This document shows, in pieces, positions 1 through 64,000 of a stretch of DNA of 64,000 bases. The translations under genes and the position numbers were made by a program. The DNA comes from Pseudogulbenkiania ferrooxidans 2002 (GTDB lineage: Bacteria; Pseudomonadota; Gammaproteobacteria; Burkholderiales; Chromobacteriaceae). The DNA lies in NCBI RefSeq assembly GCF_000174355.1, contig NZ_ACIS01000007.1:186001-250000 (forward strand), read 5' to 3'. The notes beneath the pieces were generated by a model. That model did no database searches. It saw only the letters and a list, made by a program, of their open reading frames with translations, and had not been told where the DNA came from. The first letter of the stretch is position 1, and every line of letters starts with the position of its first letter.

Positions 1-1573
1 CGCTGAGAAATTCCACCACCGCCTGCTCCGGGTCCTGCGGGAAGAAGCCGGCGGCGGCGTTGATCAGTTCGTCGAGGTTGGCGAGGCGCTCCTCGCTCTC
101 CTTCTTGTCGGCCTCGTACATCGCCTTGAGGCCGGAATCGTCGAGCAGCAGGCTGACGGTCTCGGCCAGGTTCAGCGTGGAGGTGCGCGCGCGCAGCTGG
201 TCGATCAAGAGCACGAACTTGCCCAGACTGGCGGCGGCGCGGCCGCTGCCGGAGGCGCAGGCGGCCTGCCACAGGCTGATGCCCTGCTCGCGACTGGCGG
301 CCTGCAGGCCTTCCACGGTGCGCGCGCCGATGCCGCGCGCCGGGATGTTGATCACGCGCAAGAGCGCGTTGTCGTCGTCCGGGTTGGCGATCAGGCGCAG
401 GTAGGCCAGCGCGTGCTTGATCTCCTGGCGCTCGAAGAAGCGCAGCCCGCCGTACACGCGGTACGGCAGCTTGGCGTTGACCAGGGCGTGCTCGAGCGCG
501 CGGCTCTGGGCGTTGGAACGGTACAGCACGGCGATGTCGGAGAGGCGCCAGCCGTCGCGCTGGAGCGCCTTGACCTCGTCGCAGATGAACTCGGCCTCGT
601 CGCCATCGGAATAGGCGTCGTAGAGGCGGATCGGTTCGCCCTCGCCGGCCTCGGTCCACAGGTTCTTGCCGAGCCGGCCGTCGTTCTTCTCGATCAGCGC
701 GTTGGCGGCGGTCAGGATGTTGCCGGCCGAGCGGTAGTTCTGCTCCAGCCGCACCGGGCCGTCGATGCCGAAGTCGACCAGCAGCGAGCGCATGTTGCCG
801 ACCTCGGCGCCGCGGAAGGCGTAGATGCTCTGGTCGTCGTCGCCCACCGCGAACAGCGCGTTGTCGCGCCCGGCCAAGAGCTTGAGCCAGGCGTACTGCA
901 GGCGGTTGGTGTCCTGGAACTCGTCCACCAGGATGAAGCGGAAGCGGCTCTTGTAGTGCTCGGCCAGCGCGGCGTTGCGCGACAGCACCTCGTAGCTGCG
1001 CAGCAGCAGCTCGGCGAAATCCACCACGCCCTCGCGCTGGCACTGCGCGTCGTAGGCGGCGTAGAGCTCGATCAGCTTCTTGGTGTAGGCGTCGTGCGCC
1101 GACAGCGCGTCGGCGCGCACGCCGGATTCCTTGTTGCCGTTGATGAAGTTCTGCACCGCGCGCGGCGGGAATTTTTCGTCGGAGACGTCGAGGCTCTTCA
1201 GCAGGCGCTTGATCGCCGCCTGCTGGTCGGCCGAGTCGAGGATCTGGAAGGTGCTGGGCAGCCCGGCGTCGCGGTAGTGGGCGCGCAGGAAGCGGTTGCA
1301 CAGGCCGTGGAAGGTGCCGATCCACATGGTCTTGACGTTGACCGGGATCATCGCGCCGAGCCGCGTCTGCATCTCGCGCGCCGCCTTGTTGGTGAAGGTC
1401 ACGGCGAGGATGCCGGCCGGGCTGACCTGGCCAGTCTGGATCAGCCAGGCGATGCGCGTGGTCAGCACCCGCGTCTTGCCGCTGCCGGCGCCGGCCAGCA
1501 CCAGCGCGCTCTTGGCGGGCCAGGTGACGGCGGAGAGTTGTTCGGGGTTGAGGCCGGAGAGCAGATCGGACAT
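1..1573 (-). CDS. uvrD: DNA helicase II UvrD (C-terminus beyond window)
   Basis: Superfamily 1A 3'-5' DNA helicase used in nucleotide excision and mismatch repair. I translated it from the minus strand starting at the ATG at 1573; the protein begins MSDLLSGLNPEQLSAVTW, which matches the betaproteobacterial UvrD N-terminus rather than Rep. Walker A (GAGSGKT) lies near residue 30, then motif Ia FTNKAAREM, Walker B with VDEFQDTN near residue 225, GDDDQSIYAFRG and the QNYRS motif. About 524 codons are present; UvrD is usually 720-740 residues, so roughly the last quarter lies left of position 1. It is monocistronic as far as can be seen. The family is certain; UvrD is preferred over PcrA/Rep on N-terminal similarity. 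Confidence 0.93.
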   Translation of the reverse strand, partial: MSDLLSGLNPEQLSAVTWPAKSALVLAGAGSGKTRVLTTRIAWLIQTGQVSPAGILAVTFTNKAAREMQTRLGAMIPVNVKTMWIGTFHGLCNRFLRAHYRDAGLPSTFQILDSADQQAAIKRLLKSLDVSDEKFPPRAVQNFINGNKESGVRADALSAHDAYTKKLIELYAAYDAQCQREGVVDFAELLLRSYEVLSRNAALAEHYKSRFRFILVDEFQDTNRLQYAWLKLLAGRDNALFAVGDDDQSIYAFRGAEVGNMRSLLVDFGIDGPVRLEQNYRSAGNILTAANALIEKNDGRLGKNLWTEAGEGEPIRLYDAYSDGDEAEFICDEVKALQRDGWRLSDIAVLYRSNAQSRALEHALVNAKLPYRVYGGLRFFERQEIKHALAYLRLIANPDDDNALLRVINIPARGIGARTVEGLQAASREQGISLWQAACASGSGRAAASLGKFVLLIDQLRARTSTLNLAETVSLLLDDSGLKAMYEADKKESEERLANLDELINAAAGFFPQDPEQAVVEFLS

Positions 1574-1671
1574 GGCGGGGCAGCAATCGTCAAAACGCCG
1601 ATTTTACCCCAGCGCGCCGCCGCCCGTACGGACGGATCGAAGCGCCTCGCCACGGCGGCCGTTGCGTAGAC

Positions 1672-1706
1672 AAAAGGTTGGCCGAAGCGGGGCTTTGGCC
1701 AACCTT
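1672..1706 (-). terminator. Hairpin built from the GTTGGCCGAAG repeat; likely terminator of the oxygenase gene
   Basis: Perfect 10-bp arms AAGGTTGGCC (1674-1683) and GGCCAACCTT (1697-1706) enclose a 13-nt loop. On the minus strand the hairpin is followed by TTGTC, giving a short T-run, and it lies just downstream of the oxygenase gene that ends at 1723. The left arm is a full copy of the dispersed 12-mer described under the repeat family, so this is an uptake-sequence-style terminator arrangement. Confidence 0.6.
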
Positions 1707-1722
1707 GGGGCATCGTGAGGCC

Positions 1723-2565
1723 CTAGCCCTTCACCCCCAGCTCGCGCAGCCGCTCGGCGAGATAGCTGCCGGCGCTGTAGCGTTGCGACAGCACCACCTC
1801 GTCGCGCGGGTGCAGGAACAGGGGCAGCGCGACGCGGCTCCTGGCGGCGGCTTCGCCCACCGGGTTGACCACGCGGTGCAGCGTGGACGGGTAGTAGCCG
1901 CGCGAGGCTTCGGCCAACATGTCGCCGGTGTTGATCACCAGCGTGCCGAAGTCGCACGGCACGTCCTGCCACTGGCCGTCGCGCCCCTGCACCTGCAGCC
2001 CCGGCTCGCTGGCGGCGGGCAGGATGGTCAACAGGTTGATGTCGCCGTGCGCGGCGGCGCGCAGGGCGCCGGCCGGCTCGTCGCCGCTCAGCGGGGGGTA
2101 GCGCAGCACGCGCAGCAGCGTGCTGCGGCTGTCCGCGATCATCGACGACAGCGGCTGGCTGTAGTGCGCGGCGATGTCGGGCGGGGTATGGCGCTCCACC
2201 CAGCCGAGCAGTTCGGCCGCGAGCGCGCTGGCCACGGCGTAGTAGCGCAGGGTGTCGTCGTGCAGCTCGGGCGGAATGCGCCCCCAGGGGTAGACGTGGT
2301 AGTACTCCTTGAGGTCCTTCTGGGTGTGGCCCTTGGCGGTCTCGGACACCGCGGTGGAGAACCAGCCGTCCTGGGTCTCGGGAGAGAAGGCGTAGGCGTG
2401 CTTGGCGTCGCCGTCGAAAAAGGCCAGCCAGCGCCGGTACAGGTCCGTCACCAGCGTCTCCGGGATCGGGTGATGGCTGAGCACGGCGAAGCCGGTCTCG
2501 TGCAGCGAGCGGGCGAAGCGTTCGGCGGCGTCGGCGGCGCGGTAGTCGACTTGCTGGACGTTCAT
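1723..2565 (-). CDS. Isopenicillin N synthase-type 2-oxoglutarate/Fe(II) oxygenase
   Basis: 280-residue protein of the non-haem iron dioxygenase superfamily. The N-terminal DIOX_N-like half (residues 1-120, with GFAVLSHHPIP) resembles the IPNS/GA-oxidase group. The jelly-roll core carries the iron ligands: HGD (HGDINLL, near residue 190) and the distal His in TLHRVVNP near residue 245, followed by the R-x-S-like 2OG site (ARSRVALPLF). ATG at 2565 is preceded by AGGAG at a good distance. The true substrate cannot be told from sequence; bacterial members of this group oxidise amino acids, nucleobases or secondary metabolites. It stands alone on the strand, between uvrD and cysE, with no biosynthetic partners. 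Confidence 0.85.
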   Translation of the reverse strand: MNVQQVDYRAADAAERFARSLHETGFAVLSHHPIPETLVTDLYRRWLAFFDGDAKHAYAFSPETQDGWFSTAVSETAKGHTQKDLKEYYHVYPWGRIPPELHDDTLRYYAVASALAAELLGWVERHTPPDIAAHYSQPLSSMIADSRSTLLRVLRYPPLSGDEPAGALRAAAHGDINLLTILPAASEPGLQVQGRDGQWQDVPCDFGTLVINTGDMLAEASRGYYPSTLHRVVNPVGEAAARSRVALPLFLHPRDEVVLSQRYSAGSYLAERLRELGVKG

Positions 2566-2730
2566 CTCATGCTCCTATGGGGCATCAAGTCAGGTTGCAG
2601 CAAGGGGGCACGGGCGGCGCTGGCACCGCCCCAGGCTGCTGACAAAGTACCCTGTCCAGATTCTACCGGACCCGGCAAAGCCGGGCCGCTTCTGACAAGC
2701 TATTGAATCCGCAGCCTTCCTTATTTACAC

Positions 2731-2765
2731 GACAAACCCCTTCCGCTTCGCAAAAGGGGTTTGTC
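2731..2765 (-). terminator. Strong hairpin, terminator of cysE
   Basis: Perfect 12-bp inverted repeat GACAAACCCCTT (2731-2742) and AAGGGGTTTGTC (2754-2765) with an 11-nt loop. It lies 43 bp past the stop of cysE on the minus strand. The stretch 2566-2730 between it and the oxygenase gene holds only a short GC hairpin (CCCGGC/GCCGGG near 2672-2686) and no gene. Confidence 0.65.
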
Positions 2766-2807
2766 AACAATCTCGCGCGGTGCCTGCACCGCCCGTGGCA
2801 TGGCAGC

Positions 2808-3590
2808 TTACACCCGCTGGTCCATGTCCAGCCCCGGCGTGCCCGGTCCGGGCGAGCCCACCACCTTGGCCGGCACCCCGGCCACGGTGCTGTGCGGTGG
2901 CACGTCGTCCAGCACCACGCTGCCGGCGCCGACCTTGGCGCACTCGCCGACGTGGATGTTGCCGAGGATCGCCGCGCCGGTGCCGATCAGCACGCCGTCG
3001 CCGATCTTGGGATGGCGGTCGCCGCGCTCCTTGCCGGAGCCGCCCAGCGTCACGCCGTGCAGGATCGAGACGTTGTCGCCGATCACCGCGGTTTCGCCCA
3101 CCACCACGCCGGTGCCGTGGTCCAGCATCACGCCCTGGCCGATGCGCGCCGCCGGGTGGATGTCGGCGCCGGTCACCTCGGAGATGCGGTTCTGCAGGAA
3201 CAGCGCCAGCGTCTGCCGCCCCTGCTGCCACAGCCAGTGCGTCACGCGCTGGCTCTGGATGGCGTGAAAGCCCTTGAAGTACAGCAACGGGATGGAGTAG
3301 CCCTCGCAGGCCGGGTCGCGGTCGTAGCAGGCCACGATGTCGGCGCGCATCTTCTGGCCGATGACGGGGTCGGCCGCGAGCGCCTCGCGGAACAGCTCCA
3401 TCAAGGCGCGCGCGTCCATCACCGGGCTCGAGAGCTTGCTCGACAGGTGGAAGGCCAGCACGTCTTCCAGCGTGTCGTGGCGCAGCACCGTCATGTGCAG
3501 GAAGCTCGCCAGCAGAGGCTCGGCCTGCGCGGCGGCTTCGGCCTCCTTGAAGACGGCAAGCCAGATCGGGTCGTCGTAGTTTTCGCTCAT
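2808..3590 (-). CDS. cysE: Serine O-acetyltransferase
   Basis: Transfers acetyl from acetyl-CoA to L-serine, making O-acetylserine for cysteine synthesis in the cytoplasm. The 260-residue protein has the SATase N-terminal helical domain (residues 1-140, with LSSKLSSPVMDA and YFKGFHAIQSQR) and then left-handed beta-helix hexapeptide repeats (IHPAARIGQGVMLDHGTG, GVTLGGSGKERGDRHPKIG). The catalytic Asp (GADIHPAA) and His (LDHGTGVVVGE) are present. I chose the ATG at 3590 (MSENYDDPIW) rather than the upstream in-frame start at 3626, because alignment to the family begins here. The C-terminal tail is short, and the Cys-synthase docking Ile is not evident (ends MDQRV). This is the long CysE form rather than the short EpsC type. 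Confidence 0.93.
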   Translation of the reverse strand: MSENYDDPIWLAVFKEAEAAAQAEPLLASFLHMTVLRHDTLEDVLAFHLSSKLSSPVMDARALMELFREALAADPVIGQKMRADIVACYDRDPACEGYSIPLLYFKGFHAIQSQRVTHWLWQQGRQTLALFLQNRISEVTGADIHPAARIGQGVMLDHGTGVVVGETAVIGDNVSILHGVTLGGSGKERGDRHPKIGDGVLIGTGAAILGNIHVGECAKVGAGSVVLDDVPPHSTVAGVPAKVVGSPGPGTPGLDMDQRV

Positions 3591-3778
3591 GCTTGTCTCG
3601 TTACAGTGTTTGCGGCGGCATTCCAAAAAGCATTAGGAACGAGAACGCGAAGGCAAGTGAGCGGGGCCGCAGACAGTACAGCTAGTACGGCAAGGGCTCG
3701 CTGAGCGAATCTTAAGATTCGCACGCGGTCCGCGGCCACGCGGCCGACAACGTTATCGTTTCTAAGGCGCATTTGGAA

Positions 3779-5275
3779 TCACAGCAGCACCACGTCGAAC
3801 TGCTCCTGTGGATAGGTGGTTTCCACCGACAGCGAGATCGGCTTGCCGATGAAGTCCACCAGCATCGCCAGGCTCTGCGATTCCTCGTCGAGGAACATGT
3901 CGATCACCGGCTGCGCGGCCAGGATGCGGAAGCCCTTGGCGTCGAACTGGCGCGCCTCACGCACGATCTCGCGCTGGATTTCGTAGCACACCGTCTGCGC
4001 CGTCTTGATCTCGCCGCGCCCCTGGCAGGTCGGGCACGGTTCGCACAGCACGTGCGCCAGGCTCTCGCGCGTGCGCTTGCGGGTGATCTCGACCAGCCCC
4101 AGGCTGGTGAAGCCGTTCAGCGTCACCCGGGTGCGGTCGCGCGCCATCGCCTTGGCCAGCTCGTTCAGCACCTGGCTGCGGTGCTCCTCGTTATCCATGT
4201 CGATGAAGTCGACGATGATGATGCCGCCCAGGTTGCGCAGGCGCAATTGGCGTGCGATGGCGTGGGTGGCCTCGAGGTTGGTCTTGAAGATGGTCTCGTC
4301 GAAATTGCGGTTGCCGACGAAGCCGCCGGTGTTGACGTCGATGGTGGTCATCGCCTCGGTCTGGTCGATGATCAGGTAGCCGCCGAACTTCAGGTTGACG
4401 CGGCGCGCCAGGGCGCGGTCGATCTCGGCCTCGATGCCGTGCAGCTCGAACAGCGGGCGCTCGCCGCTGTAGCGCGCGATCTTGTCCACCGCGTTGGTGA
4501 CGTACTGCTCGGCGAACTCCACCATGCGGCTGTAGTTCTCGGTGGAGTCGACGATGACGTGCTCGGTCGATTCGCTCACCATGTCGCGCAGCACGCGCAC
4601 CGCCAGCGGCAGGTCTTCGTAGAGCAGGCTCTGCGGCGGTTCGGTGAGCGAGCGCTGGCGGATGTCGGTCCACAGCTTGCCGAGGTAGCCGATGTCGGCG
4701 GCGAGTTCCTGGTCGCTGGCGGTCTCGGCGCTGGTGCGGATGATGTAGCCCTTGGGTGTGCCGTCGGGCAGCAGCTTCTCCAGCCGCGCCTTGAGGCTCA
4801 GGCGGTCCTCCTCGTTCTCGATCTTCTGCGAGATGCCAATGTGCTCTTCCTGCGGCAGGTGCACCAGGAAGCGCCCTGCCAGCGAGATCTGCGTCGACAG
4901 GCGCGCGCCTTTCGTGCCGATCGGGTCCTTGATCACCTGGACCAGCACGGTCTGGCCCTCGAACAGCATCTTCTCGATGCGCTGCGGCTCGGAAGGATGC
5001 TGGCGCTGTTCCAGCACGTCGGCGATGTGCAGGAAGGCGGCGCGCTCCAGACCGATCTCGATGAAGGCGCTCTGCATGCCGGGCAGCACGCGCTTGACCT
5101 GGCCGAGGTAGATGTTGCCGACGATGCCGCGGCTGGCGGCGCGCTCCACGTGCAATTCCTGCACGATGGCGTCTTCCAGCACCGCGACGCGGGTTTCCTG
5201 CGGCGTGATGTTGACCAGGATCTGCTCGTTGGGGCGCGGCAGGTCGCGTGGCAGCGGAATGGATTGATGCAGCAT
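3779..5275 (-). CDS. rng: Ribonuclease G
   Basis: Endoribonuclease of the RNase E/G family, which processes the 16S rRNA 5' end and decays some mRNAs. It has 498 residues, close to the 489 of E. coli RNase G and without the RNase E C-terminal scaffold. An S1-type domain (RGIVGNIYLGQVKRVLPG, near residues 48-66) is followed by the catalytic core with the Mg2+ aspartates in TIDVNTGGFVGNRNFDE and IIIVDFIDM, and the Zn-link CEPCPTCQGRGE. It begins 10 bp after maf; GAGGAG precedes the ATG at 5275. The N-terminus carries about ten residues more than E. coli (MLHQSIPLPRDLPR), so the start could be slightly internal. The maf-rng order is the same as yhdE-rng in enterobacteria. Confidence 0.95.
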   Translation of the reverse strand: MLHQSIPLPRDLPRPNEQILVNITPQETRVAVLEDAIVQELHVERAASRGIVGNIYLGQVKRVLPGMQSAFIEIGLERAAFLHIADVLEQRQHPSEPQRIEKMLFEGQTVLVQVIKDPIGTKGARLSTQISLAGRFLVHLPQEEHIGISQKIENEEDRLSLKARLEKLLPDGTPKGYIIRTSAETASDQELAADIGYLGKLWTDIRQRSLTEPPQSLLYEDLPLAVRVLRDMVSESTEHVIVDSTENYSRMVEFAEQYVTNAVDKIARYSGERPLFELHGIEAEIDRALARRVNLKFGGYLIIDQTEAMTTIDVNTGGFVGNRNFDETIFKTNLEATHAIARQLRLRNLGGIIIVDFIDMDNEEHRSQVLNELAKAMARDRTRVTLNGFTSLGLVEITRKRTRESLAHVLCEPCPTCQGRGEIKTAQTVCYEIQREIVREARQFDAKGFRILAAQPVIDMFLDEESQSLAMLVDFIGKPISLSVETTYPQEQFDVVLL

Positions 5276-5285
5276 GCGACGCTCC

Positions 5286-5882
5286 TCAGGGGAAGACCAG
5301 GCCGAATTCGGACAACAGCGCGGCGGTCTCGAACACCGGCAGTCCGACCACGCCGGTGTAGCTGCCTTCGATGCGCTCGATGAACACCGCGGCGCGGCCC
5401 TGGATGCCGTAGGCGCCGGCCTTGTCGAACGGCTCGCCGGTGTCGATGTAGCGGGCGATGTCGAGTGCGGTGAGCGGGCGGAAGGCGACGTCGGTGACCG
5501 AGGTCTTGAGCAGGGTGCGCTCGCCCTCGCGCACCGCCACCGAGGTCACCACCTGGTGGCTGCGGCCGGAGAAGGCCTCGAGCATGCGGCGCGCGTCGGC
5601 GGCGTCGGCCGGCTTGCCGAAAATCTCGCCGTCCAGCACCACCGTGGTGTCGGCGGCCAAGAGCGGACGCGACGGCAGGCCGCAGCTTTCCACCAGGTGC
5701 CAGCCGGCGGCGGCCTTGTCGCGCGCCAGGCGCTCGGTGTAGGCCACGGCGTTTTCGCCGGGCAGGACCGCCTCGTCGATTTCGGCGTGGATGCGTTCGG
5801 TGCGCACGCCGAGCTGCTGCAGCAGCTCGCGCCGGCGCGGACTGGCCGAGGCCAGGTAGATCAGGGTGTCGTTGGTGCTCAT
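5286..5882 (-). CDS. maf: Maf-family nucleoside triphosphate pyrophosphatase
   Basis: House-cleaning NTP pyrophosphatase of the YhdE (dTTP/UTP) subfamily, 198 residues. It has the N-terminal Maf signature SASPRRRELLQQLG near residue 12, the metal/catalytic region LAADTTVVLDGEIFGKP near residues 75-90 and GRSHQVVTSVAV. The C-terminal Y-T-G-V-VGLP motif is present. It is co-directional with rng, 10 bp apart, so the two are probably one transcript. The strain-specific nucleotide preference cannot be read from the sequence; YhdE-type is favoured by the rng linkage. Confidence 0.93.
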   Translation of the reverse strand: MSTNDTLIYLASASPRRRELLQQLGVRTERIHAEIDEAVLPGENAVAYTERLARDKAAAGWHLVESCGLPSRPLLAADTTVVLDGEIFGKPADAADARRMLEAFSGRSHQVVTSVAVREGERTLLKTSVTDVAFRPLTALDIARYIDTGEPFDKAGAYGIQGRAAVFIERIEGSYTGVVGLPVFETAALLSEFGLVFP

Positions 5883-6034
5883 GGGGTTGCCGTCAGGGTT
5901 TTATTCTTGGACTGCCTGCAAGGGTACCAGAGGCCCTCTCTCCGTACTATCGGCAGCATGGGGGACTTCGGCCAACCCTGAGGGAGCGGGACCCGGCGCG
6001 GCCCCCTGTCCTCGCGACGACCCGCGCCGCAATG

Positions 6035-6062
6035 AAAAAACCCGGTCTATGAGGGCCGGGCT
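6035..6062 (-). terminator. Rho-independent terminator of the MBL-fold hydrolase gene
   Basis: On the minus strand GCCCGG...CCGGG is followed by TTTTTT. It lies about 22 bp beyond the stop of the hydrolase gene at 6085. The rest of the gap to maf (5883-6034) has one copy of the dispersed 12-mer at 5966-5978 and no gene. Confidence 0.75.
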
Positions 6063-6084
6063 CGGGGGAGATACAACATGGTGA

Positions 6085-7086
6085 TCAGCGGTCGCTGCGC
6101 AGCGGGCCGTACTCGACCGGCACCCAGGCGTAGCGGCTGCGCTCGGCGCGCACGTGCCCCAGCCCCGGGAACGGCAGGTGGGCGCCACCCACCCACAACT
6201 TGTCGCGTGCGGCGTCGGCGAGCAGCTTCTTGCGCGTGGCCACCGCCTGCTGGCGGTCGACATCGAACTCGATCGCGATGTCGGGGCGGGCGAACTGCGT
6301 GGCGTAGCTGTGCACGATGTCGCCCCACAGCAGCAGGCTCTGCCCCTTGGAGCTGAACAGGTAGCCGCTGTGTCCCGGCGTGTGGCCCGGCGCCGGCACG
6401 GTGGTGACGCCCGGCAGCAGCGTCTCGCCTTTGCCGTAGATCTTGAGCCGGTTGGCGGCCAGGTAGGGGGCGACCGACTCGCGCGCCATCTTGAAGAAGG
6501 GCTGGCTGTCCGGCGGCGCCTTGGCCGCGGTGGCCTCGTCGAGCCAGTAGCGCGCTTCGGCCCGCGCCACGTAGACGTCGGCGTTGGGGAACGCCGCCTT
6601 GCCCTCTGCCGTCACCAGGCCGCAGGCATGGTCCGGGTGCAGGTGGGTCAGCAGCACGGCGTCGACGTCGGCCGGTTCGTAGCCGGCGGCGCGCAGGTTG
6701 TTGATCAGGTTGCCCAGGGTCGGGCCGAAGCAGCGCGCCGAACCGGTATCGACCAGCACCAGGCGCGTGCCGGTGTGCACCAGGTAGCCGTTGACCGCGG
6801 TCTGCACGCCGCGCGTGGTGTCGATGAACATGCGCGCCAGCAGGCTCTGCACGTCCCTGGCGCGGGCATTCTTCAGCAGCTTCTGGTCGAGGTCGACGTA
6901 GCCGTCGTAGAGCGCGGTCACCTGGAACTCGCCCAGCGCCATGCGGTAGTAGCCCGGCACCTGGGTCTTCAGTTGGGGCGGCGGCGCGGCGTGGGCAAGG
7001 CCCGGCGCCAGCGGCAGCAGGCTGGTGCCGGCGAGTGCGAGGCAGGACAGCAGGCGGCGGGCGAGGCGAGGCGACGTCGTGGGCAT
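6085..7086 (-). CDS. Exported metallo-beta-lactamase-fold hydrolase
   Basis: 333-residue protein with an N-terminal signal peptide (RRLLSCLALAGTSLLPLAP, cleavage near AHA-A at about residue 33), so it is probably periplasmic. The MBL core has the binuclear zinc motif THLHPDHACG (HxHxDH) near residue 147, a His in APGHTPGHSGY, a bridging Asp in LLLWGDIVH and a C-terminal His in GGAHLPFPG. This arrangement is shared by AHL-lactonase-like and other hydrolytic lactonases or esterases. Which substrate it cleaves is not visible. GGAG precedes the ATG at 7086. The next gene upstream on the same strand is a LysR regulator 92 bp away, possibly co-transcribed. Confidence 0.85.
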   Translation of the reverse strand: MPTTSPRLARRLLSCLALAGTSLLPLAPGLAHAAPPPQLKTQVPGYYRMALGEFQVTALYDGYVDLDQKLLKNARARDVQSLLARMFIDTTRGVQTAVNGYLVHTGTRLVLVDTGSARCFGPTLGNLINNLRAAGYEPADVDAVLLTHLHPDHACGLVTAEGKAAFPNADVYVARAEARYWLDEATAAKAPPDSQPFFKMARESVAPYLAANRLKIYGKGETLLPGVTTVPAPGHTPGHSGYLFSSKGQSLLLWGDIVHSYATQFARPDIAIEFDVDRQQAVATRKKLLADAARDKLWVGGAHLPFPGLGHVRAERSRYAWVPVEYGPLRSDR

Positions 7087-7178
7087 GACAGGCTCCGTAA
7101 TGACAATGAACTATCACTTTAGCATCAAGCGGAGGCCATGCGGTGCCAGCGCGGCGGGCCGGCCGTGCGGGCGGACCG

Positions 7179-8066
7179 TCATTCCCGGGTGACGGCCCAG
7201 TGCAGGAAGGCGTCGACCACCGGGGAGGGGTGTGCTGTCGCCGGGCGCGCCAGCACCACGCGCTGCGGCGGCGGATCGTCGCGCAGCGGGCGGCAGGCGA
7301 TGGGCGTGCCGTCGTAGCTCAGGTCGCCGGCCGGGCGCGTGCACGACAGCGCCACGCCGGCGCCGTGCGCCACCAGGCCGCGCTGCATTTCGAAGCTCTG
7401 CACCGTCTGCGCGATGCGCGGCGTCAGCCCCAGGTTCCAGAACAGCGACAGCAGGTAGTCGCGGGTGTGCGGAATATCCTCCAGCACCAGCGGCTGCGCG
7501 GCCAGCTCGGCCAGCGACACGGCGGGCTGCGCCGCCAGCGGATGGTCGCCCGGCAGCAGCGCGTAGGGCGCCAGTTCCGCCAGCGTGCGGCATGCCATCT
7601 GCGCGTCGGTGGCGAGTTCGTAGGTCAGCGCCAGCTCGGCCTTGCCGGCGCGCAGCGCGCGCTGCACCGTCGCCAGGTCGCCCTCCAGCAGCGTCACCGC
7701 GACCTGCGGGTGGCGTGCGCGAAACCCCGCCAGCAGGCGCGGGGCGAAATAGGGCCCCAGATCCTGGAAACAGATCAGCGACAGCTGGCCGCGCAGTTCG
7801 CCCGGTTCCTCGCCGCTGCCGAGGCCTGCCGCCAGCGCCAGGATGTCGCGCGCCTGGCCCAGCACGCGCAGCCCGGCCGGTGTCAGCTCGACGCCGCGGC
7901 TGGCCTGACGGCGGAACAGCGCGGTACCGAGCGCGGCCTCGAGCTGAGCGATGGCGAGCGATACCGAGGGCTGAGACACGTGGCGCGCGCGCGCCGCGGC
8001 ACTGACGCCGCCGTGCTCGGCGGTGGCGACGAAGTATTCGAGCTGACGCAACGAGAAGTCGATCAT
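7179..8066 (-). CDS. LysR-family transcriptional regulator
   Basis: DNA-binding regulator of 295 residues starting MIDFSLRQLEYF at 8066. The winged HTH occupies residues 1-60 (HGGVSAAARARHVSQPSVSLAIAQLE) and the periplasmic-binding-like effector domain residues 90-295. A longer in-frame start at 8213 would run into the promoter of the divergent gene and is rejected. It is divergently arranged with the PhyH-type dioxygenase at 8174 over an AT-rich 107-bp gap, the classic layout of a LysR protein with its target. The family resembles the aromatic/nitrogen-type LysRs, but no effector can be assigned. Confidence 0.9.
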   Translation of the reverse strand: MIDFSLRQLEYFVATAEHGGVSAAARARHVSQPSVSLAIAQLEAALGTALFRRQASRGVELTPAGLRVLGQARDILALAAGLGSGEEPGELRGQLSLICFQDLGPYFAPRLLAGFRARHPQVAVTLLEGDLATVQRALRAGKAELALTYELATDAQMACRTLAELAPYALLPGDHPLAAQPAVSLAELAAQPLVLEDIPHTRDYLLSLFWNLGLTPRIAQTVQSFEMQRGLVAHGAGVALSCTRPAGDLSYDGTPIACRPLRDDPPPQRVVLARPATAHPSPVVDAFLHWAVTRE

Positions 8067-8173
8067 GTTTTTCAATAATGAAAAATAGGAAATATATATT
8101 TTTATTATCATAAAGCGCCCCGCGATACTGTCGCCAGAAGCCGTCTTACCCACCACCACCCGAGGAGAGGCCG
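8067..8173. promoter_or_regulatory. Divergent LysR/PhyH control region
   Basis: A markedly AT-rich stretch in an otherwise GC-rich region. An imperfect inverted repeat, ATAATGAAAAAT (from 8076) against ATTTTTATTATC (to 8109), fits the T-N11-A style of LysR boxes and overlaps the likely promoters of both genes. GAGGAGAGG at 8162-8170 is the ribosome binding site of the rightward gene. Confidence 0.55.
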
Positions 8174-8986
8174 ATGCAGGCGACGACAGTAGGACAGGAT
8201 CAAATCGAGGCATTCCAGCGCGACGGCGCGATCGTGCTGCGCGGGGCGTTTCGCGACTGGGTCGAACCGCTGCGCGAGGGATTCGAGCAGGTGCTGGCCG
8301 CGCCCGGCCCGTACGCCATCGAGAACGTTCGGCCGGGCGAAACCGGGCGTTTCTTCGAGGATTACTGCAACTGGCAGCGCATCGAACCGTTTGCGCGCTT
8401 CATCCGCCATTCGCCGGCGGCCGCGCTGGCGGGGCGGCTGATGGGCGCGCAGCGGGTGCAGATCTTCCACGAGCACATCCTGGTCAAGGAGCCCGGCACC
8501 GCCAAGCCCACGCCCTGGCACCAGGACATCCCCTATTACTGCGTCAGCGGCCTGCAGACCGCCAGCTACTGGATCCCGCTCGACCCGGTGACGCGCGACA
8601 ACACGCTGCGCGTGGTGCTGGGCTCGCACCGCTGGCCCAAACTGGTGCGCCCCAAGCGCTGGGCCACCAACGAGAACTTCTTCGCCGGCGCCGACGACTT
8701 CATGGAAATGCCCGACGTCGAGGACGGCAGCTACACCCTGCTGGCGCCGGAGCTGGAACCGGGCGACGCGGTGCTGTTCGACTTCCACACCGTGCATGGC
8801 GCGGCCGGCAACCCGGGCGGCAACCGCCGCCGCGCCTTCTCGGCACGCTTCCTCGGCGACGACGTGCGCTACGTCGCGCGCCCCGGCCGCACCTCGCCGC
8901 CGTTCCCCGGCATCGACCAGCAAGACGGCGAGCGCCTGCGCGAGGACTGGTTCCCGGTGGTGTGGGCGGCGGACGGTGGGACCTGA
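8174..8986 (+). CDS. Phytanoyl-CoA dioxygenase (PhyH) family protein
   Basis: 270-residue Fe(II)/2-oxoglutarate dioxygenase. The HxD iron motif is in TPWHQDIPYY near residue 117, the distal His is in FHTVHGAAGNPGG near residue 205, and the 2-oxoglutarate Arg follows in NRRRAFSARF. The N-terminus (GQDQIEAFQRDGAIVLRGAF) is typical of PhyH proteins. GAGGAGAGG precedes the ATG. It is divergent from a LysR regulator that presumably controls it. Bacterial PhyH members hydroxylate many small molecules (phytanoyl-CoA, ectoine, mitomycin-type metabolites), so no substrate is proposed. It stands alone with no obvious pathway partner. Confidence 0.88.
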   Translation: MQATTVGQDQIEAFQRDGAIVLRGAFRDWVEPLREGFEQVLAAPGPYAIENVRPGETGRFFEDYCNWQRIEPFARFIRHSPAAALAGRLMGAQRVQIFHEHILVKEPGTAKPTPWHQDIPYYCVSGLQTASYWIPLDPVTRDNTLRVVLGSHRWPKLVRPKRWATNENFFAGADDFMEMPDVEDGSYTLLAPELEPGDAVLFDFHTVHGAAGNPGGNRRRAFSARFLGDDVRYVARPGRTSPPFPGIDQQDGERLREDWFPVVWAADGGT

Positions 8987-9046
8987 GTTGGCGCGCCGCC
9001 GGGCTGTCATGAGTGCCCCAGCAGCGGTGGCAAACCCTCGCCAGCC

Positions 9047-9056
9047 GGGGGGGGGG
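9047..9056. repeat. Homopolymeric G10 tract
   Basis: Ten consecutive G residues lie 31 bp upstream of the -35 box of the subtilase promoter. The intergenic region 8987-9288 otherwise contains no gene; it holds this tract, the promoter below and a leader of about 165 bp. Long mononucleotide runs upstream of promoters can slip and vary expression, but this could also be a base-calling error. Confidence 0.7.
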
Positions 9057-9086
9057 CGATTGCCCGGAAATGCCGACTGGGGCGAA

Positions 9087-9115
9087 TTGAAAAGCGGCTC
9101 CGGCTACCCTATAAA
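9087..9115 (+). promoter_or_regulatory. Sigma70 promoter of the subtilase gene
   Basis: TTGAAA (9087-9092) and TATAAA (9110-9115) are separated by exactly 17 bp. This is close to the sigma70 consensus and lies in a locally AT-rich patch. The predicted transcript would have a leader of about 165 nt before the ATG at 9289. Confidence 0.65.
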
Positions 9116-9288
9116 GGCTTATAACAATTTAAACGATATCCCCTTGCGATTCGGCGAGTCGGGCAGCATGGCGATTCTGTTCGGAGTGGGCCTCGTTTAG
9201 ATGACGAGTTATGCAAGCTGGAACAGGGCGCCGCGCTGCCGTTGACCTCCCGTGCAGGGAGCTGCCGGCCCGGCGCGGAGGAATTGCC

Positions 9289-11676
9289 ATGCGTCGCGCC
9301 ATCGCCATCGGGTCGTTGACCCTGCTCCTGTTGTCGCCCCTCTGCGCCGCCGTCACCCCCGGTGCCGCGGCATCCCAGCCAGTAGCGCCTGCCGCCGTAG
9401 TTCACGGCCAACTGACCGACCGTGACGGCGACGGCGTCGCCGATAACCTGCAGCAGCGCCTCGCCACGGCGCAGCCGGAAGACCGCTTCGATGTGGTGGT
9501 GACCTTCCGCGAGCAGGGCCATGCCGCCGCCGCGCGCCAGGCACTCGGCCCGTTCGTGCCGCGCCGCGAGTTCAAGCTCATCCCCGGCTTTGCCGGCAGC
9601 CTGAGCGCGGCGCAGATCCGTGCGCTGTCGCATGCCGCCGGCCTGGTGCGCATCGAGGAGGATGTCAAGGTTCACACCCAGCTCAACGCCGCGCGCGCCG
9701 ACTTCGGTGTTGAGTCGGCACGGGGGTTGGCAGTCTCCGGCCTGACCGGCCGCGGGGTGGGCATCTGCACCGTCGATACCGGCGTCGATCCCAACCACGA
9801 GCAATTGGCCGGCAAGGTGGCGGGTTTCGTCGATCTGGTGGCGAATAAAACTGTGGCCTACGACGACAACGGCCACGGCACCCATGTGCTGTCCATCGCC
9901 GCCGGCGATGGCAGCGGCGGCGCGGATGCCGCGCGCTACCAGGGCGTGGCACCGGGGGCGCCAGTCTACGCCGCCAAGGTGCTCGACAGCAGCGGCTCCG
10001 GCGCCGAGAGCGCGGTGGTGAGTGGCATCGACTGGTGTGCCGCGCAGGCCGCAGTGCGTGTCATCTCGCTCAGCCTCGCCGCGTTGCCACCGGCCGACGG
10101 TAACGACGCCATGAGTCAGGCGGTGAATGCCGCGGTAGACAGTGGCAAGGTCGTGGTGGTGGCGGCCGGCAACGACGGTGACGAACCGGGCACGGTCGGC
10201 TCGCCAGGGGCGGCGGAAAAGGCCATCACCGTCGGCGCCTGCGCCGAATGGTCGGCTCCGGTGAGTGCCGACAACCATTCCGAAGGCGTGTATCTCACCG
10301 CCTTCTCCAGTCGCGGGCCGATTACCGTCAACGCCAGCACCGAGCGCATCAAGCCCGATATCTGCGGGCCCGGCCACACCATCACCGCCGCCCAGGCCGG
10401 CACCGTCAGCGGCTACGTCACCTACAGCGGCACCTCGATGGCGACACCGTTCGTCGCCGGCACCGTGGCGCTGGCGCTGGAGGCCAACCCGGCGCTGACC
10501 CCGGCGCAGGTGCGCAGCCTGATGGAGGCCACGGCGCAGGACCGCGGCAGCGCCGGCAAGGACAACGAATGGGGCACCGGCCTGATCGATGCCTATGCCT
10601 TCGTGGCGCGCGCGCAGAATCCGTCGTCGACTGTCACCACGGCGTTCCCGCACGCCACGCACCTGTCGGCCAGCGTGGGCAACAATAGCACCTGGAGCTA
10701 TGGCTTCGACGTCAGCGATACCGGCAAGCCGATTGCCGCCATCGTCACCATCATCGGCCAGCCGATCTGCACCCTGCGCCTGTTCGGTTCCTGCTTCGCC
10801 TACCAGTGGGACCCGGACCTCGATGCGCGCTTGCTGGCGCCGGACGGCACGGTCCTGTCCTACAGCGGCTGCATGGGCGAGGGCACGGAATGCGCCTCGC
10901 CGCGCGCACCGCTGGTGGCGCTGGGGCGCCAGGAAACCCTGCACGCCATGCCGACCACCACCGGCCAGTACCGCGTCGAGGTGTGGGGCTCGACGGACAG
11001 CGTCAACCAGGGCAAGGGTGGCAGCTTCGCGATCGACCTGTCGCAGGGGCCGCTCGCCAATGTGATCGCCACGCCCGATTTCACCCTGGCCGCCTCGCCA
11101 CTGAGCCAGAGTGTGGTGAGCGGCAGCTCGGTCGGCTACGACGTCACCGTGACGCCATCGGGCGGCTTCAGCAGCAACGTGGCGCTGAGCCTGAGCAACT
11201 TGCCGGCGGGGGCCAGCGCCAGTTTCAACCCGGCCTCACTGGCAGGCTCAGGCACCGCCAGGCTCACCGTGAGCACCAGCAGTTCCACCCCGAGCGGCAG
11301 CTACCCGCTGAACATCAGCGGCAGCGGCGGCGGCCTCACACGTAACGCCACGGTGACGCTGGCAGTCAACCCGCCTGGCGATTTCGCCCTGTCGGTGGCG
11401 CCGGGCAGCCAGACCATCAAGCGCGGCGGCAGCGGCAGCTACACCATTACGCTGACTACCTCGAGTGGTTTCAGCGGCAGTGTTGCTTTCAGTGCGAGCG
11501 GCTTACCCAAGGAGGTCAGCACCAGCTTCAGCCCGGGGACCTTGAACACGGCCGGAACCTCGCTCCTGACCGTGAACGTAGGCAGCCGTGCCAAGCGTGG
11601 CAGTTACACTTTCAGCATCAACGGCAATAGCGGCAGCCTGTCGCGCAGCGTCACGGCCGGCCTGAAAGTGCAGTAG
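9289..11676 (+). CDS. Secreted subtilisin-like serine protease (S8 family)
   Basis: 795-residue exported protease. The start at 9289 (MRRAIAIGSLTLLLL) has GGAGGA just upstream and opens a clear signal peptide; an upstream in-frame start at 9211 is less likely. Residues 43-52 contain a DRDGDG calcium-type motif, followed by an inhibitor-I9-like propeptide (to about residue 135). The catalytic triad is visible: Asp163 (VDTGVD), His196 (NGHGTHV) and Ser383 (SGTSMATPF), with oxyanion Asn295 (AAGNDG). A beta-rich segment (about 470-610) follows, then two homologous Ig-like repeats of about 95 residues (beginning DFTLAASPLSQS and DFALSVAPGSQT) up to the C-terminus. It probably acts outside the cell or at the surface and has no dedicated secretion genes next to it. 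Confidence 0.93.
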   Translation: MRRAIAIGSLTLLLLSPLCAAVTPGAAASQPVAPAAVVHGQLTDRDGDGVADNLQQRLATAQPEDRFDVVVTFREQGHAAAARQALGPFVPRREFKLIPGFAGSLSAAQIRALSHAAGLVRIEEDVKVHTQLNAARADFGVESARGLAVSGLTGRGVGICTVDTGVDPNHEQLAGKVAGFVDLVANKTVAYDDNGHGTHVLSIAAGDGSGGADAARYQGVAPGAPVYAAKVLDSSGSGAESAVVSGIDWCAAQAAVRVISLSLAALPPADGNDAMSQAVNAAVDSGKVVVVAAGNDGDEPGTVGSPGAAEKAITVGACAEWSAPVSADNHSEGVYLTAFSSRGPITVNASTERIKPDICGPGHTITAAQAGTVSGYVTYSGTSMATPFVAGTVALALEANPALTPAQVRSLMEATAQDRGSAGKDNEWGTGLIDAYAFVARAQNPSSTVTTAFPHATHLSASVGNNSTWSYGFDVSDTGKPIAAIVTIIGQPICTLRLFGSCFAYQWDPDLDARLLAPDGTVLSYSGCMGEGTECASPRAPLVALGRQETLHAMPTTTGQYRVEVWGSTDSVNQGKGGSFAIDLSQGPLANVIATPDFTLAASPLSQSVVSGSSVGYDVTVTPSGGFSSNVALSLSNLPAGASASFNPASLAGSGTARLTVSTSSSTPSGSYPLNISGSGGGLTRNATVTLAVNPPGDFALSVAPGSQTIKRGGSGSYTITLTTSSGFSGSVAFSASGLPKEVSTSFSPGTLNTAGTSLLTVNVGSRAKRGSYTFSINGNSGSLSRSVTAGLKVQ

Positions 11677-11859
11677 CGTGCAAGGTACCGGCTTCGGCCA
11701 AGCTGGGAATCAGCCGTACGCGTGAGCCGCCATGCCCTGCTGGCGTCGCGTCCCGCCGACTGCGGTCGTTTCCCGAGTTGTCATGACGATGGTATGATTT
11801 TGGCATCTCATGTGTGTACGTGGTCGCGCCAGTCGCGACATCTGGTTCCCCTTGCTGTC

Positions 11860-12483
11860 ATGACCTACCGTTTGGCCATATTCGATTTCGACGGCACCCT
11901 CGTCGATTCCTTCCCCGTATTCACCGGCATGTTGAACCAACTGGCCGATCTGCATGGTTTCAAGAAGATCGAGCCGCACGATATTCCGCTGTTCCGGCAC
12001 TACAGTGCCAGACAGATCATGAGCCACGTTGGCCTGCCTAACTGGAAGCTGCCTCTGGTAGCGCGTAGCGGCATTGCGTTGATGCGCCGCCAGGCCGATG
12101 CCATCGTGCTGTTCGACGGCGTGGAGGAGAGCCTGCGCTACCTCGCGCAGCAGGGGGTGACGTTGTCCCTCATTACCGGCAATTCCGCTGACAACGTGCG
12201 CCGCATCCTCGGCGCAGAGCGCCTGTCGCTGTTCCGCCACGTCGAGTGCGGCATGTCGATCTTCGGTAAGCGTTCCCGGATCAAGAAGGTTCTGGCACGG
12301 GCGGCGGTAGCGGGCAACGAGGCGATCTACATCGGCGACCAGATCACCGACGGCGAGGCGGCACACCGTGCCGGGGTGGCGTTCGGCGCGGTGGCGTGGG
12401 GTTACGGCAGCATCGAATCGCTGCGGCACTGTGCCCCGGAGGAGGAGTTCGAGTCGGTGGCGGCGATCCGCCGTATTGCCTGA
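11860..12483 (+). CDS. HAD-superfamily hydrolase (phosphoglycolate phosphatase-like)
   Basis: 207-residue haloacid-dehalogenase phosphatase, subfamily IA. Motif I is FDFDGTLVDS (residues 7-16), motif II LITGNS (near 107), motif III the Lys in KRSRIKKVL and motif IV YIGDQITDGEAA. A C1 cap of helices lies between motifs I and II. The ATG at 11860 (MTYRLAIFDF) was chosen because the fold starts there; longer in-frame starts add non-homologous sequence. It resembles Gph/PpaX-type phosphatases, but substrate cannot be predicted in this family. The gap 11677-11859 contains a copy of the dispersed 12-mer at 11691-11703 and no gene. Confidence 0.85.
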   Translation: MTYRLAIFDFDGTLVDSFPVFTGMLNQLADLHGFKKIEPHDIPLFRHYSARQIMSHVGLPNWKLPLVARSGIALMRRQADAIVLFDGVEESLRYLAQQGVTLSLITGNSADNVRRILGAERLSLFRHVECGMSIFGKRSRIKKVLARAAVAGNEAIYIGDQITDGEAAHRAGVAFGAVAWGYGSIESLRHCAPEEEFESVAAIRRIA

Positions 12484-12587
12484 GGGGGTATTAATGAAGG
12501 TAGGTGTTGCCCCCAAGTCCATCATCATTGAGTTGCGGATGTTTGCGTACTGACTCCGACTGCTGATGGTTACAGATAGGGTTGCCG

Positions 12588-12785
12588 GTCCCGCCCGGCA
12601 GGCGGGTGACTTTCTTTTGTCTCGCCAAAAGAAAGTCACCAAAGAAAAGGCGAGCCCGCTGCCGCTCTATCCGTCTGGCCGAGTCGGCCGGCGAGGCGCG
12701 GTGGGAACTCGCGCCGCGCTAACGTCGCGGCACTCAAACAGCCCGCCGCTTAAGACCTCGCCGCCAGTCAGCCAGACGGCGCGGC
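12588..12785. repeat. Palindromic intergenic repeat element
   Basis: A perfect 15-bp inverted repeat, GGTGACTTTCTTTTG (12605-12619) and CAAAAGAAAGTCACC (12626-12640) with a 6-nt loop, opens the element. A second pair, CCGTCTGGC (12670-12678) and GCCAGACGG (12771-12779), encloses the remainder. The CAAAAGAAAGTCACC core is recognisable as part of a repeat seen between genes in many proteobacteria; that recognition comes from memory and not from a search. It fills most of the gene-free gap 12484-12927, which otherwise holds a 12-mer copy at 12838-12849. Confidence 0.6.
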
Positions 12786-12927
12786 AGAAGGGCGGAGGGG
12801 ATTCTTGTTGGGGTGAGTGGCAGTGAATACAGCAAGAGGTTGGCCGAAGATATGATTTCCTTCGCTTGGGCTAGGCAGCATCGCATCTGTTATATGATGA
12901 TTGAGTTCTTGCATTGAGGATTTCCTC

Positions 12928-13227
12928 ATGAAAAAACTGATCATCGTGTTGCTGATAGGTTTTCTCGGCTGGAAGGGATATGGCAAGTACCAAGCGTATA
13001 CCCTTGCCGCCAATGGGACCGTTGCCGAAGCGGGTGAGTCTGGGCCGGGCGGTGGCTTGTGGAAAAAACCATCGGCAGCAGCGCCTACGTTCACCTGCGA
13101 TGGCCGAATCTATTGCTCGCAGATGACCTCCTGTGAAGAAGCCACGTATTTCTTGAAGAACTGCCCTGGCGTGAAGATGGATGGTAACCACGACGGCGTG
13201 CCCTGCGAGCAGCAATGGTGTCATTGA
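12928..13227 (+). CDS. Small excalibur-domain (calcium-binding) protein
   Basis: 99-residue protein with an uncleaved or signal-like N-terminal hydrophobic segment (KKLIIVLLIGFLGW), a low-complexity linker and a C-terminal excalibur domain. The domain shows the conserved cysteines and acidic loop: FTCDGRIYCSQMTSC and MDGNHDGVPCEQQWC. Family members are thought to bind Ca2+ through the DxDxDG-like loop; here the loop is DGNHDG. GAGGA stands before the ATG at 12928, and an upstream TTG at 12901 is less convincing. It probably faces the periplasm, anchored by the N-terminal helix. Function unknown. Confidence 0.8.
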   Translation: MKKLIIVLLIGFLGWKGYGKYQAYTLAANGTVAEAGESGPGGGLWKKPSAAAPTFTCDGRIYCSQMTSCEEATYFLKNCPGVKMDGNHDGVPCEQQWCH

Positions 13228-13271
13228 AGGAATGAGCGTCATTGTTTAGCCGCGGTCGGCGGCGACAACAA

Positions 13272-13297
13272 AAAAGCGGGCCGCAGCCCGCTTTCTC
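13272..13297 (-). terminator. Terminator of proA (possibly bidirectional)
   Basis: AGCGGGC (13275-13281) and GCCCGCT (13286-13292) form the stem. On the minus strand it is followed by TTTTTTG, a good rho-independent terminator for proA. On the plus strand TTTCTCCTTTT follows, so it may also serve the excalibur gene. Confidence 0.8.
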
Positions 13298-13317
13298 CTT
13301 TTCGTGCTAGCCCACCC

Positions 13318-14577
13318 TCAGCTGCGCACCTGGCCGTCACCCAGCACCACCCACTTCTGGCTGGTCAGCCCGTGCAGGCCGACCGGGCCGCGTGCGTGGA
13401 TCTTGTCGGTGGAGATGCCGATCTCGGCGCCCAGGCCGTACTCGAAGCCGTCGGCGAAGCGCGTGCTGGCGTTGACCATCACGCTGGCCGAGTCCACCTC
13501 GCGCAGGAAGCGGCGGGTGCGGCTGTAGTCCTCGCTGACGATGGCGTCGGTGTGGTGGCTGCCGTAGTCGTTGATGTGCTGGATCGCCTCGTCGAGGTCC
13601 TTCACCACCTTCACCGCCAGGATCGGCGCCGAGTATTCGGCGTACCAGTCGTCCTCGGCCGCCGGCACCACCTGGTCGCCGAGGATGATGCGGGTGCGTT
13701 CGCAGCCGCGCAGTTCCACACCTTTTTCCCACAGCGGGGCAGCCAGCTTCGGCAGCATGAATTCGGCGGAGGCTTCGTGCACCAGCAGCGTTTCCATGGT
13801 GTTGCACGGCGCGTAGCGCTGGGTCTTGGCGTTGACCACGATGGCCACGGCCTTGTCCGGGTTGGCGGTGTCGTCGACATAGACGTGGCAGTTGCCGTCC
13901 AGGTGCTTGATCACCGGCACGCGCGCGTCCTGGCTGATGCGCGCGATCAGCCCCTTGCCGCCGCGCGGCACGATCACGTCGACGTACTCGGGCATGGTGA
14001 TGAGCTCGCCCACCGCGGCGCGGTCGGTGGTTTCGATCACCTGTACCGCTTCGGCCGGCAGGCCGGCCAGGCGCAGCCCTTCGTGCACGCAGCGGGCGAT
14101 GGCCTGGTTGCTGTGGAAGGCTTCCGAGCCGCCGCGCAGGATGGTGGCGTTGCCCGATTTCAGGCACAGCCCGGCGGCGTCGGCGGTGACGTTGGGACGG
14201 GCCTCGTAGATGATGCCGATGACACCCAGCGGCACGCGCATCTTGCCCAGCTGGATGCCGGACGGACGGTAGGTGAAGTCGTCCATCTCGCCCACCGGGT
14301 CGGGCAGCGCGGCGATCTGGCGCAGGCCCTCGGCCATGCCGTGGATGGTCTTGTCCGACAGCGTCAGGCGGTCGATGAAGGCTTCTTCCAGGCCGTTCTG
14401 GCGCGCGGCTTCCAGATCGAGCATGTTGGCGGCGATGAGTTGCTCGCTGTCGCGCTCGACGGCGTCGGCCATGGCCAGCAAGGCCTGGTTTTTCTGGAGG
14501 GTGTCGGCGCGGGCGATGGCGCGGCTGGCGGCGCGGGCGGCGCGGCCGACGCGCTGCATGTAGTCCTTGACGTCCAT
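13318..14577 (-). CDS. proA: Gamma-glutamyl phosphate reductase
   Basis: Second step of proline synthesis: NADPH-dependent reduction of L-glutamyl-5-phosphate to the semialdehyde. 419 residues, the usual length. The family signatures are visible: the nucleotide-binding region with [19 protein letters not shown], the catalytic Cys in [15 protein letters not shown], and [20 protein letters not shown] near the C-terminus. The ATG at 14577 ([11 protein letters not shown]) fits the family; longer in-frame starts up to 14820 would overlap the prpE leader. proB is not adjacent, so the pathway genes are dispersed. Confidence 0.96.
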
Positions 14578-14810
14578 GTTCGGGGTCCTGCGAAATCTTG
14601 ATGGGAATGCGTTGAGATTACCGCAAAGCGGCAAGGCCGTGCCAGTGCGGCAGGGGCGAGGGCGGCTGTTGCGGCGGAAAAACAGCGCCTTGCGGAATCG
14701 TTTGACCCTGCTGCGAGTGTGGGGTAAGGTGGGATTCGAGCAACCGCTTGGTTGAATTGTCGTCATTACGCACAACGGCGCGCCAGACGCCGGCACGGAG
14801 GAGAGACCGC

Positions 14811-16712
14811 ATGACCGCATACCGCGATTTTCATCGCCAGTCCATTGATCAGCCCGAGGTTTTCTGGGGGCGCGAGGCGGCTCGCATCGACTGGTACCGT
14901 CCCTACGACAAGGTGCTGGCCTACGACAAGCCGCCGTTTCGGCGCTGGTTCGTCGGCGGCGAGACCAACCTCTGTCACAACGCGGTGGACCGGCACGTGG
15001 CCGGGCGGGGCGATCAGGCGGCCTTGATCTACGTCTCGAGCGAGACCGGAGAGGAACGGGTTTACAGCTTTGCCGAACTGCAACAGGAAGTGGCGCGCTT
15101 TGCCGCCATCCTGCAGGCGCAGGGGGTGGGCAAGGGCGACCGCGTGCTGATCTACATGCCGATGATCGCCGAGGCGGTGTTCGCCATGCTGGCCACGGTG
15201 CGGCTGGGGGCGGTGCATTCGGTGGTGTTCGGCGGCTTCGCCTCGGCCAGCCTGGCGGCGCGCATCGAGGACGCCCAGCCCAAGGTGATGGTGACCGCCG
15301 ACGCCGGGCTGCGCGGCGGCAAGGTGATCGCCTACAAGCCGCTGGTGGACGAGGCGCTGGAGCTGGCCGGGGCGGCGGCGCCGGGCAAGGTGATCCTGGT
15401 CAACCGCGGCCTGGCCGAAGCGCCGATGATGAAGCCGGGGCGCGACCTCGACTACGCCACGCTGCGCGCGCAGCACCTGGACGACCGCGCCGAGGTGACC
15501 TGGGTGGAATCGAGCCATCCCAGCTACATCCTCTATACCTCCGGCACCACCGGCAAGCCCAAGGGGGTCGAGCGCGACACCGGCGGCTACGCCGTGGCGC
15601 TGGCGGCGAGCATGGACTACATCTACGGCGGCGCGGCCGGCGAGACCTTCTTCTCCACCTCGGACATCGGCTGGGTGGTGGGGCATTCCTACATCGTCTA
15701 CGGCCCGCTCATCGCCGGCATGGCGACGCTGGTGTACGAGGGCCTGCCGACCAACCCGGACCCGGCGGTGTGGTGGCAGCTCGTGGAAAAGTACCGCGTC
15801 TCGGTGATGTTCTCGGCGCCGACCGCGATCCGCGTGCTGAAGAAGCAGGACCCGGCCTACCTGCACCGCCACGACCTCTCCAGCCTCAAGGCGCTGTTCC
15901 TCGCCGGCGAGCCGCTGGACGAGCCGACCGCCAACTGGATCGCCGGCGAACTGAAGGTACCGGTGATTGACAACTACTGGCAGACCGAGACCGGCTGGCC
16001 GATGCTCACCGTGTGCAACGGCGTGGCGCCGCAGCCGGTCAAGGTCGGCAGCCCCGGCCTGCCGGTGTACGGCTACAACCTCAAGTTGGTCGACGAGGCC
16101 AGCGGCGAGGAGGTCGGGGTCGGCGAGAAGGGCGTGATCGCCATCGTGCCGCCGCTGCCGCCGGGCTGCCTGAGCACGGTGTGGGGGCAGGACGAGCGCT
16201 TCCTCAACACCTATTTCGGCGGCTTCGCCGATCGGCTGCTGTATTCCTCGTTCGACTGGGGGGTGCGCGACGCCGACGGCTACATCACCATCCTCGGCCG
16301 CACCGACGACGTGATCAACGTCGCCGGCCATCGCCTCGGCACGCGCGAGATCGAGGAGGCGGTTTCCGGCCACGGCGCCATCGCCGAGGTGGCGGTGGTG
16401 GGGGTGGCCGACGCGCTCAAGGGGCAGGTGCCGCAGGCCTTCGCCGTGGTGCGCGACCCGAGCATGCTGGCCGACCCGGTGCGCCGCGCCGCGCTGGAGA
16501 AGGAAGTGATCGCCCGCGTCGCGCACGAGCTGGGCGCGATCGCCAACCCGGCGCGGGTGTTCTTCGTCAACCAGTTGCCCAAGACCCGCTCCGGCAAGGT
16601 GCTGCGCCGTTCCATCCAGGCCATTGCCGAAGGGCGCGATCCGGGCGATCTCACCACGCTGGACGATCCGGCGAGTCTGGAACAAGTGCGTCAGGCCATT
16701 ACCAGAGCCTGA
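14811..16712 (+). CDS. prpE: Propionate--CoA ligase
   Basis: Acyl-adenylate-forming enzyme activating propionate to propionyl-CoA, the entry to the 2-methylcitrate cycle. 633 residues. The N-terminal ACAS segment includes [12 protein letters not shown]; the P-loop is [20 protein letters not shown], with the PrpE-type [11 protein letters not shown] that separates it from acetyl-CoA synthetase; the A8 hinge is near [14 protein letters not shown], and the catalytic Lys lies in [11 protein letters not shown] at the C-terminus. GGAGGAG precedes the ATG at 14811. No prpBCD genes are in the window. An acetyl-CoA synthetase assignment is less likely because of the P-loop context. Confidence 0.93.
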
Positions 16713-16745
16713 GCCCTTTCGAGGGTGGCGTGTGCGTCACCACTG

Positions 16746-16778
16746 GGCCGTCTGCCTCCGGGCCGACGGCCGTTTTTT
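16746..16778 (+). terminator. Terminator of prpE
   Basis: GGCCGTC (16746-16752) and GACGGCC (16765-16771) form the stem, followed by G and six T residues. It lies 33 bp after the prpE stop and ends just before the convergent gene at 16783. Confidence 0.8.
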
Positions 16779-16782
16779 ATGC

Positions 16783-17196
16783 CTACGCTACCTGCGCCAG
16801 CGGCGCAGCCAGCAGGCCGGGAAACTCGTGTGCCAGCACGCGGTGGAACGCCTGCAGCCGGGCGTCGTCCTCGTCGTGAAACACGTGGCAGTGCACGCGG
16901 CTGCCCTTGGCCTGGGCGTTGTTGAGCAGGTCGGCCAGGGTCAGGAGCTGGTTGGCGCTGTCGGCGTCGAGCCGGGTCAGCGCCAGCGTCAGGGCCACCT
17001 CGCCGTGGTCGAGGCCGGCCAGGTACGGGGTCAGCGGCCGGAACAGCCGGTCGTAGAAGGCGGCGGCGTCCTCCGGGCAGCTCACCCCGCGCAGCAGCAG
17101 GCGGCCGCTGTGGAAGCGGAAATCCACTTCCGGCGTGGCGCCGCCGGGGGCTAGGTAGAAGTCGGGACGGGCGACGGGCAGGGCGGGTGACAGCAT
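16783..17196 (-). CDS. SiaC-like regulatory phosphoprotein domain (DUF1987-like)
   Basis: 137-residue protein starting MLSPALPVARPDFY at 17196. The sequence FRFHSGRLLLRGVSCPEDAAAFYD follows the SiaC/DUF1987 pattern in which a beta-strand leads to a G-x-x-x-P-E-x-x-x-x-F-Y motif. The family's phosphorylated N-T-S-S-like patch is represented here by DADSANQLL. In Pseudomonas, SiaC is phosphorylated by SiaB, dephosphorylated by SiaA, and stimulates the diguanylate cyclase SiaD; none of those partners is adjacent here. The next gene upstream on the same strand is a chemoreceptor 95 bp away. Assignment is by motif recognition and is tentative. Confidence 0.55.
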   Translation of the reverse strand: MLSPALPVARPDFYLAPGGATPEVDFRFHSGRLLLRGVSCPEDAAAFYDRLFRPLTPYLAGLDHGEVALTLALTRLDADSANQLLTLADLLNNAQAKGSRVHCHVFHDEDDARLQAFHRVLAHEFPGLLAAPLAQVA

Positions 17197-17291
17197 CGGA
17201 CGGTCTCGCGGCAGGGTGGTGAAGCCGGCGAGTGTAGAGCGCCGCTGTTGCAGCACGATGACGGCGGCCGGGGCCAACCTCGGGGTCTGCT

Positions 17292-18914
17292 TCAGCAGCG
17301 GAACGCAGCCACGGCGAAGTTGAGGCCGTGCGCGCTCTGGGCCAGCTGGTCGGCGGCGCTGGCGGTGGCGTCCACCGTCTGCTGGTTGGCTTCGGTCATG
17401 CTGGCCACCACCTCGATGCGCTGCGCGATATCGCGCATCGCCTGCTGCTGCTCCGTCAGCGACAGCGTGATGCCGTCGATGTGCTCGGCGATGCGCCCGG
17501 TGTTGTCACGGATGCCGCTGATGGCCTGGCTCGCCGAGCGCGTCTGCGCCACGCCTTCGGCGGACGCCGCGACGCTGGCCCGCATCAGCGTCACCACGTC
17601 CTGCATGCCGGCGTGGATGGTGCCGATCTGTTGCGATATTTCCACCGTCGCCAGGCCGGTGCGTTCCGCCAGCTTGCGCACCTCGTCGGCCACCACGGCG
17701 AAACCCCGCCCCTGTTCGCCGGCGCGCGCCGCCTCGATGGCGGCGTTGAGCGCCAGCAGGTTGGTCTGGTCGGCGATGTCGTGGATGGTGCGGGTAATGG
17801 TGGCGATGGCGTCGGTCTGCTGCTGCAGCGCCTCGATCGCCTGCGCGGTGCCGCCGATGCGTTCGGCCACCGCGCCGATCTCGTCGGCGGCGGCGTGGAT
17901 CAGGTGCTCGCACTCGCCGACCACCTGGCCGGCGTCCAGCGCCTCGGTGCCGACGTCGCGGCTCTGCTGGCCGAGCTGCGAGATGCTTTGCAGCACCTCC
18001 TCCACCGCCACCGCCATGGTGCGCGTGGCCTCGTTCTGGGTGTGCGAGCTGTGCTGCACATCGTGTGCCGATCGGGTCAGCAAGCCGACGCTGCCCTTCA
18101 CTTCGCCCGCCATGCGGTGAATCTGTCCGGTGGTGTCGCGTAGCTGCTGCTGCATCTCGGCCAGGGCCGCCAGCAGGCTGCCCTGCCGGGTCGCGGGGAG
18201 CGGCTGGGACAGGTCGCCGCCGGCGATGCGCTGCGTCAGGGCGACGGCCAGGGCCGGCTCGCCGCCCAAGAGGCCGAACACACGGCGATACAGCCAGATC
18301 CCGCCGCCCACCACCAGCAGCACCAGCAGCGTGCCCAGCACGATGGCGAGCTGGCGTGCCTGCAGCAGCTGCCGTTCGTCGTCGCCGATGGTGGCGGCCC
18401 GAGCCTGCTCCAGCTGCTTCTCCAGGTCGTCCAGGGCGTGGGTGAGGGCCTCGGCACGGTCGTCGAAGCCGCTGCCCTTGGCCTTCATGATCAGGTTGCC
18501 GGCCTCGCGGCCGTCGCGCACGTAGACCTCGGCCATCTGCTTGCCGACCAGGTAGAACTGTTCCACCAGCGGCTTGATCTGCTGCGCCGCCGGGGCCTGT
18601 TCCTGGCTCAGTGCCGCGATCTGGTCGAGATCGCGGTTCACCGCGCGGAAGTGGGTCGCGGCGTCGGCAAAGCCGTCGCGCTCGCCGGTGGCGCAGACGT
18701 CGGTGAGAAACTGCTGGATCTGCACCACGTGATAGCGCGCTTCCTTCATGGCCCCGGCCAGCACGTTGGTCACCTGGTGTTCGGTGCGGCTGGCCTGGTA
18801 CAGCCGGTTCAGGGAGGCGACCATCGCCACGCCTTGCGCCAGCAGCAGGGCGATGGTGACGGCGATGAAGCTGATCAGGATCGGGCGCAGGCGGCGGGAG
18901 GAAGCAGGACGCAT
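17292..18914 (-). CDS. Methyl-accepting chemotaxis protein
   Basis: 540-residue chemoreceptor. TM1 is near residues 12-33 ([20 protein letters not shown]), followed by a helical periplasmic sensor of about 150 residues, then TM2 near 188-208 ([20 protein letters not shown]), a HAMP-like linker and the long cytoplasmic coiled coil. The hairpin tip holds the highly conserved [20 protein letters not shown], which contacts CheA/CheW. No C-terminal NWETF-type pentapeptide is present (ends AAFRC), so adaptation may depend on other receptors. No che genes are nearby. Ligand unknown. Confidence 0.94.
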
Positions 18915-18919
18915 GATGG

Positions 18920-18943
18920 ATGCTCATTATAAATAACGAGCAT
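18920..18943. promoter_or_regulatory. Near-palindrome in the chemoreceptor leader
   Basis: ATGCTCATT and AACGAGCAT flank ATAAAT, with outer arms ATGCTC/GAGCAT perfectly paired. It starts 6 bp upstream of the ATG at 18914 and overlaps the region where a ribosome binding site would be. It sits in an AT-rich stretch (18915-19010) that contrasts with the surroundings and probably contains the promoter. An operator or a translation-blocking hairpin are both possible. Confidence 0.4.
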
Positions 18944-19133
18944 ATTGTGTTTTAAATCAATTTGCGCATGCAATAAGTAAATGATTTATTCATTTGATAT
19001 GCGTTAAGGAAAGTGCAAGTCGCGCCGCACCGAGCGGCGTGGCGCTGGGCCTCCCCGCCAGGCTCGGGCAGGCAGGGGCCCCTTCCTCCAGCGGCCCGCT
19101 ACGCGGCCGCCGCCCCCGCGCGCCAACGGCGTC

Positions 19134-20417
19134 TCAGTGCCCCAGTCCGTCGCGCACCTTGCGCACGCCGTACCACACCGCCGTCGCCACGATCGGGATG
19201 GCGATGCCGGTGGCGAGTTCGGTGTTGAGGTGCACGCCGGCGGCCTTGACGGCCTTGAGCAGGTAGGACAGCAGGCTCACGATGTAGTAGGTCAGCACCC
19301 CCACCGACAGCCCTTCCACCGTCTCCTGCAGGCGCAGCTGCATCGCGGCGCGGCGGTCCATGCTGGCCAGTAAGGCGCGGTTCTGTTCCTCGTGCAGCAC
19401 CTCGACGCGGGTGCGCAGCAGCGCGGTGCTGCGCTGCAGGCGGTCGGTGAGGCGGTCCTGGCGCTTCACCACGGTGTCGCAGGTGCTCATCGCCGGTGCC
19501 ATGCGCCGTTCCATGAATTCGTGGAACGGCTGCATGCCGGGCAGGCGGCTCTCGCGCAGCTCGCCGATGCGGCGCTCCACCAGCGAGTAGTAGGCGCGCG
19601 TGGCGGAAATGCGGTACTGGCTCTCCGAGATCAGCTGTTCGGCGCGCGTGGAGAGGTCTTCCAGCTCGGTGAGCAGCTGGGCGTCGCCGCTGTCCGGCTT
19701 GCCCATGCGCTCGGTCAGCGAGCGCAGCACCACGTCGAGCCGGTCGAGCTCGCGCATCTGCTCCTTGGCGATGGGCAGCGCCAACAGCGCCAGCATGCGG
19801 TAGGTCTCGATCTCGAACAGGCGCTGCAGCATGCGCCCGGACTGGTTCGGTCCCATCTCCTCGTCCAGCACCACGTAGCGCGAGAAGCCCTCCGGCAGGC
19901 GCGGGTCGGGGTGCAGCTGCAGGTCGGTGTAGGCGATGCCGTTGCCGTCGCCGATGCGCGAACCGATAAGCTCGCCGCCGCCGAACCAGCGCGCCGCGAT
20001 CTCGTCCGGAGTGCTGGCCGAGCCGCCCTTGAGCAGCACCGCGTGCAGCGCCACCAGCACCGTGCCGGGCAGGCGGTCGAGCCAGCTCGAGGGCAGGCGG
20101 TCGAGCGCGGTGCGGTCGAAGGGCTCGGAAAAATCGCCGGAGAGGATGAAGGTGTAGCGCGCGAACTCCGCGTGTAGCGACCAGCGTACCGTCAGGTCGC
20201 CGGCATTCGCGGTGTAGTGCGCGGCGTGGCCGAACGGGGCCGGCAGGGCCAGCATCTGGGCCAGCTCGGCCAGTGCCTCGCGCTGGCTGGCGTCGTCGTA
20301 GTCGTAGTACAGGGTCAGCGAGGTCAGCCGTGCCGGCGACGGAATCGAGGCGTACGGGCGGGCGTGCGCCTCGTCGTTGAGCACGCGGCGCAGCGGGTGC
20401 GGGGTGAGGGTGAGCAT
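19134..20417 (-). CDS. DUF3422 family membrane-anchored protein
   Basis: 427-residue protein recognised as DUF3422 from its opening (HPLRRVLNDEAHARPY) and internal sequence (VLDEEMGPNQSGRMLQRLFEIETYR). The centre is helical, with likely coiled coil around residues 220-340, and the C-terminus has two hydrophobic segments (VGVLTYYIVSLLSYLLKAV and GIAIPIVATAVWYGV), so the protein is anchored in the inner membrane with its bulk in the cytoplasm. The function of the family is unknown. The ATG at 20417 is preferred over a TTG six codons upstream. A long inverted repeat lies 14 bp upstream. Confidence 0.85.
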   Translation of the reverse strand: MLTLTPHPLRRVLNDEAHARPYASIPSPARLTSLTLYYDYDDASQREALAELAQMLALPAPFGHAAHYTANAGDLTVRWSLHAEFARYTFILSGDFSEPFDRTALDRLPSSWLDRLPGTVLVALHAVLLKGGSASTPDEIAARWFGGGELIGSRIGDGNGIAYTDLQLHPDPRLPEGFSRYVVLDEEMGPNQSGRMLQRLFEIETYRMLALLALPIAKEQMRELDRLDVVLRSLTERMGKPDSGDAQLLTELEDLSTRAEQLISESQYRISATRAYYSLVERRIGELRESRLPGMQPFHEFMERRMAPAMSTCDTVVKRQDRLTDRLQRSTALLRTRVEVLHEEQNRALLASMDRRAAMQLRLQETVEGLSVGVLTYYIVSLLSYLLKAVKAAGVHLNTELATGIAIPIVATAVWYGVRKVRDGLGH

Positions 20418-20430
20418 GGTGGGTCCAATA

Positions 20431-20477
20431 GGCAAACGGTTTTAAAGATGCGTGGCGCATGTTTAAAACCGCTTGCC
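20431..20477. repeat. 47-bp near-perfect inverted repeat upstream of the DUF3422 gene
   Basis: Arms of 16 nt, GGCAAACGGTTTTAAA and TTTAAAACCGCTTGCC, pair at 15 of 16 positions, and the centre carries a second pair ATGCG/CGCAT around a TGG loop. It starts 14 bp upstream of the DUF3422 start codon. The gap 20418-20761 otherwise contains only a terminator and no gene. Either a regulator site or an RNA hairpin in the 5' leader is plausible. Confidence 0.6.
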
Positions 20478-20681
20478 GTACAGCATACCTCAAGCGCGCG
20501 CCCGGCTGTCCACCACTTCCGTATTACTCCGCCGTCGCGGCCGGGTGTCGGGGGGGCGCGTACCGCAGGGGCGCGAAAGCGCCGCCCACGCCGCCCTGCC
20601 GATCTGATGGCCAGGCCGAACTGCGCCTGTCTAGGCCGAGGCATGCGAGAGGGGCCTGATAATCCTCCGCGTCGTAAAGGA

Positions 20682-20714
20682 AACAGCCCCGCAAGCATCG
20701 CCTGCGGGGCTGTT
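20682..20714 (-). terminator. Terminator of the second chemoreceptor gene
   Basis: Perfect 12-bp stem AACAGCCCCGCA (20682-20693) and TGCGGGGCTGTT (20703-20714). On the minus strand TTTCCTTTACG follows. It lies 47 bp beyond the stop of the gene ending at 20762. Confidence 0.8.
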
Positions 20715-20761
20715 GGATTCAGTGGACCTCCACCTTGACGCCCCGGCGGGGCCGGGGGCGT

Positions 20762-22393
20762 TCAGACGCGGAAGCGCCGTACGCTGTGGCCGAGCTGGTG
20801 CGCCAGTTCGACCAGCTGCGTGACGCCGCCGGCGAGGCTTTCCGCCACCGCCGCGCTCTGCTCGGCGGCACCGGCCACGCACTCCATGCTGCCGGCGATG
20901 TCGCGGCTGGCGACGTGCTGTTGCTGCATCGCGCTGGCGATGCCCTGCGCCTGGTCGCGCGAGGCCTGCGCCGCGGTCTCGTTGCGCTTGAGGCCGTCGC
21001 CCACGCTCTCGACGTAGCGGCGGCTGCTCGCCAGCGCCGCCAGGCCTTCGGCGATGGACGCTTCCAGGGTGTGCGACTGGCTGTCGAGCAGCAGCGTGAC
21101 GCGGTCGATCTCGTTGGCCGAAGCCGCCGACTTTTCCGCCAGCTTGCGCACCTCGTCGGCCACCACGGCGAAGCCGCGCCCCTGCTCGCCGGCGCGCGCC
21201 GCCTCGATCGCGGCGTTGAGCGCCAAGAGGTTGGTCTGGTCGGCGATGTCGCGCACCTCGCTGGTCATGCCGGCGATGTCGCGGCTCTTGGCGAGGAAGG
21301 CGCCGACCAGCTCGGCGGTGCGGCCCACCACCGCTTCCACCCGCCCCACCTCGTCCACCAGGGTGGCGAGCTGCGCCGTGCCCTGGCGGCTGCTCGCCAG
21401 CGCATGGTCCGCCGCCTGGTGCATGGCGTCGCTGACGTCGGCCACCGAAGCTACGCTGACCGACAGCTCCTCGATGGAACCGGCCGATTCGGCCGAGGCC
21501 CGCGACTGCTCGCGCGCCGCGCCCAGGAGCTGCGCCGACATCTGCGCCAGCGTCTCGGCCAGCCGCTCCAGTTCGCCAGCGCTGTGTTGCACCGTCGCCA
21601 CGCTGCTGGCGAGGTTGCCGCTCATCTGCTGCATGGCGCCCAGCACCTGGCCGGTCTCGTCGCGTCCTGCGGGCGGCAGCGTGACACTGAGGTCGCCGCC
21701 GGCGATGGCGCGTACCGCGCCGACCATGCGCCGCATCGGCACCGTGATGCCGCGGGTGATCAGCCAGCCGGCCAGCAGGCTCAGCAGGATGATGCCGCCG
21801 CCGGCGCCAAGGCCGATCCATTTGGCCTGGGCGTAGGCCCGCGCGGCGTCGTCCAGCGCGGCGCGCGTCCTGGCCTGTTCCGCGGCGATCAGCGCTTCCA
21901 GCGCCTCGCGCCAGGGGCGCACGGCGGGGATCAACTGCGCGTTCATCACCGCGATGGCGCCGGGCACGTCGTTGGCGAGCCCGAGCTGCATCATGCGGTC
22001 GATCACCGGTTCGGCCTGGCGGCGCTGGCGGGCCGCCTGCTCCAGCAGCGCCCGCTCCGCGGCGCCGGGGGTGTAGCGCTGCCAGTGTTGCTCCAGTTCG
22101 TGCAGCGTGGCGTCGTAGTCGAGGCGTGCCGTGGCCATCTTGGCGACGGCCTGACGCTTGCTGGGCTCATCCGGAAACATCACCGCGTCGCGGTAGACGG
22201 TGCGCTGGCTTTGCAGATTGTAGGTAAGGCGGGTGGTCAGCTCGACGGTGCGGTTGTGGTCGAGCGCCACCTCGTCGAGATGATCGCGCAGCCGGCTAAG
22301 ACCGGTGAGCTGGACCGCCAGCAGCAGCGCCACCAGCAGGGTCATGCCGCCGAAGCCGAGTGCCAGCCGCTGGCCGATACGGAGATGGTTCAT
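20762..22393 (-). CDS. Methyl-accepting chemotaxis protein (four-helix-bundle sensor)
   Basis: 543-residue chemoreceptor starting [14 protein letters not shown] at 22393. TM1 is near residues 13-30, followed by a periplasmic 4HB_MCP-type helical domain, TM2 ([20 protein letters not shown]) near residue 190, a HAMP domain ([22 protein letters not shown]) and the signalling domain with [20 protein letters not shown]. The C-terminus ends in RRFRV without a CheR-docking pentapeptide. A TTG-type extension to 22471 is ignored. It is related to, but clearly not a recent copy of, the receptor at 17292. Ligand unknown. Confidence 0.94.
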
Positions 22394-22508
22394 TTTCTTG
22401 AAGAGAGCCTGAAGCAAACAAAGAAAATGATTCTGGCATGCGCGGGCGCTGCGCCGGTTGACGCAGGTCAAGGGGGCGGTCTGGTCGGCGGGAGTGCGGC
22501 GGAAGGAC

Positions 22509-22940
22509 TCAGCCGCGGCGGTGGTGCGCCAGCAGTCGCGACAGCGCCGCGCTCACCAGCGGGTTGCTGACGCTGGCGGCGGCTTCCTCGATGCGCTCGA
22601 GCGCCGCCGGGCTGATCGCCAGCGCCTTGGGCGGCTTGACCGGCGGCTTGAAGCGGATGTCGACCTTGACGCGGATCTTGCTCGCCGGGTAGCCGCGGTC
22701 GGTCAGCGCCGGCAGCAGGCCCGGGCCGATCATCTTCAGCCGCGCCGCCACCACGCCGTTGTCGGCGTACACCACCAGCTCGCCGTCGCGGATGCGCACC
22801 GCGCGGCAGTAGTCGGAGAGGGGCGCCGGCAGCAGGCGGCGAAAGGCCGTGTCCAGCGCCATCAGCGCCTTGGCCTCGCTGGCCAGGCGCGACAGGCGGC
22901 TGTCCTGGCGGGCGATGTCGCGGAAAGAAAGACTGCTCAT
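22509..22940 (-). CDS. dciA: DciA-type DUF721 protein, DnaB helicase loading factor
   Basis: 143-residue protein starting [16 protein letters not shown] at 22940. DUF721 core: a KH-like segment with [26 protein letters not shown] followed by basic C-terminal sequence ([15 protein letters not shown]). DciA proteins operate the replicative helicase in bacteria that lack DnaC/DnaI. It is divergent from secA, a neighbourhood often seen for dciA in proteobacteria. The symbol is given on family and synteny; the alternative is an uncharacterised DUF721 paralogue. Confidence 0.8.
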
Positions 22941-23110
22941 GGCGCGAATTCTAGCCGATTGCCGCCATGATGGGCGATTCGCGGCGCGTGCGACCGGTTT
23001 TTCCGGGGTTCCCTTGACGCGCCACAACTTTGCCCCCATTACGTGGTCAGTGCTTGTGCTACACTTTTCCCCATTTTTCCGGCCCGCTTGGCCTCTGGAT
23101 TCGAAAACCG

Positions 23111-25828
<2,718 letters not shown>

Positions 25829-25875
25829 GAGGTCGATCACCGCTGAGTCAGCGGGCTCGACCTGAGCGCAACAAC

Positions 25876-25909
25876 AACGCGCCCGATGCTGCATCGGGCG
25901 CGTTTTTTC
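25876..25909 (+). terminator. Terminator of secA
   Basis: AACGCGCCCGATGC pairs with GCATCGGGCGCGTT (25891-25904), and six T residues run to 25908. It lies 47 bp after the secA stop. Confidence 0.9.
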
Positions 25910-25992
25910 TTGCCTTGGCCGGCGCCGCCCTCGCTTAGCCACTGGCGCGATAGCGGCTAAGCTTGAGCCATCGCCACGAGAGGAGATCGTCC

Positions 25993-26766
25993 ATGACCCG
26001 CACCGCCTTCATCACCGGTTCCACTTCCGGCATCGGCCTGGCCGTCGCCTGCCGTCTCGCCGCCAACGGCTGGGCCATCGGCCTGCATGGCCTGGCGACT
26101 CCCGCGCAGCGCGACGAGGCGCTGGGCATGGTGCGCCAGGCCGGCGCCGCCGACGCCGCGTTCTTCGACGGCGACCTGCGCGACCCCGCCGCGGTGCAGG
26201 GGTTGGCCGAAGCGGTGCAGCGCTGGCGTCCTGTCGACGTGCTGGTCAACAACGCCGGCATGCAGCACACCGCGAGCGTGGCGGCGATGCCGGCCGAGCT
26301 GTGGCAGGCCATCCTCGCCGTCAACCTGTCGGCCGCGTTCTTGCTGATGCAGGCGCTGCTGCCCGGCATGGCGGGGCGCGGCTGGGGGCGCGTGGTCAAC
26401 ATCGCCTCGGTGCACGGGCTGGTGGCATCGGTCAACAAGGCGCCGTACGTGGCGAGCAAGTTCGGGCTGGTCGGGCTGACCAAGGTGGCGGCGTTGGAAT
26501 ACGCGCAGAGCGGGGTGACGGTGAACGCGATCTGCCCGGGCTGGGTGGAAACCGCGCTGATCGAGCCGCAGATCCAGGCGCGCGCGGCCGCCTTCGGCGG
26601 CGACCGTGACGCCGGCCTGAAGGCGCTGGTGCTGGACAAGCAGCCGTCCGGACGCATGAGCCAGCCGTCCGACATCGGCGAGGCGGTGGCGATGCTCTGC
26701 GGCGACTGGGCGCACAACCTGACCGGGGTGGCGCTGCCGATCGACGGTGGCTGGAGCGCGCAGTAG
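25993..26766 (+). CDS. bdhA: 3-Hydroxybutyrate dehydrogenase (SDR family)
   Basis: 257-residue short-chain dehydrogenase oxidising D-3-hydroxybutyrate to acetoacetate with NAD+, a step in poly-hydroxybutyrate turnover. Cofactor motif TGSTSGIGLAVA near residue 8, NNAGMQH near residue 90, catalytic Ser in NIASVHGLVAS, Tyr/Lys in YVASKFGLVGLTK, and substrate-side ICPGWVETALIEPQI. The combination NIASVHGL plus KAPYVASK is characteristic of bacterial 3HBDH. GAGAGGAGA precedes the ATG at 25993. The specific substrate is inferred from family resemblance, since general SDR activity cannot be excluded. A dispersed 12-mer copy lies inside the gene at 26202. Confidence 0.85.
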   Translation: MTRTAFITGSTSGIGLAVACRLAANGWAIGLHGLATPAQRDEALGMVRQAGAADAAFFDGDLRDPAAVQGLAEAVQRWRPVDVLVNNAGMQHTASVAAMPAELWQAILAVNLSAAFLLMQALLPGMAGRGWGRVVNIASVHGLVASVNKAPYVASKFGLVGLTKVAALEYAQSGVTVNAICPGWVETALIEPQIQARAAAFGGDRDAGLKALVLDKQPSGRMSQPSDIGEAVAMLCGDWAHNLTGVALPIDGGWSAQ

Positions 26767-26781
26767 CGGCCATCGCGCTAC

Positions 26782-26818
26782 GTTGGCCGAAGCGCGTTGC
26801 CCTGCGTCTTCGGCCAAC
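26782..26818. repeat. Inverted pair of the dispersed 12-mer
   Basis: GTTGGCCGAAG (26782-26792) and CTTCGGCCAAC (26808-26818) form a perfect 11-bp stem with a 15-nt loop, 16 bp after the stop of bdhA. No T-run follows, so its role as a terminator is uncertain. It is the second place in the window where two copies of the motif face each other. Confidence 0.75.
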
Positions 26819-26968
26819 CTGACTGCCCCGGCCGCAAGGCTGTGGACAACTCTGTGGATGGCCTGAGGGTAAGCTGTGGAGCGGCGGTGGATGGTCAATG
26901 CGACCAATGTTGCAGTGCACGAAAAGGCGATCCGGGGCTAGAATGGCGCTTTGCCCGCTGAACCCGCC

Positions 26969-27889
26969 ATGATCGTCCGTCCTGCCTCGCCCTCCACTTT
27001 CTCCCTGTTATTTTCGATGCGCGGCTCGGTGGTGCCGGTGGTGTGGCGCCGCGTGCTGTTCACCGTCGGTGTCGCGGTGCTGGTGACGGTGGTGCACGGC
27101 ACGCTGGGGCCGCTCAAGATCACCCTGACGCCGACGCCGTTTTCGCTGATCGGCCTGACCCTGGCGATCTTCCTCGGCTTTCGCAACAGCGTCAGCTACG
27201 ACCGCTTCTGGGAAGCGCGCAAGCTGTGGGGCGAAGTGCTGGTGGTGACGCGCAACCTCGGCCGGCAGACCCTGACGCTGGTCGACCATCTCGAGGCGGA
27301 AGAGAAGAAAGTCCTGCTGTACCGGCTGGCGGCGTTCGCCCATGTCCTGCGCCACCAGCTGCGCGGCAGCGACCCGTCCGCCGACCTGGCCCGGCTGCTG
27401 CCGGCCGGCGAGTGCGCCGCGGTGCTGGCGCAGCCCAACCGCCCCAACATGCTGCTCGAGCGCATCGGCGCCGCCTACGCCGCGCTGGGCCGCGCGGGAC
27501 GGGTGTCGCCGCAGCTGCTGGCCAACATCGACGAGCAGATCTCGCTGCTGTCGCACGCCTACGGCGGCTGCGAGCGCATCCGCCACACCCCGATCCCCTA
27601 CGCCTACATCCTGCTGCTGCACCGTACCGTGCACCTCTACTGCTACCTGCTGCCGTTCGGCCTGGTGGACAGCGTCGGGGTGATGACGCCGCTGGTGGTG
27701 GGCATCGTGTCCTACACCTTCTTCGGGCTCGATACCCTGGGCGACCAGATCGAGGACCCGTTCGATACCCTGCCCAACGACCTGCCGCTCAACGCGCTGT
27801 GCCACACCATCGAAAGCAACCTGCTGATGCTGCTGAACGAGCCGCTGACCACCGGACCACAGCCGGACGCCAGCGGCGTGCTGTTGTAA
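26969..27889 (+). CDS. Bestrophin-family anion channel-like membrane protein
   Basis: 306-residue inner-membrane protein of the bestrophin/UPF0187 family. Typical features are an early amphipathic region, two hydrophobic segments in residues 25-70 (LFTVGVAVLVTVVHGTL; SLIGLTLAIFLGFRNSVSYDRFWEAR), the family signature FRNSVSYDRFWEARKLWG, two further segments at about residues 220-260 (LLLHRTVHLYCYLLPFGLV; VGIVSYTFFGLDTLGDQIEDPF), and the D-Q-I-E-D-P-F motif that ends the channel core. Bacterial bestrophins form pentameric ion channels. The ATG at 26969 is chosen; a TTG at 26951 is the only upstream alternative. Monocistronic. Confidence 0.88.
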   Translation: MIVRPASPSTFSLLFSMRGSVVPVVWRRVLFTVGVAVLVTVVHGTLGPLKITLTPTPFSLIGLTLAIFLGFRNSVSYDRFWEARKLWGEVLVVTRNLGRQTLTLVDHLEAEEKKVLLYRLAAFAHVLRHQLRGSDPSADLARLLPAGECAAVLAQPNRPNMLLERIGAAYAALGRAGRVSPQLLANIDEQISLLSHAYGGCERIRHTPIPYAYILLLHRTVHLYCYLLPFGLVDSVGVMTPLVVGIVSYTFFGLDTLGDQIEDPFDTLPNDLPLNALCHTIESNLLMLLNEPLTTGPQPDASGVLL

Positions 27890-27944
27890 GACCTGCCCAC
27901 CCGATCAGGGCCGGCGCGCTGCCTGACATCCTCCAAACAAAAAA

Positions 27945-27968
27945 AGGGTTGCCCCGGAGGGCAACCCT
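27945..27968 (-). terminator. Terminator of aspA
   Basis: AGGGTTGCC (27945-27953) and GGCAACCCT (27960-27968) form a 9-bp stem. On the minus strand seven T residues follow. It is 54 bp past the aspA stop, between convergent genes. Confidence 0.85.
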
Positions 27969-28022
27969 GCAAGTTCTGCCATGGAGGCAGGTCGCTTCAC
28001 ACTCCATCCAAGGAGATGTCGG

Positions 28023-29426
<1,404 letters not shown>

Positions 29427-29797
29427 GGGTTTTGTCGTTGTCGTGTTGTGGTAAGGGACAGGGCGCACTGTAGGTGAGGGCGGTGCCGGCTGGCCAATTC
29501 CGAATGCCGATCGCGTCATGCTTTTTTTGCATAACCTGGGCGGCGGCGGCCCGGATACTGGCGCTGGGGGATAAAGGCGCAGGGCAGGGGGCGGCCTGCC
29601 CGGGGCTTGTCGGTGAGGCGGCGGCAGTGCGCAGGATGGGGGGAGACACCATGGCCTTGTGAGCGCTGTGCTGCCTTGCTCCGCCAGTGGCGGAGCTCGC
29701 CGGCGATAGGGGCGCCGTGCTTCACTCTTGCGACGCGAATCCCTGCGGACAGGCGCCGTTTGGGCAAGGTGTTGGGTTGTGGCGGGTGCGCCCGTTC
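29427..29797. other. Gene-free region upstream of aspA
   Basis: No supported gene in 371 bp. It must contain the aspA promoter and leader. The only symmetric element seen is ATGC-TTTTTTT-GCAT at 29519-29533 (a 4-bp stem around a T-run). No sigma70-like pair with acceptable spacing could be identified with confidence. Confidence 0.4.
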
Positions 29798-30709
29798 TCA
29801 GATCGCCGGGTATTCGGTGGCGAGGTACTGCCAGAACGCTTCCAGCACCGGCCGGTTGCGCTTCTTGCTGCGATAGAGGCGCAGCTCCATGTCCACCCCC
29901 CAGCGCTCGTCGGCGGCCGGGGCGAGCTGGCCGTAGCGCACTTCGCGCGCCACCGCGCTTTGTGGCAGGAACGCCACGCCGTGCCCCTCCAGCACCATGT
30001 TCTTCAACCCCTCGGCCATGTCGGTCTCGTAGCGCAGGTGCAGATGGCAGGGTTCCGGCGCGTCGGCCAGGATCTGCTCGGTCATCAGCCGGAAGTAGGC
30101 GCTGGCGGCGTAGCCGAGGAAGGGCACGGGGGCGGCCGCGCTGCCGGGCAGGGCGAAGCGCGGCTGGCGCTGGCGGTCGGCGCGGGCGTAGGGGCGCAGC
30201 CGTTCCACGCCGAGCCGGAGCCCGAGGTAGCGGCCGTCTTCCAGTTCCACCGGTTGCTTGGGATGGTGGTAGCACATCAGGAGGTCGCTGCCGCCTTCGA
30301 CGAAGGCCAGCAGGGCGTCGTGCACGTTGCTCGCCTGCAGCCGGCACGACAGTTGGCCGAAGCCCTGTTCCACTCGGCTCAGCCACTTGGGGAAGAACGA
30401 GAACGACAGCGTGTGGGGGACGGCGAACTCCAGCGTGTCTTCCGGCAGCGGACGCATGCCCTGCAGCAGTGCCCGGGTGGCGTGGATCTGGTTGAGCATG
30501 GCGGCGGCGTGTTCGCGGAACACCTCGCCGGCCGGCGTGAGCCGCGTCGGGTACGAGGTGCGGTCGATCAGCTCGGTGCCGATCCAGCCTTCCAGGGCGC
30601 GGATGCGGCGCGAGAACGCCGGCTGGGTCAGGTGGCGCGCCTGTGCCGAACGGGTGAAGCTGGCGGTTTCCGCCAGCACCAGAAAATCCTCCAGCCATCG
30701 TGTTTCCAT
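29798..30709 (-). CDS. LysR-family regulator, HypT/YjiE-like
   Basis: 303-residue regulator starting METRWLEDFLVLAETASFTRSAQARHL at 30709. The winged HTH is in residues 5-65, with RRIRALEGWIGTELIDR. The effector domain resembles the hypochlorite-responsive HypT (YjiE) of E. coli in overall pattern (FPKWLSRVEQGFG; MLEGHGVAFLP). That similarity is from memory and only partial, so no gene symbol is used. It lies upstream of aspA on the same strand and may regulate it. A long in-frame extension to 31000 is rejected because it overlaps the lipoprotein gene. Confidence 0.85.
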   Translation of the reverse strand: METRWLEDFLVLAETASFTRSAQARHLTQPAFSRRIRALEGWIGTELIDRTSYPTRLTPAGEVFREHAAAMLNQIHATRALLQGMRPLPEDTLEFAVPHTLSFSFFPKWLSRVEQGFGQLSCRLQASNVHDALLAFVEGGSDLLMCYHHPKQPVELEDGRYLGLRLGVERLRPYARADRQRQPRFALPGSAAAPVPFLGYAASAYFRLMTEQILADAPEPCHLHLRYETDMAEGLKNMVLEGHGVAFLPQSAVAREVRYGQLAPAADERWGVDMELRLYRSKKRNRPVLEAFWQYLATEYPAI

Positions 30710-30852
30710 GCTCGTGCTCCAGCGTCCGGGGCGGTGGGAAAGAACGGGGTGCATGGTAGCACCGTGATGAACGATTGGTGCGCGTGGCGGTCTGTTGCCT
30801 GTTGTCCGCTTGCGCGGAGCAAGATCGTGAACCGGTTCCACAGGAGTGCGCA

Positions 30853-31275
30853 ATGAATCCACCCCACTTGACCCGTCTCTGCGCCGTCGTGCTGGCGCTG
30901 ACGCTCGCCGCCTGCGCCACGCCCCAGACGGCGGGCGGCAGGCGTGCCGCCAGTCCGGCCCCGGCGCCCTCCGCCCAGGCCGCCGCCGTGCCGCCGGCAC
31001 CGAGTACCGCCCCCGCGCCGCGCCTTGCCGCGGCGGCCGACTGCATCCAGGGCGGGGCGCAGAAATGGGGTATTCCCGCCAATTACCTGACGCGGCAGAC
31101 CCGCGCCGATGGCGGCATCGTGCTGACCCTGGTCAATCCGTATTCCGGCAAGCGCGGCCTGAGCATCGAGTTGACGCCGGATGGCCGCCACACCGAGGCC
31201 AATCTGGATGAGAACGGCACCGTGGTTTCGGCAAAGTGGCGCGGGCTGGTGAGCCGCTGTACCGACGGCGCCTGA
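30853..31275 (+). CDS. Putative lipoprotein of unknown function
   Basis: 140-residue protein with a lipoprotein signal peptide: hydrophobic stretch LCAVVLALTLAAC with the lipobox LAAC near residue 21. A Pro/Ala-rich linker (ASPAPAPSAQAA) and a folded C-terminal part of about 75 residues with two cysteines (DCIQGG; SRCTDG) follow. CAGGAG precedes the ATG at 30853. No family was recognised for the C-terminal part. It stands alone, divergent from the LysR gene. Confidence 0.75.
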   Translation: MNPPHLTRLCAVVLALTLAACATPQTAGGRRAASPAPAPSAQAAAVPPAPSTAPAPRLAAAADCIQGGAQKWGIPANYLTRQTRADGGIVLTLVNPYSGKRGLSIELTPDGRHTEANLDENGTVVSAKWRGLVSRCTDGA

Positions 31276-31517
31276 CCCGGCCGGGCGCGTTTTCATGACG
31301 TGCAGGCAATGTGCCTGCCTGATCATGTCGTTGTCTTTAACGGTGCCGTTTGCGTGTTGGAAGCCGTGACGGCGCCCGGGGAGTCCGGTAGCATGTCGGC
31401 GCTCGCGGGACGGTCCGCGGCGTTCTGAACAGGGCTTCCCACGGGGGAGCCCTATGGTTTTTCTGCCTGCCGTTCCCCTGTTTTCCGATTCCGCCCCGTT
31501 CTCTTGTTGGCAACACG

Positions 31518-33041
31518 ATGAAGATGAAATGGTTGTATCCGGCTGCCTTGCTACTCTGGTTGGTGCTGTGCGCACTGATCGGGGTGGCGTTCGCCAGCCG
31601 TGCCGTTCATCAGGCCGAAAGCGAATTGGAGCGCGTCACCGGACGGCTCGCCGAGGATATCGCGCAGCGCCTGAACGCCACCGAGGCGCAGCTCGACAGT
31701 TACGCCGGCTTCTCGACCTTTGGCCAGCATCACGGGGAGCTGACCGAGCACAGCCTGCTGCTGCGCCAGTTCAAGCGCCATCGCGCGATTGTGCTGGGGC
31801 TGCGCGTGCGGCGCGTGAACGAGGACGAACGCGCCGCCTTCGAGCGCGAGTTGAGCGCCCGCCGCGGGCGCCCCGTCGCCATCCACGGCTACGACCCGGG
31901 ACGCCAGCCGCCGCGCTTCACGCTGGAGGGCGGCGGCTATTACCCGGTGGTATCGATGATGCCGGCCGGCGAGTTGCCGCCACCGTTCTCGCCGGCCTTG
32001 GGCATGGACGTCAGCCGCGTCGATTTTCTCTACGACGCCCTGCGCCAGTCGCAGCGGCGCGAGCTGCCGGCGTTGTCGCGTCCGTTCGCGCTGGGCGACG
32101 GCCGTCTGGGCTACCTGATCATCCGCCCCGCCGACGAGTTCGTGCTGCAGCCGGCGCCGGCGCTGTTGCCCGATCGCCAGTTCGTGGCGCTGGTGCTGCG
32201 CGTCGACGACCTGTTGCCGCGGCCCCTGAATCTCCCCCCCGGGATGCGGGTGCAACTGTGGCATCAGCGCTACGGCCAGCAGGACCCGCAAGGGCGCTTC
32301 CTCGATACCGGCCGCGTGGCGCGGGGGCCATTCGAGACGCTGCTGTTTCCGAGCCTGGAGTTGAGCCGCAGCACCGGAGGTTCGACCCCGAGCCTGATGC
32401 TCAAGGTCAGCTGGCAGCTGGGCTGGGCGCAGATCGGGCTGTTCGAGTGGCTGGTCATGGCGCTGTTGGCGCTGGTGCTGCTGGCGGTGCTGTTGTTCGG
32501 CGTCAACAACCTGCTGCGCTGCCATGTCGACCGGGTCGCGCGTGAGCAGGAGCTGTTCCATCTCGCCAACCACGACGCCCTGACCGGGCTGGCCAACCGC
32601 AACCTGTTCGAGGACCGGTTGCAGCATGCCATCCGCCGGGTACGGCGCAACGGCAAGCGCCTGGCGCTGCTGCTGCTCGACATGGACCGCTTCAAGCCGG
32701 TCAACGATACCTACGGCCACGCTGCCGGCGACCGTGTGCTGCAGCTGATCGCGGCGCGTCTCAACGAGGTGTTGCGCGGCGAGGACACCGTGGCGCGGCT
32801 GGGCGGGGACGAGTTCGTGGTGCTGCTCGAGGACGTCGACGCCGATGCCGACGTGGCGCAGGTGCTCGAACGGCTGCAGCTGGCCCTGCAGGAACCGTAC
32901 GACATCGACGGCGGCACGGTGACACTGGGCGTCAGCATCGGCACCGCGTTTTATCCGCACGATGGCGACTCGATCGAGGAGCTGCTCGCGGTGGCCGACC
33001 GCACCATGTACAGCGCCAAGCAACGGGCGGCAGAGCGTTAG
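31518..33041 (+). CDS. Diguanylate cyclase with CHASE-like periplasmic sensor
   Basis: 507-residue membrane protein that makes cyclic di-GMP. TM1 is residues 5-26 (WLYPAALLLWLVLCALIGVAF), then a CHASE-like sensor of about 270 residues (GFSTFGQHHGELTEH, YDPGRQPPRFTLEGGGYYPV), TM2 near 313-335 (LVMALLALVLLAVLLFGV), and a GGDEF domain with the intact catalytic RLGGDEFVVLL, substrate-binding DRFKPVNDTYGHAAGD and SIGTAFYPHDG. No EAL domain and no I-site RxxD directly before GGDEF: the residues there are EDTVARLGG. Monocistronic. Confidence 0.93.
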   Translation: MKMKWLYPAALLLWLVLCALIGVAFASRAVHQAESELERVTGRLAEDIAQRLNATEAQLDSYAGFSTFGQHHGELTEHSLLLRQFKRHRAIVLGLRVRRVNEDERAAFERELSARRGRPVAIHGYDPGRQPPRFTLEGGGYYPVVSMMPAGELPPPFSPALGMDVSRVDFLYDALRQSQRRELPALSRPFALGDGRLGYLIIRPADEFVLQPAPALLPDRQFVALVLRVDDLLPRPLNLPPGMRVQLWHQRYGQQDPQGRFLDTGRVARGPFETLLFPSLELSRSTGGSTPSLMLKVSWQLGWAQIGLFEWLVMALLALVLLAVLLFGVNNLLRCHVDRVAREQELFHLANHDALTGLANRNLFEDRLQHAIRRVRRNGKRLALLLLDMDRFKPVNDTYGHAAGDRVLQLIAARLNEVLRGEDTVARLGGDEFVVLLEDVDADADVAQVLERLQLALQEPYDIDGGTVTLGVSIGTAFYPHDGDSIEELLAVADRTMYSAKQRAAER

Positions 33042-33282
33042 CGCTGCCAACGAGCGGCGCCGGCGCCCGCTCCCGCAGGCTGACGAGCTCAGGCCGGCTG
33101 CATGCCGCCGGCGCACAGAGCCGGCATGGGTGCCTGAGGATGTCGCTTCGCTGCGCCGCGCGCTCCGCCGCCGTCTGTCGGCGCTCACGATGGGAAGGCG
33201 TAGCCGCCTATATGGAACAGACACTTATCCACAGGCCGGTTTTTGCAGTACAATGCCCGCCAACGATCCGAGGAAAGCCCGC

Positions 33283-33462
33283 ATGTACCAGTCCGAATTC
33301 ACCGATTTCATGACCCAATTTCTCGATAAGAACCCGCAAGTGGACAGCGAGCGCCGCGAGCTGCGCCTGACCTGGTGGGACCGCAAGGTCGATCTCGACG
33401 ACCAGCGCCGCTGGAAAGAGGCGCGCGTGCCGCAGAAGCCCTACGTCTACCAGCCGGAGTGA
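33283..33462 (+). CDS. DUF3460 family protein
   Basis: 59-residue cytoplasmic protein. MYQSEFTDFMTQFLDKNP and the C-terminal KPYVYQPE fit the short DUF3460 family found mainly in betaproteobacteria, where the usual length is about 60. GAGGAAAG precedes the ATG at 33283. It has no known function. It is preceded by a 240-bp gap after the diguanylate cyclase in which no gene was seen, and followed at 69 bp by the O-methyltransferase. Confidence 0.85.
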   Translation: MYQSEFTDFMTQFLDKNPQVDSERRELRLTWWDRKVDLDDQRRWKEARVPQKPYVYQPE

Positions 33463-33531
33463 GCCTGTCCCGGTCGTTCCCCGCTACGCCCGTGTTCACG
33501 GGCGTTTTGCCGTCTAGATGCCGTTCCTGAC

Positions 33532-34197
33532 ATGACCAGCCGCACCGTACCACTCGATACGCCCCTGCACGACTACCTGATGGACATCGGCGTCACCGAA
33601 CACCCGGTGATGGCCGAGCTGCGCGCCTTCACCGCCGGCCATCGCCTGGCCAAGATGCAGATCGCCCCGGAGCAGGGCCAGTTCATGGCCTGGCTGGCGC
33701 AGCTGATCGGCGCGCGGCGCTACCTGGAAATCGGGGTGTTCACCGGCTACAGCGCGCTGGCGGTGGCCTTGGCCATGCCGGAGGACAGTGAGGTGGTGGC
33801 CTGCGACGTCAGCGACACCTTCACCGCCATCGCCCGCGAGTACTGGCAGAAGGCCGGCGTGGCCGGGCGCATCCGGCTGGTGCTGCAGCCGGCGCTGGCG
33901 ACGCTGGAGGCGCTGTTGGCCGAAGGCCGCGCCGGCAGCTTCGACCTGGCCTTCATCGACGCCGACAAGCCGGCCTACCCGGACTACTTCGAGGCGTGCC
34001 TGAAGCTGGTGCGGCCGGGCGGGGTGATCGCCATCGACAACATCTTCCTCAGCGGCCGCGTGGTTTCACCGCGCCCGGAAGACCCGCCCGGGGTGCACAT
34101 CATGCACGCCTTCAACGCCGGCCTGAAGCACGACCCCCGCATCCGGCTCGCGGTACTGCCGGTGGGCGACGGCCTGACGCTGGCCACCCGCTTGTAA
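33532..34197 (+). CDS. Class I SAM-dependent O-methyltransferase (COMT-like)
   Basis: 221-residue enzyme of the methyltransf_3 (catechol/caffeoyl-CoA O-methyltransferase) group. The SAM-binding glycine region is YLEIGVFTGYSALAVALA near residue 64, the acidic metal/substrate motif is FIDADKPAYPDYFEACL near residue 140, and GGVIAIDNIFLSGRV follows. Members need a divalent metal and methylate catechol-type hydroxyls or related small molecules; the bacterial substrate is unknown. It directly precedes tolR in the place where tolQ would normally be expected. A copy of the dispersed 12-mer lies inside at 33914. Confidence 0.9.
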   Translation: MTSRTVPLDTPLHDYLMDIGVTEHPVMAELRAFTAGHRLAKMQIAPEQGQFMAWLAQLIGARRYLEIGVFTGYSALAVALAMPEDSEVVACDVSDTFTAIAREYWQKAGVAGRIRLVLQPALATLEALLAEGRAGSFDLAFIDADKPAYPDYFEACLKLVRPGGVIAIDNIFLSGRVVSPRPEDPPGVHIMHAFNAGLKHDPRIRLAVLPVGDGLTLATRL

Positions 34198-34318
34198 TGC
34201 CGATCGGCTCCCCGGCTGAACTTTCCGCCGTGCGGGCCGGTCTTTACCGTTTCTGTCATCAAACCCCTGCGGCCGCGATGGTATCATCCGGCCTGACGCC
34301 GTTATTCGCTACGCTGCC

Positions 34319-34723
34319 ATGCTCAATCGACGCCCCCGCCGCCAGATGAACCAGATGAACGTCGTGCCTTACATCGACGTGATGCTGGTATTGCTGGTGA
34401 TTTTCATGGTCACCACGCCGCTGTTCACCCCCGGCGTGATCGACGTGCCGAGCGTGTCGCACGCCGCCGCGCTCAACGAGCAGCCGCTGGAGGTGATCGT
34501 CGAGGCCGACAAAACGATGCAGCTCAAGGCCGACGGCAAGGAAACGCCGTTGGCCGGCAAGGACGAGCTGATCGCGCGCTTGCACGAACTCAACGCCACC
34601 GAGCGCCCGGTCGCCATCACCGCCGACCGCGACCTGAAGTACGCCGAGGTGGTGGAGATCGCCGACGACCTGCACAAGGCCGGCATCAAGCGTGTGGCGC
34701 TGACGGTGAAACAGGGCAAATGA
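34319..34723 (+). CDS. tolR: Tol-Pal system protein TolR
   Basis: 134-residue inner-membrane protein of the ExbD/TolR family. Short cytoplasmic N-terminus, single TM near residues 16-38 (VVPYIDVMLVLLVIFMVTT) containing the conserved Asp (YIDVMLVLL) used in proton-driven energy transfer, and a periplasmic domain. The stop overlaps tolA by 4 bp (ATGA), so the two are translationally coupled. The gene has no tolQ immediately upstream, although TolR works only with a TolQ pentamer; TolQ must be encoded elsewhere in the genome. Confidence 0.94.
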   Translation: MLNRRPRRQMNQMNVVPYIDVMLVLLVIFMVTTPLFTPGVIDVPSVSHAAALNEQPLEVIVEADKTMQLKADGKETPLAGKDELIARLHELNATERPVAITADRDLKYAEVVEIADDLHKAGIKRVALTVKQGK

Positions 34724-35682
34724 TCGCCGTGGCCGAACAACGCAATTCACCGTGGCCGGTCGTCCTGTCGCTGCTGCTGCACGCCACGGTGGTGCTGCTG
34801 CTGGTGCTGGGCGGACTGAGCTCGACCGACAAGCCGCAGGACGCCCCGGTCGCCGTCGAACTGTGGAGCAGCGCGCCGCCGCCTCCGCCGCAGGCGCCGA
34901 GCGTGACCGTGCCGCAGCCGGTGGCACGCCCGCAGCCGGAAGTGCCCAAGGCCGCGCCGGCGCCGGTCGAGCCGCCGCGCGCCGAGGTCAACCTCGGCGA
35001 GAAACGCAAGCCGCTGCCGCCGGTGAAGAAGCCGGAACCCAAGCCGGAACCCAAGCCGGAGCCGAAACCCGAACCGAAACCCGAACCGAAACCCGAACCG
35101 AAGCGCGAAGCCAAGCCGGAGGTGGTGAAGCAGGCCAAGCCGCAGCCGGCACCCAAGCCGGTCGAGAAGGCCCCACCGGTGAAAACCGCCAAGGCCGACA
35201 GCGTGCCCGACAAGCATGCCGAGAAGAAGGCGGCGGCGCTGCCGCCGGGCAAGGGCAGCAAGGCGGCGCCGCGCTACAACCCGGAAGCCGACGACCTGCT
35301 GGCCGATCTTGGCAGCAGCAACACCACCAAGAAGGGCAACGCCCGCAGCGACCAGGCCGGCCAGAAAACCGGCGTGGTCGGCGGTTCGGCCAACGGCACG
35401 TCGCTCAACCTAGACGGCTACGCCAGCAAGGTCCAGGCCAAGGTGAAGCCGCTGGTGCAGGTTCCGCCCGAGCTGTCGGGCAACCCCAAGGCGGTGGTGC
35501 AGGTGACGCTGCTGCCGTCGCTGGAAGTCCGCGCGGTGCGCCTGCTGGCGTCGAGCGGCAATACGGCCTACGACGAGGCGGTGCAGCGCGCGATCTGGGA
35601 GGCGAAGGTCTTCCCGTCGCTGCCGGCCGGCGCCAGCTTTACCGATTTCCGCCAGCTCAAGCTGGAATTCCGCCCCCATTGA
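34720..35682 (+). CDS. tolA: Tol-Pal system protein TolA
   Basis: 320-residue periplasm-spanning protein. TM near residues 13-35 (VVLSLLLHATVVLLLVLGG) contains the S-x-x-x-H motif that interacts with TolQ/R. A Pro/Lys/Glu-rich spacer includes six or more KPEP units at nucleotides about 35026-35106, and the C-terminal TonB/TolA-type domain starts near residue 230 (GYASKVQAKVKPLVQVPPEL). The spacer is a Pro-rich type rather than the long helical TolA-II of enterobacteria. Translationally coupled to tolR. Confidence 0.93.
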   Translation: MIAVAEQRNSPWPVVLSLLLHATVVLLLVLGGLSSTDKPQDAPVAVELWSSAPPPPPQAPSVTVPQPVARPQPEVPKAAPAPVEPPRAEVNLGEKRKPLPPVKKPEPKPEPKPEPKPEPKPEPKPEPKREAKPEVVKQAKPQPAPKPVEKAPPVKTAKADSVPDKHAEKKAAALPPGKGSKAAPRYNPEADDLLADLGSSNTTKKGNARSDQAGQKTGVVGGSANGTSLNLDGYASKVQAKVKPLVQVPPELSGNPKAVVQVTLLPSLEVRAVRLLASSGNTAYDEAVQRAIWEAKVFPSLPAGASFTDFRQLKLEFRPH

Positions 35683-35710
35683 GACCCCCATCGCACCACT
35701 GAGGAAGCCG

Positions 35711-36997
35711 ATGCCCATCGTCAAAACGCTGATCCGAGCAATGTTGCTGCTGTGCCTGGCTGCCGCCGGCGCCGCCCGCGCCGACATGACCATCGAGATC
35801 GTCGGCGGCGGCGCCAACCGCCACGCCATCGCCGTGCTGCCGTTCCAGAACGAAACCACGCAGGTGCGCGAGGCGCTGACCCCGATCATCCGCAACGATC
35901 TCTTGCTCACCGGCGCGTTCCGCATGGTCGACCCGGCCAGCGCCGCCAACCCGGCCTTCGAGCCGGCGCAGATCAACTACCCGGCGTGGCGCGGCGCCGG
36001 TGCCCAGTCGCTCGCCATCGGCAAGGTCGAGGCGGCGGGCGGCCAGGTGAAGATCAGCTTCCGCCTGTTCGACGCCGCCCAGCAGAAGCAGCTGACCTCG
36101 GGCGAATTCACCGTGACGCCGGAGCGCTCGCGCGAAGTGGCGCACACCATCGCCGACATGATCTACGAGGCGATCACCGGGCAGAAGGGCATCTTCAACA
36201 CCCGCATCAGCTACGTGCTCAAGTCCGGCCGCGACTACCTGCTGCAGGTGGCCGACATGGACGGCCGCGGCGCCCAGACCATCCTGCGCTCCAAGGAACC
36301 GATCATCTCGCCGGCGTGGAGCCCGGACGGCGGCAAGATCGCCTACGTCTCGTTCGAGGCCAAGAAACCGGTGGTGTGGGTGCAGAACCTCGTCACCGGC
36401 CAGCGCCGCATCGTCGCCAACTTCAAGGGCAGCAACTCCGCGCCGGCGTGGAGTCCGGACGGGCGCCAGCTCGCCGTGGTGCTCACCACCAGCGGCACCT
36501 CGCAGATTTACGTGATCGACGCCAACGGCGGCGGCGCGCGCCGCGTCACGCACAGCAACGCCATCGATACCGAGCCGGCATGGAGCCCGGACGGCAGCCA
36601 GCTCTACTTCGTCTCCGACCGCGCCGGCGGCCCGCAGATCTACGTGCAGCCGGTGGCCGGCGGCAGCGCGCGCCGCCTGAGCTGGGACGGCAGCTACAAC
36701 GTCTCGCCCAAGGTGTCGCCGGACGGCCGCACCCTGAGCTACATCCGCCGCCAGGGCGGCCAGTTCCGCGTGGTGGTGCAGGACCTCGCCAGCGGCGACA
36801 ACCGCGTGCTGTCGAGCGGCGCCTACAACGAGCGGCCGAGCTTCGCCCCGAACAGCCGCATGGTGCTGTTCGCCAGCGACGAGGGGGGCCGGAGCGTGCT
36901 GTACGCCGCCACCCCGGATGGCAGCAGCAAGGTGCGCCTCGCCGTGATCAACGGCGACGTGCAGGACCCGGCGTGGGGGCCGTTCAACCACCCCTGA
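35711..36997 (+). CDS. tolB: Tol-Pal system beta-propeller protein TolB
   Basis: 428-residue periplasmic protein. Signal peptide ILIRAMLLLCLAAAGAARA type at residues 6-24 (mature start near ADMTIEI). The N-terminal domain (residues 25-160) is followed by a six-bladed propeller with the repeated W-S-P-D-G motif (SPAWSPDGGKIAYVS, APAWSPDGRQLAVVL, EPAWSPDGSQLYFVS). TolB binds Pal and TolA/lipoproteins at the outer membrane. It follows tolA by 28 bp. Confidence 0.96.
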   Translation: MPIVKTLIRAMLLLCLAAAGAARADMTIEIVGGGANRHAIAVLPFQNETTQVREALTPIIRNDLLLTGAFRMVDPASAANPAFEPAQINYPAWRGAGAQSLAIGKVEAAGGQVKISFRLFDAAQQKQLTSGEFTVTPERSREVAHTIADMIYEAITGQKGIFNTRISYVLKSGRDYLLQVADMDGRGAQTILRSKEPIISPAWSPDGGKIAYVSFEAKKPVVWVQNLVTGQRRIVANFKGSNSAPAWSPDGRQLAVVLTTSGTSQIYVIDANGGGARRVTHSNAIDTEPAWSPDGSQLYFVSDRAGGPQIYVQPVAGGSARRLSWDGSYNVSPKVSPDGRTLSYIRRQGGQFRVVVQDLASGDNRVLSSGAYNERPSFAPNSRMVLFASDEGGRSVLYAATPDGSSKVRLAVINGDVQDPAWGPFNHP

Positions 36998-37122
36998 GAA
37001 TTTTTCCGGATATCGCGATGACGGGGGGAACCCTGAACGGTTTTCCCTGTCCGCTATCAGTTAGCGGATTGCCTTTTGCGCAGTCGCTTGCCCACTTTGA
37101 CCAATACCTTAGGAGTCATTGC

Positions 37123-37659
37123 ATGAACCTGAAACACCTGCTGATCGGTACCGCCACCGTCGCCCTGCTGGCCGCCTGCTCCAGCACCAAGCCTCTGGAG
37201 ACTGCCGCCCCGACCGTGAACGGCAGCGCCGGCGCCGGTCAGAGCGCCACCCTGCCGGCCGACACCGGTGCCGCCGGCCAGGGCTCCGTGGCTGTCGACC
37301 CGCTGAAGGATCCGAACAGCCCGCTGTCCAAGCGCAGCGTGTACTTCGACTTCGACTCCTCCGCCGTCAAGCAGAGTGAACAGCAGACCGTGGCCAACCA
37401 CGCCGAGTACCTGAAGTCGCACCCGACCCGCAAGGTGGTGATCCAGGGCAACACCGACGCGCGCGGCAGCCGCGAGTACAACCTGGGCCTGGGCCAGCGT
37501 CGTGCCGAGAGCGTGAAGAACGCCATGCAGGTTATCGGCGTCAAGGAAAACCAGCTGGAAGCGGTCAGCTTCGGCAAGGAAAAACCGAAGGCGACCGGCA
37601 ACACCGAGGCCGATTACGCGCAGAACCGTCGCGCCGACATCGCCTACGACGGCGAGTAA
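37123..37659 (+). CDS. pal: Peptidoglycan-associated lipoprotein Pal
   Basis: 178-residue outer-membrane lipoprotein. Lipobox LLAAC at residues 15-19. A linker of about 45 residues leads to an OmpA-like domain with VYFDFDSSAVKQSEQ, the peptidoglycan-binding core GNTDARGSREYNLGLGQRRA (Asp and Arg contact meso-diaminopimelate) and KEKPKATGNTEADYAQNRR. TAGGAG precedes the ATG at 37123. It links the outer membrane to the wall during division and partners with TolB. Confidence 0.96.
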   Translation: MNLKHLLIGTATVALLAACSSTKPLETAAPTVNGSAGAGQSATLPADTGAAGQGSVAVDPLKDPNSPLSKRSVYFDFDSSAVKQSEQQTVANHAEYLKSHPTRKVVIQGNTDARGSREYNLGLGQRRAESVKNAMQVIGVKENQLEAVSFGKEKPKATGNTEADYAQNRRADIAYDGE

Positions 37660-37825
37660 CCGCCTATATTCAGCTGGCGGGCGAGCCTTGGCGTCCTGAG
37701 TGTCGCCGCGGCGCGCAACAGGCGATGGCCTGGCCGTCATACTGGAATGGGTGCCACGTTGCTCCCCCCGGGCCGTTCCGGATGACGTATCCTGAGCGGC
37801 CCGATTGCCTTCAAGGAACACGATC

Positions 37826-38602
37826 ATGAAACGGCTTGCCCTCGGTGCGCTGTTGCTGACCCTGCTGGCTGGCTGCGCCACCACCACCGAGCTGGACGAC
37901 ACCCGCAGCCGCCTGGAAGATACCCGGCGCCAGCTCGACCAGATCAATCGCCAGGCCAACACCCGCCTGACCGACGTCGAAACCAAGCTGTCCAACGACA
38001 AGCTGCTGGCGATGATCAGCGAGCTGGAAAGCCTCAAGGCCGAGCAGGCGCGCCTGCGCGGCGAGCTGGAAGTGCAGGGCTACAACCTGCAGAACACGCA
38101 GAAGCGCCAGAACGATCTCTACGCCGACCTGGACGCCCGCCTCGCCAAGCTGGAAGGCGGCACCCCGGCCTCGTCGGCTCCGTCGGGCTCTACCGACAGC
38201 AGCGCGCCGAGCTCGGCGGCGCCAGCGGCGACACCCGCCAGCGCCGACTACGACAAGGCCATCGCCCTGCTGCGTAACCGCGATTTCCCGCACGCCACCG
38301 AGGCCTTGAAGCGCTTCATCGACCAGAACCCCGGCGCGGTGGAGGCGGTCGACGCCATGTACTGGCTCGGCGTAGCGCACGCCGCGCAGCGCCAGTACGA
38401 TGCCGCCATCGACATCCATCGCCGTTTCGTCGAGCGCAATCCGAATCATCCCAAGGCCCCCGACGCCTTGCGCAACATCGCCAACTGCCAGCGCGACCTG
38501 GGCCAGGTCGACGTGGCCAAGGCGACCCTGCACCGCCTGATCAAGCTTTATCCGAAGAGCGCCGCGGCGGTGAAGGCCAAGGAGCAACTTAAGCAGATGT
38601 GA
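37826..38602 (+). CDS. cpoB: CpoB/YbgF-type TPR protein of the Tol-Pal cluster
   Basis: 258-residue protein that coordinates peptidoglycan synthesis with Tol-Pal activity. It carries a lipobox, LLAGC, near residue 18 in MKRLALGALLLTLLAGCATT, so it is predicted as a lipoprotein, whereas E. coli CpoB is a soluble periplasmic protein. A coiled coil at residues 24-105 (RSRLEDTRRQLDQINRQ) mediates trimerisation in the family; a Ser/Ala/Pro linker and TPR repeats (residues 140-258, AMYWLGVAHAAQRQYDAAID) follow. The ATG at 37826 is preceded by CAAGGAA. The gene follows pal by 166 bp. Confidence 0.92.
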   Translation: MKRLALGALLLTLLAGCATTTELDDTRSRLEDTRRQLDQINRQANTRLTDVETKLSNDKLLAMISELESLKAEQARLRGELEVQGYNLQNTQKRQNDLYADLDARLAKLEGGTPASSAPSGSTDSSAPSSAAPAATPASADYDKAIALLRNRDFPHATEALKRFIDQNPGAVEAVDAMYWLGVAHAAQRQYDAAIDIHRRFVERNPNHPKAPDALRNIANCQRDLGQVDVAKATLHRLIKLYPKSAAAVKAKEQLKQM

Positions 38603-38629
38603 GGCCAGGGCGAGTCAATCCGCATTTTC

Positions 38630-38650
38630 AGGGGCTGCGGCCCCTTTTTC
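38630..38650 (+). terminator. Terminator of the tol-pal cluster
   Basis: AGGGGC (38630-38635) and GCCCCT (38640-38645) flank a TGCG tetraloop, followed by a T-run. It sits about 28 bp after cpoB. Confidence 0.85.
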
Positions 38651-38760
38651 TCGCCCGCACTCAAAACCGGGGTTTCTGACGAAAACGAGAAAACGGTTCC
38701 GGCCTGACGCGGCATTCGGGTAAAATCCCGTTTTTTCCATACCTTACAGGCTCTTCCGCC

Positions 38761-39249
38761 ATGATCGAAGTCGGTATCGTGATGGGTAGCAACAGCGACT
38801 GGGACGTCATGCAGAACGCCGCCCGCGTTCTCAAGGACTTTGGCGTCGCGTTCGAAACCCGCGTCGTCTCCGCCCACCGCACTCCTGACCTGCTGTTCGA
38901 CTACGCCGCCAGCGCCGAAGCGCGCGGGCTCAAGGCGATCATCGCCGGCGCCGGCGGCGCCGCCCACCTGCCGGGCATGCTGGCCGCCAAGACCCACGTC
39001 CCGGTGCTGGGCGTGCCGGTGCCGTCCAAGTACCTGCGCGGCGAGGATTCGCTGCTGTCCATCGTGCAGATGCCCAAGGGCATCCCGGTGGCCACTTTCG
39101 CCATCGGCGAAGCCGGGGCCGCCAACGCCGCGCTGTTCGCGGTGGCGATGCTGGCCAATGCCGTGCCGGAACTGGCCGCGAAGCTGAAGGCCTTCCGCAA
39201 GAAGCAGGAAGACACCGTGCTGGCGATGACGCTGCCGGAGGTCGAATAA
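38761..39249 (+). CDS. purE: N5-carboxyaminoimidazole ribonucleotide mutase
   Basis: 162-residue class I PurE, which converts N5-CAIR to CAIR in purine synthesis. The active site is visible: GSNSDWD (residues 9-15), VVSAHRTPD (39-47, catalytic His), [11 protein letters not shown] and the [17 protein letters not shown] loop. Its stop codon overlaps the purK start by one base (TAATG), so the two are translationally coupled. Only the class I form needs PurK, which agrees with the next gene. Confidence 0.97.
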
Positions 39250-40379
39250 TGGCGGCAATTCTCCCCCCGGCGATGCTGGGCATTCTCGGCGGCGGCCAGC
39301 TGGGCAGCATGTTCACCGTGGCAGCCAAGACCATGGGCTACCGCGTGACGGTGCTCGACCCTGACGCCAGCGCCCCGGCGGCGCGCTTCGCCGACGTGCA
39401 TTTGTGCGCGCCGTACAACGATCCGGACGCGCTGAAGACCTTGGGCGAAACCTGCTCTGCCGTCACCACCGAGTTCGAGAACGTCAACGCCGAGGCGATG
39501 CGCGCGCTGGCCGAACGCACCCGCGTGTCGCCGTCCGGCGACTGCGTGGCGATCGCGCAGGACCGCATCGTCGAGAAGGGCTGGATCAACAAGGCCGGGC
39601 TGCCGACCGCGCCGTATCTCGCGATCGAGTCGGTCGAGGAGATCCAGGTCGATCTGACCCCGTACCTGCCGGGCATCCTCAAGACCGCGCGTCTGGGCTA
39701 CGACGGCAAGGGCCAGGTGCGCGTGCAGACCGCCGACGAGGCGCGCGCCGCCTACGCCGACCTGGGCGGCCAGGCCTGCGTGCTGGAAAAGATGCTCGAC
39801 CTCCAGCTCGAGGTCTCGGCCATCGTCACCCGCACCTCGCCGGCGCAGGTGGCGGTGTTTCCGGTAGCGGAGAACCTTCACACCGGGGGCATCCTCGACG
39901 TCTCCATCGTGCCGGCGCGCATCGCGCCGGAACTGGCGGCGCAGGCGCAGGACATGGCCAAGAAGTTGGCCGAAGCGCTCGATTACGTCGGTGTGCTGGC
40001 GGTGGAGTTCTTCGTGCTCGCCGACGACACGCTGGTGGTCAACGAGATCGCGCCGCGCCCGCACAACTCCGGCCACTACACGCTGGATGCCTGCCTCACC
40101 GACCAGTTCCAGCAGCAGGTGCGCGCCATGTGCGATCTGCTGCCGGGCCGCACCGACCTGCTGAGTCCGGCGGTGATGGTCAACCTGCTGGGCGACAGCT
40201 GGCGCGAGGACGGCGGCGAGCCCAACTGGGCGGTGCTGGCCGAGGCGCCCAACGTCCACCTACACCTCTATGGCAAGCAGCAGGCGCGCACCGGCCGCAA
40301 GATGGGCCACTACACCGTGCTGTCGGCCAGCGCCGACGCCGCGCTGGAGCAGGCCGAGGCGCTCAAGGACACGCTGTAA
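39249..40379 (+). CDS. purK: 5-(carboxyamino)imidazole ribonucleotide synthase
   Basis: 376-residue ATP-grasp enzyme carboxylating AIR with bicarbonate to N5-CAIR. The N-terminal preATP-grasp domain has [12 protein letters not shown] near residue 12; the ATP-grasp core includes [15 protein letters not shown], the metal ligands [27 protein letters not shown] and the C-terminal PurK domain. Co-translated with purE. A copy of the dispersed 12-mer lies inside at 39965. Confidence 0.96.
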
Positions 40380-40390
40380 TCATCGGATTT

Positions 40391-40413
40391 CGGGCGCCCC
40401 GCCACGGGCGCCC
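40391..40413 (+). terminator. GC hairpin between purK and purC
   Basis: CGGGCGCCC and GGGCGCCCG (40391-40399 and 40405-40413) form a 9-bp stem with a 5-nt loop. GCTTGTTTTC follows, so it may terminate or attenuate transcription between purK and purC. Confidence 0.5.
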
Positions 40414-40435
40414 GGCTTGTTTTCAAGGAAGCAAC

Positions 40436-41314
40436 ATGACCGGCATCACCACCACCAACCTCACCAGCCTGAAGAAGATCTACTCGGGCAAGGTGCGCGA
40501 CCTGTACCAGATCGACGACAAGCGCATGCTGATGATCGCCACCGATCGCCTGTCGGCGTTCGACGTGATTCTCGACGACCCGATCCCGGGCAAGGGCCAG
40601 ATCCTCACCGCCATCTCCAACTTCTGGTTCGAACGCCTCAAGGACCTGGTGCCCAACCACCTCACCGGCGACAAGCCGGAGGACGTGGTGAGCGCGGAAG
40701 ACCTGCCGCAGGTGGAAGGCCGCGCCGTGGTGGCCAAGCGCCTGAAGGCGGTGCCGATCGAGGCGGTGGTGCGCGGTTACCTGGCCGGCTCCGGCTGGAA
40801 GGAATACCAGCAGTCCGGCACCGTGTGCGGCATCAAGCTGCCGGAAGGCCTCAAGGAAGCCAGCCAGCTGCCGGAACCGATCTTCACCCCGTCGACCAAG
40901 GCCGCCGTCGGCGACCACGACGAGAACATCAGCTACGAGCGCTGCGTCGAGATCATCGGCGCCGAGCTGGCCGAGAAGGTGCGCGACACCGCAATCACGC
41001 TGTACAAGGCGGCCGCGTTCTACGCCGCCACCCGTGGCATCATCATCTGCGACACCAAGTTCGAGTTCGGCCTGGACGAGGACGGCACGCTGACGCTGAT
41101 GGACGAGGCGCTGACGCCGGATTCCAGCCGCTTCTGGCCGGCCGACAGCTACGTCGCCGGCAGCAACCCGCCGTCGTTCGACAAGCAGTTCGTGCGCGAC
41201 TGGCTGGAAGCCTCGGGCTGGAACAAGCAGGCCCCGGCCCCGGCGGTGCCGCTGGACGTGCGCGAGAAGACCGCGGACAAGTACCGCGAGGCGCTGGAAC
41301 GCCTGACGCGCTGA
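40436..41314 (+). CDS. purC: Phosphoribosylaminoimidazole-succinocarboxamide synthase
   Basis: 292-residue SAICAR synthase that joins CAIR and L-aspartate with ATP. It has [13 protein letters not shown] near residue 13, [37 protein letters not shown] and the C-terminal [17 protein letters not shown] motif, all signatures of the longer (eukaryote-like) PurC found in many proteobacteria. CAAGGAA precedes the ATG at 40436. It is the third gene of the purEKC group, 56 bp after purK. Confidence 0.95.
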
Positions 41315-41322
41315 ATCTACTG

Positions 41323-41455
41323 CAAGGCGGCTGCGCCTGCGCCTCCTGAGCACCGGTGGACTGCCTGCGATACGGAATCTCATGGACGACGTGTCCATTC
41401 CGGTCCCCGTGTTCCGGCGGCACTCAAGCTGCTTGGGCGCGCCGGCCTGCTGCCG
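41323..41455. repeat. Copy of a dispersed intergenic repeat (family R1)
   Basis: Resembles 61317-61430 along most of its length: both contain AGGCGGCTGCGCCT, a TGAGC, CGGAAT-type sequence before CATTCCGGT, and end with CGGC(G)ACACTCAA-like sequence. It is more diverged than the other two copies. It lies directly downstream of purC, ahead of its terminator. Contains no open gene. Confidence 0.55.
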
Positions 41456-41493
41456 CGGGTCTCCCTCTCGCCGCCAAACACCCCATGCACACC

Positions 41494-41517
41494 AACCCGC
41501 CGTCAGGCGGGTTTTTC
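41494..41517 (+). terminator. Terminator of purC
   Basis: AACCCGCC (41494-41501) and GGCGGGTT (41506-41513) form the stem with a GTCA loop, followed by TTT. It lies 180 bp after the stop of purC, beyond the repeat copy. Confidence 0.75.
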
Positions 41518-41593
41518 ATGATGGGGTACCGGCTGCCGCCGGCGCCGGGCCTCTGTCATACTGGACGGCGTGCCGCTTTCCGACGGAAACCCG

Positions 41594-42175
41594 ATGACCG
41601 TGCCGCAACCCACCCTGTCCACCGCCCGCCTCTTGCTGATCCCGGCCGACCCTTCGTGGGCGCTGGCGCTGCTCGACTACCAGCACCGCAACCGCGAGCA
41701 TCTGGCGCGCTGGGAGCCGCGTGGCGGAGACATGTTCTACAGCGAACTGTACTGGACCATGCGCCTGCGCCAGCGCTGCCGTGACTGGCAGGACGGGCGC
41801 GGCGCGGCGTTCCTGCTGGTGCGCGAAGGCACGCCGGGGCGGGTGGCCGGCACCGTAACCCTGTCCAATATCGTGCGCGGCAGCTTCCAGGCTTGCCATC
41901 TCGGGTACAACCTGGACCAGGCTGAGCAGGGGCGCGGGCTGATGCACGAGGCGCTGCGGGCGGTCATCGCCTGTGCTTTCGAGACGCTGCAGCTGCACCG
42001 CATCCAGGCCAATTACCAGCCGGAGAATGTGCGCAGCGCGGCGGTGCTGCGCCGCCTCGGCTTCGTCGTCGAGGGCCACGCCAAGGACTACCTGTTTCTC
42101 GACGGCGCCTGGCGCGATCACGTGCTGACGGCGCTGACCAACCCCGATTTCGACCCGGCGCGCATGCTGGCCTGA
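41594..42175 (+). CDS. GNAT acetyltransferase, RimJ/RimL-like
   Basis: 193-residue N-acetyltransferase. The acetyl-CoA binding loop is HLGYNLDQAEQGRGLMHEAL (R/Q-x-x-G-x-G/A form) near residue 105, and the C-terminal QLHRIQANYQPENVRSAAVL with LGFVVEGHAKDYLF is typical of the Rim-type group that modifies ribosomal-protein N-termini. The ATG at 41594 is preceded by a weak GGAAA; a GTG at 41570 is the alternative. The substrate is not certain. The last 170 bp of the gene are the source of a downstream imperfect copy (see the tandem duplication). Confidence 0.88.
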   Translation: MTVPQPTLSTARLLLIPADPSWALALLDYQHRNREHLARWEPRGGDMFYSELYWTMRLRQRCRDWQDGRGAAFLLVREGTPGRVAGTVTLSNIVRGSFQACHLGYNLDQAEQGRGLMHEALRAVIACAFETLQLHRIQANYQPENVRSAAVLRRLGFVVEGHAKDYLFLDGAWRDHVLTALTNPDFDPARMLA

Positions 42176-43740
42176 GCCGGCGGCGCGCCTTTGCCGTTCT
42201 GGAGCCCGGACGATGCAAGCCTTTACCCTCGACGCCGCCGACGGCGAAACGATCCGTGGCTGGTGTTGGCTGCCCGCCACGGCGCCGCGTGCGGTGGTGC
42301 TGATCGTGCACGGCATGGGAGAGCACGCGGCCCGTTACCGGCGCTTTGCCGACAGCTTGGCCGAAGCCGGTTACGCGGTGTACGCGCACGATCAGCGCGG
42401 CCATGGCGAGCGGCCGCGGCGGCGCGGCTGGTTCGCCGCCGAACAGGGCTGGAACAAGGTGGTGGACGACGTCGATACGGTGCGCGCCCACGCCGCGGCG
42501 CGGCACCCCGTGGTGCCGCTGCTGCTGTTCGGCCACAGCATGGGCAGTTTCGTGTCGCGCGCCTACCTGCTGCGTCACGGCCAGGGCTTGGCCGGGCTGG
42601 TGCTGTCGGCCACCGGCTACCGCCAGGCCTGGCTGGCGCGGCTGATGCGCCGCGTCGCCGGCCTGGCGGGCCGGCTGGGGGGACGGCTGCAGCCGAACGC
42701 CTTCATGAGCCGGCTGGTGTTCGGCAGTTTCAACCTGTCGTTTCTGCCGGCGCGTACCGCGGTGGACTGGTTGAGCCGCGATGCGGCCGAGGTCGATCGC
42801 TACCTGGCCGATCCCTTGTGCGGCTTTCACTTTACCCCGGCGCTGTGGCAGGACCTGTTCGGCGGCATCATCGCGCTGATGCCAGGCCAAATTCCCAGCC
42901 CGGAGAATGTGCGGCAGCGCGGCGGTGCTGCGCCCCCCTCGGCTTCGTCGTCGAAGGCCACCCCAAGGACTCCTGTTTCCCGACGGCCCTGGGCGATCAC
43001 GTGCTGACGGCCCTGCCCAACCCCCATTTCGCCCCGCGCGCATGCTGCCTGAACCGGCGGCGGGCCCTCCTGTCCCGGAGCCGGCGAAGCAAGTTTTCCC
43101 TCGCGCGCGAGCCAAACGATCCGTGGCTGGTGTTGGCTGCCCGCACGGCCCGCTGCGGGGTGCTGATCGTGCACGGCATGGGAGAGCACGCGCCCGTTAC
43201 CGGCGCTTTGCCGACAGCTTGGCCGAAGCCGGTTACGCGGTGTACGCGCACGATCAGCGCGGCCATGGCGAGCGGCCGCGGCGGCGCGGCTGGTTCGCCG
43301 CCGAACAGGGCTGGAACAAGGTGGTGGACGACGTCGATACGGTGCGCGCCCACGCCGCGGCGCGGCACCCCGTGGTGCCGCTGCTGCTGTTCGGCCACAG
43401 CATGGGCAGTTTCGTGTCGCGCGCCTACCTGCTGCGTCACGGCCAGGGCTTGGCCGGGCTGGTGCTGTCGGCCACCGGCTACCGCCAGGCCTGGCTGGCG
43501 CGGCTGATGCGCCGCGTCGCCGGCCTGGCGGGCCGGCTGGGGGGACGGCTGCAGCCGAACGCCTTCATGAGCCGGCTGGTGTTCGGCAGTTTCAACCTGT
43601 CGTTTCTGCCGGCGCGTACCGCGGTGGACTGGTTGAGCCGCGATGCGGCCGAGGTCGATCGCTACCTGGCCGATCCCTTGTGCGGCTTTCACTTTACCCC
43701 GGCGCTGTGGCAGGACCTGTTCGGCGGCATCATCGCGCTG
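42005..43740. repeat. Tandem duplication of about 0.86 kb, probably an assembly artefact
   Basis: The segment about 42005-42878 is followed by a second copy at about 42885-43740. From roughly 42331 onward the copies are identical for about 0.55 kb at an offset of 862 bp. The first 330 bp of the second copy (42885-43212) is a degraded version of the GNAT 3' end and the hydrolase 5' end, with substitutions and single-base indels packed together. Joining 42878 to 43741 restores one normal hydrolase gene. The pattern, perfect identity next to concentrated errors, fits a low-quality read end placed in the assembly, though a recent real duplication cannot be excluded. Confidence 0.75.
42213..43007 (+). 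pseudogene. Alpha/beta hydrolase, first copy, C-terminus lost
   Basis: Monoacylglycerol-lipase/lysophospholipase-like hydrolase (Hydrolase_4). The N-terminal part is normal: VVLIVHGMGEHAARY oxyanion region near residue 30 and nucleophile elbow LLFGHSMGSFVSR with Ser near residue 110. After FGGIIAL (residue 222) the frame enters the duplicated GNAT remnant (MPGQIPSPENVRQ...) and continues for 42 meaningless residues. The catalytic Asp and His that should follow are missing, so this copy as written is inactive. If the duplication is removed, the gene becomes 308 residues (42213-42878 joined to 43741-44001). Confidence 0.75.
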
Positions 43741-44001
43741 GAGGCCGGCGAGCAGCGCGGCCGCAACCTGCCGCGTTGCCCGGTGCTGCTGATGACCGGC
43801 AGCCGCGATCCGGTCAGCCTGGGGCACTGGGCGCTGCGGCAGCTGGCGCGCCGCTACCGGCGCGCCGGGCTCGACGACATCACGCTGCGGGTCTACCCCG
43901 GCGGGCGTCACGAGATGCTCAACGAAACCAATCGCGAGGCGGTGACCGCCGACATCCTGGCCTGGATGGAGCGTGTCGGCGTGGCCGGACGGACCGGCTA
44001 G
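42907..44001 (+). pseudogene. Alpha/beta hydrolase, second copy, N-terminus corrupted
   Basis: Contains the intact region from RYRRFADSLAEAGYAVYAHD to the natural C-terminus, including the nucleophile Ser (GHSMG), the catalytic Asp in MTGSRDPVSLG and the His in GRHEMLNETN. The first 95 or so residues of the open frame (MCGSAAVLRPPRLRRRRPP...) are an out-of-frame reading of the degraded GNAT/hydrolase copy. No proper start codon lies near the true domain start. Together with the first copy it represents one real gene. Confidence 0.75.
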
Positions 44002-44146
44002 CGCGCCCGCGGGGCGGCTTGGTGTTCTCGTTCCGTCTCATCTATTCTTCATAATAGCTGCCGGGTATGCCGGTATTCATCATCACGCCCACCCTGGCAC
44101 CGCCTGCTCCCGGCCGTGCGGGTTCGCGTGCGCCGGGAGAGTCGAC

Positions 44147-46636
44147 TTGTCTACGCTGTCGCCACCCTCCGTTTCCACCTTTGTTCCGCTCCCGCGCCGG
44201 GGCATGGGGCTGTGTGCGCTGGCGATGGGGCTGGCCAGCCTGGCCCTGGCCTGGCTCGGCATCTGGCTGCTGCGCGGGCCGGGCGACGTGGCCGCGATCT
44301 GGCTGGTCAACGGTTTTGCCATGGCGGTGCTGGCGCGGGCTCCGGCGACCGCGCGTCTGCCCTTGGCGCTGGCCTTTCTCGTCGGGGTGGGGCTGGCCAA
44401 TGTGCTGGCCGACAACACGCCGCTGCTGGCGTTCGGGCTGGGCCTCGCCAACCTGGCCGAGGTGGCGCTGGGGGCGCTGTTGCTGCGGCTCATCCATCAT
44501 GGCGAACCCTTCCTGTCGTCGCTGCGGCTGACGGCGCTGAGCCTGCTGGCGGTCGGTCCGTGCGCCGCCGTGGTGGGGGCCAGTGCCGGCGCGCTGGTGG
44601 TGGCGCTGGAGCTGGGCGTGCCGTTTGGCACCATCTGGCCGAGCTGGTGGTTCGCCGACGGCATGGGCGCACTGGTGCTGGTGCCCTTGCTGCTGCTGAG
44701 CGACCGCTCGCGCTGGCGCCAACTGCTGGCTCCGACGAAATGGCTGCGCGTGCTGCCGCTGGCGCTGCTGGTGGCGCTGACCTGCTACGTGGGCGTGCGC
44801 TACCTGCCGTACCCGTTCATCTTCGCCGAGATTCCGCTGATCGCCAGCGCCATGCTGCTGGGCCTGTTCCCCGCGACCCTCCTGACCCTGCTCGCGGCGG
44901 CGCTGATCGTGGCCGCCACGCTGGATGCCCCGGAGATGGTGCTGGCCGGCTTGCAACGCTGGGGCCCGGCCGGGTTCAACCTGCCGCTGGCGGTGACGGT
45001 GTCGCTGCCGGTGATGGTGGGGGCGCTGATGGATGCGCTGGAGCGTCAGCAGACGGCGCTGGAGCTCAGCCGCAAGGAACTCAGCGACACCATGCAGGCG
45101 GCGGCGATCGGCATGGCGCTGGTGTCGACCAGCGGCCACTGGATCAAGGTCAACCCGGCGTTGTGCCAGCTGTTGGGCTACCGCGAGGAGGAGCTGCTGC
45201 CGCTGACGTTTCAGGATGTCACCCATCCCGACGACCTGGAGCTGGACCTGGCCAACGTCCACGCGCTGCTGGAGGGGCGTGCCGACACCTATCGCATGGA
45301 AAAGCGCTACCTGCGCCAGGATGGCCGGGAGTTGTGGGCGCAACTGGCGGTGTCGATCGTGCGCGACCGCGATGGGCGGCCGCTTTACTTCGTGGCCCAG
45401 GTGGAGGACATCGACCAGCTGAAGCGGGCCCAGGAAGCGCTGCGCGAGAGCGAGGCGCGCTGGAACTTCGCGCTGTCCGGCAGCGGCCAGGGGGTGTGGG
45501 ACTGGGATCTGGCGAGCGGCACGGTGTTCTTTTCCGAGACCTGGAAGGGCATGCTGGGCTATGCCCCGGGCGAGATCGGCCAGGACATCGAGGAGTGGTG
45601 GTCGCGCATCCACCCGCAGGACGAGGAATGGGTGCGGGTGGTGCTGCAGCGCATCGCGCAGGGGCGCGATAGCCGTTACGCCATCGAGTACCGCCTGCTC
45701 GACAAGCGTCACAACGCCCTGTGGATTCACGACCGCGGCGTGGTGATCGAGCGCGACGCCGCCGGCCAGCCGCGGCGGCTGATCGGCACCCACACCGACA
45801 TCAGCGCCAGGAAGCGCGACGAGGCCGAGCGCCGGCGCCAGAGCGAGCGCATGGCGTTGGCGGTGGCGGCGGCGCGGGTGGGGATCTGGGAGTGGCACAT
45901 CGGCAGCAACACCCTGATCTGGGACGAGCGCATGTACGAGTTGTATGGGCGCCAGCCCGGCGACGGCGATCCGCCGCTGGAGTACTGGTACAACAGCCTG
46001 CACCCGGACGACAGCGAGCGGGCGCTGCAGGAAGTGGTGTTGGCGCAACAAGGCAAGAAGCCGCTCGATACCGAGTTTCGCGCGCTGTGGCCGGACGGGC
46101 AGGTGCGCCACATCCGCGCCCTGGCGACGGTGCGCTGCGACGAGTACGGCGTGCCGGTGGCGATGACCGGCACCAACTGGGACATCACCGAGCAGCGCCG
46201 GCTGGCCGATGCCCTGGCCGAGGAGAAGGAGCTGTGGCGCGTCACGCTGCACTCCATTGGCGACGCCGTGATCGCCACCGATACCGCGCTCGTGATCAAT
46301 TACATGAACCCGGTGGCGGAGCGCCTGACCGGCTGGCGCCAGGCCGAGGCGCGGGGATGGCCGCTGAGCACGGTGCTGGTGCTGCGCGATCAGGCCAGCG
46401 GCCAGCCGCTGGCCGACCCGGTGGAAGCCTGCCTGCGCCAGGGCCAGCCGGTGTTTCTCCAGCCCGGCGCGGTCCTGATCGGCCGCGATGGCCGTGCGGT
46501 GCCGGTGCTCGATTCGGCCGCCCCGGTGCGTGCCGGCAACGGCAGCGTCATCGGCGCCGTGCTGGTGTTGCAAGACCTGCGCGACCTGCCGCCTTCGCGG
46601 CCCGGCGCCATGCCCCCGTCGCCGCCCGCCCGCTGA
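44147..46636 (+). CDS. MASE1-type membrane sensor with four PAS domains, no output domain
   Basis: 829 residues if started at the TTG at 44147 (MSTLSPPSVSTFVPLPRRG), which has GGGAGAG upstream; other in-frame starts are less convincing. The MASE1 membrane region has about eight hydrophobic segments (residues 20-310). It is followed by four PAS/PAC units (beginning near ELSDTMQAAAIGMALVS, ARWNFALSGSGQGVWDWD, RMALAVAAARVGIWEWH, WRVTLHSIGDAVIATD), with PAC motifs YFVAQVEDIDQLK, LIGTHTDISARKR and MTGTNWDITEQRR. The protein stops after the fourth PAS in a Pro-rich tail. Proteins of this layout usually continue into a GGDEF/EAL or kinase module; none is present. Confidence 0.85.
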   Translation: MSTLSPPSVSTFVPLPRRGMGLCALAMGLASLALAWLGIWLLRGPGDVAAIWLVNGFAMAVLARAPATARLPLALAFLVGVGLANVLADNTPLLAFGLGLANLAEVALGALLLRLIHHGEPFLSSLRLTALSLLAVGPCAAVVGASAGALVVALELGVPFGTIWPSWWFADGMGALVLVPLLLLSDRSRWRQLLAPTKWLRVLPLALLVALTCYVGVRYLPYPFIFAEIPLIASAMLLGLFPATLLTLLAAALIVAATLDAPEMVLAGLQRWGPAGFNLPLAVTVSLPVMVGALMDALERQQTALELSRKELSDTMQAAAIGMALVSTSGHWIKVNPALCQLLGYREEELLPLTFQDVTHPDDLELDLANVHALLEGRADTYRMEKRYLRQDGRELWAQLAVSIVRDRDGRPLYFVAQVEDIDQLKRAQEALRESEARWNFALSGSGQGVWDWDLASGTVFFSETWKGMLGYAPGEIGQDIEEWWSRIHPQDEEWVRVVLQRIAQGRDSRYAIEYRLLDKRHNALWIHDRGVVIERDAAGQPRRLIGTHTDISARKRDEAERRRQSERMALAVAAARVGIWEWHIGSNTLIWDERMYELYGRQPGDGDPPLEYWYNSLHPDDSERALQEVVLAQQGKKPLDTEFRALWPDGQVRHIRALATVRCDEYGVPVAMTGTNWDITEQRRLADALAEEKELWRVTLHSIGDAVIATDTALVINYMNPVAERLTGWRQAEARGWPLSTVLVLRDQASGQPLADPVEACLRQGQPVFLQPGAVLIGRDGRAVPVLDSAAPVRAGNGSVIGAVLVLQDLRDLPPSRPGAMPPSPPAR

Positions 46637-46708
46637 GACGCCCCCCGCCGTCGCGCTATCCCTCTCGGTCACTTCCCCTTGGCGCAGCGCGCCCGGTCGG
46701 GGGCTGGT

Positions 46709-46738
46709 TTGACAACTTACTTACTAGTAAGTATTGTC
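46709..46738 (+). promoter_or_regulatory. fadH promoter with palindromic TetR-type operator
   Basis: TTGACA (46709-46714) and TATTGT (46732-46737) are 17 bp apart, a near-consensus sigma70 promoter. The spacer holds a perfect 16-bp palindrome, TACTTACTAGTAAGTA (46718-46733), the size and style of sites bound by TetR-family dimers, so occupation would block transcription. No regulator gene is next to it. The predicted start is about 48 bp before the fadH ATG. Confidence 0.8.
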
Positions 46739-46752
46739 GTGGCACAGGCTAA

Positions 46753-48813
<2,061 letters not shown>

Positions 48814-48840
48814 GATGGTTTCGGCCAAGGCGCGCTTCGG

Positions 48841-48928
48841 TAGGGTGGGTGGAGCGCAGCGCAACCCATCGGGCGGCTTGGGATCATGGGCGATGAGTTA
48901 CGGCGCAAGCGCCTCCACCCATCCTACG
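48841..48928. repeat. Small inverted-repeat element
   Basis: TAGGGTGGGTGGAG at 48841 and CTCCACCCATCCTA at 48912-48925 form terminal inverted repeats with one mismatch, enclosing about 60 bp with no gene. Intergenic elements with this TAGGGTGGG/CCCATCCTAC edge are common in proteobacterial genomes; this is recognised from memory. It follows fadH by 27 bp. Confidence 0.65.
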
Positions 48929-48931
48929 CAG

Positions 48932-49201
48932 CTATAGCCCATCTGGTTTTTTCATGTATCGTCGCACGCGGAGAAAGAGGCGCCACCATACGTGCAAGAT
49001 AAAAATGAACCCGCCAATAACGCCAAGGACCGTGATGGCAAATGCAATTAAACCGAGCCAGCGAAGTGATAGTGCTGAAGCGATGAAGCCAAGTGTTACT
49101 CCCACGCCGCTTATACAGAAAGCAACAAACCCTGGAAACATCATGCGGTTTGTCTCGTTCGGGAGGAATTTCTCAAGGCCACGCACTGGATTGTTCTCCA
49201 A
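48932..49201 (-). CDS. Small two-TM membrane protein of unknown function
   Basis: 89 residues with two hydrophobic helices (MMFPGFVAFCISGVGVTLGFIAS and LIAFAITVLGVIGGFIFIL) and a basic C-terminal end (RRYMKKPDGL). It is more AT-rich than its neighbours. The reading frame opens at a TTG immediately after an in-frame stop, without a clear ribosome binding site, so the true start may be inside or the 5' end may be lost. It sits between a repeat element and xdhC. Family not recognised. Confidence 0.5.
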   Translation of the reverse strand: MENNPVRGLEKFLPNETNRMMFPGFVAFCISGVGVTLGFIASALSLRWLGLIAFAITVLGVIGGFIFILHVWWRLFLRVRRYMKKPDGL

Positions 49202-49210
49202 GCGTTAGGG

Positions 49211-50194
49211 TTACGGTGCCGCCGCCTTCACCCGTCCTACGGAATCGGTGGACTGCGTACTGTCGCGCCAGCGCAGTAGCTGCGCCGCCACCGCGATGGC
49301 GATCGAGGGCGGATCCTTGGCGCTGATGCCGGGCAGGCCGATCGGGCAGACCATGGCGCCGAGCCGTTCCGGCGCGATGCCGCGCGCGGCGAGGCGGTGT
49401 TCGAAGCGGGCGCGCTTGCTCTGCGAGCCGATTAGGCCGAAGAAGCCCACGTCGTCGCGGCGCAGGATGTGCCAGGCCAGTTCCAGGTCGAGGTCGTGGC
49501 GGTGCGTCATCACCAGGTAGGCGCTGCCGGGTGCGGCGCGCGCCACTTCCTCCGTTGGCTCGTCGCTGACGATCGCGTCTACGTTGTCCGGCAGCGGGGC
49601 GGCGAAGGCGTCTTCGCGCTGATCGATCCAGCGGGTATGCAGGTCGCTGCCCGCCAGCACCCGCACCAGCGCCTGGCCGACATGGCCGGCGCCGAACAGC
49701 GCCAGCTCCCGGCGCCAGGCGCGGTAGCGCTGCTGCCAGTGCCCGTCGTCCGCGCCGCCGGACAGCCGCGTGGTGCTGTCGCCTTCCGTTTCCACCGTCC
49801 AGTCCGAACCCGCTGCGCCGGCGGCCAGCGCGCGCGCCAGCGTGGCGCCCTGGCGTAGCGCCTCGGCACGCCGGCGCCAGGCGTCGCGTTCACGTGCCGC
49901 AACGCGTTCGAACAGCAGCCACACCACGCCGCCGCAGCACTGCCCCAGGCTCGGCCCGAGGGCAAAGCGCAGGACCTCCGGCGCTTGTGGCGCGCTGAGC
50001 AGCCGGGCGCGGGCGTGGGCGATGGCTTCCCACTCCAGATGGCCGCCGCCCAGGGTGTCGGCGCTGTCCGTCAGGTTCAGCGCCAGCGTGGCGCCGGCTT
50101 CGCGCGGCGCCGAGCCGGCCACCTTGAGCACGCTCACCAGTTCGGCGTCGCCGTCGGCGAGCAGGGCGGGCAGGGCGGCGAGCCAGGGCGGCAT
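49211..50194 (-). CDS. xdhC: XdhC: molybdenum-cofactor loading protein for xanthine dehydrogenase
   Basis: 327-residue chaperone that binds, sulphurates and inserts molybdenum cofactor into XdhB. Signatures: GSAPREAGATLAL near residue 30, FALGPSLGQCCGGVVWLLFE with the CC pair, a Rossmann-like ELALFGAGHVGQALVRVL, and GLIGSQSKRARF followed by CPIGLPGISAKDPPSIAIAVAAQLL at the C-terminus. It begins immediately after xdhB (1-base gap), completing the xdhABC operon. Confidence 0.95.
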   Translation of the reverse strand: MPPWLAALPALLADGDAELVSVLKVAGSAPREAGATLALNLTDSADTLGGGHLEWEAIAHARARLLSAPQAPEVLRFALGPSLGQCCGGVVWLLFERVAARERDAWRRRAEALRQGATLARALAAGAAGSDWTVETEGDSTTRLSGGADDGHWQQRYRAWRRELALFGAGHVGQALVRVLAGSDLHTRWIDQREDAFAAPLPDNVDAIVSDEPTEEVARAAPGSAYLVMTHRHDLDLELAWHILRRDDVGFFGLIGSQSKRARFEHRLAARGIAPERLGAMVCPIGLPGISAKDPPSIAIAVAAQLLRWRDSTQSTDSVGRVKAAAP

Positions 50195-50195
50195 G

Positions 50196-52510
50196 TCAGG
50201 CTCCCGGGCGGTAGCCGATGGCGTCGAGCGCGTCGAGCACCGCCTGCGGCGTGGCCGGGGCGGCGAGCGGCACGCGCTGGCCCGGCGCGGCGCAGTAGCC
50301 CAGGGCGTCGCGGATGGCGAAGAACACCGACAGCGCCAGCATCAGCGGCGGCTCGCCCACCGCCTTGGAGTGGTGCAGGCCTTCCTCGATGTTGGCGTTG
50401 TCGAACAGCGTGACCGTGAAGTGCTCCGGCACGTCGTAGGCGGTGGGAATCTTGTAGGTGGACGGCGCGTGCGTGGCGAGCCGCCCGTCCGGCTGCCAGC
50501 AGAGCTCCTCGCTGGTGAGCCAGCCCATGCCCTGCACGAAGCCGCCCTCGATCTGGCCGCGGTCGATGGCCGGGTTCAGCGAGCGCCCGACGTCGTGCAG
50601 GATGTCCACCGCCAACAGCCGCGTCGCCCCCGACAGCGTGTCCACCGCCACCTCGCTCACCGCCGCGCCGTAGGCGAAGTAGTAGAACGGCCGGCCCTGG
50701 CGCGTGTCGGCATCGTAGTGGATCTTGGGCGTGCGGTAGAAGCCGGCCTCCCACAACGGCAGGCGGCGGCGGTAGGCCAGCGTCACCAGTTCGCTGAAGT
50801 CGAGCCGGTGTTCGCCGGAGCAGACCTGTCCCCCTTTGAATTCGACCGTGGCGGCGTGGCAGCCGTAGAGCACGGCGAACAGGGCGGCCAGCCGGGTGCG
50901 GATCGCCCCGGCGGCCTGGCGCGCGGCCTGGCCGTTGAGGTCGGCGCTGGAGGAGGCGGCGCTGGCCGAGGTATTGGGCACCTTGGCGGTGTCGGTGGCG
51001 CCGATGCGCACCCGCTCCAGCGGCAGTCCGAGTTCCTCGGCCACCACCTGCTGCACCTTGATGTGCAGGCCCTGGCCCATCTCGATGCCGCCGTGGCTGA
51101 CCAGCACGCTGCCGTCGAGGTAGACGTGCGCCAGCGCGCCGGCCTGGTTGTAGTGGGTGGCGGTGAAGGCGATGCCGAACTTGACCGGGGTCAGCGCCAG
51201 GCCGCGCTTGAGCACGGGGCTGGCGGCATTGAAGGCGGCGATGGCGTGGCGGCGTTCCGGGTAGTGGCTGTCGCGTTCCAGCTGGTCCACCAGCTCCGGC
51301 AGCACGTTGTCCGCCACGGTCATGCCGTAGTGCGTGGTGTCGCGCGGCGCGGCGCCGTAGAAGTTGGCGCGCCGCACCACCAGCGGGTCGCATTGCAGGG
51401 TGCGCGCGATGTCGTCGAGCACGCTCTCGATGGCGAACATGCCCTGCGGCCCGCCGAAGCCGCGGAAGGCGGTATTCGACACCGTGTGAGTCCTGAGGCG
51501 CAGGTTGTGCAGCGTCACCGCGTCCAGGTAGTAGGCGTTGTCGACGTGGAACAGCGCACGATCGTTGACCGGGCCGGACAGGTCGGCGGAATGGCCGCAG
51601 CGCGCCGCCAGGGTCAGCTCGAGGCCGTGCAGGCGGCCGCTGTCGTCGAAGCCGGCGTCGTAGTCGTAGGCGAAGTCGTGGCGCTTGCCGGTGACGGCGA
51701 TGTCGACGTCGCGGTCCAGGCGCAGCTTGACCGGGCGGCCGGTGCGCTGCGCCAACAGCGCCGCCAGGCAGGCCCACTGCGCCGACTGCGTTTCCTTGCC
51801 GCCGAAGCCGCCGCCGATGCGGCGGCACTCGACCGTCACCGCGTGCGCCGGCAGCCCGAGCGCCTCCGCCACCAGTTGCTGCATCTCGCTCGGGTGCTGG
51901 GTGGAGCAGTAGAGCTGCAGGCCGCCGTCGTCGCGCGGCACGGCGTAGCTGACCTGCCCCTCGAGGTAGAAGTGCTCCTGGCCGCCCACGCTCAGCTGCC
52001 CCTGCAGGCGGTGCGGCGCCTGTTGCAGGGCGGCCGCGGCGTCGCCGCGTTGCATCTCCACCGGCGGCAGCACGTAGTCGGCGGCGGCGCGCGCGCTGGC
52101 GATGTCGAGGTGCGCCGGCTGCGTCTCGTATTCGGCCCACGCCAGCCGTACCGCGCGCCGCGCGATCTCGACGCTGTCGGCGGCGACGGCGAACAAAGGT
52201 TGGCCGAAGAAGCTCACCTCGCCCGCGCACAGGATCGGGTCGTCCGGCTCGATCGGGCCGCAGCTGGTGCCGTGGCACAGGTCGGCCGCGGTGAGCACGG
52301 CGCGCACGCCCGGCAACTGCCGCACCGTGTCGAGATCGAGCGCGCTGAGCCGGCCGTGGGCGACCTCGGCGCAGCCGAGCGCGGCGTGGAGCGTGCCGGG
52401 CAGTTCCGGCAGGTCGTCGGTGTAGCGGGCACGGCCGGTGACGTGCAGCCGGGCGCTGTCGTGCGCATAGGGCAGGCCGACGTGGTCGTGCGCTGGCGGT
52501 GGTGGCGTGC

Positions 52511-52514
<4 letters not shown>
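50196..52514 (-). CDS. xdhB: Xanthine dehydrogenase molybdopterin-binding subunit
   Basis: 772-residue large subunit that oxidises hypoxanthine and xanthine to urate. It has ARYTDDLPELPGTLHAALG at the start, the CRRIGGGFGGKETQ molybdopterin motif near residue 247, AFRGFGGPQGMFAIE, GGIEMGQGLHIKVQQV, and the catalytic Glu in KAVGEPPLMLALSVFFAIRDA. The ATG at 52514 overlaps the xdhA stop by 4 bp. A 12-mer copy (CAAAGGTTGGCCGAAG) is embedded in the gene near 52197. Confidence 0.95.
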
Positions 52515-54001
<1,487 letters not shown>

Positions 54002-54041
54002 GCTGTGCTGTCCGCTGGGCTGCCGGGCGGCGGCCCGGTTT

Positions 54042-54310
54042 CTATAAAGATAGTCGGGCAGGCGAGGCTTGCCAGCTTGGGGCGCCGCCGGCCCGGCTGC
54101 CGGGCGGCGGGTCAGTGGGGGACAGCGCCTCGGTAAACGTCGTGCGCCGTACCCGGCAAAAGATGAGCAACACCACCAGCACGGGACAAGCAACAGCGCC
54201 AGCGCCATGGCCAGCGTCGCCGGCGCGACGCCATGGACGTAGAGCACGCCGCCCGCCACCGCGACCGAGAGCGCGGCGCAGCCCAGGTAAGTCAGCCGTT
54301 TCATCGCCAT
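54042..54310 (-). pseudogene. Small membrane protein, probably frameshifted
   Basis: AGGAGG stands before an ATG at 54310 encoding MAMKRLTYLGCAALSVAVAG and a second hydrophobic run GVAPATLAMALALLLVPC. After this the frame degenerates into Arg/Pro-rich sequence that merges with xdhA. In the adjacent frame the sequence reads ACPVLVVLLIFCRVRRTTF and then stops at about 54042, which looks like the natural continuation (LLLLACP-type motif of small metal-operon membrane proteins, DUF2933-like). This suggests a one- or two-base error near 54200. It lies downstream of the copper ATPase gene, separated by a MITE-like element. Confidence 0.35.
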
Positions 54311-54323
54311 GCCCTCCTGCGCT

Positions 54324-54468
54324 AAGAACCTGTTCCCGCTCTTGCTGCGCATCCCTGATCGGGGCTCATGTGCTGCTCGGAATCCTCATGTACTGCAGTA
54401 CATTCCGGTTCCTGCGCTGCTCTTCACCCCGCTGAGGGCTGCTCGCGACAGATCGTGAACAGGTTCTC
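54324..54468. mobile_element. MITE-like palindromic element, contains an R1 repeat core
   Basis: Terminal inverted repeats GAACCTGTTC (54326-54335) and GAACAGGTTC (54457-54466) are perfect over 10 bp, and imperfect pairing continues inwards. The centre (about 54370-54415) carries GCTGCTCGGAATCCTCATG and ACATTCCGGTTCCTGCGCT, shared with the copy at 61350-61400. No transposase is encoded. The right end touches the stop codon of the ATPase gene, so the element appears to have landed there. Confidence 0.6.
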
Positions 54469-56803
54469 AGAGCCCGATACGCGCCCGCTTGAGCAGCGCC
54501 GAGTTGACGATCACCGACAGCGAACTGAGCGCCATCGCCGCCGCGGCCAGGATGGGGTTGAGCAGGCCCAGCGCCGCGACGGGAATCCCGATGCTGTTGT
54601 AGATGAAGGCCCAGAACAGGTTCTGCTTGATCTTGCCCATGGTGGCGCGCGACAGCTGGATGGACGCCACCACGTCGCGCACGTCGTTCCGGATCAGGAT
54701 GATGCCGCCGGTCTCCTTGGCCACGTCGGAACCGGAACCGATGGCGATGCCGATGTCGGCGGTCGCCAGGGCCGGCGCATCGTTGACGCCGTCGCCCACC
54801 ATCGCCACCACCTCGCCCGCGTCGCGCAGCTGGCGGATCACCTTGGCCTTGTCCTCCGGCAGCACCTCGGCGATCACCTGCTCGATGCCGATCTGCCGGG
54901 CGATCGCCTCGGCGGTGCGCCGGTTATCGCCGGTCAGCAGCACGACCTTGATCCGCCGCGCCGCGAGGGCGGCCACGGCCTGCGCGGCCTCCGGCTTCAG
55001 CGTGTCCGCCACGGCGATCACGCCGATCAGGCGGCCGTTGTCCCCCACCAGCATGGCGGTCTTGCCGTCCGCCTCCAGGCGCGCCAGGGTCTCTGCCGCG
55101 GCGTCGATCGCGATGTTTTCCCGGGCGAACAGGCGGCGGTTGCCGAGCAGCACCGTGCGCCCCTCCACCACGCCCTGGATGCCGTGGCCGGCGATGCCGG
55201 TGATGGCGCCGGCCGGCGGCAGCGGCAGGCCGCGCTGCCGTGCCGCCCTTACCATGGCCTGCCCCAGCGGGTGTTCCGAGCCGGTTTCCACTGCGGCGGC
55301 CAGCCCCAGCACCTGCGCCGCGTCGTGAGTGTCGAACGGCACGATATCGGTGACGTTCGGCTCGCCGCGCGTCAGGGTGCCGGTCTTGTCGAACACGATG
55401 GTGGTGAGCTTTTCCGCCCGCTCCAGCACCTCGCCGCCGCGGATCAGGATGCCGCCGTCCGCCCCCTTGCCGACGCCAACCATCAGCGCCGCCGGCGTGG
55501 CGATGCCCAGCGCGCACGGGCAGGAAATGATCAGCACCGCGATGAAGGCCAGCAGCCCTTGCGGGAAGTGGCCGGCCAGCCACCAGCCCAGGAAGGCGAG
55601 CACGGCGACGCCGACCACCGCCGGCACGAAATAGCCGGTGACGGTGTCGGCCAGGCGCTGGATCTGCGCGGTGCTGGCCTGGGCCTCTTCCACCATGCGG
55701 ATGATCTGCGCCAGCGCGGTGTCGGCGCCGATGCGGGTGGCGCGGAAGGCGAACACGCCGGCGCCGTTCAGGGTGCCGCCGATCACCGGTGCGCCGGGGC
55801 GCTTCGCCACCGGCATCGATTCGCCGGTGAGCATCGACTCGTCCACGTTGGACTGTCCTTCGATCACCTCGCCGTCGGTCGGCACCTTCTCGCCGGGCTT
55901 CACCAGCACCGTTTCGCCCACCATGATGCTCTCGGCCGGGATGTCGGTTTCCACGCCGTCGCGCCGCACGTGCGCCGTGGCCGGTTTGAGGTCGAGCAGA
56001 TGGCGCACCGCCGCCGACGACTTCTTCTTGATGATCTCCTCCATGTAGCGCCCGAGCAGCACGAAGGCGATGATCACCGCCGACACTTCGAAATAGACGT
56101 CGCGCTCGGCCACCTTGACCGGCAGGATGGCCGGGAAGAACAGCACCGCCACGCTGTAGAAGTAGGCCACCGAGGTGCCCAGCGCGATCAGGAAATCCAT
56201 GTTGATGTTGCGGGTGCGGATGGCGTTCCAGGCGCCCTTGTAGAAGCTCCAGCCGCCGATGAACTGCACCGGCGTGACCAGCAGGAACAGCCACATGCCC
56301 CAGGTCAGCCAGGGCAGGGCCGGAATCGGCGCCCATGACAGCAGCGTGGCGCCGGCGGCGAGCGCCAGGAAGGCGCCGGCGCGCAGCATCGCGAGCGCCA
56401 GCACGCCGGTCAGCGCGATGGTGACCCGCGTCTTCATCGCCTTCAGTTCGTGCTCGGGCGACTCGAAGGTGCGCAGGCAGCTGTCGCTGCAGAAGTAATA
56501 GGTACGGCCGCCGCGCTGGGTGCTGAGCGCGCTGGCCTTGTCCACCAGCATGCCGCAGATCGGGTCCTTGGCACGGCCGCTGGCACCGCTTGCTGCGGCC
56601 GGCGGCATCGCCGCGGCCGCGGGCGGGGGCGTGCTGGCGCCACCGGTGGCGCTAACGGGGGCGTAGCGCTCCGGCGCGGCGGCGAACTGCTGCTGGCAGT
56701 GCGCCGAGCAGAACCAGTAGCGTTGCCCGCGGTACTCCTGGCTGGACTGGGCCGTGGCCGGGTCGATCTGCATGCCGCAGACCGGGTCGCTGACGCGTGC
56801 CAT
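54467..56803 (-). CDS. Copper-type P1B ATPase with two N-terminal YHS domains
   Basis: 778-residue heavy-metal exporter in the inner membrane. In place of the usual GMTC metal-binding domains it has two YHS domains ([15 protein letters not shown] near residue 4 and [15 protein letters not shown] near residue 80), each followed by a cysteine pair (FCSAHC, FCSDSC). Eight TM helices are expected; the ion site is the CPC motif in [15 protein letters not shown], the phosphorylated Asp is in [10 protein letters not shown], the HP motif is SEHPLGQ and the hinge [10 protein letters not shown]. The MALSSLSVI motif in the last helix indicates Cu+. The ATG at 56803 (MARVSDPV) is preferred because AAAGGAGA lies too close to the one at 56809. 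Last gene of a three-gene operon. Confidence 0.92.
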
Positions 56804-56827
56804 CGTCATTCTCCTTTCATTGCGCCG

Positions 56828-57103
56828 CTAGCGGCAGCCGTGCAGCCGCGTGTGCAGCCACGCGAACACCGTGCCGACCACGAAGCCCCATACCGTCAGC
56901 ACGACCAGCGGGTAGAGGAAGACGGCGAGCGTGAACGGGGCCGGGCTGGCCAGCTTGTGAAAATCGAGGCCGTGGAACAGGGCGTTGAGGAAGTCGATGC
57001 CCTGCGCGGGCCACTGCCGGTAGAGGAGGGCGCACACGATGTAGCTGAACGCCATGGTGAGGGCCAGGGCGAGGCCGGTTTTCCAAGGGGGGAACAGGGC
57101 CAT
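56828..57103 (-). CDS. DUF5676-like small membrane protein of the copper operon
   Basis: 91 residues starting MALFPPWKTGLALALTM at 57103 with AAGGAG upstream. Two hydrophobic helices (TGLALALTMAFSYIVCALLY and VFLYPLVVLTVWGFVVGTVFAWL) flank the conserved-looking FHGLDFHKL. Members of this family commonly stand beside heavy-metal ATPases; their role is unknown. It lies 25 bp before the ATPase gene, so the two are co-transcribed. Family assignment rests on memory of the LFHGLDF/VFAWLH pattern. Confidence 0.7.
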   Translation of the reverse strand: MALFPPWKTGLALALTMAFSYIVCALLYRQWPAQGIDFLNALFHGLDFHKLASPAPFTLAVFLYPLVVLTVWGFVVGTVFAWLHTRLHGCR

Positions 57104-57223
57104 GGCAGACTCCTTGGCTGGTGAGGGTGGCAACAGGCCGGCCGGCGCCACGCATCGTCGCGGCATGAGCTTGCCGCCGACGGCGACACGGCGCGCGCTC
57201 CGGTCATCCGGAGGGCGCGGACG

Positions 57224-57631
57224 CTACTGGTTGAAACGCTGGAACAGCAGGAGCAGGAAGGAAGGGGGCGAGGTGGCCGGCCATGCCGCCTGGCGCGGCC
57301 GGGAGGCCCGGCCGTGGCGGCAGAGGGGCGGGAGGATCATGGGCAGCAGCAGCCACAGCAGCAGCACGGGGGTCGCCAAGGGAGCGGCCGGCGCCGGCTG
57401 GGAGGCGCTGGTCGCGCTGCCCAGGCTGGCGCACCAGGACTGGCAGGCGGCGTGGTGCGAGGCCGGCGCCGGAGCGGGCGCGTCCGACGGGTCGGCGTTC
57501 AGGACGGCCGGGCCCGCCGCCAACGGTTGCTCGGCCAGGCAGCCCTCGAGAGCGCCCGCCGCGCAGGCAAATACCCACAGCGCCAGCAGCAGGCGGCAGA
57601 GGAGCTGCAGGGGGCGGCGGGAGAGGGGCAT
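57224..57631 (-). CDS. Exported Cys/His-containing protein, first gene of the copper operon
   Basis: 135-residue protein with an N-terminal signal or anchor (LLCRLLLALWVFACAAGAL), a Pro/Ala-rich linker, a cluster of possible metal ligands (SHHAACQSWCASLG near residue 58) and a C-terminal hydrophobic segment (LATPVLLLWLLLPMILPP). The H-H-x-x-C-x-x-x-C spacing is suggestive of metal binding in a periplasmic accessory role, which agrees with its place 120 bp upstream of the small membrane protein and ATPase. No named family was recognised. Confidence 0.6.
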   Translation of the reverse strand: MPLSRRPLQLLCRLLLALWVFACAAGALEGCLAEQPLAAGPAVLNADPSDAPAPAPASHHAACQSWCASLGSATSASQPAPAAPLATPVLLLWLLLPMILPPLCRHGRASRPRQAAWPATSPPSFLLLLFQRFNQ

Positions 57632-57695
57632 GGCGGGGACATCCGCAGAGGGGTTTCCCTCACTATAGACACCGCGGCGGCGTGCATCGCGCCGT

Positions 57696-58601
57696 CTATC
57701 GTTCCCAATAGCCGGGGGTGTTGTAGGTCTTTTTCAGGTAGTCGATGAAGAAGCGCACCTTGGCAGGCAGGTGGCGCTGTTGCGGGTAGACCGCCTGGAT
57801 GTCGTAGGCCGGCACCGCGAACGCGTCGAGCACGGTGACCAGTTCGCCGCGCTTCAGCTCGCCCTCGATCTCCCAGGTGGAGCGCCAGCCGATGCCCAGC
57901 CCCTGCTTCACCCAGTTGTACAGCAGCTCGCCGTCGTTGCAGTCCAGGTTACCGCCGACCTTCACCGCCACCAGCCGGCCGTCCTTCAGGAAGGACCAGC
58001 CGCGCGGCTGGCCGCCCTGCAGGTTGAAGGCCAGGCAGTTGTGCTGGGCCAGGTCTTCCAGGCTGTGCGGTACGCCGTGCTGCGCGAAGTACGCCGGCGT
58101 GCCGCACACCACGCGGCGGTTGCTGGCCAGCTTCACCGCGACGTAGTTGGGGTCGGTGACCTCGCCGATGCGGATCGCCATGTCGTAGCCCTCGCGCACC
58201 AGGTCGACTACGCTGTCGGTGAGGTTGAACGAGAGCTTCAGGTCGGGGTAGAGGGTCTGGAAGGTCTGGCCGAGCGGCGCCACGTGGCGCCGCCCGAACG
58301 CCGCCGGCGCCGACACCACCAGGTGGCCGCGCACCAGGTTGCGTCCGGCCAGCAGCGAGGATTCGATGTCGTCAAAGTCCTTGAGCAGCTGGCGCGCTTG
58401 ATCGAGGAACTGCTCGCCCAGGTCGGTGAGGTGCAGGCCGCGTGTGGAGCGGTGCATCAGCTTGACGCCCAGGCGATCCTCCAGGCTGTCGAGGCGGCGC
58501 CCCATCACCACCGGCGTCACCCGCTCGGCCTGCGCCGCGGCGGCGAAACTGCCTTTTTCGGCCACCAGCACGAAGCTCTTGAGTTCCGTGTATCGGTCCA
58601 T
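57696..58601 (-). CDS. LysR-family transcriptional regulator (PtrR/DmlR group)
   Basis: 301-residue regulator starting MDRYTELKSFVLVAEKGSFAAAA at 58601 with GAGGAGAGG upstream. HTH at residues 5-62 (RRLDSLEDRLGVKLMHRSTRGLHLT). The effector domain has the pattern of the large DmlR/YafC-like group (FNLTDSVVDLVREGYDMAIRIGE, NCLAFNLQGG). It follows thiG by 19 bp on the same strand, so it may be the last gene of that operon and regulate it, or it may have its own promoter. A 12-mer copy lies in the short gap. Confidence 0.88.
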   Translation of the reverse strand: MDRYTELKSFVLVAEKGSFAAAAQAERVTPVVMGRRLDSLEDRLGVKLMHRSTRGLHLTDLGEQFLDQARQLLKDFDDIESSLLAGRNLVRGHLVVSAPAAFGRRHVAPLGQTFQTLYPDLKLSFNLTDSVVDLVREGYDMAIRIGEVTDPNYVAVKLASNRRVVCGTPAYFAQHGVPHSLEDLAQHNCLAFNLQGGQPRGWSFLKDGRLVAVKVGGNLDCNDGELLYNWVKQGLGIGWRSTWEIEGELKRGELVTVLDAFAVPAYDIQAVYPQQRHLPAKVRFFIDYLKKTYNTPGYWER

Positions 58602-58620
58602 CCTCACCTCTCCTCGGGGG

Positions 58621-59436
58621 CTAGCGGCTTCGGCCAACCGCGATCAGGCCGTCGCCGGGCGAACTGGGCGAGGCCGCGTAATGCTTCATCGGCATGCGTC
58701 CCGCCTCGTGGGCGAGCCGTCCCGACGCCACGGCCAGGCGCATCGCCTGTGCCATGGCGACCGGGTCGCGGGCCTGGGCGATGGCGGTGTTCATCAGCAC
58801 GCCGTCGCAGCCCAGTTCCATGGCGATGGCGGCGTCGGAGGCGGTGCCCACCCCGGCATCCACGAGCACCGGGATGGAGACGGCGTCGATCACGAGGCGC
58901 ACGTTCCAGGGGTTGAGGATGCCCATGCCGGAACCGATCAGGCTGGCCAGCGGCATCACCGCCACGCAGCCGATATCTTGCAGGCGGCGCGCCTGGATCG
59001 GGTCGTCGGCACAATACACCATCACCTGAAAGCCGTCACGGACCAGCACCTCGGCGGCCCGCAAGGTTTCCGGCATGTTGGGGTAGAGGGTGCGCTCGTC
59101 GCCCAGCACCTCCAGCTTCACCAGCGCGTGGCCGTCCAGCAGCTCGCGCGCCAGGCGCAGGGTGCGCACCGCATCTTCTGCGGTATAGCAGCCGGCGCTG
59201 TTGGGCAGGTAGGTGTAGCGCTCTGGCGGCAGCACTTCCAGCAGGCTGGGCTCCCCCGGCGTCTGGCCGAGGTTGGTGCGACGCACGGCCACGGTGACGA
59301 TTTCCGCCCCCGAGGCTTCCACTGCCTGCCGCGTTTCCTCCAGGCTGCGGTACTTGCCGGTGCCCACCAGCAGGCGCGAGGCGTAGGCCCGGCCGGCGAT
59401 GACGAGCGGCTGCGGGGTGTTGTCCTGCGGTGCCAT
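58621..59436 (-). CDS. thiG: Thiazole synthase
   Basis: 271-residue TIM-barrel enzyme that makes the thiazole phosphate moiety of thiamine from deoxyxylulose phosphate, ThiS-thiocarboxylate and dehydroglycine. The Schiff-base Lys is in [11 protein letters not shown] near residue 107; other signatures are [46 protein letters not shown] and [19 protein letters not shown]. The start at 59436 ([15 protein letters not shown]) is 1 bp after the pyk stop. It is unusual here: no thiS, thiO, thiE or thiC is adjacent, and the operon is one of glycerate metabolism. Confidence 0.93.
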
Positions 59437-59437
59437 G

Positions 59438-60874
59438 TCAGCCTTCCCCTGCCACGCCGTCGGGCAGGTGCACCACGTGCAGCAGGTTGGTGCTGCCACG
59501 TTGGCCGAAGGGAATGCCGGCGATCACCACCACGGTATCGCCGGGCGCGGCGACCTGTTCGCGCAGCGCGGCGTCGCTGGCGTGGGCGATCATCTCGCCC
59601 ACGTCCTGCACCTCGTCGAACGGCACCGGATGGACCCCCCAGACCAGGGCCAGGCGGCGCGCGGTGGCGAGCTGAGGGGTGAGCGCCAGGATCGGCGCCA
59701 CCGGGCGCTCGCGGCTGGCGCGCAGCGCGCTGAAACCGGAGGAGGTGAAGGCCACCGTGGCGGCGGGCTGCAGCAGTTCGGCGACGCGGCGCAGGGCGCA
59801 GCAGATGGCGTCCGGGGTGTTGGGCCGGGCCGGGGTGTGGCCGGCCGCCAGTTCGTGGCGCCATGCCGGGTCGTGCTCCACCTCGGCGATGATGCGGTCC
59901 ATGATGGCGACCGCCTCCACCGGGTACTGGCCGGAGGCGGATTCGGCCGACAGCATCACCGCGTCGGCGCCCTCGTACACCGCGGTGGCGACGTCGGAGG
60001 CTTCGGCGCGGGTCGGCACCGGGGCCACGATCATCGATTCCAGCATCTGGGTGGCCACCACCACCGGCCGGCCGGCGGCGCGGGCGGCGCGCACGATGCG
60101 CCGCTGCAGCACCGGCACCTGCTGCGGTGGCAGTTCCACCCCGAGGTCACCGCGCGCCACCATGACGCCGTCGGCCAGCGCCACGATTTCCTCCAGATGC
60201 TCGATGGCGGCCGGCTTTTCCAGCTTGGCCATGATCCAGGCCTGGTCGCCGATCAGCGCGCGCGCCTCGGCGATGTCCTCGGGGCGCTGCACGAACGACA
60301 GCGCCACCCAGTCGACCCCCAGTTCCAGGCCGAAGGCGAGATCGGCGCGGTCCTTCGCCGTCAGCGGCGAGATCGGCAGCACCACGCCGGGCACGTTCAC
60401 CCCCTTGCGGTCGGACAGCGTGCCGCCCACCAGCACCGTGGTGTCGGCGAAGTCGGGGCCGAAGGCCTCGACGCGCAGGCGCAGCTTGCCGTCGTCGAGC
60501 AGCAGCTCGGTGCCGACCTCGAGCGCGGCGAAGATTTCCGGGTGCGGCAGGGTGGCGCGGCCGGCGTCGCCCTCGGCGGGGTCGAGGTCGAGGCGGAAGC
60601 GGGCGCCGGGTTCGAGCAGCGCCTTGCCGCCGGCCATGCGGCCGATGCGCAGCTTGGGGCCTTGCAGGTCGAGCAGCACGCCGATCGGGCGGCCCAGTTC
60701 CTGCTCGACCTCGCGGATCAGGCGCAGGCGTGCGGCGTGGTCCTCGTGGCTGCCGTGGCTGAAATTGAGCCGGAACACGTCGGCGCCGGCTTCGGCCAAC
60801 GTGCGGATGCGTTCAAGCGTGGAACTCGCCGGCCCGAGCGTGGCGAGGATGCGGGCACGACGCTGGCGTCTCAT
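59438..60874 (-). CDS. pyk: Pyruvate kinase (TtuE-like context)
   Basis: 478-residue pyruvate kinase converting PEP to pyruvate and ATP. The barrel has [16 protein letters not shown] near residue 8, [24 protein letters not shown], the signature [17 protein letters not shown] with the catalytic Lys, and [11 protein letters not shown]. The C-terminal domain is intact. ATG at 60874 overlaps the stop of the upstream gene by 4 bp. In tartrate/hydroxypyruvate operons the corresponding gene is ttuE, next to a glycerate kinase, as here. It is likely a paralogue of a housekeeping Pyk. Confidence 0.94.
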
Positions 60875-61290
60875 GCGACCTCCCACTGGCCGATGACGGC
60901 GGCCACCCCGGCGCGGGCGACCTGGGCGTCCTCGCCGGCCTTGACGCCGGAAACCCCGACCGCGCCGATCACCTGGCCGCCGACGACGATCGGCTCGCCG
61001 CCTTCCAGCGGCACCACCGGCATCGCCAGCGCGGCGAAGCGGCCGTTGTTCACCATCTCCTCGAACGCCTTGCTCGGCTTGCCGCTGAGCACGCAGGTGC
61101 GCGCCTTTTCCGGCGCCACGGCGGCGCTCATCAGCGGCGCGCCGTCCATGCGCTGCAGCCACAGGGCGTGGCCGCCAGCGTCGCACACCGCGATGCTGAC
61201 CGCCCAGCCTTGTGCCGTCGCCTCGGTTTCGGCGGCGGCGGCGATACGCTTGACCTCGTCCAGGGTCAGTGCCTTGGTGTCTCTCATCAT
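60871..61290 (-). CDS. GlcG/HbpS-family protein
   Basis: 139-residue protein of the haem-degrading/haem-binding HbpS-GlcG family. It has TLDEVKRIAAAAETEATAQG, SIAVCDAGGHALWLQRMDGA and GGQVIGAVGVSGVKAGEDAQVARAG, matching the GlcG pattern. Members frequently occur in glycolate and glycerate operons without an assigned reaction. Two adjacent ATGs at 61290 and 61287 follow GAGGAG; the spacing slightly favours the second. It is translationally coupled to pyk. Confidence 0.85.
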   Translation of the reverse strand: MMRDTKALTLDEVKRIAAAAETEATAQGWAVSIAVCDAGGHALWLQRMDGAPLMSAAVAPEKARTCVLSGKPSKAFEEMVNNGRFAALAMPVVPLEGGEPIVVGGQVIGAVGVSGVKAGEDAQVARAGVAAVIGQWEVA

Positions 61291-61316
61291 CAGTCTCCTC
61301 TTCGAGTCCATCCCAT

Positions 61317-61430
61317 TAGGCGGCTGCGCCTTCGCAGTTTGAGCGTCGGCGCTGCTCGGAATCCTCATGTACTCCGTGTACATTCCGGTTCCTGCGCTCC
61401 GGCGACACTCAACCTGCCTTGGCTCGCTCA
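61317..61430. repeat. Copy of dispersed intergenic repeat R1
   Basis: Contains AGGCGGCTGCGCCTTCGCAG, GCTGCTCGGAATCCTCATG, GTACATTCCGGTTCCTGCG and CGGCGACACTCAACCTGC. The centre is a loose hairpin (CGGAAT...ATTCCG with ATGTAC...GTACAT inside). Shares its core with 54370-54415 and most of its length with 41323-41455. Lies inside the glycerate operon between the kinase remnant and the GlcG-like gene. Confidence 0.65.
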
Positions 61431-61470
61431 CCTACTGGAATAGACTTTGTAGTTAATAATGGCTTGCCGC

Positions 61471-62732
61471 TCAGGTGAGCAGGATGGCGCGGAAGTCGTT
61501 CACATTGGTCAGCGTCGGGCCGGTGATCAGGGCGTCGCCCAGCGCTTCGAAGAAGCCGTGGCCGTCGTTGTCGTCGAGGCGGTCGCGCGGGCGGATGCCG
61601 GCGGCCCAGGCGCGCGCGAGGGTGTCGGGGGTGATGAAGGCGCCGGCGATCTCCTCCTGCCCGTCGACGCCGTCGGTATCGCCCGCCACGGCGTGGATGC
61701 CTGGCGTGCCGTTCAGCGCCACCGCCAGCGACAGCAGGAACTCCACGTTGCGGCCGCCGCGTCCCTGGCCGCGCACCGTCACCGTGGTCTCGCCGCCGGA
61801 CAGCAGCACGCACGGCACCGCCGCCGGCTGGCCGCGGTGCTTCACCTGCAGCGCGATGCCGGCCATGACCTTGCCGACGTCGCGCGCCTCGCCCTCGATG
61901 CTGTCGCCCAGGATCAGCGCCGGCAGCCCGGCTTCGGCGGCGACCGTGGCGGCGGCCTCCAGCGCCATCTGCGGCGTCGCCACCAGGTGGGTGGTGACGC
62001 GCGCCAGGCGGTCGTCGTCCGGCTTGACGGTCTCGCCGTCGCCGGACTCCAGCAGCGGCGCGCGCCGGCGGGCAGGGCGATGCCGTAGCGGCGCACGATC
62101 TCCAGCGCGTCGGCGCAGGTGGTGGGATCGGCCACCGTCGGGCCGGAGGCGATGTCCATCGGGTTGTCGCCGGGCACGTCCGAGATCAGCAGGTTCACCA
62201 CGCGCGCCGGATGGCAGGCGGCGGCGAGCCGTCCGCCCTTGATCGCCGAGAGGTGGCGGCGCACGCAGTTCATTTCGGCGATCGTCGCGCCGGAGGTCAG
62301 CAAGGCGCGGTTAATGGCCTGCTTGTCCTCCAGGCTGACGCCGTGGCCCGGCAGCGGCAGCAGCGATGAGCCGCCGCCCGAGATCAGGCAGATCACCAGG
62401 TCGTCGGGCGTCAGGCCGCGCACCGTGTCCAGCAGGCGGCCCGCCGCGGCCAGCCCGGCGGCGTCCGGCACCGGGTGGGCAGCTTCGACGATCTCGATGC
62501 GCTGGCACGGCACGGCGTAGCCGTAGCGCGTCACCACCAGGCCGGCAAGCTCACCCGGCCAGTGCCGCTCCAGCGCTTGGGCCATGGCGGCGGAAGCCTT
62601 GCCGGCGCCGATGACGATGGTGCGGCCGTGCGGCGGCTCGGGCAGGAACGGCGGGAGGCAGTGCTCGGGCTGGGCGGCGTTGACGGCGGCGGCGAACATC
62701 TTCGCCAGCAGGTCGCGGGGAGGCGTGTTCAT
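61471..62732 (-). pseudogene. ttuD: Glycerate 2-kinase / hydroxypyruvate reductase (MOFRL family), frameshifted
   Basis: Phosphorylates D-glycerate to 2-phosphoglycerate (GckA/TtuD). From the ATG at 62732 (MNTPPRDLLAKMFAAAV) the frame is normal through the N-terminal DUF4147 domain with VIGAGKASAAMAQALERHW, ISGGGSSLLPLPG and NPMDIASGPTVADPTTC. After RRYGIALPAG it turns into Arg/Trp-rich nonsense. In another frame the expected continuation APLLESGDGETVKPDDDRLARV begins at once, followed by ATPQMALEAAATVAAEAGLP and the MOFRL signature GGETTVTVRGQGRGGRNVE down to the stop at 61471. A single-base indel near 62055-62075 therefore splits an otherwise full-length gene (about 420 residues). It could be a real mutation or a sequencing error. 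Confidence 0.85.
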
Positions 62733-62751
62733 CGGCGGGGGTCCTTTGCTC

Positions 62752-63174
62752 TCAGAGCTCACCGAGGTCGGTGAAACGGATCGGCTGCGCGCCTTTCCAC
62801 AGCACGGTGCGGCCCATGTCCATCAACTGATCGGCGCCTTCGACCACGGTCAGGAAGTGGTTGCCGGCCAATTGGCCCATCTTGCTGGCGAACTGGCTGC
62901 TGCCGTAGGCGAACAGGATCTCGGTTTCGGAAAAGCCGCCCGGGTAGAGCAGCAGGTCGCCGCGCGAAGGGTGGCTGGTGTGGTTCTCGAAGCCGAGCCC
63001 GGTGTCGAAATCGCCGAGCGGCACCCACACCGCCTCGCCGCTCCAGCGCGAATGGATCACCTGGTTGGAGAAGGGCAGCAGCTTCAGGAAGGCGGCGCAG
63101 GTGCGCGGCGCGGCCTCCTCTTCCAGCCGCGCGACGAAACGGTAGGAACCGACATCGATGGACAGGTAACGCAT
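62752..63174 (-). CDS. DUF3830 family protein (cyclophilin-like fold)
   Basis: 140-residue protein. MRYLSIDVGSYRFVARLEEE, SRWSGEAVWVPLG, GFENHTSHPSRGDLLLYPGG and ETEILFAYG match DUF3830 proteins, which have a cyclophilin-like fold and no known activity. Its start follows garR by 52 bp and its stop precedes the glycerate kinase start by 19 bp, so it is an internal gene of the operon. Its conservation with this pathway suggests a supporting role, which is inference. Confidence 0.8.
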   Translation of the reverse strand: MRYLSIDVGSYRFVARLEEEAAPRTCAAFLKLLPFSNQVIHSRWSGEAVWVPLGDFDTGLGFENHTSHPSRGDLLLYPGGFSETEILFAYGSSQFASKMGQLAGNHFLTVVEGADQLMDMGRTVLWKGAQPIRFTDLGEL

Positions 63175-63226
63175 GGGGTCTCCTGGGGGCTATGGGGCCG
63201 GTCGATGCCGGCCCTTCTTGGAACAC

Positions 63227-64000
63227 TTATTGGCCGATCTCGAAGTTGGCCATCTTCTCCAGCGCGCGCACCATCGCCGAGTGATCCCAGCCGGCGCCGC
63301 CGTGCGCCGCGCAGGCGTTGAACAGTTCCTGCGCGGTGGCGGTGTTGGGCAGCGACACGCCGAGCTGGCGGCCGGTGGTCAGCGCCAGGTTGAGGTCTTT
63401 CTGGTGCAGCTCGATGCGGAAGCCCGGATCGAAGGTGCGCTTGACCATGCGCTCGCCGTGCACCTCCAGGATGCGCGAGTTGGCGAAGCCGCCCATCAGC
63501 GCCTGGCGCACCTTGGCCGGGTCGGCGCCGGCCTTGGCGGCGAGCAGCAGCGCCTCGCCCACCGCCTCGATGGTGAGGGCGACGATGATCTGGTTGGCCA
63601 CCTTGGTGATCTGGCCGTCGCCGTTGCCGCCGACCAGGGTGATGTTCTTGCCCATCAGCTCGAACAGCGGCTGGACCGTGGCGAAGGCGGCCTCGCTGCC
63701 GCCCACCATGATGGTCAGCGTCGCCGCCTTGGCGCCGACTTCTCCGCCCGACACCGGCGCGTCGAGGTACTCGCAGCCGAGCTCGTTGATGCGGCGCGCG
63801 AACTCCTTGGTGGCCACCGGCGAGATGGAACTCATGTCCACCACGATCTTGCCGGCGCTGAGACCGGCGGCGACGCCGTTGGCGCCGAACAGCACGTCTT
63901 CCACGTGCGGGGTGTCGGGCACCATGGTGATGACGATGTCCGCCTGGCGCGCCACCTCGGCGCCGCTGGCGCAGACCCTGGCGCCGGCCTCGAGGATGGC
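63227..64000 (-). CDS. garR: Tartronate semialdehyde reductase (2-hydroxy-3-oxopropionate reductase), N-terminus beyond window
   Basis: Reduces tartronate semialdehyde to D-glycerate with NAD(P)H. 257 residues are present, from AILEAGARVCASGAEVARQ at the window edge to the stop at 63227; the first 35 or so residues with the Rossmann GxGxxG are missing. The beta-hydroxyacid dehydrogenase signatures are VPDTPHVEDVLFG, YLDAPVSGGEVGAKAATLTIM, GDGQITKVANQIIVALTIEAVGEAL (catalytic Lys in ITKVANQ) and FRIELHQKDLNLAL. It is the first visible gene of the glycerate operon; hyi and gcl would be expected upstream, outside the window. The GarR/GlxR distinction is not possible. Confidence 0.92.
   Translation of the reverse strand, partial: AILEAGARVCASGAEVARQADIVITMVPDTPHVEDVLFGANGVAAGLSAGKIVVDMSSISPVATKEFARRINELGCEYLDAPVSGGEVGAKAATLTIMVGGSEAAFATVQPLFELMGKNITLVGGNGDGQITKVANQIIVALTIEAVGEALLLAAKAGADPAKVRQALMGGFANSRILEVHGERMVKRTFDPGFRIELHQKDLNLALTTGRQLGVSLPNTATAQELFNACAAHGGAGWDHSAMVRALEKMANFEIGQ

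Follow-up and report, generated by a model that had tools for sequence, protein, structure and literature searches.

An abundant 12-mer with genus dialects in Chromobacteriaceae as a probable DNA uptake sequence

Word copies in and around the genes of the window

The window, meaning the whole stretch of 64,000 nucleotides analyzed here, carries genes for metabolic enzymes, a LysR regulator and a methyl-accepting chemotaxis protein, and within and between them recurs the 10-mer TTGGCCGAAG, which a preliminary description made from the sequence had proposed to behave as a DNA uptake sequence (DUS). Its over-representation was confirmed, with 19 exact copies in the window against 0.13 expected and a maximum of two in dinucleotide shuffles, together with 21 copies of the 9-mer TTGGCCGAA and ten of GTTGGCCGAAGC. 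The gene assignments made there for the 2OG oxygenase, LysR, PurK and the FadH-like reductase hold. The copies are distributed as follows.

1677..1703, inverted pair, intergenic hairpin; left arm GTTGGCCGAAGC, exact; right arm GTTGGCCAAAGC on the minus strand, one mismatch
1908..1917, minus strand, copy inside the 2OG-Fe(II) oxygenase gene (1723-2565, minus), reads Leu-Ala-Glu
5966..5975, minus strand, copy, intergenic by codon-usage gene calls
11692..11701, minus strand, copy, intergenic by codon-usage gene calls
12840..12849, plus strand, copy, intergenic by codon-usage gene calls
21114..21123, plus strand, copy opposite the methyl-accepting chemotaxis protein gene
26203..26212, plus strand, copy inside the short-chain dehydrogenase gene (25993-26766, plus), frame 0
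26782..26818, inverted pair, intergenic hairpin 15 nt past the short-chain dehydrogenase gene
30353..30362, plus strand, copy opposite the LysR regulator gene (29798-31000, minus)
33916..33925, plus strand, copy inside the O-methyltransferase gene (33532-34197, plus), frame 0
35385..35393, minus strand, 9-mer TTGGCCGAA only (GTTGGCCGAACC in the 12-mer register)
39966..39975, plus strand, copy inside purK (39249-40379, plus), frame 0
42357..42366, plus strand, copy inside an alpha/beta hydrolase gene (42213-43007, plus), frame 0
43219..43228, plus strand, copy inside a second alpha/beta hydrolase gene (42907-44001, plus), frame 0
48275..48284, plus strand, copy inside the FadH-like NADH:flavin oxidoreductase gene (46792-48813, plus), frame 1, not Leu-Ala-Glu
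48820..48828, minus strand, 9-mer TTGGCCGAA only
52200..52209, plus strand, copy opposite predicted gene 50196-52514 (minus), putative xdhB according to the preliminary description
58628..58637, minus strand, copy inside predicted gene 58621-59436 (minus), frame 1
59501..59510, plus strand, copy opposite the pyruvate kinase gene (59438-61186, minus)
60790..60799, minus strand, copy inside the pyruvate kinase gene (59438-61186, minus), same strand, frame 0

Across the whole genome (4,225,125 bases) TTGGCCGAAG occurs 823 times, 399 on the plus and 424 on the minus strand, a density of about one copy per 5 kb, and the reversed control occurs 17 times; at roughly 48 times the control, a genome-wide frequency near expectation is excluded. 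While copy number was taken from whole-genome counts, word statistics were drawn from a 464 kb sample consisting of the 64-kb window and 400 kb from two other contigs. When words of 9 to 13 bases were ranked in this sample against an order-4 Markov model, as had been suggested, motif words came first at each length, and GTTGGCCGAA was observed 129 times against 3.5 expected. Two other words, CTGACGCTG and GAGGCGCTG, were also over-represented 3-4 fold in the sample, possibly through codon-pair effects.

Alignment of 110 copies placed the conserved stretch between about three bases 5′ of TTGG and one to two bases past CGAAG, with a strong A three bases 5′ of TTGG (77%), a weak 3′ C (64%) and no conservation beyond about 14 bp. 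The conserved unit is A-G-GTTGGCCGAA-(G), i.e. the 12-mer AGGTTGGCCGAA; the motif proposed in the preliminary description is thus real, although its conserved unit lies slightly 5′ of the 12-mer given there. As conservation ends at about 14 bp, the motif does not belong to a longer repeat.

Placement was scored with gene calls from a simple, uncurated codon-usage finder, according to which 68 of the 110 copies are genic, spread over five of the six combinations of frame and strand but favoring the Leu-Ala-Glu frame (37 copies), and 42 are intergenic, a 3-fold enrichment over the 14 expected. Occurrence in several frames and the abrupt end of conservation exclude confinement of the word to one reading frame or a single repeat family. 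The earlier argument that the word overrides codon preference by its use of TTG and GAA was likewise upheld: among 231 Leu-Ala-Glu occurrences in sampled genes, TTG GCC GAA was found 49 times against 3.8 predicted from codon usage (13-fold), while the neighboring spellings TTG GCC GAG (6 against 6.1) and CTG GCC GAG (66 against 56.9) were near expectation, showing that selection acts on the DNA.

The word is spaced more evenly than random. Eleven opposite-strand pairs lie no more than 80 bases apart, ten of them intergenic, and no same-strand (tandem) pairs were found within that distance, an arrangement matching that described for the Neisseria DUS (PMC3630211). Both inverted pairs claimed for the window exist, lie between genes and fold as hairpins, with one mismatch in the right arm at 1677..1703. 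Hairpins of this kind at gene ends could also belong to a mobile or structural family of repeats of the REP or terminator type, but most copies are single, the majority lie within predicted genes, nothing is conserved past the motif itself, and neither of the window hairpins has an adjacent T-run terminator, making this explanation extremely unlikely. An abundant, non-palindromic, genome-wide word could instead orient RecBCD or FtsK in the manner of Chi or KOPS. We regard this as very improbable, given that none of ten stretches, each 64-200 kb long, showed a significant strand bias (p 0.06-0.75), that intergenic enrichment and inverted pairs are observed, and that most sister species are without the word. 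The word is thus a genuine genome-wide motif at the DNA level, whose statistics agree in full with those of an uptake sequence.

Dialects and distribution within the family

The pilin region of three relatives showed 85-95% nucleotide identity to Aquitalea magnusonii, and on the basis of this nearness the family is taken as Chromobacteriaceae (Neisseriales). K-mer scans of 12 family genomes, using samples of 120-464 kb per genome, revealed three dialects distinguished by their endings (...CGAA, ...CGAG and ...CGCA): the same word was top in five genomes, the GAG form in two of one genus and the GCA form in one genome of another genus, and in four of the 12 no such top word emerged. The form AGGTTGGCCGCA characterizes one word-bearing genus with environmental species.

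Counting of the degenerate word GGTTGGCCGMR extended this survey, and the examination of sister species proposed earlier showed enrichment in 23 of 61 family genomes and seven of ten genera (149 to 1,606 copies, the lowest count coming from an 84% complete genome), compared with 11-64 copies in unenriched family genomes. Outside the family, none of 243 genomes in a 250-genome sample of the order was enriched, the maximum being 56 copies, about the level of the reversed control. The established Neisseria word GCCGTCTGAA was abundant in only four of these 250 genomes, all of one family, Neisseriaceae (1,863 to 4,285 copies); these are without the new word, and GCCGTCTGAA is at background in Chromobacteriaceae. 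The GCCGTCTGAA counts serve as a positive control and demonstrate a reciprocal exclusion of the two words.

Copy numbers also vary between close relatives. GGTTGGCCGMR occurs about 650 times in one Aquitalea-like species and 12-38 times in its congeners. Two further genomes, G001 (149 copies) and G012 (328 copies), fall below their congeners (566-689 and 953, respectively), possibly because the tag is eroding or, in G001, because the genome is incomplete. Separately, in the wordless genome G009 (genus g8; C1:1-140000) the string AGACCTGACCCC / GGGGTCAGGTCT occurs in 14 copies per 140 kb, with well under 0.1 expected; it extends to about 16 bases and resembles a repeat family more than a DUS.

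In PMC3630211, from 2013, no obvious DUS is reported for Laribacter, Lutiella, Pseudogulbenkiania and two Chromobacterium genomes, and over-represented 10-mers of five Chromobacteriaceae-type genomes are said there to be tabulated in Table S1D. The Chromobacterium negative fits our word survey if genus g7 is Chromobacterium. Open-access searches for the word itself, or for uptake sequences together with Chromobacteriaceae or Vogesella, returned nothing relevant, and within the literature searched the word is newly reported in Chromobacteriaceae.

Likeness to known uptake sequences

The closest known sequence is AG-simDUS, AGGCTGCCTGAA (PMC10715097), with which AGGTTGGCCGAA agrees in register at nine of 12 positions. 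A score of nine was reached by 0.9% of shuffled words when any of seven dialects, either strand and small shifts were allowed (simDUS by itself yielding the 9/12 score), and by 0.4% in the same register. A CTG core is called conserved in all DUS dialects in PMC3630211; it occupies positions 6-8 in the Neisseriaceae DUS, whereas all three dialects described here have CCG. Because of this CCG core, AGGTTGGCCGAA was not filed among the known CTG-core dialects. The preliminary description had held that the word differs from the Neisseria DUS, which is half correct, given the in-register match to simDUS.

Beyond the letters, the two systems have in common genus-level dialects of one 12-mer, and the change from kingDUS AGGCAGCCTGAA to king3DUS AAGCAGCCTGCA at position 11 is the same as that from GAA to GCA here. 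Also shared with the Neisseriaceae DUS, of which simDUS is the nearest dialect, are the 12-mer register, the AGG...GAA ends, hundreds to thousands of copies on both strands, inverted pairs at gene ends and a ComP homologue. In contrast, the present word belongs to another family, its density is lower in the window genome, and a function in uptake is one that we infer. The uptake signal sequence (USS) of Pasteurellaceae shares with it the concept of an abundant self tag for DNA uptake; with a core of the AAGTGCGGT type it is an unrelated word in an unrelated family and shows no resemblance by eye.

ComP-like pilin, competence genes and the candidate reader

Sixteen pilin-like genes above the Pfam cut-off are present in the window genome. 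One of them (G000:C20:190014, 141 aa) is the last gene of a fimT-pilV-pilW-pilX-pilY1-comP operon, following genes for FimT/GspH-type, PilV-type, PilW, PilX and PilY1 proteins, and encodes a type IV prepilin matching Pfam ComP_DUS at 2e-17. Its best three PDB sequence matches are three Neisseria ComPs, the best fold match of its AlphaFold2 model (mean pLDDT 85) is N. meningitidis ComP (5hz7, 4e-7), and its alignment to ComP includes the signature FKQ-S-ST-WP-LP. A class III signal peptide, the ComP_DUS domain and FKxSSTxWPxLP are common to this protein and Neisseria ComP (PDB 5hz7, 2nba, 2m3k). However, Neisseria ComP has four cysteines forming two disulphides and the window-genome pilin has two (as in 11 of 12 word-bearing genomes, with three in G007), for which reason the protein is named ComP-like. 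Moreover, Neisseria ComPs carry a net charge of +6 and the domain here −3; where the mapping made for this work places R78, K94 and K108 of the electropositive stripe of N. meningitidis ComP, the domain has no basic residue; and the gene, in contrast to that of Neisseria, sits after pilY1 in a minor-pilin operon. A second ComP_DUS match, C12:39930, was set aside as a ComP, being nearer to major pilins, and a tree built from ComP and further pilins was not used as evidence because of its poor resolution.

ComP-like orthologues were found in all 12 word-bearing and in five of nine wordless genomes read (Fisher 0.02, with genomes that are not independent); occurring in several wordless genomes, they do not by their presence alone predict the word. 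ComEC, DprA and ComEA are encoded in all family genomes tested; being common, and present in wordless genomes too, they permit but do not prove competence.

The dialects in sister genera, the pilin resembling ComP, the competence genes and the reciprocal exclusion of the new word and the Neisseria DUS add to the evidence of the preliminary description and support the reading as an uptake sequence: AGGTTGGCCGAA(G) is very probably a self-recognition tag for natural transformation through a ComP-like pilin. It probably constitutes a new DUS dialect group, the reader of which would be a minor pilin of the type IV pilus, probably ComP. A type IV competence pilus with the ComP-like minor pilin would bind double-stranded DNA in which the 12-mer occurs and draw it inward by retraction, after which ComEA and ComEC would pass one strand to the cytoplasm and DprA would bring it to recombination. 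If the word raises uptake in this manner, biased import of tagged fragments could have built up the genomic copies over time, and these would settle at low-cost sites such as intergenic regions, terminal hairpins and Leu-Ala-Glu codons. We infer pilin binding, enhanced uptake and accumulation, and observed the word with its statistics, dialects and distribution in the family, the ComP-like pilin and the competence genes. The case for a DUS-like uptake system is strong. Because of the two cysteines, the charge of −3 and the lack of basic residues at the aligned stripe positions, there is less support for its being read by ComP as in Neisseria, and FimT may have a part in it.

Differences in putative DNA-binding residues of the pilins between word-bearing and wordless genomes bear on the choice of reader. 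The residues [FY][KR] precede WPxLP in 11 of 12 ComP-like proteins from word-bearing and in none of seven from wordless genomes, and the C-terminal GRxR of FimT is found in seven of eight word-bearing genomes (intact in G000, G002, G003, G004, G006, G007 and G013, partial in G011) and in none of seven wordless genomes read. Within one genus, FimT has GRHR in word-bearing G007 and GKAQ in wordless G015 and G020. Both contrasts were spotted first and counted afterwards, in related genomes; as apparent signs of decay in wordless genomes they are leads rather than tests. A supposed premature stop in fimT of a wordless Aquitalea proved to be the normal gene end.

The FimT of Legionella and other Gammaproteobacteria is likewise a FimT/GspH-type pilin with a GRxR tail from the same operon, and in Legionella the GRxR arginines bind DNA (PMC8897410). 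The tag might therefore be read by FimT or another pilin, or by FimT and ComP together, as the presence of GRxR at the operon head in word-bearing genomes and the lack of the positive charge of Neisseria ComP would suggest. Yet Legionella FimT is reported to bind electrostatically and without sequence selectivity (PMC8897410), and ComP is the known DUS reader, to which the window-genome pilin is nearest by both sequence and fold, so that this alternative appears rather improbable. A conceivable, though unlikely, arrangement is a two-pilin reader, distinct from the single-pilin mechanism of Neisseria, in which the FimT GRxR would provide a charge grip and the ComP-like pilin, which lacks the usual positive charge, the specificity, both decaying together once uptake specificity is lost. 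Finally, the word could be a site for a nucleoid protein, a regulator or a modification enzyme kept for chromosome organization, and abundance and even spacing would suit many DNA-binding proteins; since this leaves the DUS register match, the DUS-like dialect changes, the inverted pairs and the co-variation with pilin residues unexplained, we consider it very unlikely.

In the literature searched, transformation guided by uptake sequences is known from two lineages, Neisseriaceae and Pasteurellaceae. Under the preferred reading as a pilin-read uptake sequence, the sister family Chromobacteriaceae would harbor a second dialect group, one whose core has changed, whose candidate receptor is related, and in which the tag was gained or lost inside a single genus. 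This would form a natural series for studying the co-evolution of tag and reader, and how genomes gain or shed a thousand tags, and would open environmental non-Neisseria species to work on DUS recognition and to the improvement of genetic tools.

Two further ComP-like loci were observed. The word-rich genome G011 (L082:935-1923) has two tandem ComP-like pilin genes, the second alone with the (M)PxLP signature. In G224, a genome of the Neisseriaceae family (f44; L284:967-1917) that is without GCCGTCTGAA, a two-cysteine ComP-like pilin is encoded directly after a comEA-like gene.

What the first reader, a model, noticed from the sequence alone, without database searches (positions are those of the whole stretch)
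42005..43740. Tandem duplication that splits a hydrolase gene is probably an assembly artefact
About 0.55 kb of the two copies is identical, while the first 330 bp of the second copy is filled with substitutions and single-base indels. Real old duplications diverge evenly; real new ones are identical throughout. A cluster of errors next to perfect identity fits a poor read end. Deleting 42879-43740 restores an in-frame 308-residue hydrolase with a full Ser-Asp-His triad.
Basis: seen in the sequence. Interest (0 to 1): 0.6.

Follow-up and report, generated by a model that had tools for sequence, protein, structure and literature searches.

The report
False gene duplication from assembly error
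A stretch of about 860 bases appears twice in a row in this bacterial genome record and cuts an ordinary lipase-like enzyme gene in two, but the second copy carries the marks of badly read sequence, so the bacterium almost certainly has one intact gene and the doubling is an assembly error.

Summary
Window 42003-42878 recurs at 42882-43740. The last 548 bp of the copies are identical. The first ~330 bp of copy 2 carry 43 differences: 17 substitutions, 21 deleted and 5 inserted bases. (1) The sister species Pseudogulbenkiania subflava, ~93% identical and syntenic, has one copy and an intact 308-aa hydrolase; the other relatives' loci also hold one unbroken copy each. (2) In a three-way alignment every copy-copy difference is private to copy 2. 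No site is private to copy 1, and 13 are private to P. subflava. (3) All 17 substitutions turn a base into its immediate neighbour; natural substitutions here do so 43% of the time. Indels are ~60-fold over-represented. That looks like poor peak resolution in a read, not mutation. (4) It is the only such tandem repeat in 184 kb of this contig. The best account is that two overlapping pieces were abutted instead of merged because one had ~330 bp of poor sequence. The real locus most likely holds one intact monoacylglycerol-lipase-like hydrolase. Raw reads were not available, so this is inferred. Interest is low.

The parts
41570..42175 (+). Upstream GNAT acetyltransferase gene (RimJ/RimL-like), intact; its 3' end is inside the duplicated stretch
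   Evidence: Acetyltransf_3 E=1.4e-21; PRK10809 ribosomal S5-alanine N-acetyltransferase model 160 bits, below its cut-off of 190; ORF
42003..42878 (+). Copy 1 of the repeat (end of acetyltransferase gene plus first 222 codons of hydrolase); the faithful copy
   Evidence: No gap columns and 12 mismatches over 338 bp against P. subflava; no site private to copy 1
42213..42878 (+). First 222 codons of the alpha/beta hydrolase (N-terminus, HGMGEH motif, nucleophile Ser in GHSMGS)
42879..42881 (.). Junction between the abutted pieces
   Evidence: One match to P. subflava ends at 42878 and the next one begins at 42882
42882..43192 (+). Corrupted head of copy 2: 17 substitutions, 21 deleted and 5 inserted bases
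43193..43740 (+). Identical tail of copy 2
   Evidence: No differences from copy 1
43741..44001 (+). Last 86 codons and stop of the hydrolase (Asp in GSRDPV, His in GRHEM)
   Evidence: Same frame as copy 1 and collinear with the P. subflava orthologue
42907..44001 (+). Spurious 364-aa ORF: about 94 frame-scrambled residues followed by hydrolase; likely to be mis-annotated as a gene
   Evidence: Hydrolase_4 match starts only at residue 96, profile position 18

Best explanation
The duplication is an assembly error. Two sequence pieces that overlap by about 860 bp at this locus were placed end to end instead of being merged, because the left ~330 bp of the right-hand piece is low-quality, uncorrected sequence whose miscalls kept the overlap from being recognised. 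The chromosome most likely carries one copy: acetyltransferase gene, then one intact 308-residue alpha/beta hydrolase (Hydrolase_4, monoacylglycerol-lipase-like), then the next gene. Shown: the repeat, its lopsided error pattern, the one-copy state in relatives and the private status of all changes. Inferred: that the source was a poor read or contig end, and the true copy number in the cell.
For: 548 bp identical beside ~330 bp with 43 differing columns. Indel:substitution ratio 26:17, against 89 non-triplet gaps to roughly 3500 substitutions in the rest of the window versus P. subflava, odds ratio ~60. 17 of 17 substitutions copy an adjacent base (14 of 17 the left one); natural substitutions in the window do so 43% of the time (24% left), P about 6e-7. 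The 14 isolated substitutions all do so, and the result holds across alignment penalties, with 12 of 12 under one setting. Three-way alignment: 67 columns private to copy 2, 13 private to P. subflava, 0 private to copy 1. P. subflava has one copy and an intact 308-aa ORF; all other relatives' loci hold one full-length match. The two outer pieces of the hydrolase are in the same frame and abut at the matching residue of the orthologue. No comparable near-tandem repeat in 184 kb of the contig. The genome is a 20-contig draft.
Against: No reads, coverage or second assembly of the same species could be examined. Error density does not rise steadily to the junction but peaks at 43059-43118 (19 of 43 events), so a simple single-read decay is not shown. 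No run of N or contig edge marks the junction. Only one such artefact was seen in the 184 kb examined.
Confidence: 0.95

Rival explanations
1. A real recent tandem duplication exists in the strain, but the left part of copy 2 was badly sequenced. Two copies would be present and the differences would be false.
For: The assembly does place two copies, and the identical 548 bp is what a recent duplication would give.
Against: Needs a duplication and a sequencing failure that happens to start at the duplication junction and lie wholly in copy 2; an unmerged overlap explains both at once. The duplication would break the hydrolase, which is intact and single in every relative examined.
Confidence: 0.03
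2. An old real duplication whose second copy decayed, with the 3' two-thirds later made identical to copy 1 by gene conversion.
For: Gene conversion can leave sharp borders between identical and diverged tracts (general knowledge).
Against: All changes are private to copy 2 and none of the sites that differ from P. subflava splits the copies, so the duplication would post-date that split. Copy 2 would then need 43 changes in ~330 bp while the same stretch differs by only 12-13 between species. Indel excess and neighbour-copy substitutions do not fit the natural spectrum seen in this window.
Confidence: 0.01
3. A real duplication made by an error-prone break-repair or template-switching event that laid down clustered mutations next to the junction.
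For: Clustered changes begin at the junction, and microhomology-mediated repair can be error-prone near breakpoints (general knowledge).
Against: 13% changes over 330 bp with mostly single-base deletions and 17 of 17 neighbour-copy substitutions, peaking 180-240 bp from the junction and not at it.
Confidence: 0.01

Closest known systems
Homotype false duplication in genome assemblies (under-collapsed sequence caused by read errors; Genome Biol. 2022, PMC9516828)
   Same: One locus appears twice, one version carries accumulated sequencing errors, and the copies lie on the same scaffold.
   Different: Described there for vertebrate assemblies and diagnosed with read depth and k-mers, which could not be done here; here the genome is bacterial and the copies are directly adjacent.
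Hydrolase_4 (PF12146) alpha/beta hydrolases, monoacylglycerol lipase-like (nearest solved sequences 5o7g, 5olu, 6khk; M. tuberculosis monoglyceride lipase 6eic)
   Same: The gene that was split belongs here: GHSMGS nucleophile elbow, Asp and His in order; the P. subflava orthologue matches PF12146 at 1.2e-57 and 5o7g at 4.5e-36.
   Different: No specific equivalog model is reached, so its substrate is not settled.

Membership tests
False duplication by unmerged overlap (assembly artefact) | Two adjacent near-identical copies where close relatives have one | tested here: met
False duplication by unmerged overlap (assembly artefact) | Differences confined to one copy and of sequencing-error type | tested here: met
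   0 changes private to copy 1; indel excess; neighbour-copy substitutions
False duplication by unmerged overlap (assembly artefact) | Setting one copy's span aside leaves the ancestral gene order and reading frame | tested here: met
   Outer pieces 42213-42878 and 43741-44001 are in one frame and collinear with the 308-aa P. subflava orthologue
False duplication by unmerged overlap (assembly artefact) | Reduced read depth or no reads spanning the junction | not testable with these tools
   No reads available
Genuine tandem duplication with gene conversion | Diverged part shows natural mutation spectrum and some changes on both copies | tested here: not met
Hydrolase_4 / monoacylglycerol-lipase-like alpha/beta hydrolase (the split gene) | Profile match above curated cut-off and Ser-Asp-His residues in order | tested here: met
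   PF12146: 195 bits for the orthologue (cut-off 27), 158 and 162 bits for the two window ORFs; motif positions
Hydrolase_4 / monoacylglycerol-lipase-like alpha/beta hydrolase (the split gene) | Monoacylglycerol lipase activity | not testable with these tools
   Needs an enzyme assay

The most novel reading that the evidence does not exclude
The strain truly carries a tandem duplication that inactivates the hydrolase, with a burst of clustered indels and neighbour-templated substitutions laid down next to the junction by an error-prone repair event.
Probability: 0.01. Interest if true: 0.5.

Novelty: not a real feature. Interest (0 to 1): 0.1.

Why it matters
It matters only for the record. 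The assembly splits an intact enzyme gene, creates a spurious 364-aa ORF with a scrambled N-terminus and suggests a duplication that probably does not exist. The neighbour-copy test used here (do all substitutions turn a base into an adjacent base?) is a cheap, read-free way to tell sequencing error from divergence in old draft genomes.

Tried and rejected
Gene conversion of an old duplicate, error-prone repair, and a real duplication with a badly read copy were considered and ranked low for the reasons given under rivals. The expected steady rise of errors toward a read end was looked for and not found (peak at 43059-43118). The papers on the probable source strain (P. ferrooxidans 2002) and on NH8B are not held, so the sequencing method could not be checked. 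The P. ferrooxidans EGD-HP2 paper is held, but that assembly has 301 contigs, so it is probably not this 20-contig genome. Rfam found nothing in the window.

Full report
What is there. The window lies on contig 14 of a 20-contig, 4.23-Mb draft genome. Its nearest relative in the searched sets is Pseudogulbenkiania subflava DSM 22618, about 91-97% identical over nearly the whole window and syntenic with it, so the genome is a Pseudogulbenkiania species. My guess from memory of genome size and strain list is P. ferrooxidans 2002, but this was not verified. At 42003-43740 a stretch of ~870 bp occurs twice in direct, adjacent order. It covers the end of a GNAT acetyltransferase gene (41570-42175) and the first 222 codons of an alpha/beta hydrolase gene starting at 42213.

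Pattern of differences. Copies 1 and 2 are identical over 548 bp (42330-42877 and 43192-43739). Over the ~330 bp before that, 43 alignment columns differ: 17 substitutions, 21 deleted bases and 5 inserted bases (a start one base further left adds one substitution). The density peaks at 43059-43118 and does not rise steadily toward the junction.

Which copy is wrong. Aligned to P. subflava, copy 1 has no gap columns and 12 mismatches over 338 bp; copy 2 has 26 gap columns and 28 mismatches. In a three-way alignment there are 13 columns private to P. subflava, 67 private to copy 2 (more than 43 because MAFFT places the gaps differently) and none private to copy 1. So both copies share everything that separates the species, and every difference between them arose in copy 2. 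A real duplicate would have had to gain 43 changes in the time in which its twin gained at most about a dozen, while the adjoining 548 bp gained none.

What kind of changes. All 17 substitutions turn a base into its immediate left or right neighbour (14 the left one); 9.4 would be expected for the same spectrum at random positions. Natural substitutions between this window and P. subflava do so 43% of the time, giving P about 6e-7. The result does not depend on the aligner: of the isolated substitutions, 14 of 14 (12 of 12 under one setting) copy a neighbour across seven penalty settings. Indels are about 60-fold over-represented relative to substitutions compared with the rest of the window. 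Unresolved neighbouring peaks and dropped bases are what poor sequencing traces give; that reading of the spectrum is general knowledge, not a test of the original traces.

Relatives. P. subflava holds one copy and an intact 308-residue hydrolase between the same neighbours. The loci fetched from the other relatives (ten genomes of the same family and ten more distant ones) each hold a single full-length match; only the window gives two broken ones. The outer pieces of the window's gene, 42213-42878 and 43741-44001, are in one frame, encode 222 and 86 residues, and carry Ser (GHSMGS), Asp (GSRDPV) and His (GRHEM) in order. The orthologue matches PF12146 Hydrolase_4 at 1.2e-57 and solved alpha/beta hydrolases and monoacylglycerol lipases; no specific NCBIfam equivalog is reached.

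Control. In 184 kb of the same contig, self-comparison finds no other near-tandem long repeat of this kind; the remaining hits are dispersed or diverged repeats of 183 bp or less.

Explanation. The simplest account is that two overlapping pieces were abutted, not merged, because the leftmost ~330 bp of the right-hand one is uncorrected poor sequence. This corresponds to a homotype false duplication in the terms of PMC9516828. It explains the adjacency, the location of all errors at the start of copy 2, their type, and the one-copy state of relatives with a single event. The rivals (real duplication plus bad read, gene conversion, error-prone repair) each need extra coincidences and fit the tests less well. 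Raw reads were not available, so the final proof, read depth or PCR, is left as the next step.

Verdict. Observation confirmed, interpretation supported, not a real biological feature, low interest.

Noticed in passing
window 54318-54483: Dispersed repeat of about 150 bp whose ends pair into a long imperfect hairpin. It gives 70 BLAST places in the own genome, 63 in P. subflava, 28 in one genome of another genus of the family, and few or none in most other genomes searched; it resembles a MITE- or NEMIS-like mobile element and has no Rfam match.
   Followed up: partly
window 61351-61446: A shorter relative of the same dispersed repeat: it shares 48 bp with the 54318 element and 81-86 bp with two others on the contig.
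   Followed up: no
window 17664-17811 and 21134-21281: Two 148-bp direct copies, 88.5% identical without gaps, 3.5 kb apart.
   Followed up: no
window 35028-35120: 12-base tandem repeat (GAAGCCCGAACC, about 7.5 copies), likely coding for a Pro-Glu/Lys-rich linker.
   Followed up: no
window 42600-42800 (and copy 43460-43660): A short hydrolase segment (GRLGGRLQPNAF here, GRRGGMTTPSRG in P. subflava) differs by several compensating indels between the species; both copies share it, so it is unrelated to the artefact.
   Followed up: partly
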